Shown: piece after piece, positions 1 through 36,833 of the stretch
Position numbering within the stretch: position 1 is the stretch's first letter
Layout of the letters: each line of letters begins with the position of its first letter
Assembly (NCBI GenBank): GCA_001438605.1
Contig: LIDE01000036.1
Coordinates: 1 to 36,833 of the forward strand
DNA: 36,833 nt
Reading direction: 5' to 3'
Origin: SAR92 bacterium BACL16 MAG-120619-bin48
GTDB lineage: Bacteria; Pseudomonadota; Gammaproteobacteria; Pseudomonadales; Porticoccaceae
The notes under the pieces: generated by a model
Database searches by the model: none
What the model saw: the letters and a program-made list of their open reading frames with translations, nothing else
What the model was told of the DNA's origin: nothing
Translations under genes and position numbers: made by a program

Positions 1-228
1 ATTCGCCACAGGGGAGAGCAGTTTGACCTGCGCAAGCGGGTATCGCGCCGCACCAGCCGCAAGCGACTGCGCGGCGGCACTTACCTCGGGGAGATGCCTG
101 ATCAGGAGGTCGCCCAACGGCATAGGGTAGTGGAGGGCCGGTAATGTTGCCAGAGCCTCGCTGACGTCAAGAACCTCGTCACCTTCTACCAGGCCAAGCT
201 TGTTGTTACCAAATCTACACAACTTCAT
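1..228 (-). CDS. Fumarylacetoacetate hydrolase (FAH) family protein, N-terminal part only
   Basis: The reverse strand reads open from an ATG at 228 to the window edge (76 codons). It starts MKLCRFGNNKLGLVEGDEV and continues with a PMPLGDLLIRHLPEV stretch and VKLLSPVAN at the edge. This is the usual small N-terminal domain of long-form FAH-family hydrolases/isomerases, which precedes the catalytic PGKI..GxNY segment that lies outside the window. Such enzymes cleave or isomerise acylpyruvate-like ring-fission products in aromatic catabolism. It has its own promoter and operator (285-313 and 272-293), so it is a separate transcription unit from the aminotransferase upstream of it. The family assignment is good; the exact substrate cannot be told from 76 residues. 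Confidence 0.8.
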   Translation of the reverse strand, partial: MKLCRFGNNKLGLVEGDEVLDVSEALATLPALHYPMPLGDLLIRHLPEVSAAAQSLAAGAARYPLAQVKLLSPVAN

Positions 229-271
229 TGCGTCTGCTTCCAGTTTTGAATCGGGGTTGGTTATTGACTAA

Positions 272-293
272 TTGTAGTACAATAATACTACAA
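272..293. promoter_or_regulatory. GntR-type operator A (double palindrome)
   Basis: TTGTAGTACAA (272-282) is a near-perfect TGTA-N-TACA palindrome and is immediately followed by a degenerate second copy ending TACTACAA. The whole forms a larger exact inverted repeat, TTGTAGTA-N6-TACTACAA. It overlaps the -10 box of the FAH promoter. The same 11-mer recurs in front of most transcription units in this window. Confidence 0.7.
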
Positions 294-313
294 TGGTTGA
301 ATAAAATTGTAAA
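285..313 (-). promoter_or_regulatory. Sigma70-type promoter of the FAH gene
   Basis: On the minus strand a TTTACA box (308-313) lies exactly 17 bases from a TAGTAT box (285-290). The second box sits inside the palindromic operator at 272-293, so a bound repressor would block RNA polymerase. The expected transcription start is about 50 bases before the FAH start codon. Assignment rests on motif match and spacing only. Confidence 0.55.
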
Positions 314-359
314 CTACCGGTGTTTTGTATTCTTATTGGAGGCGGGAATTGACGTGTTC

Positions 360-1718
360 CTAGAGTGCCTTCATCGCCTCATTTATTCTGTGCAGCGTGT
401 CTTGTATATCTGCTTCGGTGAATTCTCCGGAAACTGTGAATCGGCTGTTGCCGCCGATCAGCACTCCGTGTTTGTGGAGTAGCGAGCGGAATCGCATGCG
501 CTTTGTGGCGTCGGAGTCGACGAGCTCGTCCGGTGTATGAATGACGTTTCGCTTGGTGAAGTCCAGATAGAAAAACCCCCGGGGTCCTTGCACAAGAACG
601 TCGTAGCCGTGAGTCTTTGCGATCTCTCTTATTCCCTCCATCAAGCGGATCTGGTGATGGTCGACCCTTGAATAGTAGGCGCAGTCATCCCTCGAGAGCA
701 TTTCGAGGTTCTTGATTGCGGCGGCGATTGCGAGCGGAAAACTGTTAAAGGTACCCACCGCCAAAACCTTGTTCTCCGCGATCGCTGACATCAGGTCCCG
801 CCGTCCTGCCACGCAGGCCAGGGGTAAACCGCCCGCCAGCGCCTTGGCGAAAATGGCGAGATCGGGCGTAACACCAAAGAGCGCCTGCGCGCCGCCCAGG
901 CCGACGCGAAACCCCGTGATGACTTCGTCAAAGCAGAGCAACACGCCGAATTGATCACAGAGCTTTCTAACCGCCTGGAGGTAGCCGGCCTTTGGTGGAC
1001 AGCAGGCGCTGTTGCACATGATTGGCTCCATTATGACCAGCGCAATGTCGTCCCCGTGCTTGCGCAAAACGGCTTCTAATCCTTCAGCGTCATTCCATGG
1101 AATTAGCAGGGTTTCCTCCAAGCAGGACGAACTCAAACCCGCTGAATCGGAGTCGGCAGCAATGGGCGTTGGTAGTCTACTGGAACTGGAGTTTGCTTTG
1201 CCGGCAAGCATGGGATCCAGCCACCCGTGGTAATGTCCTTCGAAACGGAGCAAATAGCGCTTCCCGCTCACGCCGCGTGCCAGCCGCGCGGCAAGTTGAA
1301 CCGCCTCTGAGCCACTGATGCAGAATCGTACCTGCTCGGCGCAGGGCACCAGCTGAACAATCTTTTCGGCCAGCTCAATCTCCAAAGTCGTGTGGCCGAC
1401 AGCGGAGCCAAAGGACATCAGTCGGTCCAGCTGCTGGTGAATAGCCCAGAGGAATTCCTTGTTGCCATTGCCCCAGATAGCGGGCCCCATGCCGCAGACA
1501 AAGTCGATATAGTCTTTGCCATCCACGTCAAACAGGCGGAGACCCTCACTCCTGTCGAACACGATTGCCGGAGGCTGATCGTTCAGACGAAAGCTGGCAT
1601 AGTTGCTGTTGAGGCCGGGCATCACTGCTTGCGCTCGCCGCAGCCAGCGCGTGGATATGGGGTTCACTTTGTCGTTATATTTTTCCGCAATGGCGTGTTC
1701 GAACTCTTCGTTAGGCAT
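360..1718 (-). CDS. Class III (glutamate-1-semialdehyde-aminomutase-like) PLP aminotransferase 1
   Basis: This is a 452-residue fold-type I PLP enzyme. Visible landmarks are the substrate/PLP-phosphate loop SGSEAVQLAARLAR (about 135-148), GHYHGW (161-166), the cofactor-binding Asp of FDEVITGFR (D264) and the Schiff-base lysine in FAKALAGGLPL (K292). The closest well-known relatives are glutamate-1-semialdehyde aminomutase and the aromatic beta-amino-acid aminotransferases built on the same scaffold. It is paralogous to the enzyme at 6329-7687, which has the same length and the same landmarks. Its setting in a catabolic regulon, next to a GntR gene, argues against a role in haem synthesis. A likely operator lies at 1808-1820 and a four-copy 8-bp tandem repeat lies in its leader. 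The amino donor and acceptor are unknown. Confidence 0.85.
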   Translation of the reverse strand: MPNEEFEHAIAEKYNDKVNPISTRWLRRAQAVMPGLNSNYASFRLNDQPPAIVFDRSEGLRLFDVDGKDYIDFVCGMGPAIWGNGNKEFLWAIHQQLDRLMSFGSAVGHTTLEIELAEKIVQLVPCAEQVRFCISGSEAVQLAARLARGVSGKRYLLRFEGHYHGWLDPMLAGKANSSSSRLPTPIAADSDSAGLSSSCLEETLLIPWNDAEGLEAVLRKHGDDIALVIMEPIMCNSACCPPKAGYLQAVRKLCDQFGVLLCFDEVITGFRVGLGGAQALFGVTPDLAIFAKALAGGLPLACVAGRRDLMSAIAENKVLAVGTFNSFPLAIAAAIKNLEMLSRDDCAYYSRVDHHQIRLMEGIREIAKTHGYDVLVQGPRGFFYLDFTKRNVIHTPDELVDSDATKRMRFRSLLHKHGVLIGGNSRFTVSGEFTEADIQDTLHRINEAMKAL

Positions 1719-1742
1719 ATCGCTGTCCCGTTGTTACCGCGT

Positions 1743-1774
1743 GCTGGGCCGCTGGGCCGCTGGGCCGCTGGGCT
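1743..1774. repeat. Tandem 8-bp repeat, four copies of GCTGGGCC
   Basis: Three perfect GCTGGGCC units and a fourth ending in GGCT run head to tail. They lie between the operator (1808-1820) and the start codon (1718) of aminotransferase 1, so they would be in its 5' untranslated leader. The units read GGCCCAGC on the transcribed strand. Confidence 0.9.
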
Positions 1775-1807
1775 GAAGGGTAAACGTTCGAGCAAAAGGA
1801 GGCAACT

Positions 1808-1820
1808 ATTGTTCTACAAT
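1808..1820. promoter_or_regulatory. GntR-type operator B
   Basis: ATTGTTCTACAAT is a 13-base palindrome around a central TCT. Read on the minus strand its core is TTGTAGAACAA, one base different from the regulon core TTGTAGTACAA. It lies 90 bases upstream of the aminotransferase 1 start codon, where promoter control is expected. Confidence 0.6.
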
Positions 1821-1904
1821 AGCTCTAAATCCGGTGTGTTCTGAGACAGCTCTTTTTGCGCAATATGGGACGATCATGTGGCGCTTGGCGCTACACGCCA
1901 TAGC

Positions 1905-2537
1905 TTATTCGCCGAGGGACTGCTTGTATTGTTCGCGTACGGTCTCTGTGTGGACTCTCATCTTCAGCGCTGAATAGGTGGGGGAGCCGGATTCGAGTGC
2001 AGCGATAATGTCGCGGTGTTCTCTGGCGGCGGTCTGATGCTCCGTGTGTACACCCGCCTTGAGATAAAACAGCATAGGAAAGCTGATAACCTGGTCTATA
2101 AGCCGTCGCAGTAGCCGGCTGCCGGCAATGTCATGCAACAGTGCATGAAAGCGTGCATTTGTATCAAGAAAGAGCGTATCGTCGAGAGCGTCTCCCGCTT
2201 CCAGCTCGGCTTCGATGGCCTTAAGCTCTTTCAGCTGTTCACGGGAAATCTTTTTCGCGGCCAGGTGCACGCTGTAGCTCTCCAGGAACGCCAGCAAGTC
2301 GAAGATGAGGTTGATATCTTCATCGCCCACATCCGTGACGTAAGAGCGTCGATTTTCCTTGATATCGACCAGCCCTTCCGCCACCAACTGGCGAATCGCC
2401 TGGCGCACGGGCGTCCTGCTCATATTCAGAGACTCGGAGAATACCTCCTCTCGCAAATGATAGCCGGGGGGGTACTGTCGGCTGAAGATTCCGTTGCGCA
2501 GATGTTCATAGGCTTGCTTTACGGCTGTGCTGCTCAT
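1905..2537 (-). CDS. GntR-family transcriptional regulator, FadR/FCD subfamily (copy 1)
   Basis: The 210-residue protein has an N-terminal winged helix-turn-helix (about 1-70) with the typical LREEVFSESLNMSRTPVRQA run, then an all-helical FCD ligand domain. FCD metal or ligand histidines appear in NARFHALLHDIAGS, AAREHRDII and MRVHTETV. FCD regulators usually repress catabolic genes until they bind an acid substrate or intermediate. The recognition region is almost identical to that of the second GntR protein at 25046-25702, so both should read the same operator. It is divergent from the MFS transporter, and the shared intergenic region holds operator C, which suggests autoregulation. Effector unknown. 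Confidence 0.9.
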   Translation of the reverse strand: MSSTAVKQAYEHLRNGIFSRQYPPGYHLREEVFSESLNMSRTPVRQAIRQLVAEGLVDIKENRRSYVTDVGDEDINLIFDLLAFLESYSVHLAAKKISREQLKELKAIEAELEAGDALDDTLFLDTNARFHALLHDIAGSRLLRRLIDQVISFPMLFYLKAGVHTEHQTAAREHRDIIAALESGSPTYSALKMRVHTETVREQYKQSLGE

Positions 2538-2644
2538 TTGCCTCAGGCTTTCCTCTTCCTTGGCAGGTGGTATCTGCCCAGTTTACACCGGTTGCTCGCG
2601 AAGCCAAAGCGCGCACGAGTTGCATCGGCCCAAATGTTCATGTA

Positions 2645-2655
2645 ATGTAGTACAA
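2645..2655. promoter_or_regulatory. GntR-type operator C, in the regulator/MFS divergent region
   Basis: ATGTAGTACAA contains a perfect TGTA-N-TACA palindrome (2646-2654). It lies about 108 bases from the GntR start codon and about 30 bases before the MFS start, so it could control both genes. Confidence 0.7.
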
Positions 2656-2684
2656 AGAACCTGCACGTCGGGCAGGTATTAGGA

Positions 2685-3863
2685 GTGACCGTCAGTGAGG
2701 CATTTAATGTGAACAGTACCCGCGTGCTCGCCGCTTTATTGCTGGTACACACGATTGGCCCCCAGTCGATCATCGTGCTGCCGGCCCTCACCCAGGGCTA
2801 TGTCGAGCAGCTCGGGATGAGTGAAGCGAACGCGGGGTTTCTCACGTCTGTTGAAGCCTGGGGCATCAGCATTGCCGCACTGTCCATGATGTATCTCATC
2901 AGACACTTTAGCTGGCGCCTGATGATGCGAGTCAGTTTGTACGTTATGGTGCTGGCCAACGGCTTGTGCCTGCTCAATCTGCCCGACGCCGTGTTCTACG
3001 CCTGTCGGTTTGCGGCGGGTTTTGCCGGCGGTATCATCGTTGCCGTGAGCTACGCGATGATTGGGCAGACAGAGCGAACGCAGCGCAATTTTGGCCTGGC
3101 GATCGCGCTGGTACTTGTTTACGGAGCGGTCGCTTTTCCTGCCATTGCCTACTTGTACAAAGCCTTTGGCATGAGCGGCGCGTTTGGATTTTTCGCCTGT
3201 TTTGCGGTAACTGGCTTGCCGTTTGTCGGAGCACTGCCCGATCGCGGCGGCAGTCGAACTCAAACCGATACTCCGCCGGAAGCTCCGGCTATCTCCGAAT
3301 CGCTCCTCGCAAGTGCCTGTATGTTGCTCTACTTCATCGGATTGATGGGCGTGTGGTCCTATTTTTACCGTTTTGGGGTCCGCTATGGTCTCAGCAGCGA
3401 ATCGGTAGGTTACGCGCTGTCCATTTCGCAGTTTGCCGGCGTTGCAGGCGCTTTTTTGGTGGTTTTGTTTGAGCGTGTCATGCGTCTTTCGATGGGTCTT
3501 CTGGTGGGAGTTCTCGGCTGCTCAATCGTGATTGCCGCATTGGTTTTTGACCAGAGCTATGCATCATTCCTTGTTCTCACGCTGCTGTTTCAGTTTGCCT
3601 GGAACATGACGCATCCCCTGCTGCTATCGGCCCTGGCCCGGCTTGATGAGACCGGTACTGTCATTGCGTACGGTACCGGGATGCAGTTTCTTGGAATGGC
3701 GTTGGGGCCGAGCATAGCCGCCTTGCTAGTGACGGAAGAGTCGCTGAGTGCCGTGGCATTTATGGGAGCATTTTGTACGGCGCTTTCTTTGGCTGCTGTA
3801 CTGCTTGCAATCCGGCTGCATGCGGGCCGGCGCAGCAATAATGTCCAACAATATAGTCATTGA
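2685..3863 (+). CDS. Major facilitator superfamily (MFS) transporter
   Basis: The 392-residue product is strongly hydrophobic with about 12 predicted membrane spans, separated near residue 190-205 by a hydrophilic loop (RGGSRTQTDTPPEAP) typical of the MFS central loop. It is an inner-membrane secondary carrier, and its place next to the regulator and just before a TonB receptor suggests import of the pathway substrate or export of a product. No signature identifies the substrate. The start is uncertain: GTG at 2685 has only a weak ribosome site, while an in-frame GTG at 2709 has a GAGG eight bases upstream; the shorter form would be 384 residues. Confidence 0.8.
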   Translation: MTVSEAFNVNSTRVLAALLLVHTIGPQSIIVLPALTQGYVEQLGMSEANAGFLTSVEAWGISIAALSMMYLIRHFSWRLMMRVSLYVMVLANGLCLLNLPDAVFYACRFAAGFAGGIIVAVSYAMIGQTERTQRNFGLAIALVLVYGAVAFPAIAYLYKAFGMSGAFGFFACFAVTGLPFVGALPDRGGSRTQTDTPPEAPAISESLLASACMLLYFIGLMGVWSYFYRFGVRYGLSSESVGYALSISQFAGVAGAFLVVLFERVMRLSMGLLVGVLGCSIVIAALVFDQSYASFLVLTLLFQFAWNMTHPLLLSALARLDETGTVIAYGTGMQFLGMALGPSIAALLVTEESLSAVAFMGAFCTALSLAAVLLAIRLHAGRRSNNVQQYSH

Positions 3864-3893
3864 AACGCCATTTTGCTTGATTTTCGCTTTTTA

Positions 3894-3904
3894 ATGTAGT
3901 ACAA
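3894..3904. promoter_or_regulatory. GntR-type operator D with overlapping promoter
   Basis: ATGTAGTACAA contains the perfect TGTA-N-TACA palindrome (3895-3903). A possible promoter, TTGATT (3877-3882), 17-base spacer, TACAAA (3900-3905), overlaps it. It lies 36 bases before the TonB receptor start. Confidence 0.7.
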
Positions 3905-3939
3905 ATATCGCCTAGCTCACTATGATTAGGGGATACGTC

Positions 3940-6258
3940 ATGCCTTTTTCCAAAAAATCCGCAATTACCTTGTTATCGGCTGCGTTGGGCATAACCTGCC
4001 CGCCACAGGTGTTCGCGCAGCTGGAGGAAGTGCTTGTCACGGCAGCAAAACGCGAAGAGTCTTTGCAGGATGTTGGTATTGCCGTGACAGCAATTTCGGC
4101 GCAAACCATCCGTGATGAGGGCATCGTAGCTGCGCGGGATCTCTTTAACCGCGTCCCCAACGTTCAGTTGCAAACCAATTCAGCTAACGGGCAGATGCAG
4201 CTCTCTATACGCGGCATCAGCTTTCCTACCTTTTCTCCCATAGGCGTGCAGCCGGTGGTGATGTTTCAGGATGAGATTGCGATTACCTCACCGCAGACAG
4301 CCGGCCTGTTTATCTTTGATATGGAGCGAATTGAAGTGCTCAGGGGGCCACAGAATACGCTCTATGGCCGCAACACCACGGGAGGCGCCGTCAACTTCAT
4401 TTCTGTTAGACCGGAGGTCGGCGGTGAACTCAACGGTTTTGCAGATGCAACACTGGGCAACTTTGGGACGGCAAACCTCAATGCGGCGATCGGCGGTCCA
4501 ATCGGTGAGAATACAGCCTACCGCTTGTCCTTTCAGTCTCTAAACAATGATGGCTACTGGGATAATATGCTTGCCGCCAGTGATCGACTGGGCGATCGCA
4601 ACCAGAATTTACTGCGCTTTCAGGTGGCTTGGGAGCCTTCAGATAGCTTCTCGGCGCTTTTTAACGTGCACGGAGGTCGCAGCGAGGGCAGTTCTCGCCC
4701 CGTCAAGGCGCATGGATTCGCTGCGCCGGGGACAGATGTGCCGTACTCCTGCACTGACATTGATCTCGACGATTTCACCACCACCTGTGAGGACGGGTTT
4801 GGTGGTGAAACGCTATCGGCAACCGACGAAGCTTTCGGCGGAATTGGCAACGACATAGACGACACGGATGCCTGGGGTGGCTCCGTTCGCCTCGATTGGA
4901 GCTTCGACGGCTTTGACCTGCTGTCGCTGACGGGTTTTGAGACGAACGAGTGGGACAAGTGGGAGGACAACAGCGGCCTCAGAGCGCCCATCCTGATTGG
5001 TTTCCGTCAGCAGGCTGACAGCGACCAAGTTACGCAGGAGTTTCGACTGACGTCTACTACCGACTCGGCCCTGCGCTGGATAGCTGGCGTGTATTATCAC
5101 TATGACGAAGTCGAATTTTACACATCGGTACCAATTACCGTCCTGCCGTTCGCGCCCGTTGCTTTTGGCAGCAACGGCCTGTTCAAGCAGGAGACAACAA
5201 TGTACTCCACTTTTGGCCAAATCGACTACGACATCAACGACAAGCTCACGCTGATCGCGGGCCTGCGTTGGGTAAGCGAAGAGAAAAAGGGCACGGCCCG
5301 TGCGCAGGAGGGATTCTGGGCAGACGCACTGGAGAGTGGGGAGCTAAGCTTTGAAAATCCGGATCAATGGTTGTCTGACAACCTGGAGCAGTACAACACG
5401 GGTCCCATAGCTATTGAACCGTTTTCTGAAACGTGGAATGACCAGTGGGGCGGCAAGCTCGGAATTCAATATACCAGCGATCGCGGAGACTTGCTGTACG
5501 CGCATGTGAGTCGCGGCGAGAAGGGCGGGCAGTTTGCCGATGCTCCTGACAGCGTGACTAGCGGCACCTTTGTTCCGCCGGCAGAGCCAGAGGAGGTTAT
5601 CGCCTACGAGGCCGGGTTCAAATCCGTATGGGCCAACGACACCTTGCAGCTGAATGCTGCTGTATTCTTCAACGACTATACCAATCAACAGGTGCAGATC
5701 ACCTTCAACGATGAAGAGGGGAACCTTTCTTCGCGTGTTGTCAATGCCGCCGAGTCGGAAGTCTACGGGCTGGAAGCCGAGCTGGTGTTTGTCCCCGGAA
5801 ACGGTTGGTCCGCGGATCTGGGCTTGGGCCTCCTCAGGACTGAGGTTGTGAAGGATAGCCTGGGGCAGGTGACGGGTGGCGTGCTGTCGATCGAAGAGGG
5901 GAGAAATCTGAATAATGCGCCAGAGACGACCATCAACTTCGGCTTGACCAAGGACTTCCAACTCGGCAACGGCAGTAGGGTATCAGCACGGGTAGATGGG
6001 CGTTACGCCTCGAAGCGAGAGTTCAACCTGATCGATACCGCGGCAACACGGGTATTCACGACGGATCCCTCGTATCTCGTATTTAACGCGCGACTCGACT
6101 ACCGATTTGGTGCTGACGAAGCGTATCGTGTTGCCTTGTGGGGCAAGAACCTCACTGACGAGCTTTACTTCAATCGCTTTGAGGATATCGGCACCTCTAA
6201 CCTGGGCTATCCCGGCGATCCCAGGACCTACGGGGTTACCGTCGGGATGGATTTCTAG
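3940..6258 (+). CDS. TonB-dependent outer-membrane receptor 1
   Basis: A 772-residue receptor. It has a signal peptide (about 1-27, ending VFAQ), a TonB box region LEEVLVTAAKREESLQDV, a plug domain with the conserved RIEVLRGPQNTLYGRNTTGG run, and a C-terminal beta-barrel ending in TVGMDF with a terminal Phe, as outer-membrane proteins do. These receptors bring in substrates too large or too dilute for porins, using energy from TonB-ExbBD (not in this window). I chose ATG 3940 because AGGGG sits seven bases upstream; an in-frame ATG at 3922 is also possible. Operator D precedes it and a class III aminotransferase follows after 70 bases, probably co-transcribed. Substrate class is inferred from context to be aromatic, not iron. 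Confidence 0.92.
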   Translation: MPFSKKSAITLLSAALGITCPPQVFAQLEEVLVTAAKREESLQDVGIAVTAISAQTIRDEGIVAARDLFNRVPNVQLQTNSANGQMQLSIRGISFPTFSPIGVQPVVMFQDEIAITSPQTAGLFIFDMERIEVLRGPQNTLYGRNTTGGAVNFISVRPEVGGELNGFADATLGNFGTANLNAAIGGPIGENTAYRLSFQSLNNDGYWDNMLAASDRLGDRNQNLLRFQVAWEPSDSFSALFNVHGGRSEGSSRPVKAHGFAAPGTDVPYSCTDIDLDDFTTTCEDGFGGETLSATDEAFGGIGNDIDDTDAWGGSVRLDWSFDGFDLLSLTGFETNEWDKWEDNSGLRAPILIGFRQQADSDQVTQEFRLTSTTDSALRWIAGVYYHYDEVEFYTSVPITVLPFAPVAFGSNGLFKQETTMYSTFGQIDYDINDKLTLIAGLRWVSEEKKGTARAQEGFWADALESGELSFENPDQWLSDNLEQYNTGPIAIEPFSETWNDQWGGKLGIQYTSDRGDLLYAHVSRGEKGGQFADAPDSVTSGTFVPPAEPEEVIAYEAGFKSVWANDTLQLNAAVFFNDYTNQQVQITFNDEEGNLSSRVVNAAESEVYGLEAELVFVPGNGWSADLGLGLLRTEVVKDSLGQVTGGVLSIEEGRNLNNAPETTINFGLTKDFQLGNGSRVSARVDGRYASKREFNLIDTAATRVFTTDPSYLVFNARLDYRFGADEAYRVALWGKNLTDELYFNRFEDIGTSNLGYPGDPRTYGVTVGMDF

Positions 6259-6328
6259 AACAGACTTCCGATGTGCTGGCGGCGCTTGCGTCGCCGAACT
6301 TTTTCAAGCAGAGAGTAATAGTAACTTC

Positions 6329-7687
6329 ATGAATCAAGATGCTGTACGAAACAGTCCCGTCGACGAGGCCGCTGTTGGTGGCAAAACCGCTGCCTTGATC
6401 GAGCGTGCAAAGCGCGTCATGTCCAGTCGCCAGAGCAATGTGCGCGCGTTACCTGAGCCTTCTATATTTGTTGAACGAGGCGAAGGGCAGCGGGTCTTTG
6501 ATGTTGACGGTCATGAATATCTTGATTTCGCGATTGCCATGGGTCCCGGGATTTGGGGCCATGGTCACCGCGAATACCTTGATGCCATTCATGCCCAGCT
6601 AGAGCAGTTGGTCTATGTCCAGTCCGGTGCCTGTCAAAGTGCCACTGAAGTGGAGCTGGCAGAGGCTGTTGTTGAGCACGTCCCGAGCGCCGAACGGGTG
6701 CGTTTTCATTTATCCGGTTCGGAAGCCGTGCAGATGACTTTCAGGCTAGCGCGGGCCTTTACTAACCGCCCACTGTTCGTGCGTTTTGGCGGTCATTATC
6801 ACGGTTGGATGGACAATGTGCTGGGCGGTGTGATGAATGAAGAGCCGGGCGCCATACCCTATGCGAAGCAAATGGAAGAGGATCCATTTTTTACTGCTGG
6901 CCGCGCTGCCGGCGCGCTTGAAGAGTCTTTGATGATTCCCTGGAATGATCTGGAAATCCTGCAGCAAACACTCGAGCGCTATGGAGATCGTATTGCGCTG
7001 GTGATTATGGAAGCGTTTTGCAGCAACGGTGGTTGCGCGCAGCCCAAACCAGGTTATCTCAAGGCAGTACGGGATCTCTGTGACCGTTATGGTGTGCTGC
7101 TGTGCTTCGACGAAATCATCACCGGTTTTCGGACCGCCATCGGGGGAGCCCAGTCTATTGTGGGAGTGACTCCGGACCTGAGTATTTTCGGTAAGGCAAT
7201 TGCCGGTGGCATGCCGTTGGCAGCGATTGCAGGCCGCGCAGATATTTTCGACCTGTTTCGCACCAACCGGGTGATAGGTGCGGGGACTTTCAACGCATTT
7301 CCGGTTTCAATGGCAGCTGGGTTGGCGACCATCCGTATGCTGGAGCGGGATAATGGTGCGGTTTACCGCTCGCGCGCAGCGGTGCAACAGCAACTGGAAG
7401 CTGGCCTGATGCAGGCCGCCCGCGAGACAGGCCATGACCTGCGGATTCTCAGCATACCCGGCAATTTTTGCACGCATTTCACATCCCGGGATGAGCTCTG
7501 GACCAGCAAGGAGATCGCCCAGGCCAGTGATATCGCTAAATCCACCCGCTTTCGCTCGCTGCTGCGTGAGGAGGGTGTAATCCAGGGGCTGGGCAACCGC
7601 TGGTTCGTCTCCTTTGCGCTGACTGAAGATGATGTTACTGAAACAGTGCGCCGCGCCTCAAAAGCGCTAAGCCGACTTCAAAGTTGA
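6329..7687 (+). CDS. Class III (glutamate-1-semialdehyde-aminomutase-like) PLP aminotransferase 2
   Basis: This 452-residue fold-type I PLP enzyme is a paralogue of the one at 360-1718. It shows LSGSEAVQMTFRLARA (about 128-143), GGHYHGWMDN, the cofactor Asp in FDEIITGFR (D261) and the PLP lysine in FGKAIAGGMPL (K289). The reading frame is open far upstream into the TonB receptor gene, but the ATG at 6329 begins a sequence alignable with aminotransferase 1, so I take that start. The family contains aminomutases and beta-amino-acid or amine transaminases. It follows TonB receptor 1 and is probably in the same transcript. Having two related copies in one regulon suggests two different amino substrates or steps. 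Confidence 0.85.
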   Translation: MNQDAVRNSPVDEAAVGGKTAALIERAKRVMSSRQSNVRALPEPSIFVERGEGQRVFDVDGHEYLDFAIAMGPGIWGHGHREYLDAIHAQLEQLVYVQSGACQSATEVELAEAVVEHVPSAERVRFHLSGSEAVQMTFRLARAFTNRPLFVRFGGHYHGWMDNVLGGVMNEEPGAIPYAKQMEEDPFFTAGRAAGALEESLMIPWNDLEILQQTLERYGDRIALVIMEAFCSNGGCAQPKPGYLKAVRDLCDRYGVLLCFDEIITGFRTAIGGAQSIVGVTPDLSIFGKAIAGGMPLAAIAGRADIFDLFRTNRVIGAGTFNAFPVSMAAGLATIRMLERDNGAVYRSRAAVQQQLEAGLMQAARETGHDLRILSIPGNFCTHFTSRDELWTSKEIAQASDIAKSTRFRSLLREEGVIQGLGNRWFVSFALTEDDVTETVRRASKALSRLQS

Positions 7688-7787
7688 ATCTATTGAATGA
7701 GAACACTTGGATGCGATCGTTATAGGCTGCTCACATAACGGCCCGAATTGCACTCTATGCATGTGAGGATAATGTTGGTATCACTGC

Positions 7788-9100
7788 TGTCCGGTTAAAA
7801 GTTAGATGAAACGGATATTTTCTATTTAAAACAATGAGTCACGGCGAAATATGGGTGTCCCCGACTTGAACGTAAATCCGCCACAATCTCCTCTTTGCAG
7901 ACCACTGGTGCTGAGAGGATCGGATGTATATCGGGAAGACGCTGTTTGCTCAGATGATGGACTTTCTTCCATGGAAAACCTTCCACAGGCTCGTTTCTCG
8001 ATACGAAGGAAATCATCGTATTCGCACACTTCCCTGCGCCGAGCACTTTCGTGTACTCGCGTTTGCACAGTTGACGTATCGGGAAAGTCTGCGCGACATC
8101 GAGGCCTGTCTCTCGGCACAATCCGCCAAGCTGTATCACATGGGCCTTCAATCGTCGGTCAAAAGATCCACCCTGGCCGATGCCAACGAGCGACGGGACT
8201 GGCGAATCTACGCGGAGTTTGCGCAACGGTTGATCGCACAAGCCCGCAAGCTCTACGCCGAAGAAGACTTGGGGCTGGATCTCGCGAACACAGTTTATGC
8301 GCTGGATTCGACTACGATAGACCTCTGCCTTTCGCTGTTTCCATGGGCGCCGTTTCGAAGCACCAAGGCCGCAGTGAAGATGCATACGTTGCTGGACCTG
8401 CGCGGAAATATCCCGAGTTTTATACATGTTTCCGACGGCAAGCTGCACGATGTCAACATGCTCGACTTGATGATTCCGGACCCTGCGGCGATCTACGTGA
8501 TGGACCGCGCCTACCTGGACTTCGAACGACTCTTCAGATTGCACGAAGCCGGCGCGTTCTTCGTAACCCGAGCAAAATCGAATACCGACCTTCGGCGAGT
8601 CTACTCGGCGCCGAGCGATCGGGCGCAGGGGATCATCTGCGATCAGACAGTGGCCCTCTCGGGATTCTACAGTCACAAACACTACCCCCATCATCTGCGC
8701 CGGATTCGTTTCAAGGATCCAGAAACAGGAAAGACACTCATCTTCCTCACCAATCTATTTGGTCCTCCACCGGCGACCATCTGCAAACTGTACAAAGCCC
8801 GCTGGCAGGTCGAGTTATTCTTCAAGTGGATCAAGCAACACCTCCGCATCAAGAAGTTTTACGGCGCATCGGAGAATGCCGTGAAGGTGCAAATCTGGAC
8901 TGCTGTGTCTGTGTACGTGCTGGTAGCCATCATCAAAAAGCGCCTCAACCTAGATGCCTCGCTCTACACTTTGTTGCAGGTGTTTTCAGTCACCCTGTTC
9001 GAGAAAATCCCTTTAAACAAGGACCTTTTCGATACCAAACCGCCACCGGAGGACGCCATGTTTTCTAACCAACTGAATTTATTCAAAAATTTACCGGACA
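7788..9100 (+). mobile_element. IS4-family insertion sequence
   Basis: The left end TGTCCGGTTAAA (from 7788) matches, inverted, the right end TTTACCGGACA (to 9100), with one base of length difference after CCGG. The roughly 1.3-kb element encodes one DDE transposase. I see no clear target-site duplication immediately outside these ends. It lies between aminotransferase 2 and the FAD monooxygenase; its right end is only 13 bases before the monooxygenase start codon. Confidence 0.8.
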
Positions 9101-9117
9101 CTAGGGTGTTGATATGA
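7924..9117 (+). CDS. IS4-family DDE transposase
   Basis: The 397-residue protein has the DDE triad in ALDSTTIDL (D128), YVMDRAYLDF (D194) and the IS4 signature Y-2-R-3-E-6-K in YKARWQVELFFKWIKQ (catalytic E297). It has an N-terminal domain with YRESLRDIEACL typical of this group. The frame is intact, so the element may still be active. The coding frame continues beyond the right inverted repeat and uses a host stop codon (9115-9117), which overlaps the ATG of the monooxygenase. The last six or so residues are therefore host-encoded. Confidence 0.92.
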   Translation: MYIGKTLFAQMMDFLPWKTFHRLVSRYEGNHRIRTLPCAEHFRVLAFAQLTYRESLRDIEACLSAQSAKLYHMGLQSSVKRSTLADANERRDWRIYAEFAQRLIAQARKLYAEEDLGLDLANTVYALDSTTIDLCLSLFPWAPFRSTKAAVKMHTLLDLRGNIPSFIHVSDGKLHDVNMLDLMIPDPAAIYVMDRAYLDFERLFRLHEAGAFFVTRAKSNTDLRRVYSAPSDRAQGIICDQTVALSGFYSHKHYPHHLRRIRFKDPETGKTLIFLTNLFGPPPATICKLYKARWQVELFFKWIKQHLRIKKFYGASENAVKVQIWTAVSVYVLVAIIKKRLNLDASLYTLLQVFSVTLFEKIPLNKDLFDTKPPPEDAMFSNQLNLFKNLPDTRVLI

Positions 9118-10304
9118 AGAATAACGCGAGGATTGCGGTCGTAGGGGCTGGGCTGGGTGGTCTTGCGGCCGCCGCCTGCCTTATGCGGGCTGGCTTTGAA
9201 GTGAAAGTTTACGAGCAGGCGCCAGTGCTTGGCGAGGTGGGTGCGGGGATACAATTGAGTGCCAATGCTACCTCCGTACTACGATCGTTGGGATTGCAGA
9301 GTGAGCTCGATGCTGTAGGCGTGAGGCCACTGTCCTATGATTTTTGCCTTTTTAACACTGCCGAGCGTCTGCAGGGCTTCGCGCTCGGAGATGATCACGA
9401 GGCCCGCTTCGGCGCCCCTTACTATCAGTTGCATCGCGCGGACCTACATGAAATTCTGGTCCGCTGCGTCTCCGGGCTGAGTTCGAATGCCATTGAGCTG
9501 AACAAGAGTTGCGTTGGTTTTGAAGAGGGTCCGGATGAAGTAACCCTTCGATTCTCTGACGGTTCAACGGCAACCGCTGATTTGCTTGTCGGCGCCGATG
9601 GTATCAAGTCCGCGGTTCTTGAGCAGTTGGTGGGCCCGCAGGCGCCCCGGTTTACGGGCCAGTCTGCGTGGCGAATTGTTGTGCCGGCGAACCAGCTGCC
9701 CGAAGGTTTTATGGAGCAGCGCATGTATATCTGGGTTGGCCCAGGTAAACACGCGGTCACTTATTACTTGCGTGGCGGAAAGCTCGTCAACCTGGTCGCC
9801 TGCGTGGACAGTGATAGCTGGACCGAAGAGGGGTGGACTGTTAAGGCACCGTGGGAAGATTTGAAGCAGGAGTTCGAGGGATGGTGCGATAAGATTCAGC
9901 TGATTGTCGACCAGGCGGATCGCAACTCCTGCTTTCGCTGGGCACTTTACAATCGACCAGCCCTCGAGAGCTGGCACAGCAATCGTGTTGTGCTGATGGG
10001 TGATGCAGTGCATGCGACCCTGCCGTACATGGCGCAGGGTGCGGTTATGGCAGTCGAGGATGCCGCCGTGTTGACCCGTGTTCTGTCCTCAGACGAAGAG
10101 CTGCCCGAGGCTTTGGCGCGATATCAACGGAATCGGCTACCGAGAACGACTCGAATCGTGAACGAATCCTCTGCGAACGCTAAACTCTTTCACCACGAAT
10201 CGGAGTCGGCGCTGCGTGAGGCCTTCGCCAGGCGCGGCGATATAGGCAAAGACCGTGCGCAGTGGTTATATTCATACCAGCCACTCACGGTACCGTTGAA
10301 CTGA
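9114..10304 (+). CDS. FAD-dependent aromatic-ring monooxygenase (salicylate / 3-hydroxybenzoate 6-hydroxylase type)
   Basis: A 396-residue class A flavoprotein monooxygenase: GxGxxG in VVGAGLGGLAAA (residues 9-20), the acidic end of the second strand at YEQAP, the DG motif in LLVGADGIKSAV and the FAD-ribityl GD motif in VVLMGDAVHATLPYMAQGA. These enzymes hydroxylate phenolic acids using NAD(P)H and O2. The GEVGAGIQLS region and the WLYSY C-terminus resemble salicylate, 6-hydroxynicotinate and 3-hydroxybenzoate hydroxylases. Because the window encodes gentisate dioxygenase and both later enzymes, I infer that it makes gentisate, most simply by 6-hydroxylation of 3-hydroxybenzoate. An IS4 element sits directly upstream, and AGGG (9103-9106) is the only visible ribosome site. 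Substrate is not proven. Confidence 0.85.
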   Translation: MKNNARIAVVGAGLGGLAAAACLMRAGFEVKVYEQAPVLGEVGAGIQLSANATSVLRSLGLQSELDAVGVRPLSYDFCLFNTAERLQGFALGDDHEARFGAPYYQLHRADLHEILVRCVSGLSSNAIELNKSCVGFEEGPDEVTLRFSDGSTATADLLVGADGIKSAVLEQLVGPQAPRFTGQSAWRIVVPANQLPEGFMEQRMYIWVGPGKHAVTYYLRGGKLVNLVACVDSDSWTEEGWTVKAPWEDLKQEFEGWCDKIQLIVDQADRNSCFRWALYNRPALESWHSNRVVLMGDAVHATLPYMAQGAVMAVEDAAVLTRVLSSDEELPEALARYQRNRLPRTTRIVNESSANAKLFHHESESALREAFARRGDIGKDRAQWLYSYQPLTVPLN

Positions 10305-10320
10305 TGGGTTGCCGTCTCGC

Positions 10321-11286
10321 TCAGTCCCCAAGGGTGTGGTGGGTGTAATCGACCGCTGTGCTATGCTCTGGCATCACGCGCCATTCCCAGTACCGATCAC
10401 GAATCGCGGTCGTCACCCGTCCCGCGGTACCGGTACCACCGACTGACTGATCCTCAATCTGCGTGACTGGGAATATCCCGCCGGCTGAGGAGGTGATGAA
10501 GATCTCATCGGCTGACATTAACTCATCTGGGCTGACGTTATCCGACCGACACTCCAGCCCCATCTCTGCCGCAATCTCCATAACCGTACGCCGTGTGATA
10601 CCCTTGAGGCAGTCATGCTCAGGCGTTCTGATGATGCCCCCACTTACGATAAACACATTGAAGCCAACCCCCTCTGCCACGAAGCCGCTGTGGCCGAGCA
10701 GAATCGCATTCTGAGCGCCGCGATCACCTGCCTCCAATCGGGCCTGAATCAGGTCGCCCCAGTGGAAATTTTTTGCCGTCGCGTCAACGCTGGTTTCCGG
10801 GATGCGGGGCACGGCGCTGATAATCATCGACAGACCACCGGTGTCGTCGACTCCCAGTTGGGGAACGCTTTGAGACCAGCCGTAGAGCCTGCTTGTGAAT
10901 TGCGCGGGGTCGCGAACTTCTGCCGATGGTGGTATTCCCCGTGTCGTGCACAGATAAATGATGCCGTCTCTCATTCCTGAGCGGGCAACGAGCTCCTGAC
11001 AAATTTCTGCCATAGCCTGGCGCGTTCGTGGATGCGGGAGCCGCCACTTGCTCATGCTTTCCTCGAAACGCTGCAGGTGGTCGTCAAGCCGAAAGATACG
11101 CCCTTCGTGGAAGGGAATGCCGTCGTAAACCACATCTGATTTATTGAAACCCCAGTCAAGAAGCGGTATTGCAGCTTCCATCAGCGGAACGAAGTGTCCG
11201 TTCACATAGCCGATGCCGGGTTCCTCGTGCTCGACCGTCTGGTTACTTGCAGCAGTTACTAGCTCGGGTGTTCTTTTAGAGGTCAT
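10321..11286 (-). CDS. Fold-type IV PLP transaminase, (R)-selective amine transaminase-like
   Basis: The 321-residue protein belongs to aminotransferase class IV. It has WGFNKSDVVYDGIPF followed by GRIFRLDDHLQRF (63-74), the PLP lysine in AKNFHWGDLIQA (K172), AEGVGFNVFIV, LKGITRRTVMEIA and the phosphate-binding TSSAGGIFPV, ending with RDRYWEWRV. The combination NF.WGDLI.A, GITR.TV.EIA and A/SAGG..P resembles the (R)-selective omega-transaminases more than branched-chain or D-alanine enzymes, as far as I can recall those sequences. It would move an amino group between a chiral amine or D-amino acid and a keto acid. AAGGA lies upstream of the ATG. It is divergent from the 11491 operon and could share operator E. 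Confidence 0.82.
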   Translation of the reverse strand: MTSKRTPELVTAASNQTVEHEEPGIGYVNGHFVPLMEAAIPLLDWGFNKSDVVYDGIPFHEGRIFRLDDHLQRFEESMSKWRLPHPRTRQAMAEICQELVARSGMRDGIIYLCTTRGIPPSAEVRDPAQFTSRLYGWSQSVPQLGVDDTGGLSMIISAVPRIPETSVDATAKNFHWGDLIQARLEAGDRGAQNAILLGHSGFVAEGVGFNVFIVSGGIIRTPEHDCLKGITRRTVMEIAAEMGLECRSDNVSPDELMSADEIFITSSAGGIFPVTQIEDQSVGGTGTAGRVTTAIRDRYWEWRVMPEHSTAVDYTHHTLGD

Positions 11287-11459
11287 TTCATTTTCCTTAA
11301 AGGCGTCGATCGCTCCATCCTGTGAGTAAAGCTCGCAGGTCGGGTGTCGTCATTCAGCAATCTAATTTTCGCACAGGGCGGCAGGGCTCCGCCATAGTGG
11401 TCTACACAAAATTAAAAAAACCCCGAATAAATTAGAGATTGCGATTAATATGATATATA

Positions 11460-11470
11460 TTGTACTACAA
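11460..11470. promoter_or_regulatory. GntR-type operator E, before the 2-oxoacid dehydrogenase operon
   Basis: TTGTACTACAA is the exact reverse complement of the operator A core. It lies 20 bases before the E2 start at 11491 in an AT-rich promoter region (about 11405-11460). The ribosome site GGAGG (11475-11479) follows at once, so transcription must begin within or just beside the operator. Confidence 0.7.
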
Positions 11471-11490
11471 ATATGGAGGCCGACTGGAAG

Positions 11491-13086
11491 ATGATGGCTG
11501 ATGTAAAACTGCTAAGGGTGCCCAAGTGGGGATTTTCCATGGAGGAGGGGACGATTACCGCCTGGTTGATTTCGGTTGGTGACACCTTCGAGGAAGGTCA
11601 GGAGATCTGCGAGATTGAAACAAGCAAGATCGCCAACGTCCTGGAGGCGCCGTTTTCGGGAGTGCTGAGGCGCATCGTGGCGACTGTCGGCGACACATTG
11701 CCGGTTCAGGCAGTCATCGCGGTTGCCGCGCCGGCGGAGGTGAGTGACGAGGAGATTGACGCGGTTCTCGAAGACATCGCGCTCGATAGACAATCTGATG
11801 AGATGGATACGCAGAAGCCAGTTGCCGGGAATCAGTCGACGCACGTTGAGCGGCAGCAGGGCGTAGCGCAGGGCTACGCTGAACCGTCTGCAGGCCCGGT
11901 TCAAGCCGCGACGAAACGCGTGGCTACGGATCGCATGACGGTATCATCCGCCGTATCGGTACGGGTTCCGGCCGCGCTCGCAGGTCGCACTACAGAGGTG
12001 GTGGTGGCCACACCGAGGGCGACGGCATTTGCAGATGAGAACTGCATTGACCTCGCTCAGGTTCCAGGGACCGGTCGCAGCGGTCGAATTTCCGTGCAGG
12101 ATGTTCGCAACGCGCTGGCGGCAGCCGGGGGTTCCGTGCCTGCGCGAGCGATGCACCCAGCGGCTGTTGCAGCGCCCGCTGCGGCAAGGGATGAATCTAC
12201 CGTTGCCGCGACGCCGGTTGCACGTCGTCTGGCTGTGCGCTGGAACATATCCCTGAGTCAATGCCGGGCCACGGGGCGCATGGGTCGTGTGTGTAAAGCC
12301 GATGTGGAGGCCGCTCGGGCGCTCGCGGGCGGCGGCCCTGACCGGGCACCTCGGCCGGAGTCCGGCGACGCTGTTCATTGGGCAGACACGACAAGCGCTG
12401 CGCCATTTACTGAAATTCCACTGACCGCCATGCGCAAAACCATTGCAACGCGACTCAGTAAGTCGAAGCAGGATGCACCACATTTTCGCGTAACAATTGA
12501 CGCCGATGTCGATGCACTGATTGCTCTGCGGGCGCAGCTGAATCGCGAGCACGCGGGCGTCAAGGTGTCCGTCAACGATTTTATTGTCAAGGCCGTCGCC
12601 ATGGCCCTACTCAAGCATCCGCACTGCAACATTCAGTTCGATGGCAGCGTGATCCGTCGGTTTGCCGCTGCTGACATCGCTGTGGCGGTGTCACTCGAGG
12701 CGGGGTTGATCACCCCAATTATAAGGAGTGCTGACAAGAAATCCTTGGTCACGATTTCCAATGAGATGCGCAGCCTTGCAACGCGCGCAAAGGCATCCAC
12801 ACTCACACCAGACCAATACCAGGGCGGTACCTTTACCGTGTCTAACCTCGGCATGTTTGGGGTCACGCACTTCGACGCCATCATCAATCCACCACAGGCT
12901 GCGATCCTGGCCGTGGGCGCTGTGCGGGAGGAAATGCGGATGACTGATGCTGTGCCCACGGCGGTAACCCGCATGAGCATGACTTTGTCATCAGATCATC
13001 GAGTTATTGATGGTGCGGCTGCCGCGCGGTTTTTACAGACCGTCAAGCGCAATCTTGAAGCGCCTGTTCTTATGTTGGCGGAATAG
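11491..13086 (+). CDS. 2-oxoacid dehydrogenase E2 (lipoyl dihydrolipoamide acyltransferase) with two E3-binding domains
   Basis: 531 residues. An N-terminal lipoyl domain (about 3-80) carries the lipoylated lysine in IETSKIANV (K46). An acidic/Ala-rich linker follows, then two consecutive peripheral-subunit-binding motifs: ATPRATAFADENCIDL..VPGTGRSGRI (about 173-209) and ATPVARRLAVRWNISL..CRATGRMGRV (about 240-276). The catalytic acyltransferase domain runs from about 305 to the end, with DHRVIDG (H503, D507). E2 transfers the acyl group from E1 to CoA and forms the core of the complex. I prefer ATG 11491 (GGAGG 11 bases upstream); ATG 11494 and 11473 are in frame too. It is first in a nine-gene operon. 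Substrate could be pyruvate, acetoin or another oxoacid. Confidence 0.92.
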   Translation: MMADVKLLRVPKWGFSMEEGTITAWLISVGDTFEEGQEICEIETSKIANVLEAPFSGVLRRIVATVGDTLPVQAVIAVAAPAEVSDEEIDAVLEDIALDRQSDEMDTQKPVAGNQSTHVERQQGVAQGYAEPSAGPVQAATKRVATDRMTVSSAVSVRVPAALAGRTTEVVVATPRATAFADENCIDLAQVPGTGRSGRISVQDVRNALAAAGGSVPARAMHPAAVAAPAAARDESTVAATPVARRLAVRWNISLSQCRATGRMGRVCKADVEAARALAGGGPDRAPRPESGDAVHWADTTSAAPFTEIPLTAMRKTIATRLSKSKQDAPHFRVTIDADVDALIALRAQLNREHAGVKVSVNDFIVKAVAMALLKHPHCNIQFDGSVIRRFAAADIAVAVSLEAGLITPIIRSADKKSLVTISNEMRSLATRAKASTLTPDQYQGGTFTVSNLGMFGVTHFDAIINPPQAAILAVGAVREEMRMTDAVPTAVTRMSMTLSSDHRVIDGAAAARFLQTVKRNLEAPVLMLAE

Positions 13087-13090
13087 CTGA

Positions 13091-14500
13091 GTGAGCGATT
13101 CAGCTGAATATGATGTTGCCATTATTGGCGGTGGGCCGGGCGGTTACGTGGCGGCTATCAGGGCCGCGCAGCTTGGCCTTAGCGTCGCACTCATCGAAGA
13201 GAAAAATCTTGGCGGAATCTGCCTGAACTGGGGCTGCATACCAACCAAAGCACTGCTCAAGGGTGCGGAATTTGCGCACAGCCTTGGTAAGGCGTCGACG
13301 CTGGGCTTCGAACTGTCTGAGTGGAAATTTGATCTGCCCAGGCTGGTTAAACACAGTCGGGACGTATCGAGCCGTCTCACCGACGGTATCGAGTTCCTCA
13401 TGCACAAGAACGGGATCACCGTTTACACCGCGCGTGCGAAGCTGGTGGCCAAGGAACAGCTGGAGCTGTGCAGCACCGAGAGTGATCCAATACACCTCAA
13501 GGCGACCCACATTATTATTGCGACTGGTGCCAGTCCGCGAATGATTCCGGGTGTGGAGCCGGATGGGGATCGCATCTGGACCTATTTTGAAGCCGTGATG
13601 CCAAAGCGTCTGCCGAAGTCATTACTGGTCATCGGGTCCGGCGCAATTGGCATCGAATTTGCGAGTTTTTACAACGACCTTGGTGTGGACGTGACTGTTG
13701 TAGAAGCGCTTGATCAACTACTCCCCAACGAGGATGCCGATGTTTCCGCGTTTGTCACGCGCTCCATGCAGAAGCGAGGGGTAAAATTCCTGCCGTCCAC
13801 GCGTACTGAGCGTGCGCTGGCAACTGTCGACGGCGTCGAATGTCACCTGGTTCGCGACGACGGCGCGGTGGAGACGTCTTCCTATGATCGTGTTTTGCTG
13901 GCCGCGGGGGTCACCGCAAACAGCGGCGATCTGGGCCTTGGCACTGTTGGCGTGGAAATCGACGGCGCCGGGTTCATCCTCACTGACTCGCGGTGCCAAA
14001 CGAACGTTGTTGGCGTCTACGCGATTGGTGATGTGAGTGGTCCACCCTGCCTCGCGCACAAGGCTAGCCATGAGGCGGTGTTGTGCGTCGAGCAGTTGGC
14101 CGGCATCCCCAACGTATCTTCGACCGACAAGAACAGGATCCCGGCGTGCACCTACTGTCGTCCGCAGATTGCCAGCCTTGGGCTCACTGAGCGCCAGGCA
14201 CGAGCTTTGGGAAAAGAGCTCAGAATCGGCCGCTTTGACCTGCAGGCCAATGGCAAAGCCCTCGCGTCCGGTGATACGGAAGGTTTTGTAAAAGTGATCT
14301 TCGACGATGAATCAGGCGAGCTGCTGGGCGCTCACATGGTCGGAGCTGAGGCGACGGAGCAACTCCAGGGTTTCGGGATAGCGCAGTCCCTGGAGGGAAC
14401 CGCTGATGACCTCGTCGATGTGATCTTTGCGCATCCGACACTGTCTGAAGCCATGCATGAGGCGGTACTGGACGCTTACGGCCACGCCCTGCACGCATGA
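13091..14500 (+). CDS. Dihydrolipoamide dehydrogenase (E3)
   Basis: A 469-residue pyridine-nucleotide disulfide oxidoreductase: FAD-binding GGGPGGYVAA (13-22), redox cysteines in GGICLNWGCIPTK (C44, C49), NAD-binding VIGSGAIGIEFASF, AIGDVSG near the flavin, and the C-terminal catalytic His-Glu of HPTLSEAMHEAV. It reoxidises the dihydrolipoyl arm of E2 using NAD+. The start is GTG, four bases after the E2 stop, which implies translational coupling. A dedicated E3 in the operon suggests the complex is separate from any housekeeping pyruvate dehydrogenase. Confidence 0.95.
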   Translation: MSDSAEYDVAIIGGGPGGYVAAIRAAQLGLSVALIEEKNLGGICLNWGCIPTKALLKGAEFAHSLGKASTLGFELSEWKFDLPRLVKHSRDVSSRLTDGIEFLMHKNGITVYTARAKLVAKEQLELCSTESDPIHLKATHIIIATGASPRMIPGVEPDGDRIWTYFEAVMPKRLPKSLLVIGSGAIGIEFASFYNDLGVDVTVVEALDQLLPNEDADVSAFVTRSMQKRGVKFLPSTRTERALATVDGVECHLVRDDGAVETSSYDRVLLAAGVTANSGDLGLGTVGVEIDGAGFILTDSRCQTNVVGVYAIGDVSGPPCLAHKASHEAVLCVEQLAGIPNVSSTDKNRIPACTYCRPQIASLGLTERQARALGKELRIGRFDLQANGKALASGDTEGFVKVIFDDESGELLGAHMVGAEATEQLQGFGIAQSLEGTADDLVDVIFAHPTLSEAMHEAVLDAYGHALHA

Positions 14501-14537
14501 TCTGCGCAGAACGATTAATTTTCCAAGGGAGAGAGTG

Positions 14538-15497
14538 ATGGACAAGACCGGAGCGCTGAGCGCCTACCGCACGATGCGACGAATTCGCGAATTCGAAACG
14601 CGAATTTCCAAAGAGTTCGCGGCCGGGACTGTTCCCGGCATGACGCATCTCTACATTGGTCAGGAAGCTGTTGCCGCGGGCATCTGTCATGAACTCACCA
14701 ACGAAGATTACATCGCATCTACGCACCGTGGTCACGGCCACTCCATTGCCAAGGGCTGCGACATCGGTGCGATGGCTCTGGAACTCTTCAGAAAGGCCGG
14801 TGGCATCTGCAAAGGCAAGGGTGGATCCATGCACATAGCGGATATTTCGAAGGGCATGCTGGGCGCTAACGCGATTGTTGGTGGGGCGCCGCCTCTGGCA
14901 GGCGGAGCAGCGCTCGCGATCAAGATTCGGGGGCAACGCAATGTGGCAGTCGCCTTTCTTGGCGATGGCGCAGCGAATCAGGGAACAACCCTTGAAGCAA
15001 TGAATTTTGCTGTTGCCCTTAATCTGCCTCTGGTATTTGCTATTGAGTCCAATGGTTATGGCGAACACACGCTCGCCTCCTACGCAGCGCCAGGTGATCT
15101 CACGGAGCGGGCTGCTGCTTTTGGCATGCACGCGGAAAAAGTCGATGGTACTGATTTTTTTGCAGTACATGACGCGATGACCAGAGCGATCGAGCGCGCA
15201 CATTCTGGTAACGGGCCGTCGGCCATTGAATGTGTAGCGAAACGCTGGCACGGACACTTTGAAGGTGACCCACAACTTTATCGCCCGAAAGGCGAGGTCG
15301 ATTCTTTGCGGAAGACGGAGGACCCACTCAAGAAGTTTCGCGCAGTCGCGCAAAAGAAAAAGCTCGGCAGCAAAAAAGAGTACGATCAGATTGATGAAGA
15401 GGTTCGTGATGAGGTGGCGCAGGCGGTAGAGTTTGCACTTGCAGCGCCGCAGCCCGATGCATCAGAACTTCTGACCGATGTATATGCGACCTACTGA
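14538..15497 (+). CDS. 2-oxoacid / acetoin dehydrogenase E1 component, alpha subunit
   Basis: 319 residues. The thiamine-diphosphate motif runs from GDGAANQG (142-149) to IESNGYG (170-176), and KGGSMHIADISKGMLGAN (94-111) is typical of the AcoA-like branch of E1alpha. It decarboxylates the oxoacid (or cleaves acetoin) together with the beta subunit. The ATG at 14538 follows AGGGAGAG and begins the conserved part; the frame is open further upstream but that stretch overlaps the E3 gene. AcoA-like E1 subunits occur in acetoin dehydrogenases but also in pyruvate dehydrogenases, so the substrate remains open. Confidence 0.92.
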   Translation: MDKTGALSAYRTMRRIREFETRISKEFAAGTVPGMTHLYIGQEAVAAGICHELTNEDYIASTHRGHGHSIAKGCDIGAMALELFRKAGGICKGKGGSMHIADISKGMLGANAIVGGAPPLAGGAALAIKIRGQRNVAVAFLGDGAANQGTTLEAMNFAVALNLPLVFAIESNGYGEHTLASYAAPGDLTERAAAFGMHAEKVDGTDFFAVHDAMTRAIERAHSGNGPSAIECVAKRWHGHFEGDPQLYRPKGEVDSLRKTEDPLKKFRAVAQKKKLGSKKEYDQIDEEVRDEVAQAVEFALAAPQPDASELLTDVYATY

Positions 15498-15506
15498 GGA
15501 TTGGTG

Positions 15507-16517
15507 ATGGCGATAAAAACCTTCAGGGAAGCGCTCAATGAAGCGCTACGAGAGGAGATGCAGCGCGATAAACGTGTTTTCCTTATCGGCGAGGATATTG
15601 CTGGCGGTATGGGTGGGCATGAAGGCGCGCCGGGCAGCTCCGGCGGCATGCTCGGTGTCACGAAGGGGCTCTACCAGGAATTTGGTCCGAATCGAGTCAT
15701 CGATACGCCGATTTCCGAGAGCGCCATCATGGGAGCGGCCGCGGGCGCTGCACTGGCAGGCATGCGGCCCGTCGCGGAAATGATGTTCATGGACTTTTTC
15801 GGCGTCTGCTTCGACCAGATCTACAATCAGGCGGCCAAGTTTCGCTATATGTTTGGCGGCCAGTCGAGTACGCCCATGGTAATTCGTGGCATGGTTGGTG
15901 CCGGCTTTGGCTCTGCCGCGCAACACTCTCAGGCACTGTGGCCAATCTTCACACATATACCCGGACTCAAGGTGGCGCTTCCCTCTTGCCCGGCCGATGC
16001 CAAGGGGCTGCTTATTTCTGCTATCCGTGATCAAGACCCAGTGATTTTCCTTGAGCACAAGGTGCTCTACGACACCAAGGGAGAGGTTCCAGACGGTGAC
16101 TATGCGACGCCGTTTGGCGTAGCCAACGTGACCCGCGACGGTGAAGACGTGACGATCGTGGCTTTCGGCAGGATGGTCCTGCTGGCAAATGAGGTGGCGG
16201 ACAAATTGGCCGGGGAAATCTCCGTAGAGGTGGTGGACCCGCGTACGACTTCGCCGCTGGATACGGAGGTCATTATCGAGAGTGTGGAGTGTACGGGTAA
16301 GCTGCTGGTAGTCGACGAGGCCAGTCCGATGTGCAATCTCGCCTCGGAGGTTATTTCCGTGGTGGCGATTCATGCGATCGGTGCCCTGCGCGCGGCTCCT
16401 ATCAAGCTTTCTCCACCTCATACACCGGTTCCCGCTGCCCCGAACCTTGAGCGGCTCTACATTCCCTCCGTGGCGCAAATCGAGGAAGCGGTTCGACGAT
16501 TACACGCCACCGGATGA
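15507..16517 (+). CDS. 2-oxoacid / acetoin dehydrogenase E1 component, beta subunit
   Basis: 336 residues beginning MAIKTFREALNEALREEM, with the pyrimidine-binding domain (about 1-180: FLIGEDIAGG, RVIDTPISESAIMGAAAG) and the C-terminal transketolase-like domain (about 200-325: VEVVDPRTTSPLD, LLVVDEASPMCN). It pairs with the alpha subunit upstream (nine-base gap). ATG 15507 has GAGGA six bases upstream and is better than the in-frame TTG or GTG just before it. Its stop overlaps the next gene's start (ATGA). Confidence 0.93.
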   Translation: MAIKTFREALNEALREEMQRDKRVFLIGEDIAGGMGGHEGAPGSSGGMLGVTKGLYQEFGPNRVIDTPISESAIMGAAAGAALAGMRPVAEMMFMDFFGVCFDQIYNQAAKFRYMFGGQSSTPMVIRGMVGAGFGSAAQHSQALWPIFTHIPGLKVALPSCPADAKGLLISAIRDQDPVIFLEHKVLYDTKGEVPDGDYATPFGVANVTRDGEDVTIVAFGRMVLLANEVADKLAGEISVEVVDPRTTSPLDTEVIIESVECTGKLLVVDEASPMCNLASEVISVVAIHAIGALRAAPIKLSPPHTPVPAAPNLERLYIPSVAQIEEAVRRLHATG

Positions 16518-17998
16518 CCGCGAGACGAACTATGGCAATGAAACAAGAGCAAGCAGTATCCCACCTTATCGGTGGCCAGTGGACCGATTTGCCGACTGGG
16601 AACACCTTGCAGTCGAGCCTCGATCCGGCCACTGGCGAAGTTATCGGGTATTACGTGCCGGGGACAGTGGAATACGCGGATGCGGCTGTGGCGGCAGCGC
16701 GGCGAGCGTTCTCCGAGGGAGAATGGGCGCAGTCTCCAAGACTGCGGGAGCAGGTACTGCTCTCACTGGCTCAGCGTATCGAAGCCGGCAGGGACGAACT
16801 GATTGAACTCCTGTGCCGGGAGAACGGCAAGTTGCGTGGTGAGGCGACCTTCGAAGTCAGCACGGCGATCTCCGAATGCCGATTCTATGCGGGACTAACA
16901 CGCAGCACATTCGGCAGAACGCTAGAGTCTGAGCCAGACACCTGGTCCCTGTTGGTACGTGAACCTGCTGGCGTATGTGCGGTGATCGTACCGTGGAACG
17001 CGCCGGTTATCCTGCTGATTCGCTCACTTGCGCCGGCGCTGGCAGCGGGTTGTACCGTGGTGGTAAAACCGGCACCGCAAACGCCGCTCGCGAACGCCTG
17101 GGTTATGGCCTGTCTGCAGTCGATCACGAATCTGCCCAAAGGCGTGGTCAACTCCGTCAACGAATCGGGAGCTGTTGTCGGCAGGCGCCTGGTAGAATCG
17201 TCCGCTGTCGACGTGATCAGTTTCACCGGTTCAAGTGCGACGGGAAAGCATATCATGGCGGCAGCATCATCCACGCTAAAGCGCCTGTCATTGGAGCTGG
17301 GCGGCAAGGCACCGGCGATTGTTTTTCCGGACGCGGATATGACACAGGTTGTGCCGCAGCTAATCCGATGGTCCATGGTGCTGTCTGGTCAGATGTGCAT
17401 TGCGATTACTCGTATCCTTGTGCATGATAGCTGTTATGACGCCTACGCAGATGCATTGAGGAACACCTACGGAAAACTGCGTATCAAGCCGGGAATCGAA
17501 CCGGACAGCCAGATGGGGCCGCTTATCGACAAGGCAAACCAGTCGCGTGTGCTGGACCTCGCAGCCAGGGCTGGTGATTACGGTCAGGTGCTGTTGCAGG
17601 GAAGCAGCCTGTCCGCGGCCTATCCAGATGGCTGTTTCGTCACACCAACACTGGTCGCCATAGAAGACACCGATAGCCCTCTGGTACAGGAGGAAATATT
17701 TGGTCCGATTATCTGTCTCGAGCGTTTTTACGATGAGACTGATGCCGTGCGCCGCGCTAATGCCACGCGTTACGGTCTGGCCGCGAGCTTGTGGACCACA
17801 GACTTGAATCGAGCGATGCGTGTGTCCCGCAGAATTCGCGCAGGAACAGTTTGGCTCAATTCGCACGGGCGCCTCATCGCCGAGGCAGAAACCGGCGGCT
17901 ATGGAGAGAGTGGATTAGGCCGGCTGCACGGCATAGAAGCCCTGAATGATTTTCTGGAGACCAAGCACATTTACCTGGAAGCGGGGCTGGCACCATGA
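16514..17998 (+). CDS. NAD(P)-dependent aldehyde dehydrogenase 1
   Basis: The 494-residue protein has PWNAPVILLIR (160-170), the NAD-site lysine in VVVKPAPQTP, FTGSSATGK, the general base in LELGGKAP (E261) and the nucleophile in SGQMCIA (C295). It oxidises an aldehyde to an acid, and its place beside an alcohol dehydrogenase and a second aldehyde dehydrogenase suggests aromatic or amine-derived aldehydes. Start ATG 16514 overlaps the E1beta stop; in-frame ATGs at 16532 and 16538 would give slightly shorter forms. A damaged copy of its 3' third is found at 24112-24485. Confidence 0.92.
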   Translation: MTARRTMAMKQEQAVSHLIGGQWTDLPTGNTLQSSLDPATGEVIGYYVPGTVEYADAAVAAARRAFSEGEWAQSPRLREQVLLSLAQRIEAGRDELIELLCRENGKLRGEATFEVSTAISECRFYAGLTRSTFGRTLESEPDTWSLLVREPAGVCAVIVPWNAPVILLIRSLAPALAAGCTVVVKPAPQTPLANAWVMACLQSITNLPKGVVNSVNESGAVVGRRLVESSAVDVISFTGSSATGKHIMAAASSTLKRLSLELGGKAPAIVFPDADMTQVVPQLIRWSMVLSGQMCIAITRILVHDSCYDAYADALRNTYGKLRIKPGIEPDSQMGPLIDKANQSRVLDLAARAGDYGQVLLQGSSLSAAYPDGCFVTPTLVAIEDTDSPLVQEEIFGPIICLERFYDETDAVRRANATRYGLAASLWTTDLNRAMRVSRRIRAGTVWLNSHGRLIAEAETGGYGESGLGRLHGIEALNDFLETKHIYLEAGLAP

Positions 17999-19737
17999 GA
18001 ATGCGGCAGTGCCTATTCGTGATCACTCTGATGCTACTCCCGCTCGTTCAATTCGCGACTGCGGACACTGTGATTGCGGATCAGCGCCCAAATATTCTAA
18101 TCGTAGTTGCAGACGATCTCGGATTCTCGGATATCGAACCCTACGGTGGTGAGATCGCAACACCGACGCTCGCACGTCTGGCAGACAACGGTCTGAAGCT
18201 GACCAATTTTCACTCGCACACCGTATGTACCCCGACGCGAGCGATGTTACTCAGTGGCGTCAACAATCACGCAGTGGGTATCGCTGCGATGGCCGGAGAG
18301 GCGCGTGGCGCCCAGCAGGGCGCGCCAGGGTATGAAGGTTACCTGCGCCACGATGTCCTGACGTTGGCCGATCTGCTGTCAGCCTCGGGCTATCAGTCCT
18401 GGATGTCCGGCAAGTGGGACCTTGGCGGGCGAAATGATGATTCCCTGCTGCCCAATCAACGGGGGTTTGATCGATCCTTTGCGCTGGTAGAGGGGAGTGC
18501 AGATTTCTTTCGGGTCTATCCTGCGCTTGCCGAACTCCCCGACGTTAACTATCGGCTGGATGGAAAGAAACATCCGCCGACAGAACCCTTCTACATCACA
18601 GATGTGTATACCGATTACGCGCTGGAGTTCATCCAGGAGCTCGATGAGGAAAAACCTTTTTTCGGTTATCTGACCTACACGGCACCGCATTATCCACTGC
18701 AGGCACCCGATAGCTTCATAAGGCAATATGACGGTGTGTATGAGGTGGGTTATGCCACTATACGTGAAGCCCGACTGAAAGGTATGGTATCTCAGGGTGT
18801 GATCGAGAACCCCAAAGCCTCTCCGCCTACTCCTCTCTGGCCGAGTTGGAGTGAACTATCGGCCACGCAGCAGGCTTTCGAAGCCCGGCGTATGGCTGTT
18901 TACGCAGCAATGATCACAGCGATGGATGCGCAACTGTCGCGTGTGATCAAAGTGCTTGAAGATAGTGGTCGCCTCGATAACACGTTAATTGTATTTCTAT
19001 CCGATAACGGCCCAGAGGGCGGCAATCCCCTGGACTGGGCTGATTTCTACACCGATTGGGCCATAAGCAATTTCGATCTATCGCTGGCAAATCTCGGTCG
19101 TCCTCATTCCTATGCCTGGACCGGCCCCCGCTGGGCTGAGGTGAGTGCAACGCCTTTCGCGCTTTTCAAGGGGTTCGCCAGCGAGGGGGGCACGCGTGTA
19201 CCCGCTATCATCCACTGGCCTGCCGGTCTCGAGCGTGTCGGCGTTTCCGACGAGTACCTCCATGTGCTCGATGTGCCGGCAACGCTGCTGGATATCGCGG
19301 GTGTGCCACATTCCGGCACTGAGACTACTGGGCACAAGGCGAGAAAGCTTGAGGGGCGGGTGCTGACCCCATTTCTTGCGTCCAGGCAATCAACTGTTGA
19401 TGACACGGTACACGTTTGGGAAATATTTGATCGCAGGGCAGTGCGTGCCGGTAAGTGGAAAATGACTTACGCCAATGCTCGGTGGGGAAAGGGTGACGGC
19501 TGGTCTCTCTATGATCTCGAGGCAGACCCCACTGAGGTCACTGACGTCATTTTGCAATACCCTGAGGTGGCCGCACGCCTGTTGCAAGAGTGGGAGCACT
19601 ACGTGGAAGCCAATCATCTGATCCTGCTCGAGGGCGGTCTCAATCTGCGCTGGACCAATCTGTTCACCCATTTCGACTGGGCGCCCGTGCCACCTGGGGC
19701 ATCAAGCCCGAGCGAGTCGGAGGACGAAAAGGAATGA
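17995..19737 (+). CDS. Type I sulfatase (arylsulfatase family), exported
   Basis: 580 residues with a signal peptide (about 1-24) and the sulfatase fold. PNILIVVADDLGFSD carries the metal-binding Asp pair, and HTVCTPTRAMLLSG carries the modification motif C-x-P-x-R with C78 as the residue converted to formylglycine. FLSDNGPEGG supplies further metal ligands and GGTRVPAIIHWP lies near the C-terminal subdomain. It hydrolyses sulfate esters in the periplasm, most often aryl sulfates for this size class. The maturing enzyme is not encoded here. Start and stop overlap both neighbours by ATGA, so it is embedded in the operon. Threonine in the fourth motif position (instead of the usual Ser/Ala) is allowed by C-x-P-x-R. 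Confidence 0.92.
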   Translation: MRMRQCLFVITLMLLPLVQFATADTVIADQRPNILIVVADDLGFSDIEPYGGEIATPTLARLADNGLKLTNFHSHTVCTPTRAMLLSGVNNHAVGIAAMAGEARGAQQGAPGYEGYLRHDVLTLADLLSASGYQSWMSGKWDLGGRNDDSLLPNQRGFDRSFALVEGSADFFRVYPALAELPDVNYRLDGKKHPPTEPFYITDVYTDYALEFIQELDEEKPFFGYLTYTAPHYPLQAPDSFIRQYDGVYEVGYATIREARLKGMVSQGVIENPKASPPTPLWPSWSELSATQQAFEARRMAVYAAMITAMDAQLSRVIKVLEDSGRLDNTLIVFLSDNGPEGGNPLDWADFYTDWAISNFDLSLANLGRPHSYAWTGPRWAEVSATPFALFKGFASEGGTRVPAIIHWPAGLERVGVSDEYLHVLDVPATLLDIAGVPHSGTETTGHKARKLEGRVLTPFLASRQSTVDDTVHVWEIFDRRAVRAGKWKMTYANARWGKGDGWSLYDLEADPTEVTDVILQYPEVAARLLQEWEHYVEANHLILLEGGLNLRWTNLFTHFDWAPVPPGASSPSESEDEKE

Positions 19738-20849
19738 TGACCTGCGAGGCCTGGGTTCGCCGAGCCAAGGAGCTGCCTTTTGAACGTACTCGCATTGAGC
19801 TCGACGAACTGAGAGCTGGTGAAGTCCTGGTCGAACTCACAGCTACGGGTATTTGCCATATGGATGTGGAAGCCAAGGACATCGTCCCGCTTCCTGCCGT
19901 TTTTGGTCACGAAGGTGTCGGACGTGTGGCGCGTGTTGCTTCTGGTGTCCAGGACTTTGCTATTGGTGATCGCGTTGTGATGACCTATGCAGCCTGTGGC
20001 AGCTGCAGTCACTGCCGGGAGCGCGCGCCCTACCATTGCGACGATAGTTGGGAGCTCACGTTTTCTGGTCGGCGTGGCGATGGCAGTGCTACTGCCAGAG
20101 AAAATGGCGAACCAATCAGCGCTGCTTTTTTTCAGCAGTCGTCCTTCGCGCGTTACGCCATTACACCCGCCCGCGGTTTGGCGCGCGTTGCTCCGTCGCT
20201 CAAGATAGACGATACGCTACTGGCAGCATTTCCCTGCGGGGTTTTGACGGGAGCTGGGGTGGTTGCCCGTCAGTTTGGTTTCAGCGGCGGTGAGGCCCTT
20301 GCGGTTTTCGGTGTCGGTGCAGTGGGGCTCAGTGCAATCATGGCGGCCCGCAAGTTGGGTGCGCGTTCGATAGTTGCGGTGGATGTCAGGGCCGAGCGAC
20401 TGGCGCTGGCGAAAGAGCTTGGTGCGACACATGTTATCAACGCCGCTGAGGAGCCTGATGTCGTTGCGCGCCTCAGCCACCTATTCCCTCGCGGATTACC
20501 TTTTGTTCTCGATACATCCGGTAACGCCAACGCTTTCCAGAGTGCCATGCGCTCGCTGGCAACGGGTGGTCGCATGGCGGTCTGCATTCTACCGGCACCC
20601 ATGGAGGATTTTCAGTTCAAACCCTTCGAGTTGTTCAAGCGGGCGGCAGCGCTCGAAGCGGTTTCCTTTGGCAGTGCCGAGGCGATACGTTTCGTCCCCG
20701 AGATGATCAGCTGGTACGAGCGTGGCGAGTTTCCTGTCGATCGACTCGTCACAGTGTTCCCCTTCAGCAATCTGAATGAGGCTATTGCCGCATCCGAGTC
20801 TGGCGCTGTTATCAAGCCGGTGCTGGACCTGCGTCCGCAGTTCCAATGA
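19734..20849 (+). CDS. Zinc-dependent alcohol dehydrogenase, aryl-alcohol dehydrogenase type
   Basis: 371 residues of the medium-chain family. Catalytic zinc ligands are C41 (TGICHMD) and the His of GHEGVG (H59); the structural zinc site is C88, C91, C94, C102 (CGSCSHCRERAPYHC). The Rossmann motif is VFGVGAVGLSA. The pattern, including FFQQSSFARYA and PCGVLTGAG, resembles benzyl/aryl-alcohol dehydrogenases, which interconvert an aromatic alcohol and its aldehyde with NAD+. Start ATG 19734 overlaps the sulfatase stop; ATG 19737 is directly adjacent. The frame runs on upstream inside the sulfatase gene but without homology to the family. Confidence 0.9.
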   Translation: MMTCEAWVRRAKELPFERTRIELDELRAGEVLVELTATGICHMDVEAKDIVPLPAVFGHEGVGRVARVASGVQDFAIGDRVVMTYAACGSCSHCRERAPYHCDDSWELTFSGRRGDGSATARENGEPISAAFFQQSSFARYAITPARGLARVAPSLKIDDTLLAAFPCGVLTGAGVVARQFGFSGGEALAVFGVGAVGLSAIMAARKLGARSIVAVDVRAERLALAKELGATHVINAAEEPDVVARLSHLFPRGLPFVLDTSGNANAFQSAMRSLATGGRMAVCILPAPMEDFQFKPFELFKRAAALEAVSFGSAEAIRFVPEMISWYERGEFPVDRLVTVFPFSNLNEAIAASESGAVIKPVLDLRPQFQ

Positions 20850-20874
20850 ACCAGTGTTTAGCGAGGTCTATTAA

Positions 20875-22395
20875 ATGGTACCGATGCCCCAACTCCGCCC
20901 TGATGTAGCGAGCTTTATCGGCACGGTGCGTCCGATGCTTATCGGTGACGAATGGCATAGATGCGACAAGCGTTTCGCGGTGTACAACCCGGCGACGGGC
21001 GCTGTATTGGCGGAAGTCTGCGATGGTGGCGTGGTGGAGGTTGATGCCGCGGTAGTAGCTGCGCGGCGCGCCTTCGAGGATCACAGCTGGCGCCGGATGG
21101 CGCCCGCAGCGAGGACGGAACTGCTATGGAAGCTAGCCGACTTGCTGCTTGCCAACGCTGAGCAACTGGTCGAGCTCGAAGTGATGAATCAGGGAAAGTC
21201 CGCTGAGCTGGCGACGCATCTTGATGTTCATGGCTCTGCCGAATCACTGCGGTACTACGCGGGCTGGTGTACGAAGCTTGAAGGCACAACCCTCGATATC
21301 TCCTTTCCAGACTTTCGCGGAAAAAATGGGCAGGGTCCAGCTTATCATGCATACAGCGTGAAGGAGCCGATTGGTGTCGTTGCTGCGATTGTGCCGTGGA
21401 ATGTGCCGTTGGTTATGGCGATTGCGAAGTTGGCGCCGGCGTTGACGGCCGGGTGTACCGTTGTACTGCGGCCAGCGCAGGAGACGCCCCTGACGACGTT
21501 AAGGTTGGGTGAACTGATTCTTGAAGCGGGCTTTCCGCCCGGTGTCGTCAACATCGTTACAGGTTTTGGTCCCGAGGTGCCTGCAGCGCTCGCGAACCAC
21601 CACGACGTCGACATGGTCTCCTTCACTGGCTCGACCGCAGTTGGCCGCAAGATTGTTGAAGCGGCAGGGAACAGCAATTTAAAACGTGTCTGCCTCGAGC
21701 TTGGCGGAAATCGCCCGGTCATTGTCTGCGCGGATGCGGATCTTGATGCAGCGGCCCAGGCAGCTGTCGATGGTCTGATGATCAATTCGGGCCAGATGTG
21801 CTTTGCAGGGTCGCGTCTTCTTGTAGAGCGATCGATCTTCGACGCATTCATGCAGCGTGTCGCGTCGATTGCTGGCGCCATGAGGCTCGGGCCGGGCTGG
21901 GATTCCGCCGCCGCGCTCGGCCCGCTTATTTCAGCCAGGCAGCGGGACAGTGTGGCACAGGTGGTAGCGCAGGCCTGCGCAACCCCTGGAATAAGCCTGC
22001 TAACGGGTGGCAAGGCGTGTGAAGGGGCAGGCTTTTTCTACGAGCCCACGGTGTTTGCGTGTCCAGACCACAGCGCGGCGATCGTACAGATGGAAGTTTT
22101 TGGTCCTGTTATCACCGGCACACCCTTTGAGTCCGCGAGTGATCTCTATCAGGTCGCAAAGCTTGCGAATGACACCGAATACGGGTTAACAGCCAGTGTG
22201 TGGACGAAAGACCTCAGTCTGGCTCACCGTCTCGCTGCGGAAATTCGCTCCGGTATGGTCTGGATCAACTGCGCATACGCCTTTGACGAAGGCTTACCCT
22301 TTGGCGGCTACAAACAGTCTGGTTGGGGCAGGGAGGGGTCTCGGCTGGGGGTCGAGGAATACCTGCAGTCAAAGTCTGTTATAGCCGCGCTCTAG
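20875..22395 (+). CDS. NAD(P)-dependent aldehyde dehydrogenase 2
   Basis: 506 residues. Landmarks are IVPWNVPLVMA (172-182), FTGSTAVGRK (250-259), the base in LELGGN (E275), the nucleophile in SGQMCFAG (C309) and YKQSGWGREGSRLGVEEYL near the end. It belongs to a different branch from aldehyde dehydrogenase 1; the SGWGRE ending is typical of betaine-aldehyde/phenylacetaldehyde-type enzymes. The position normally held by the NAD-binding lysine (TVVxKPA) is arginine here (R199). A truncated paralogue of its C-terminal third lies on the opposite strand at 24499-25060. The gap to the alcohol dehydrogenase is 25 bases with a GAGG ribosome site. Confidence 0.92.
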   Translation: MVPMPQLRPDVASFIGTVRPMLIGDEWHRCDKRFAVYNPATGAVLAEVCDGGVVEVDAAVVAARRAFEDHSWRRMAPAARTELLWKLADLLLANAEQLVELEVMNQGKSAELATHLDVHGSAESLRYYAGWCTKLEGTTLDISFPDFRGKNGQGPAYHAYSVKEPIGVVAAIVPWNVPLVMAIAKLAPALTAGCTVVLRPAQETPLTTLRLGELILEAGFPPGVVNIVTGFGPEVPAALANHHDVDMVSFTGSTAVGRKIVEAAGNSNLKRVCLELGGNRPVIVCADADLDAAAQAAVDGLMINSGQMCFAGSRLLVERSIFDAFMQRVASIAGAMRLGPGWDSAAALGPLISARQRDSVAQVVAQACATPGISLLTGGKACEGAGFFYEPTVFACPDHSAAIVQMEVFGPVITGTPFESASDLYQVAKLANDTEYGLTASVWTKDLSLAHRLAAEIRSGMVWINCAYAFDEGLPFGGYKQSGWGREGSRLGVEEYLQSKSVIAAL

Positions 22396-22412
22396 TTCGG
22401 AGGAGGTTTCTC

Positions 22413-24110
22413 ATGCAAAGTCGATTAATCGGTTTTATCTGTCGCGCGGTTGCCTTAAGCGCAATTGTCCTGAGCGGCCACTCGCTTGCAGTCGATACAG
22501 TTTCAGAACTGAAATTCGTCCCTAACCCATCTGGCCGGGTCCCTCTTGCTGCGGCGATTGAGTTCTCGGGTCCTCCCGGATTACGGCTCAAGCTCACCAT
22601 CTCAAGTGGCGACGAGCATTACACCTTCAGCGGTGGCCCTGAGTGGATGCTGGACGCGGAGCACTATCGCGTGCCCGTGTTGGGTATGCGACCTGCACGT
22701 GAGCATGCCATTCAACTCGATGTGTTCCGCGGTGATCAACTATTGGCCGAGCGTAGCTTCTCCCACAAGACGCCTTCTCTGCCAGACAACCCTCTGGCGT
22801 TTCCGCCCTTTCAGGTCAAGGTTCTGGAAGCAGACCGCCTGGAGCCTGGGGTTACCTTCCTGAGTGTGCGCCGGCGAGCGCTCGGTCGCTCCCAATGGCT
22901 CACACCGGCACAGCACCGCTTCTCAACGCAATGGGGCATGCTTGTGGCTTTCGACCAGCATGCAGAGGTCGTCTGGTGGTATGAGTCTGACAGCCGAACA
23001 GCCGGGATAGAGCGACTGCACAACGGCAACATCCTTATGCATCGTACGGATTTTTCCGCGGTCGAGATAGACATGCTGGGCTTCGTGAAAAACCAGTACT
23101 ACGCAGAGCAGCGGCCCTCCCCAAAGCCGGAAAACCCTGACGCTGTCCCGATCCATGGCATCCAAACGCTGCACCATCAGCCGCATCAAATGCCTAACGG
23201 CGACTTTTTGAGCTTTTCCGCCAACGCCTATCCCATCGAGAACTACATCAGTTCCGAGAATGATCCTCTCGCGCCGCGGAAGGATGCGATGGTGATGGCC
23301 GACACGGTGATGCAGTTTACGCCCGAGGGAGAGGTCGTATGGCGCTGGAATACCATGGATTATCTGGACCCATTTCGTATTGGCTATGACACGTTCTGGG
23401 CGTACTGGTGGGTGAGGGGGTTTGACCAGCACGTCGACTGGACGCACGCCAACGGCGTGTCCTATGACGCCAGCGACGACAGCGTGCTGATCTCCCTGCG
23501 CAACCAGAGTGCTGTGCTGAAGATTGACCGAAGCACCGGAGATATAAAGTGGATCCTGGGCCGTCACGACAACTGGCCGCCTTCCCTGGAGAGCAAGCTA
23601 CTGACGCCGGCAGGCCCGGGCCCTTTCATGTGGCAGGCTTATCAGCACAATCCGCGTGTGACATCCAAGGGCACCGTCATACTGTTTGATAACCGTGCTC
23701 ACGGCGGTGCAATGCCCTTTGAGGAGCGCCCCCCAGCGTACAAGGGATTCAGCCGTGGCGTGGAGTATCTGGTTGATGAGAGTGCCATGACTGTTCGCCA
23801 GGTCTGGGCTTCGTCCGATGGCAGCGAGGATTACGCCTGCTTTACCAACGCGATGAGCGATGCCTCGCGCTTGCCAAAAACAGATAACCGACTGGTGATT
23901 CATGCGTTCTGCCTCCCGCGCGACGAGGGCATGACCGAAGACGAGATGGACGAGACACGACGCGCACCGGGTGACTTCCCGTACGGCGGCAGAATCCTGG
24001 AGTTCAGCGACGGGGAGGTTGTGCTATGGATCGACGTCGTTGACCCGAATGATCTCATTCAGTGGGAAGTGTACGGGGGGTTTCGCAACTCAGGACTGTA
24101 CGCCCAGTAG
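22413..24110 (+). CDS. PAPS-independent arylsulfate sulfotransferase (ASST family), exported
   Basis: 565 residues with a signal peptide (about 1-27) and a strong AGGAGG site six bases upstream. An N-terminal beta domain is followed by a propeller with the family's active-site blocks: LHHQPHQMPNGDFL (histidines 254, 255, 258), DWTHANGVSYDASDDSVLIS (H345), SLRNQ (R363) and QHNPRV.SKGT..LFDN (H412). In known ASSTs a histidine takes sulfate from an aryl sulfate and passes it to another phenol, in the periplasm and without PAPS. The spacing H345-R363 matches what I recall of the E. coli enzyme. It closes the operon that also encodes a sulfatase. Recognition is by motifs and overall layout. Confidence 0.88.
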   Translation: MQSRLIGFICRAVALSAIVLSGHSLAVDTVSELKFVPNPSGRVPLAAAIEFSGPPGLRLKLTISSGDEHYTFSGGPEWMLDAEHYRVPVLGMRPAREHAIQLDVFRGDQLLAERSFSHKTPSLPDNPLAFPPFQVKVLEADRLEPGVTFLSVRRRALGRSQWLTPAQHRFSTQWGMLVAFDQHAEVVWWYESDSRTAGIERLHNGNILMHRTDFSAVEIDMLGFVKNQYYAEQRPSPKPENPDAVPIHGIQTLHHQPHQMPNGDFLSFSANAYPIENYISSENDPLAPRKDAMVMADTVMQFTPEGEVVWRWNTMDYLDPFRIGYDTFWAYWWVRGFDQHVDWTHANGVSYDASDDSVLISLRNQSAVLKIDRSTGDIKWILGRHDNWPPSLESKLLTPAGPGPFMWQAYQHNPRVTSKGTVILFDNRAHGGAMPFEERPPAYKGFSRGVEYLVDESAMTVRQVWASSDGSEDYACFTNAMSDASRLPKTDNRLVIHAFCLPRDEGMTEDEMDETRRAPGDFPYGGRILEFSDGEVVLWIDVVDPNDLIQWEVYGGFRNSGLYAQ

Positions 24111-24111
24111 C

Positions 24112-24485
24112 CTGGACCTCTTAGCCAGGGCTGGTATTACGGTCAGGTGCTGTTGCAGGGTGGACAGCCTGTCCGCGGCCTGTCCAGATGGCTGTTTTGT
24201 CACACCAACACTGGTCGCCATAGAAGACACCGATAGCCCTCTGGTACAGGAGGAAATATTTGGTCCGATTAATTGTCTCGAGCGTTTTTACGATGAGACC
24301 GATGTCGTGCGCCGCACTAATGCCACGCGCTACCGTTTGGCTCAACTCGCACGCGCGCCTCATCGCCGAGGCAGAGACCGGTGGCTATGGTGAGAGTAGA
24401 TTGGGCCGGCTGCACGGCATAGAGGCCTTGAATGATTTTCTGGAGACAAAGCATTGTTACCTGGAAGCGGGGCTGGCATCGTGAG
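24112..24485 (+). pseudogene. Remnant copy of the 3' end of aldehyde dehydrogenase 1
   Basis: From CTGGACCTC at 24112 to GGCTGGCATCGTGAG near 24485 the DNA is an almost exact copy (about 94% by eye) of 17550-17999. It has a one-base deletion early on and an internal deletion of about 75 bases corresponding to roughly 17774-17848, so it cannot encode a product. It starts two bases after the arylsulfotransferase stop and ends at the original gene's end, including the overlap with the next start codon. It has no start region. Confidence 0.9.
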
Positions 24486-24498
24486 CTGGTTTAAGCGG

Positions 24499-25060
24499 CT
24501 ATAATGCAACGATCACTGATTTGGGCTGGAGAAATTCCTCTACGCCTAGCCGTGATCCCTCCCTGCCCCAGCCGGATTGCTTGTATCCTCCGAACGGTAA
24601 GCCCTCATCGAATGCAAATGGGCAGTTTACCCAGACCATGCCTGCCTGTATTTCTGCGGACAACCGGTGGGCACGGCTGAGGTCCCGTGTCCAAAGGCTG
24701 GCAGTCAAGCCATAGTCGGTGTCATTTGCCAGCGCCGCAATGTGCAAAATGTCGCTGGAGTTCTCAAAGGGTGTTGCAGTGATTACCGGGCCAAACACCT
24801 CGTCCCTGACGACAGGTAGAGTCTGGTCGGGGCACACCATCACTGTCGGTTCGATATAGTATCCGTGTTCACCCAGCAACCGCCCCCCCGTGAGAATCTT
24901 CGCGTTGCCGCTGCGTGCTGACTCGATGTAGCTGCTGACGCGCCCTCTGTGCTTTTGCGATACCAGCGGACCCAGTTCGCTCTCGGGATCCCACCCAGGC
25001 CCCACAGTCATCCCGGCAGCGATGCTAGCGACCCTTTCAATAACATCATCGAAAGGGGAT
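24499..25060 (-). pseudogene. Truncated aldehyde dehydrogenase, C-terminal third (paralogue of aldehyde dehydrogenase 2)
   Basis: The reverse strand encodes about 185 residues that align with the last third of aldehyde dehydrogenase 2: DDVIERVASIAAGMTVGPGW, DEVFGPVITATPF, DTDYGLTASLWT and YKQSGWGREGSRLGVEEF. The cofactor domain and catalytic Cys and Glu are missing. Homology starts abruptly at about 25055, where it is joined to the 3' end of the second GntR gene. The natural stop is kept (24499). A methionine at 25011 could start a 170-residue peptide but it would not be a working enzyme. Confidence 0.88.
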
Positions 25061-25702
25061 TACATTAATAAGTCCTCGATATTCCATCCTCAAACTTTCA
25101 ATGTGCACGCGCATTCTGAGAGCGGCATAGGTTGGGTCTCCGGTCTCCAGTGCCTTGATAATCTCTCTGTGATCGCGTGCGGCGGTTTCGTTCTCTGTGT
25201 GTTGTCCGGCCTTGAGGTAGCATAGCAATGGGTAGTTGAGAATCGGTTTCAGCCAGGATTGTAGGGCCCGACTTCCCGACAGGGAGTGGATCCCATCATG
25301 GAATCTGGCGTTAAGCGCCAAAAAGTTCTGCTCATCGCCAGCTGGTACTGCCTCAAGTTGGTCCTGGATGCGCTTAATATTGTCCAACTGTGAGGGAGTT
25401 ATGCGTGATGCGACCAGACCCACGCTGTAGCTTTCCAGGTTGGCCAAAATGTCATAGATGATTTCGATGTTTTCCTCGCTGACGTCTTTGACATAGGAGC
25501 GACGGTTCTCCTTGATGTCCACCAGTCCCTCGGCAGCCAGTTGTCTAATAGCTTGGCGTACTGGTGTTCGGCTGATGTTCAGAATTTCAGAAAACACTTC
25601 CTCCCGGAGGTGATAACCTGGCAGATAGGTACGCTGGATAATGCCTTCGAATATTGCGTTGTAAGCGGTCTTTATCGCGGTCGAATTGTCTTTCTTTTTC
25701 AT
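25046..25702 (-). CDS. GntR-family transcriptional regulator, FadR/FCD subfamily (copy 2, altered C-terminus)
   Basis: 218 residues from ATG 25702. The winged helix-turn-helix has LREEVFSEILNISRTPVRQA and GLVDIKENRRSYV, almost the same as copy 1 at 1905-2537. The FCD domain retains NARFHDGIHSLSGS, AARDHREII and RMRVHIESL. After RMEYRG the sequence LINVIPFR comes from read-through into the truncated aldehyde dehydrogenase (its DNA overlaps 25046-25060), so the original last residues were lost, though the domain itself looks complete. It may compete with, or replace, copy 1 on the shared operator. An upstream start to 25855 is open but unsupported. I see no regulon operator directly upstream. 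Confidence 0.87.
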   Translation of the reverse strand: MKKKDNSTAIKTAYNAIFEGIIQRTYLPGYHLREEVFSEILNISRTPVRQAIRQLAAEGLVDIKENRRSYVKDVSEENIEIIYDILANLESYSVGLVASRITPSQLDNIKRIQDQLEAVPAGDEQNFLALNARFHDGIHSLSGSRALQSWLKPILNYPLLCYLKAGQHTENETAARDHREIIKALETGDPTYAALRMRVHIESLRMEYRGLINVIPFR

Positions 25703-25849
25703 ACACGTCTCGTTAGGTGCTTTAAGTTTATTGATGTTCCGGAAGTATACACTTTGTCGAGCTTGTCTTGTATTGGCGGTGAAGTGGCTGCCACAACCCT
25801 GCGCGTGCTGAATCGTGCTAGCAAAGACTGTGCACGCTGAACCTCCAAT

Positions 25850-26427
25850 GACCACTTTAGCGTTGATGGCACGTTAATCGCGGCCTGGGCGACTCACAAA
25901 AGTGTTCGCCGCAAGGGTGGGTCGGACGACGATAATCCTGACGGTGTCGGCGCGCAACGCGGGTTGCAACTTTCACGGCGAGAAGCATAGCAATAAGACC
26001 CATGCCTCGCGTACTGATCCCGAGGCTCTGCTTGCGTCCACGGGCGGGGGTACGAGAGCGCGCCCCAGCGATCGACATGCCGACGGTACTGAAAAGTGGG
26101 GCGACACTGGGAGCTGACCCAGGGTATGACACTCGGGAGTTTGTCGATCTATTGAGATACCTGGATGTTACACCGCACGTTGCGCGAAACCTGAAACGTC
26201 CCGGCGGGTCTCCGATTGACGACAAAATAACCCGTCATGCGGACTAAGAAATCAGTCAACGGGTACGCAAACGGGTGGAGGAGCGCTTCGGCTGGGCGAA
26301 GCAAATTGGCAGGCTCAGACAGACAAAGTTCAGAAGTCTGACTCGGGTAAGGCAGGACTTCCTGCGGGTGATGGCTGCCTACAACCTGGTGCGTATCAGA
26401 AATCTGCTGCCCGAGGTCGCGTGGTGA
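25850..26427 (+). pseudogene. IS5-family transposase remnant
   Basis: Pieces of an IS5-type DDE transposase can be read in order in two frames: DHFSVDGTLIAAWATHKS, then after a frameshift NFHGEKHSNKTHASRTDPEA, then GADPGYDTREFVDLL, VTPHVARN and VRKRVEERFGWAKQIGRLR. A stop (TAA where TAC is expected) follows ITRHAD at about 26245. The N-terminus and both element ends are not recognisable. It is dead, and marks an old insertion next to the GntR copy 2 promoter. Confidence 0.85.
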
Positions 26428-26680
26428 CAGGATGCGGGGAAACGATAGCGCCCATGAGCTGCTTATGGAGGCGACAGAGACCATCAAGAGCTCTGGCACA
26501 ACGGAAATCGGCCCAAAAATACCCAATTTGGCGAAGACCCCACGAATCCGGCGCGCTGTTAAGGCGCGGGGTCATTGTGGAAGTCCTTGTTACCCAGCGC
26601 GTCAAGTACCTACAGGCTACCGTCAGTCATGGTGTTACTCCCGTGGTCATCCCGTGCCTCGCCATATTTTCTCATCATAA
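26428..26680. other. Non-coding stretch between IS remnant and fumarylpyruvate hydrolase promoter
   Basis: No convincing gene is seen. The first part is probably degraded IS tail. The following bases up to the promoter become AT-rich from about 26665. Confidence 0.5.
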
Positions 26681-26691
26681 ATGTAGTGCAA
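26681..26691. promoter_or_regulatory. GntR-type operator F (upstream of the -35 box)
   Basis: ATGTAGTGCAA differs from the regulon consensus by one base (G for A). It lies just upstream of the -35 box at 26697, and its centre is 53 bases from that of operator G. Confidence 0.6.
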
Positions 26692-26696
26692 AAAAA

Positions 26697-26725
26697 TTTA
26701 AAAAATGGTTTATTAGCGATATAAT
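26697..26725 (+). promoter_or_regulatory. Sigma70-type promoter of the fumarylpyruvate hydrolase operon
   Basis: TTTAAA (26697-26702), a 17-base spacer and a perfect TATAAT (26720-26725). The predicted start of transcription (about 26732) is right before operator G. Together with GGAGG (26750-26754) this gives a leader of only about 28 bases. Confidence 0.65.
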
Positions 26726-26733
26726 TCTTATTA

Positions 26734-26744
26734 TTGTAGTACAC
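26734..26744. promoter_or_regulatory. GntR-type operator G (at the transcription start)
   Basis: TTGTAGTACAC contains the perfect TGTA-N-TACA palindrome (26735-26743) and sits at the predicted transcription start, 16 bases before the start codon at 26760. Binding here would block initiation. Confidence 0.7.
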
Positions 26745-26759
26745 TATATGGAGGTTAAC

Positions 26760-27449
26760 ATGCTGCTATTTGATGCCCCGCCCGTCACGGTCGTGCCGAT
26801 TGCGAACTCCGACAAGGAATTCCCCGTTCACCGCATTTACTGCGTTGGCCGCAATTACGCGGAACACGCGCGGGAGATGGGCAAAGATCCTGATCGTGAT
26901 CCGCCGTTCTTCTTCTGCAAGCCTGCGGACGCCATCGTGCTGGACGGAGAGCCCGTTCCCTATCCGCCGCGGACGGAGAATCTGCATCACGAAATTGAGC
27001 TTGTGGTCGCGATAGGCAGGGAGGGCCACGATATCGCATCTGAGAACGCCGAGAGCTATATCTACGCGTATGCCGTTGGCAATGATATTACCCGTCGCGA
27101 TCTGCAACTCGACTCACGCGCCACTGGGCGGCCCTGGGACACGGGCAAGGCTTTTGATCGTTCAGCCGCGATCAGCTGCCTCTATCCGGTTGATCAGGTA
27201 GGGCACATACGTACGGGTGAGATCGAACTGTCGGTAGACGGTGAACCCCGCCAGAAAGCAGATATCAGCCACCTGATCTGGAGCGTGCCAGAGATCATCG
27301 CCGAGCTTTCGACGCTATTTACCCTCAAGCCCGGCGATCTGATTTATACGGGTACTCCGGCAGGGGTCGGAAAGGTCGAGCCGGGACAGACAATGTCAGG
27401 CTCGATAGCGGGTTTGGGCACACTAACGAACACCGTGACGATGCGCTGA
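26760..27449 (+). CDS. Fumarylpyruvate hydrolase (FAH family)
   Basis: 229 residues. YCVGRNYAEHAREMGKDPDR (27-46), PFFFCKPADAI, the metal-binding ENLHHEIELVVAIG (E78, E80) and AVGNDITRRDLQ with GRPWDTGKAFD are characteristic of the short fumarylpyruvate hydrolases of the gentisate pathway (NagK type). The enzyme cleaves fumarylpyruvate to fumarate and pyruvate. ATG 26760 has GGAGG six bases upstream and fits the family start; the frame is open further up, through the operators, which is not coding. It is followed by maleylpyruvate isomerase after four bases, which supports the assignment. Confidence 0.93.
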   Translation: MLLFDAPPVTVVPIANSDKEFPVHRIYCVGRNYAEHAREMGKDPDRDPPFFFCKPADAIVLDGEPVPYPPRTENLHHEIELVVAIGREGHDIASENAESYIYAYAVGNDITRRDLQLDSRATGRPWDTGKAFDRSAAISCLYPVDQVGHIRTGEIELSVDGEPRQKADISHLIWSVPEIIAELSTLFTLKPGDLIYTGTPAGVGKVEPGQTMSGSIAGLGTLTNTVTMR

Positions 27450-27453
27450 GCAC

Positions 27454-28095
27454 ATGAATCTATACTCGTTTTTTCGAAGCTCTGCCGCTTATCGGGTCCG
27501 TATCGCGCTTAATCTGAAAGGACTGGAATACGATCAGATTCCCGTGCATTTCCGAAAAGACGGCGGCCAGCATCGATCGCCGATGTTTCTGAATCTGAAT
27601 CCCCAGGGTCTATTGCCCGTTATCGACGACAACGGGTTCGTGCTTCAGCAGTCGCTCGCTATTATCGAATACCTTGACGAACAGTACCCGGAAACCTCCA
27701 GGCTCGTGCCCCGGGCGACTCGCGACCGAGCTGTGGTGCGTGCGATGTCACAGATGGTAGCCTGCGACCTCCATCCGCTGAATAACCTGCGGGTACTGAA
27801 TTACTTGCGGCAGGACATGGGCCAGAGCGAGGAGTCGATCGGTGCATGGTATCGACACTGGGTTCGCGAGACGTTGGGCCCGCTCGAGGAATTGGTCGGG
27901 CAACATGGTGGCGCCTGCTGCTTCGGCGACGAGATATCACTCGTCGATGTTTGTATCGTTCCGCAGCTGTATAACGCACGGCGCTTCGACTGCGATGTGG
28001 ATTCGTTTCCACATGTCATTGCGATAGATAAACATCTGCGGGAGCTGCCACCCTTTGCTGCGGCAGCGCCGGAGGCGCAGCCCGATTTTGAATGA
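27454..28095 (+). CDS. Maleylpyruvate / maleylacetoacetate isomerase (zeta-class GST)
   Basis: 213 residues. The N-terminal thioredoxin-fold domain starts MNLYSFFRSSAAYRVRIALN, with the active-site SSxAYRVRIAL motif of zeta-class glutathione transferases, followed by NPQGLLPVIDD and the glutathione-site QSLAIIEYLDE. The helical C-terminal domain has CDLHPLNNLRVL. It isomerises maleylpyruvate to fumarylpyruvate using glutathione as cofactor. It forms a two-gene operon with the hydrolase that uses its product, so maleylpyruvate is the more likely substrate than maleylacetoacetate. Confidence 0.92.
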   Translation: MNLYSFFRSSAAYRVRIALNLKGLEYDQIPVHFRKDGGQHRSPMFLNLNPQGLLPVIDDNGFVLQQSLAIIEYLDEQYPETSRLVPRATRDRAVVRAMSQMVACDLHPLNNLRVLNYLRQDMGQSEESIGAWYRHWVRETLGPLEELVGQHGGACCFGDEISLVDVCIVPQLYNARRFDCDVDSFPHVIAIDKHLRELPPFAAAAPEAQPDFE

Positions 28096-28148
28096 TGGGC
28101 AGTTGGGTGTTAGTCGGCGGGAACTACTCGGGAGCTGCCGGGTGCGCT

Positions 28149-28622
28149 CTACCGCGGCTCCAGCGGCGGCATTTTTCCGCCTGGCACAAGGAGTTCAATA
28201 ATATTGCCAAAGGGATCCTCACAGTATCTCGCTGCGCCACCACCCGCCACGTGAATACTTTCGCCGACACTGCGACCACCGGCCTGACACACGCGCTCGA
28301 AGGTTCGCTCGAGGTCCTTCACCTGAAACGCGATATGCCTGATGCCTTGCATATCGGCGCGTGCCTGCACCTGCGAACTGGCCGCGCCTGTTGAGTACTC
28401 GAAAATCTCTATATAGCTGTTTGCGAAGCGCATCAGGCAAAATTTCGCCGAGGACTGGTGCAGCCCTGTCAGTGCGTCAAATTTTCCCTCGCCGACTTCC
28501 CAGGCCGCCCGCTTGATAACCGCTCCATCGAAAGCCGCACTATAGAATTCTATAGCCTGGTCGATGTCGCTAACAACGAGAGCGACGTGATGAATACCCT
28601 CACAGTTATCTGCGCTTACCAT
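28149..28622 (-). CDS. VOC (glyoxalase/dioxygenase fold) family protein
   Basis: 157 residues with two beta-alpha-beta-beta-beta repeats. The likely metal ligands are H in GIHHVALVVSD, E in SYIEIFEY, H in GIRHIAFQVKD and E in FGNIIELL. VOC proteins include glyoxalase I, ring-cleaving dioxygenases and isomerases/epimerases. The gene starts three bases after the end of gentisate dioxygenase, so it belongs to the same operon. It may act on a ring-fission product or handle a side reaction. Its function is not recognisable beyond the fold. Confidence 0.82.
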   Translation of the reverse strand: MVSADNCEGIHHVALVVSDIDQAIEFYSAAFDGAVIKRAAWEVGEGKFDALTGLHQSSAKFCLMRFANSYIEIFEYSTGAASSQVQARADMQGIRHIAFQVKDLERTFERVCQAGGRSVGESIHVAGGGAARYCEDPFGNIIELLVPGGKMPPLEPR

Positions 28623-28625
28623 GGC

Positions 28626-29669
28626 TTACCACTCCCGCTCCATGTAAATCCGCAGCTTTTTGTGCAGCGGCGCGTCATCAACGATAAACAGAAATGCAGG
28701 CTTCTTGCTGGAGCCGTTTGTGATGGTGACGCGAGAATGCGCCGGCAAGGCGGACACGTCAGCATCTGCCCAGCTAAAGGTGGTGTCATTCGCCGTTGTA
28801 GTGCCTGTGCCCTCAACAACGTGCAATACCTGCGAGCAGGAGCGACGGGGCAGACGCAACGTTTCTCCGGGCCGCAGCATCAGTGCTGAGAAGCCCAGGA
28901 AAGGCAAGCATGCTTCGCCTGACAGGGGATTGATGTAGGCCAGATGAATCGGTTTGTCGCGGCCCGTCTGTCCCGCGAGGGCCAGGAGAGCGTTCCTGGT
29001 GTCCTTCCAGGGATATCGGCGCATTGGATAGGGCGCGCTGGAATCGAGTTCGTCGTAGGGAACGAGGCCAGCCCTGGTAAAACGGGTTTCTGAGGCGTCC
29101 GGCGCAGTTTTCGCCTGCTGTAGCGGGGCAGCATCAGCGAACGAATGTTCAAGCAGATAGATAAGTGGAAGATCGAGAGCGTCCAACCAGACTACTGGAC
29201 CGTCACCTTCATGGCCGTGTTCGTGCCACAGGCCGGGTGGTGTCAATATCAGGTCGCCGTGCTCCATCGGCAATTTCTCGCCCTCCACGGTGGTATAGCC
29301 GCCGCTGCCTTCTACTACGAGTCGAATCGCACTGGGTGTGTGGCGATGATTGGGTGCATCCTCGCCCGGGAGAATAAGTTGCATACCCACATAGATCGAC
29401 GGCGTCGCCTGGAGCTTTTCCAGTCCCAATCCAGGATTGCACAGGACAAGAACTCGCCGTTCGGCCTTTTCTATGGGTGTGAGCTCGCCCGCTTGCATCA
29501 ATAGGGGACGTACATCGTTGTAGCGCCAATGCGTTGCAACCGATGCTCCGGTGGGCTCTCCCTCCGGAAGAAACGCCCGCAGGCTCGGCCAGAGGGGGTT
29601 GAGGTTGAGTTGGTTTAGCGTCGCCAGATACGCAGGGGGCAATTCGGCTGCCGTTTGCAATTGGGTCAT
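28626..29669 (-). CDS. Gentisate 1,2-dioxygenase (bicupin)
   Basis: 347 residues with two cupin domains. In the first, iron ligands lie in APNHRHTPSAIR (H108, H110) and the downstream WHEHGH (H149, H151), with GGYTTVEGE and GDLILTPPGLW around them as in known gentisate dioxygenases. The LDALDLPL run is also typical. The second cupin (about 240-340: PLSGEACLPFLGFSALMLRPGE) lacks the metal histidines. It opens the ring of gentisate between C1 and C2 to give maleylpyruvate. A remnant paralogue is at 36054-36340. Operator H lies 35 bases upstream. Confidence 0.94.
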   Translation of the reverse strand: MTQLQTAAELPPAYLATLNQLNLNPLWPSLRAFLPEGEPTGASVATHWRYNDVRPLLMQAGELTPIEKAERRVLVLCNPGLGLEKLQATPSIYVGMQLILPGEDAPNHRHTPSAIRLVVEGSGGYTTVEGEKLPMEHGDLILTPPGLWHEHGHEGDGPVVWLDALDLPLIYLLEHSFADAAPLQQAKTAPDASETRFTRAGLVPYDELDSSAPYPMRRYPWKDTRNALLALAGQTGRDKPIHLAYINPLSGEACLPFLGFSALMLRPGETLRLPRRSCSQVLHVVEGTGTTTANDTTFSWADADVSALPAHSRVTITNGSSKKPAFLFIVDDAPLHKKLRIYMEREW

Positions 29670-29703
29670 GAGCTTACCTTAGATTACGGAAGATTCTGTA
29701 TTA

Positions 29704-29714
29704 ATGTAGCACAT
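29704..29714. promoter_or_regulatory. GntR-type operator H, before gentisate dioxygenase
   Basis: ATGTAGCACAT keeps the TGTA-half and the ACA end of the palindrome with one core change (C for T). It lies 35 bases upstream of the dioxygenase start on the minus strand. It is weaker than the perfect copies. Confidence 0.5.
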
Positions 29715-30112
29715 AAATTTCGCGGCGCCCCCTAAGATTCGTAAGTTGAAAGGTTTTTTTTTGAGCCTAACGAGATGATTGCTTCCTGAAGAAATCAGCT
29801 AAGTTCCGCTTTTTTAACTGACATAACCGCCAAATAATCACTAGAGGCAGGCCTCTCTGAGGCGATTTTTTCACCTTTTACCGATTTTTCTTGCGCACGG
29901 AAATTTATTAATGTACAACAATACATGTCGAAGGGGAGTTTTGCGGGCTCGAAAGCCGCGTTCCCAAGGGCGTGTTGGTCCCAAAGGGTTGAGGTGATGA
30001 GCCCTAGAGTCGCCTTTTTGCGGCTTTGAGGAAGGGGGCACTGATGCGATATAGATCGCAACCAGTGCGCAGCGGATCGATGTAAACAATATGAATGGTC
30101 GGAGACAGGGTT
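29715..30112. other. Divergent intergenic region between gentisate dioxygenase and TonB receptor 2
   Basis: About 400 bases without a convincing gene. It contains operator I (29911-29921) and then an untranslated leader of about 190 bases before the receptor. The leader has small imperfect hairpins (for example GGCT/AGCC near 29948 and AGTCGC/GCGGCT near 30008), but I recognise no riboswitch class. A T9 run lies near 29753. Confidence 0.6.
29911..29921. promoter_or_regulatory. GntR-type operator I, before TonB receptor 2
   Basis: ATGTACAACAA; on the other strand TTGTTGTACAT. One core mismatch to TGTA-N-TACA. It lies in an AT-rich patch about 190 bases before the receptor start, which is a likely promoter position given the long leader. 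Confidence 0.45.
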
Positions 30113-32458
30113 ATGATACAAGCTGATAGATTACAAGAGTGTCGCGAGCGGTCGGGTACCGCAAAAGCGTCAATACTGACGCTGTTACTCTTTGCGACTG
30201 CCTCTACGGGTACAGGTGCGGCAGGAGGCGATGACAGGCTGGAAGAGGTTCTGGTGACCGCCCAGAAGAGGGAGCAATCCCTGCAGGACGTCGCTGTGTC
30301 TGTGACCGCGTTTACGGCGGCAGATATTGCGCGCTCCCAACTCAGAGACTCCGAAGAGATTCTGATGAAGGTCCCGAACCTTGACGTACGCTCGAACTCT
30401 GGCTCCTCAAACGCCAACATTTTCCTGCGCGGCGTGGGTACGGTGGGGATAGGCTTTAATCTCCAAAGCGGCGTTGGGATATACACAGATGATGTCGCGT
30501 TGAATTCTCCCGTGGTTAATATCCTGCAAGTTTATGATCTAGAGCGGGTCGAGGTACTGCGCGGCCCTCAAAATACGCTCTACGGCCGTAACACGACCGG
30601 CGGCGCGATCAACTTCATATCGCGAAAGCCTGAGATAGGCGAGGAAATGAATGGATTTGGAAGCGTTAGCTACGGCCGGTTCAATGAGCTCAGCCTGGAG
30701 GGTGCACTGAGCATGCCCCTCGGCGATAAGGCAGCGGCGAGGTTCGCCTTCCAATCCCAGACGCGTGATGGTATTCGTGAAAATCTCGTTACCGGAAGTG
30801 ACGATATTGAGCGAGATAAGCAGGCGGGTAGAGTTCAATTGGTGTTCGAGCCCAGCGAAAGTGTTTCCGTGAATCTCAAAGCGCATATTGAACGGATTGA
30901 TGCCGACAATATTCGCTACAAGTCTGCGGGTGCCTATGCGCCCGGAGTGACCCTACCAGACCCTTCCCAGTTATGCGCTACACCGTATGCATTTGGTTGT
31001 AGCAACGGCTTTGGTTTCGTGGACTCAAGGGATGAGCGTGAGTTTTCTTCTGATATGGCGCGGCCGATAAATACGGTCGACGCAGAGGGCGTTTCAGTTA
31101 AGATAAACATAGACTTCGAAAACTTCTCGCTGACCTCTATTACGGCCTATGAACAAAATGAGCAGGAGCTCTCCGAGGATTCCGATGGGTACCCCGGACA
31201 TGCGTTCCACTTCTTTCTGGAGTCGGAACAGGAACAAGTAAGCCAGGAGATTCGGGTGGCGTCCAATAGCGATGGTGATTTTCGCTGGATGGTTGGTGCC
31301 TACGGGTTCTGGGAGCAAACCTCTGGCACGACCGGGCCAACCTTTGCAACACCAATGGGTATCATGCTGGTTCGCTCTGATGCGGATTTCGATAATACGA
31401 GCTACTCTGCCTATTTTAATCTTGAGTACGATGTCGCTGAAGAAGTGACCCTGAGAGGCGGCTTCCGTGGCGGCGTAGACACTATTGAGGGCAGCACGGT
31501 CGCCCTGTTCGCAGCACAATCCCAACTTCCCGGACTCGATATTGCCGGCCCGTCTTTTTCGGGACAAATGCTGCCGGACTTTGACACGCTCGTGGCCGTC
31601 GGAGAGGCGAATGGTGCGGCGGTGATTCGCGTCGGAGGCCCAACCGACCCCGATGCGAATATCAATGACACAGACTTCAATGAATGGGGGGCTGAACTTG
31701 GCGTCGACTACAGACCCACCGACGATATGCTCGTTTACGGCGAATGGAGCCGTGGCTACAAGGCCGGCCTATTCCCCAATGCACCGATGGCAATAATGGG
31801 GGGGCAGGGCGATGACCCGATTGATCCGGAGATAGTCAACAGTTACGAGGTCGGGGTGAAAACCGAGTTCGCCGATGGTAGAGCCCGCTTCAACGCTTCG
31901 ATCTTCTATACAGATTACACCGACCAGCAGCAAAACCAGAATATAAACGGTCAGTTCGAGGTTGTGAGTATCGATTCGGAAATCTGGGGCGGTGAGGCAG
32001 AATTAACCTGGCTCCCGTCTGAGGGACTCTTTGTCGACGTGGGTATCGCGATGCTCGACACCGAAGTTACCGATACGAAGAATGCCAGCCAAATCGGCAA
32101 GAACCTGGTTAATGCACCGGATCTCACCGGGCGTGTGGCGGTTCGTCGAGAGTGGCAATTGGACAGTGGCGGCCTGTTTAGTATCGGCGCGGACGCACGC
32201 TACGCGTCCAAGCGATACTTCAATCTCGACAACGAGGTATTCGACGGTGATTACGTGATCGTCGACGCGCAAGGTTCCTACGAATTTGGGCCGGATGGCC
32301 GCTACCTCGTTGCACTCTGGGGCAAAAACCTGTTCGATGAAGTCTATTTTACGAATGGCTTTACCTTCGATGATAACGCTGACGGATTTACGGATTACAA
32401 AACTTTCCTGATCTCGCCGCCACAGACATTCGGTGTCAGCCTACAGATAAACTTTTAG
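30113..32458 (+). CDS. TonB-dependent outer-membrane receptor 2
   Basis: 781 residues. Signal-like hydrophobic segment (about 20-36) followed by the TonB box region RLEEVLVTAQKREQSLQDV, a plug with RVEVLRGPQNTLYGRNTTGG, and a beta-barrel with YGEWSRGYKAGLF, LYDVGIAMLDTE-type strands and the terminal FGVSLQINF. ATG 30113 has GGAG eight bases upstream; ATG 30095 is in frame but lacks a clear ribosome site. It is paralogous to receptor 1 but differs in the loops, so it may take a related ligand. It lies divergent from the gentisate dioxygenase operon. Confidence 0.92.
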   Translation: MIQADRLQECRERSGTAKASILTLLLFATASTGTGAAGGDDRLEEVLVTAQKREQSLQDVAVSVTAFTAADIARSQLRDSEEILMKVPNLDVRSNSGSSNANIFLRGVGTVGIGFNLQSGVGIYTDDVALNSPVVNILQVYDLERVEVLRGPQNTLYGRNTTGGAINFISRKPEIGEEMNGFGSVSYGRFNELSLEGALSMPLGDKAAARFAFQSQTRDGIRENLVTGSDDIERDKQAGRVQLVFEPSESVSVNLKAHIERIDADNIRYKSAGAYAPGVTLPDPSQLCATPYAFGCSNGFGFVDSRDEREFSSDMARPINTVDAEGVSVKINIDFENFSLTSITAYEQNEQELSEDSDGYPGHAFHFFLESEQEQVSQEIRVASNSDGDFRWMVGAYGFWEQTSGTTGPTFATPMGIMLVRSDADFDNTSYSAYFNLEYDVAEEVTLRGGFRGGVDTIEGSTVALFAAQSQLPGLDIAGPSFSGQMLPDFDTLVAVGEANGAAVIRVGGPTDPDANINDTDFNEWGAELGVDYRPTDDMLVYGEWSRGYKAGLFPNAPMAIMGGQGDDPIDPEIVNSYEVGVKTEFADGRARFNASIFYTDYTDQQQNQNINGQFEVVSIDSEIWGGEAELTWLPSEGLFVDVGIAMLDTEVTDTKNASQIGKNLVNAPDLTGRVAVRREWQLDSGGLFSIGADARYASKRYFNLDNEVFDGDYVIVDAQGSYEFGPDGRYLVALWGKNLFDEVYFTNGFTFDDNADGFTDYKTFLISPPQTFGVSLQINF

Positions 32459-32572
32459 CGATTAAATGGCTCCCTGTAGCAGTACCCGGAATGGAAACGC
32501 GTTTCGAGCACCAGAAGCACCGTACTCTTGTGCAGCAATAGGTTGATACCTGCCGGCTGGAACATTGCGCAA

Positions 32573-32601
32573 TTCACTGCACCCATTCACGGTGCAGTGA
32601 A
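32573..32601. repeat. Inverted repeat 1 (11-bp stem, 7-base loop)
   Basis: TTCACTGCACC and GGTGCAGTGAA are exact complements around CATTCAC. No T run follows. It shares the TGCACCCATT core with inverted repeat 3. Confidence 0.85.
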
Positions 32602-32604
32602 AGA

Positions 32605-32635
32605 GCCCTCGGGGGTGCTACCCGCCCCCGAGGGC
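32605..32635 (+). terminator. Probable terminator hairpin of TonB receptor 2 transcript
   Basis: GCCCTCGGGGG and CCCCCGAGGGC form an 11-bp perfect GC-rich stem with a nine-base loop, about 150 bases after the receptor stop. The 3' side (CTTGTCT) is only weakly T-rich, so intrinsic termination is likely but not certain. Confidence 0.6.
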
Positions 32636-32701
32636 CTTGTCTGGCGCCATATGGTGTGGCAGCGGAGTCTTTTCTGCGGCCATGAGAAGTCAGTGTAATT
32701 T

Positions 32702-32736
32702 GCATCTGTTGCACCCATTGTGGGTGCAACAGATGC
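32702..32736. repeat. Inverted repeat 3 (16-bp perfect stem, 3-base loop)
   Basis: GCATCTGTTGCACCCA, loop TTG, then its exact reverse complement TGGGTGCAACAGATGC. There is no T run after it. Such a long perfect stem with no other function visible could be a protein-binding palindrome, a transcript end stabiliser or a small mobile repeat. Confidence 0.85.
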
Positions 32737-32846
32737 GCTTTGCAGGGGGCTCCCTTAGCGCGCTGACCCCTATGGACTGCTGGATCGACCTGATATGATG
32801 CCTATTACCCGCCGAATACTACTCAGAGCACGGAGATAGGAACACA

Positions 32847-35800
32847 TTGAATTCACCTATCTTCTTTTCCATACCCACACGCCAATCACCTGACTCCCTG
32901 GTGTTGTTTACCGCAAGCCTGTGTTTCTTGCTATCCGGCTTTTCAGCGCTTCTCTACCAGATAGCCTGGTCCAAAAGCCTGGCTATCGTGTTCGGTACGT
33001 CATATCTCGCTGTCGCGACAGTATTGGCAGCTTATATGGGTGGTTTGGCGCTCGGAGCTACCATTGCAGCCCGCATGCTTGATCGAGTACGCAACGCGAT
33101 TCTTGTCTACGGAGTCCTTGAGGCTGTGATCAGCGTCAGTGCGCTTGCAGTGCCTGTCTTGTTGAAGATGGCCGGGAGTTTGCTTGTCGTGTTGCTCGGC
33201 AACCAGGCCGAACCCGTCTCATCCAACGGCTACCTGCAGACAGCCTACTATTTGGCGGCGACATTTGTGGTATTGGCTGTGCCTACGAGTGCGATGGGAG
33301 CTACGCTGCCCTTATTGGCACGCTACGTGATTAACGCAGACAGGCAGGTGGGGCCGCGTCTTGGTTTACTCTACGGCATCAACACGATTGGCGCAGTATT
33401 TGGCGCGCTGGTGGCGGGCTTCCTGTTGTTGCCGGTACTGGGCTTAATGGGCACGCTGTTCGTTGGCGCGATTATTAACCTCGCTGTGTTCGCTGTGGCC
33501 ATTTTCCTTGCTCGACTCTCTGCAGGAGCGGACGAAGCTGCCGAAAGGAGACGCGACGACACAGGTGTGCGACCGGCAATTAATATCCCGTCTTTGCACT
33601 GGGTGATGCCCGTGATGCTGGCGTCTGGTGCAGTTTCCTTCACCCTGGAGATTCTCTGGACCCGCTTACTGAGCCATCTGTTTGGCGGCACGGTCTATGC
33701 GTTCTCCATAATGCTTGCCTGTTTCCTTTCTGGCATTGCTATCGGTGGGTTTTTTGCGGGCAGACTTGCCAAGGATCAGCAGCATGCTTCAGCTTACTTC
33801 GCGGGCTCGCAAATACTCATTGCGCTCTTATCTTATGCATCCTATTCGCTGATGGGTGCCTGGATACCTGTGAGTGATGGGCTTCTCATCAAGGGTCTCT
33901 ATGCTTTTCTCATAATCGTACCTTCAACACTGTTTATTGGAGCTACCTATCCGTTGGCGGTGCGTATGGTCGTAAACAACAGCGATGAAACAGGCAGCCT
34001 CGCAGGACGTGTTTACGCGTGGAATACTGTGGGCGCTATCTTTGGATCACTCCTGTGCGGATTTTTCTTCCTGCCTCAGTTTGGTTTCGGCACCACCTTG
34101 AAGATCGCGATGACGCTGAGCCTCGCCCTCGCAACCATTGCCCTGGTCAAGCGGCACCCGAAGAATCGCACAGCCGGATCGCTGGTTGCTGTACTGACGG
34201 TGGCGGTCATGCTTTTCCTCTCGCCGGCCCGGCCTGATCGAGTAGTTTATGTAAACAGCAGCGGAATTGTATCAGCTGGGGTGGAGCGCTTTTATGCCGT
34301 TGGTCAGTCGGCCACAATTCTCCTGCAGGAAACTAACGATTTCTTCAAGCTGTCAAGTAACGGGCTATCTGAATCTGCGATCGGACATGGCGGCAAGCCA
34401 CCCTATAATCTTTCACAGAAGTGGCTGTCGGGGTTGCCAACACTCGCCAGACCTGACGCCGCGTCCATGCTGATTATTGGTCTTGGTGGTGGTGTCGCCC
34501 TTGAGGGTGTTCCGCCACACATCAGCTCAGTCGATGTCATTGAGCTGGAGCCCATGGTGCTTGCTGCAAATCAATCGATAGCGCCGGAGAGGGGCGATGA
34601 TCCTCTTGCGGATCCGCGTATTTCGGTCGTGCTTAACGATGCCAGAAACGCGCTCAAGCTCACGCAGAAGACATACGACATCATCGTATCGCAACCTTCA
34701 CATCCGTGGACCGGTGGTGCAGCGCATCTTTACACAGTCGAATTTTTGCAGCAGGCGAAGTCTCACTTGAATCCAGGTGGTGTGTTCCTGCAGTGGATCA
34801 ACTCCCGATTCCTTGATGAAGAACTACTGCAAACGCTTATGGCTACGTTGGCCGATCAGTTCAGCTTTGTTGAGCTCTATCAACCGGAGCGCGAGGTGCT
34901 GTTTTTTTTAGCGTCCGACAAACCGCTGGAAATCTGGGATGGTCAGCAGGGCGCGGCAATGGCTTTGCGCCGCTATCCGCGGCATTACAATCGAATGGGA
35001 ATGCGTTCCCCGGAAGACATTATCGCGATGCTGTCTTTGAATGATGCGGCCGTACGGAGCTTTTCAGCCGACGCACCCCTCAACACGGATGATCACAACC
35101 TGCTGGCATTTTATAGTTTGCCCGGAGGCAAGGGATTGACCAGTGATGATATGCAGACGCTGTTTCTTGATATGGACCCCCTTACGACCGAGAACAGCGA
35201 TTTGCATCGTAACTTCGGAGACCGACTGGCATTACATCATGTCGCGGAGCAACTGCTGCAAGGGCGCTTCATACAGCGCACCTATCAGCTGGCGCGCGCA
35301 GCTTCCCTGCCCGATATCACAGCGACAATTGATGCGTTGGGCTACGATCACTCGGGAGAGACCGAGAAGGCCAGGGCCGCATTCAATGAGGCACTGATTC
35401 GCAATCCGGAAAACGGCGCAGCCCGTGCGGGTCTGCTAAGAACCTACATGGGTGCGTTCGCGCGCGGGCAGTTACCTCCCGAAGTTGCGGCTCTGGCTAA
35501 TCAGCTCAGGGGGCCTGAGCGACGCGTACTGGAGGGATGGGTGTTCGGTGCCGCAGGGGCGTTCGGCCGCCTGGCAGCGCTGGACGCTGAGTTGGCGATG
35601 GTCCCACCGACCTCTTTGTTTTATCCAGTTTCCGTGAAGCTGCGCGTCGATTGGCGGATACTTCTGGCAAAGCAAAAAGAGGACCCCGCGCCAGCGGTGG
35701 AAGCATTAATCATCCTCGACGATCTTCTCGCGTCCTACTGGAATCTGGATCTCTACTTGCTGCGAGCCGTTGCTGCGCAGTTGGCCGGAAACAATATTGT

Positions 35801-36017
35801 GTTCAGGGAGTCCGTCGCTGCCGCGTCCAGGCAGGTGCGAGCGCGCATTGCCTTGCCAGATGATAGCGACCTGGCTCTTAATCCTGATGAGGCCAAGTAC
35901 TTGAAAGGACGTCTTCTGGAGATGAGAGGGCTTTGGCCTGCAACGCTTACTGTGTCTTCCAGCGATCGCGCAGCAGTGGTAATGATGGAGCTGAACCGCA
36001 CGATCGAAGCATTGTGA
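32847..36017 (+). CDS. Membrane protein with fused spermidine-synthase-like domain and C-terminal helical repeats
   Basis: 1056 residues. The first about 460 carry many hydrophobic spans arranged as two similar halves (LLYGINTIGAVFGALVAGFLLLP and RVYAWNTVGAIFGSLLCGFFFLP are matching elements). Then follows a soluble methyltransferase-fold domain of the spermidine synthase superfamily (about 500-710) with IIGLGGGVALEGV (542-554), VIELEPMVL and VSQPSHPWTGGAAHLYTVEF. The last about 270 residues look like TPR-type helices (DHSGETEKARAAFNEALIRNPENGAARAGLL). The family is widespread but its reaction is mostly unknown. The start is TTG, with GGAGATAGG just upstream; no in-frame ATG exists between it and the preceding stop. 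It shows no regulon operator. Confidence 0.82.
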   Translation: MNSPIFFSIPTRQSPDSLVLFTASLCFLLSGFSALLYQIAWSKSLAIVFGTSYLAVATVLAAYMGGLALGATIAARMLDRVRNAILVYGVLEAVISVSALAVPVLLKMAGSLLVVLLGNQAEPVSSNGYLQTAYYLAATFVVLAVPTSAMGATLPLLARYVINADRQVGPRLGLLYGINTIGAVFGALVAGFLLLPVLGLMGTLFVGAIINLAVFAVAIFLARLSAGADEAAERRRDDTGVRPAINIPSLHWVMPVMLASGAVSFTLEILWTRLLSHLFGGTVYAFSIMLACFLSGIAIGGFFAGRLAKDQQHASAYFAGSQILIALLSYASYSLMGAWIPVSDGLLIKGLYAFLIIVPSTLFIGATYPLAVRMVVNNSDETGSLAGRVYAWNTVGAIFGSLLCGFFFLPQFGFGTTLKIAMTLSLALATIALVKRHPKNRTAGSLVAVLTVAVMLFLSPARPDRVVYVNSSGIVSAGVERFYAVGQSATILLQETNDFFKLSSNGLSESAIGHGGKPPYNLSQKWLSGLPTLARPDAASMLIIGLGGGVALEGVPPHISSVDVIELEPMVLAANQSIAPERGDDPLADPRISVVLNDARNALKLTQKTYDIIVSQPSHPWTGGAAHLYTVEFLQQAKSHLNPGGVFLQWINSRFLDEELLQTLMATLADQFSFVELYQPEREVLFFLASDKPLEIWDGQQGAAMALRRYPRHYNRMGMRSPEDIIAMLSLNDAAVRSFSADAPLNTDDHNLLAFYSLPGGKGLTSDDMQTLFLDMDPLTTENSDLHRNFGDRLALHHVAEQLLQGRFIQRTYQLARAASLPDITATIDALGYDHSGETEKARAAFNEALIRNPENGAARAGLLRTYMGAFARGQLPPEVAALANQLRGPERRVLEGWVFGAAGAFGRLAALDAELAMVPPTSLFYPVSVKLRVDWRILLAKQKEDPAPAVEALIILDDLLASYWNLDLYLLRAVAAQLAGNNIVFRESVAAASRQVRARIALPDDSDLALNPDEAKYLKGRLLEMRGLWPATLTVSSSDRAAVVMMELNRTIEAL

Positions 36018-36053
36018 GCAGTAGAAAATGCCAACAGAGCCAAATCCGCTCAG

Positions 36054-36340
36054 TCACGGCACCGTAACATCGATAAGATAAGCCTCGCCGTTGAGGGGGT
36101 TTACATAGGCAATATGCAGCGGAGCAGTTCGCTGTGACTGCCCTGCCGGTGCCTCGAGTGCACGACGCGTTTCCCTCCAGGGATATCGGCGTAGCGCCAG
36201 CGGCTCGCTACCGACGAGTGGACAGGTTCGCCCTCCGGCAGTAGCCCACGCAGGCTGGGCCACAACGGGTTCAGATTGAGATCGTTGAGGCTTTGCAGGT
36301 AGTCCTGTGGTAATTCGGTCGCGGCCTGTAGTTGGCTCAT
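36054..36340 (-). pseudogene. Gentisate 1,2-dioxygenase remnant with internal deletion
   Basis: From ATG 36340 the reading MSQLQAATELPQDYLQSLND, continuing to SRWRY, matches the first 50 residues of the dioxygenase at 28626-29669. Right after, in another frame, RRYPWRETRRALEAPAGQ and IAYVNPLNGEAYL match its residues from about 217 to 254. So roughly 165 codons, including all iron ligands, are missing and the frame is broken. The two joined points both encode R-Y, which suggests deletion between short repeats. Homology stops near 36083. Confidence 0.9.
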
Positions 36341-36391
36341 GCTTCGGTCCTCAATGATCCTTCGGGCTTTGTCGAATTGATCTGTTCTTTT

Positions 36392-36677
36392 ATGATGATC
36401 TCGACCCCACCCAAATATGCGTGTCGCAGGTGGTGGGCTACATCAAGGGTAAAAGTGTGATCCACATTGCCCGGATGTACGCAGGCAGGAAGAAGAACTT
36501 AGTAGGTCAGCATTTCTGGGCGCGAGGCTACTTCGCGTCGACAGTGGGTCGGATGAAAAAGTCATTCGCGAGTACATCCGGCACCAGGGACAGGAAGACA
36601 AACGGATAGACCAGATGCAGTTGTTATTACAGCGCTGGCCCCCTTCTGGGGGCTTGCGCCGGAAAGCCGATCTCTGA
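36392..36677 (+). pseudogene. IS200/IS605-family TnpA transposase remnant
   Basis: C-terminal half of a Y1 transposase in three frames: MMISTPPKYA, then (one base lost near 36420) VSQVVGYIKGKSVIHIAR and GQHFWARGYFASTVGR, then (shift near 36552) DEKVIREYIRHQ and KRIDQMQ, with a stop at 36675-36677. HFWARGY and the STVGxDE run are hallmarks of the family. The N-terminal half with the HUH metal site is absent, so it is inactive. Confidence 0.85.
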
Positions 36678-36833
36678 CGTTGCCTACATCCAGACCGCTG
36701 TCATTAGTGCTTATATCTGCGTTAAGCACCGTATCCTGGTCAATGGTAAAGCTGTCGTCGACGGCAACGGGGGTATTGTCTACCGGCATTGGGGTTGGTG
36801 TGGGAGCTGCTGATCCGGAACCGCCACCGCAGG
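36562..36833 (-). pseudogene. N-terminal piece of a lipoprotein with a cadherin/Ig-like domain, broken by the IS remnant; also cut by the window edge
   Basis: On the minus strand the window edge reads CGGGSGSAAPTPTPMPVDNT and then PVAVDDSFTIDQDTVLNADI and STNDSG. C-G-G-G followed by Ser/Thr/Pro is the usual start of a mature bacterial lipoprotein, with the lipidated Cys at the edge. The PVAVDDSF..DQDTVL.ADI pattern is the beginning of a cadherin-like/VCBS-type surface domain. After about LDVGNV the frame runs into IS200/IS605 DNA, so the rest is lost here. The signal peptide lies outside the window. Confidence 0.65.

Follow-up and report, generated by a model that had tools for sequence, protein, structure and literature searches.

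The described systems closest to the locus reported here are the mhb gentisate clusters (mhbRTDHI with mhbM, e.g. in Burkholderia xenovorans LB400; excerpt of PMC3572157), the acetoin dehydrogenase operons (Rhodococcus, Klebsiella, Acinetobacter plasmids), the Pseudomonas arylsulfatase 1hdh, the PAPS-independent bacterial arylsulfotransferase EcAST (3elq) and the (R)-selective amine transaminases (9k35, 8zm7, 6xwb). The window, i.e. the whole stretch of DNA that was analysed (36.8 kb), is the entire contig C36, and therefore the cluster is truncated at its left edge. Encoded together on it are the lower gentisate pathway, a ring hydroxylase, an arylsulfatase, an arylsulfotransferase, TonB receptors and an MFS carrier, along with an alcohol dehydrogenase, a pair of aldehyde dehydrogenases, three transaminases and an E1-E2-E3 complex; profile and family assignments thus bear out every activity named in the initial annotation.

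Like the mhb clusters, whose genes we take to stand for the dioxygenase, isomerase, hydrolase and carrier of gentisate ring cleavage, the window has a 3-hydroxybenzoate 6-hydroxylase-type flavoprotein and the ring-cleavage pathway, with the hydroxylase (FMO) and the dioxygenase (GDO) both scoring under the NCBIfam equivalog cut-offs. Unlike them, it adds a GntR/FCD regulator, TonB receptors, a sulfatase and an arylsulfotransferase, as well as transaminases, an acetoin-type complex, an ADH and two ALDHs. No description of this gene set was found within a limited literature search, and the combination, for which no described gentisate cluster had been known to the initial annotation, is apparently undescribed. 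The set of about 20 genes probably serves the uptake of an amine-bearing sulfated phenol, the removal of its sulfate and side chain, and degradation of the ring via gentisate. At the level of the cluster, an operator-marked aryl-sulfate gene set ending in gentisate is well supported; the identity of the substrate is what we infer from it.

That one operator governs the genes had been proposed before, and it proved real: sites with a consensus of about WTGTNNNACAW, of the GntR/FCD type, lie upstream of most transcription units of the set. The regulatory features are as follows:

272..282, no strand assigned, predicted operator TTGTAGTACAA, upstream of the FAA-family fragment
1809..1819, no strand assigned, predicted operator upstream of AT3a (pattern scan)
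2645..2655, no strand assigned, predicted operator between GntR1 and MFS (pattern scan)
3894..3904, no strand assigned, predicted operator upstream of TBDT1 (pattern scan)
11460..11470, no strand assigned, predicted operator between AT4 and the E2 operon (pattern scan)
26681..26744, no strand assigned, two predicted variant operators upstream of FPH (2 and 1 mismatches)
29704..29714, no strand assigned, predicted operator upstream of GDO (pattern scan)
29911..29921, no strand assigned, predicted operator upstream of TBDT2 (pattern scan)
1905..2537, minus strand, GntR1, a GntR/FCD regulator (Pfam GntR and FCD)
25046..25702, minus strand, GntR2, a second GntR/FCD regulator (71% identical to GntR1 at the DNA level, over 212 nt)

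When up to two mismatches were allowed, TTGTAGTACAA matched 17 times in the window against 3.74 expected, a count reached by none of 100 shuffles, with palindromic sites counted on both strands and two of the places intragenic. In the window the operator pattern itself has a density of 0.24 per kb (nine matches, two of them intragenic); in 18 stretches from elsewhere in the genome, 326 kb in all, the density is 0.04 per kb (13 matches). Across the 2.53-Mb genome, ATGTAGTACAA has two exact copies, both on this contig, and of the 18 matches with at most one mismatch, 5 lie on it; that total of 18 is not in excess, the reversed control pattern giving 21. The window scan revealed no operator upstream of GntR2, FMO (behind an IS element) or SPMS. 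The regulators would act as repressors.

Most of the set, rearranged and accompanied by the operator, recurs in the alphaproteobacterial records Hyphomonadaceae UKL13-1, Aquidulcibacter and Sphingomonadaceae PASS1 (the three larger clusters), and it is present in pieces in two further genomes. A single 20-kb stretch of UKL13-1 holds 14 of the gene families, with AT3b nearby, and so the search for the same set elsewhere, which the initial annotation had proposed, showed a conserved neighbourhood. This stretch is matched by 17 of the 25 window queries; control stretches, 16 in number and evenly spaced, gave 0 to 3 matches each, and 14 of them none. In the UKL13-1 cluster the operator pattern occurs nine times in 25 kb (three intragenic), in that of Aquidulcibacter nine times in 22 kb (two) and in that of PASS1 eight times in 24.8 kb (three), versus 16 matches in 320 kb of UKL13-1 control. 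It was absent from two of the three G1184 pieces, and ASST was not found in the partial G1025 case.

The contig is foreign in composition to its genome (GC of 0.56 in the window versus 0.473-0.537 in 18 stretches of that genome), and mis-binning is therefore possible. The gene set was not found in the sampled relatives from the same genus. It appears to be a horizontally shared catabolic regulon.

The genes for the ring and their neighbours are:

7788..9100, plus strand, IS4-type insertion element with approximate ends (terminal repeats, transposase frame)
9114..10304, plus strand, FMO, a group A flavin ring hydroxylase, 3-hydroxybenzoate 6-hydroxylase-like (PRK08163)
26760..27449, plus strand, FPH, FAA-hydrolase family, a fumarylpyruvate hydrolase candidate (60% in relatives)
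27454..28095, plus strand, MPI, a zeta-GST maleylpyruvate/maleylacetoacetate isomerase (TIGR01262, 263.5 bits, above the cut-off of 171)
28149..28622, minus strand, a VOC-superfamily protein (Pfam Glyoxalase)
28626..29669, minus strand, GDO, gentisate 1,2-dioxygenase family (TIGR02272 best model)
1..228, minus strand, probable FAA-hydrolase-family gene, truncated by the end of the contig to its 5' part (translation; operator at 272 upstream)

Of the complete lower gentisate pathway claimed for the window, the three genes are indeed encoded, with MPI and FPH adjacent as in gentisate clusters, but GDO falls far below the named-equivalog cut-off (268.8 bits to TIGR02272, its best model, versus 442) and FPH is a candidate. 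The G1184 homologue of GDO is also under 442 (414.5 bits), and the GDOs from three clusters are only 32-37% alike, the gentisate model fitting each of them best. Aligned with 2d40, GDO keeps the HxH...H metal-ligand residues of the first cupin. The maiA model does not discriminate between maleylpyruvate and maleylacetoacetate isomerases. G1184, too, has a VOC gene (30%), adjoining E2, and the fragment at 1..228 scored 20.9 bits to Pfam Rv2993c-like_N, slightly below the cut-off of 21.3.

FMO reached 292 bits to PRK08163 (3-hydroxybenzoate 6-hydroxylase), below the curated equivalog cut-off of 459, and its homologues in the relatives' clusters are 51-54% identical. The His-Tyr pair of 3-hydroxybenzoate 6-hydroxylase (excerpt of PMC5472690) is kept as His213/Tyr217 in FMO and in the UKL13-1 FMO (HxxxY at 213/217, matched by position and not by structural alignment). 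Eight residues past the GD motif, FMO has Pro where the characterised Martelella enzyme has Gln (Gln305), and the nearest solved structures include decarboxylating 1-hydroxylases; 3-hydroxybenzoate as the ring substrate would be a prediction, not an established one. The IS4-type element, whose terminal repeats agree at just 16 of 25 positions and whose transposase frame (7924-9117) extends beyond the right repeat, ends about 10-14 bp upstream of the FMO start and may disturb FMO expression.

Transport, sulfur chemistry and the dehydrogenases are represented by the following, with candidate parts of the cluster (TBDT2 and the spermine-synthase/MFS fusion) extending past 30112:

2685..3863, plus strand, MFS carrier (Pfam MFS_1; 34% homologue in the UKL13-1 cluster)
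3940..6258, plus strand, TBDT1, a TonB-dependent receptor (48% to the receptor adjoining AT3b in UKL13-1)
16514..17998, plus strand, ALDH1, an aldehyde dehydrogenase (47-54% in relatives' clusters)
17995..19737, plus strand, SULF, an S1 arylsulfatase that has a CxPxR core and, by eye, a signal peptide (1hdh alignment)
19734..20849, plus strand, ADH, a zinc alcohol dehydrogenase (46-47% in relatives' clusters)
20875..22395, plus strand, ALDH2, an aldehyde dehydrogenase (best-scoring model StyD, a phenylacetaldehyde dehydrogenase)
22413..24110, plus strand, ASST, an arylsulfotransferase with signal peptide by eye (Pfam PF05935)
24165..25011, no single strand, ALDH fragments, a second ALDH1 (plus) and a second ALDH2 (minus) (90-94% DNA repeats)
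30113..32458, plus strand, TBDT2, a TonB-dependent receptor (family match)
32847..36017, plus strand, SPMS, an MFS/spermine-synthase fusion, possible member of the set (48% over 141 residues to the G1184 AT4-ALDH1 fragment, L153)

SULF aligned over nearly its full length with 1hdh (407 bits). CxPxR is the formylglycine motif of S1 arylsulfatases, and SULF, like 1hdh, has CTPTR at this site; unlike 1hdh, it appears to be co-regulated with aromatic catabolism. ASST shares PF05935 with EcAST and keeps the catalytic, sulfuryl-accepting His436 and the equivalents of His356, Asn358 and Arg374 (counted by hand on the alignment), in a match of only about 60 bits over 135 residues that leaves His252 and Thr501 beyond the aligned stretch. 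Unlike EcAST, it shares its cluster with ring-degradation genes and an arylsulfatase. ALDH2 scored 552.7 bits to the StyD model (cut-off 850), and its Aquidulcibacter homologue is likewise StyD-like (545 bits).

The side chain would be the business of these genes:

360..1718, minus strand, AT3a, a class III transaminase, GSA-aminomutase-like (49% to the G1184 cluster transaminase)
6329..7687, plus strand, AT3b, a class III transaminase (70-72% in four alphaproteobacterial records)
10321..11286, minus strand, AT4, a fold-type IV transaminase, (R)-amine transaminase-like (nearest solved structures (R)-selective amine transaminases)
11473..13086, plus strand, E2, with lipoyl, E3-binding and acyltransferase domains (domain matches)
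13091..14500, plus strand, E3, dihydrolipoyl dehydrogenase (TIGR01350, 538.6 bits, above the cut-off of 408.8)
14538..15497, plus strand, E1 alpha, acetoin-dehydrogenase type (72% to G1184)
15501..16517, plus strand, E1 beta, acetoin-dehydrogenase type (81% over 217 residues to G1184)

The complex had been taken for a full 2-oxoacid dehydrogenase, an assignment that did not hold, since it groups with acetoin dehydrogenases and not with the generic enzymes. Its E1 subunits are 56-61% identical to those of the three acetoin operons and, in a tree whose few rows make it a limited test, fall with the E1s from acetoin operons, separately from the pyruvate and branched-chain types (six-row acetoin group: E1 beta 99/97; E1 alpha 94/97, under the starred level); the E1s of the three larger alphaproteobacterial clusters form a separate clade. 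E2 and E3 are present as in those operons. In contrast to them, the complex sits inside an aromatic regulon in the order E2-E3-E1a-E1b, and the window shows no acetoin reductase or butanediol dehydrogenase, which were found in two of the three operons compared (the Klebsiella one is without). As acetoin dehydrogenases cleave C-C bonds in hydroxyketones, the side chain may undergo C-C cleavage instead of 2-oxoacid oxidation, and the complex may cleave an acyloin to an aldehyde and an acyl-CoA. The three larger clusters lack AT4, AT3a, the E2 catalytic core and E3 and have only a small lipoyl protein, and each keeps E1 with an operator nearby.

AT4 is placed by its sequence with the (R)-selective amine transaminases (210-231 bits over the full length to the best 11 chains), whose PLP lysine KN-WGD and EGxGFN regions it keeps, and its stereopreference is predicted accordingly; unlike the characterised enzymes, its natural context is a catabolic regulon. 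In G1184, a 35% homologue adjoins ALDH1 and TBDT1. The same genome has an alanine racemase gene flanked by MPI and ASST, as would suit a transaminase that forms D-alanine. AT4-like proteins elsewhere in the genomes with the three larger clusters are 28-32% identical at most. Among the window transaminases, AT3b alone is in all three clusters, and it is the protein most similar between them and the window. The AT3 proteins are nearest to GSA aminomutase, which indicates no substrate. For the proposed substrate with a phenol sulfate and an amine side chain, the aryl sulfate is supported; the amine is not established, as it rests on the three transaminases and, in G1184, on AT4 and the alanine racemase.

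To a reading of the locus as a GntR/FCD regulon for a sulfated 3-hydroxyphenyl compound with an amine side chain, degraded by acyloin cleavage and then via gentisate, we give an even chance. The TonB receptors and the MFS carrier would import the sulfated compound, the periplasmic arylsulfatase would strip the sulfate and the arylsulfotransferase would shift sulfuryl groups from phenol to phenol. AT3b (plus AT4 in the window and G1184) would convert a beta-hydroxy amine, Ar-CH(OH)-CH(NH2)-R, to the acyloin Ar-CH(OH)-CO-R, which the acetoin-dehydrogenase-type E1-lipoyl system would split into ArCHO and R-CO-CoA. ADH and the ALDHs would carry alcohol and aldehyde intermediates to 3-hydroxybenzoate, FMO would form gentisate, and GDO, MPI and FPH would yield pyruvate and fumarate, the pyruvate being a possible amino acceptor for the transaminases. 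All these substrates and the order of the steps are putative, as are the beta-hydroxy amine and the placing of the phenol at the meta position.

It is rather unlikely that the regulon degrades nitrogen-free sulfated phenols of the 3-hydroxybenzyl alcohol type through SULF, ADH, ALDH1, FMO, GDO, MPI and FPH, with the transaminases and the acetoin-type complex serving unrelated or by-product compounds. The single same-strand run ALDH1-ADH-SULF-FMO-FPH-MPI-GDO in the alphaproteobacteria would be self-sufficient for such a route, but the similarity of AT3b and the retention of operator-associated E1 across the larger clusters make these two unlikely to be mere bystanders. We give equally little credence to a phenethylamine route in which a transaminase would form an arylacetaldehyde or aryl-glycolaldehyde, ALDH2 the acid, and a mandelate-type oxidation would precede TPP-dependent decarboxylation of an arylglyoxylate by E1. 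Terminal amines are frequent substrates of class III transaminases, and ALDH2 is phenylacetaldehyde-dehydrogenase-like in the window and Aquidulcibacter lineages; against this, the window E1 does not group with 2-oxoacid E1s, and no mandelate dehydrogenase is evident in the set, beyond ADH. Several independent modules under a common regulator, with no single substrate, are improbable, since a nearly identical gene list is kept, reordered, in distant bacteria with the operator in the larger clusters, even if duplicated regulators, ALDH fragments, IS elements and the varying gene order and operon structure between lineages are signs of piecemeal assembly.

One relative, UKL13-1, is reported to have been obtained in co-culture with a cyanobacterium from a lake; on this basis, a sulfated phenolic from phytoplankton is only a suggestion for the natural substrate. 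The operator-marked set unites an arylsulfotransferase, which recurs across classes, with the (R)-amine transaminase-like AT4, found in one second genome (G1184). (R)-amine transaminases are in wide industrial use, and to our knowledge their natural role is unsettled. That of arylsulfotransferases is likewise described as unsettled (PMC13426309). A tentative proposal, rather less likely than not, is an undescribed route that starts from a beta-amino alcohol of a sulfated phenolic. Class III and (R)-amine transaminases would turn it into an aryl acyloin, the side chain of which would be cut by an acetoin-dehydrogenase-type complex, an enzyme that ordinarily serves acetoin use. If true, this acyloin route would be a physiological role for (R)-amine transaminases and for catabolic arylsulfotransferases.

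Every gene listed in the initial annotation was found to be encoded in the window, which is all of contig C36 in a 2.53-Mb genome of 111 contigs. Two GSA-like class III transaminases (AT3a and AT3b, 47% alike) are accompanied by a class IV transaminase (AT4), two GntR/FCD regulators, an MFS carrier, two TonB receptors (TBDT1 and TBDT2), a flavin ring hydroxylase (FMO), an E2-E3-E1a-E1b run, two aldehyde dehydrogenases (ALDH1 and ALDH2), an arylsulfatase (SULF), a zinc alcohol dehydrogenase (ADH) and an arylsulfotransferase (ASST). The ring-cleavage end of the set comprises FPH, MPI and gentisate dioxygenase (GDO), plus a VOC protein. Two further genes were located:

Left contig end: probable FAA-hydrolase gene, truncated by the contig end, with a Pfam match slightly below the cut-off.
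32847-36017: SPMS, an MFS/spermine-synthase fusion of about 1056 residues.

Scans for Rfam families and tRNAs found nothing in the window. An IS4-type element lies at 7788-9117, between AT3b and FMO; as its right end falls about 10-14 bp upstream of the FMO start codon, the expression of FMO may be altered. At 24165-25011, fragments of a second ALDH1 (90-94% DNA identity) and of a second ALDH2 adjoin the regulator gene GntR2 on opposite strands, and are perhaps remnants of a duplicated cluster. A region at about 26230-26400 looked by eye like the C-terminal portion of a transposase of the IS5 type.

Orthologs of AT4, ASST and AT3a were not found in the sampled same-genus genomes. AT4 had some match in 92 of 94 genomes, own included, the best of the same genus being at 39% and 37% identity (G018 and G017); in the 40 kb around each of these two matches no shared neighbourhood was found, except for weak TonB-receptor matches. 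ASST was present in two of 293 genomes of the order, the window's own and one at 34%, and AT3a exceeded 40% identity in its own genome only, among the matches listed for 114 genomes. The composition of the window is also distinct, with a GC content of 0.56 compared to 0.473-0.537 in 18 stretches of its own genome, and with tetranucleotide correlations to that genome of 0.48 and 0.45 for its two halves, compared to a mean of 0.65 among the own stretches (per-stretch means of 0.53 to 0.71). The window is thus either a horizontally acquired island or a mis-binned contig. One scan of viral contigs found no relative, ASST had no plasmid match, and AT4 matched 53 plasmid records, every one below 60% identity.

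As the gene set was not found in the sampled same-genus genomes, its conservation was sought beyond the genus. Against 398 genomes of the phylum, AT3b gave, besides its own, a 49% match (G851) and a 72% match (G919, Aquidulcibacter), both outside the class of the window, and G919 held an almost complete gene set on one 22-kb contig. Two short peptide patterns, which pick up close relatives only, were scanned against 84,980 species genomes and returned four loci: Aquidulcibacter sp. LE19-59.1B (apparently the same 22-kb contig), UKL13-1 (Hyphomonadaceae; on a complete chromosome), PASS1 (Sphingomonadaceae) and an uncultured Sphingomonadales MAG (G1025).

In UKL13-1 and PASS1 the gene order starts with ALDH1-ADH-SULF-FMO-FPH-MPI-GDO, continues with ASST, a small lipoyl protein, a TonB receptor and an MFS carrier on the other strand, and ends with ALDH2-GntR-E1a-E1b followed by a receptor-AT3b pair. 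The stand-alone lipoyl-domain protein has 79 residues, the PASS1 frame beginning 20 residues earlier:

Aquidulcibacter L077, 11148-11387: small lipoyl-domain protein, with a counterpart in UKL13-1 and PASS1.

It replaces the full E2 in the Aquidulcibacter, UKL13-1 and PASS1 clusters, within which neither an E2 core nor E3 was found. A single 20-kb stretch of UKL13-1 was matched by 17 of 25 window queries (E 1e-20), equivalent to 14 gene families, as paralogues were counted twice; of 16 control stretches of 20 kb, spaced evenly along that chromosome, 14 had no match and the others three and one. Conservation of the neighbourhood, on which the initial annotation depended, is therefore present outside the genus. 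In G1025 the set is split, with receptor-AT3b-MFS on one contig and receptor-SDR-SDR-E1b-E1a-GntR-ALDH2-MFS on another (SDR assigned by eye), and ASST was not found in this genome. In comparisons of the window with the three larger alphaproteobacterial clusters, AT3b showed the highest similarity of all proteins; AT4 had only relatives at 28-32% in the genomes of UKL13-1, PASS1, G1025 and Aquidulcibacter. Since the cluster recurs elsewhere, it is itself real, whether the window is an island or mis-binned.

Pieces closer to the window were found on three contigs of G1184 (grouped in the same taxonomic order as G919), which we infer to adjoin in the cell. The first carried SULF (57%), GDO (37%), a transaminase at 49% to AT3a, MPI (49%) and ASST (60%), with an alanine racemase between MPI and ASST; the second, E2-E1a-E1b at 52, 72 and 81% plus a VOC gene; and the third, TBDT1 (48%), AT4 (35%), ALDH1 (54%) and a partial SPMS. 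G851 had an AT3 homologue at 47-49%, with ADH and ALDH about 11 kb distant, and was rejected as a cluster because gentisate genes were absent from the 60 kb scanned. On its contig C5 (L079-L081), about 28 kb from the AT3-like transaminase, a TonB receptor is directly followed by an SPMS homologue (38%); SPMS homologues thus adjoin a TonB receptor in G851 and AT4-ALDH1 in G1184. G081, G1429 and G1492, with ASST at 30-34%, lacked a convincing common neighbourhood.

The gene set had also been proposed to lie under one operator. The palindrome concerned matches the kind of site that FCD regulators are expected to bind. It stands upstream of AT3a, TBDT1, GDO and TBDT2, upstream of FPH as two variant copies, and in the gaps separating GntR1 from the MFS gene and AT4 from the E2 operon, and so precedes most units; the window scan showed none upstream of GntR2, FMO or SPMS. 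With up to two mismatches, TTGTAGTACAA had 17 matches in the window compared to 3.74 expected, palindromic sites being taken on both strands and two places being intragenic, and none of 100 shuffles gave 17. The pattern [AT]TGTNNNACA[AT] occurred nine times (two intragenic), or 0.24 per kb, compared to 13 times in 326 kb, or 0.04 per kb, in 18 stretches taken elsewhere in this genome, which bears out the proposal. Both exact genome copies of ATGTAGTACAA are on contig C36, which represents 1.5% of the genome, as are five of the 18 copies with up to one mismatch; the genome-wide total of 18 is no excess, as a reversed control pattern gave 21.

The operator accompanies the gene set across genomes: nine sites in 25 kb of the UKL13-1 cluster (three intragenic; control, 16 in 320 kb), nine in 22 kb of Aquidulcibacter (two intragenic), eight in 24.8 kb of PASS1 (three intragenic) and five in the 9.2-kb G1025 contig. 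The first G1184 contig had two, one of them inside the transaminase gene, and contigs 2 and 3 had none.

Regarding sulfate release, SULF scored 407 bits against a Pseudomonas arylsulfatase and has CTPTR at the formylglycine site, and ASST retains four EcAST residues that carry or bind the sulfuryl group. Both showed apparent N-terminal signal peptides by eye. GDO belongs to the gentisate family and retains the first-cupin ligands. The best match of FMO was 3-hydroxybenzoate 6-hydroxylase, with a score far under the curated cut-off; by position it retains the His213/Tyr217 pair and has Pro where the Martelella enzyme has a Gln associated with binding of the substrate. The closest solved relatives of FMO include decarboxylating hydroxylases of the para-hydroxybenzoate type. 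Given the low score, the substitution and these relatives, a meta position of the phenol hydroxyl appears likely but not secure. The papers drawn on were PMC13426309, PMC5472690 and PMC6043778.

As to the dehydrogenase complex, three plasmid homologues of E1 alpha, among its closest (56-59%), are located in acetoin-type operons. Acetoin reductase and 2,3-butanediol dehydrogenase are annotated in two of these operons and not in the third, that of Klebsiella. In trees of 17 E1 alpha and 20 E1 beta rows, the window E1 joined acetoin-operon E1s and a second complex of this type from its own genome, and stood apart from the long E1 beta rows that resemble pyruvate dehydrogenase, so a housekeeping pyruvate dehydrogenase was rejected; the alphaproteobacterial cluster E1s formed a separate clade. 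That second E1-E2-E3 complex (G000:C15, L120 6962-11886) adjoins Rieske-type and thiolase-like genes, with mutase- and carboxylase-like genes beyond a divergent gap (these neighbours named by eye from their N-termini, the E1-E2-E3 genes by sequence matches). Use of acetoin as the purpose of the cluster was discarded, as no acetoin reductase was seen in the window. Acetoin dehydrogenase cleaves hydroxyketones, yielding an aldehyde plus an acyl-CoA. As aldehyde dehydrogenases accompany the acetoin-type complex in this regulon for aromatics, the analogy suggests that it may split an aryl acyloin, releasing an aryl aldehyde.

Regarding nitrogen, AT4 gave full-length alignments with (R)-selective amine transaminases. 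An identity of AT3 with D-phenylglycine transaminase was considered and abandoned, as the list of solved structures at E <1e-60 had no such entry. Gentisate cleavage yields pyruvate, from which a transaminase could form D-alanine; the alanine racemase of G1184 is consistent with such an activity, AT4 being present in that genome too.

Among the papers listed by searches of a PMC collection, which lacks most subscription journals, no title or opening of an abstract described the cluster, and the main text of the UKL13-1 genome paper does not mention gentisate, sulfatase, aromatic, TonB, aminotransferase or degradation. The initial observation stands, and its reading as a catabolic route for a sulfated and/or aminated aromatic ending in gentisate is right in outline, with the dehydrogenase reassigned to the acetoin type. 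A candidate starting compound is a beta-hydroxy amine, whose breakdown would engage transaminases, acetoin-type complex and aldehyde dehydrogenases with no step missing.
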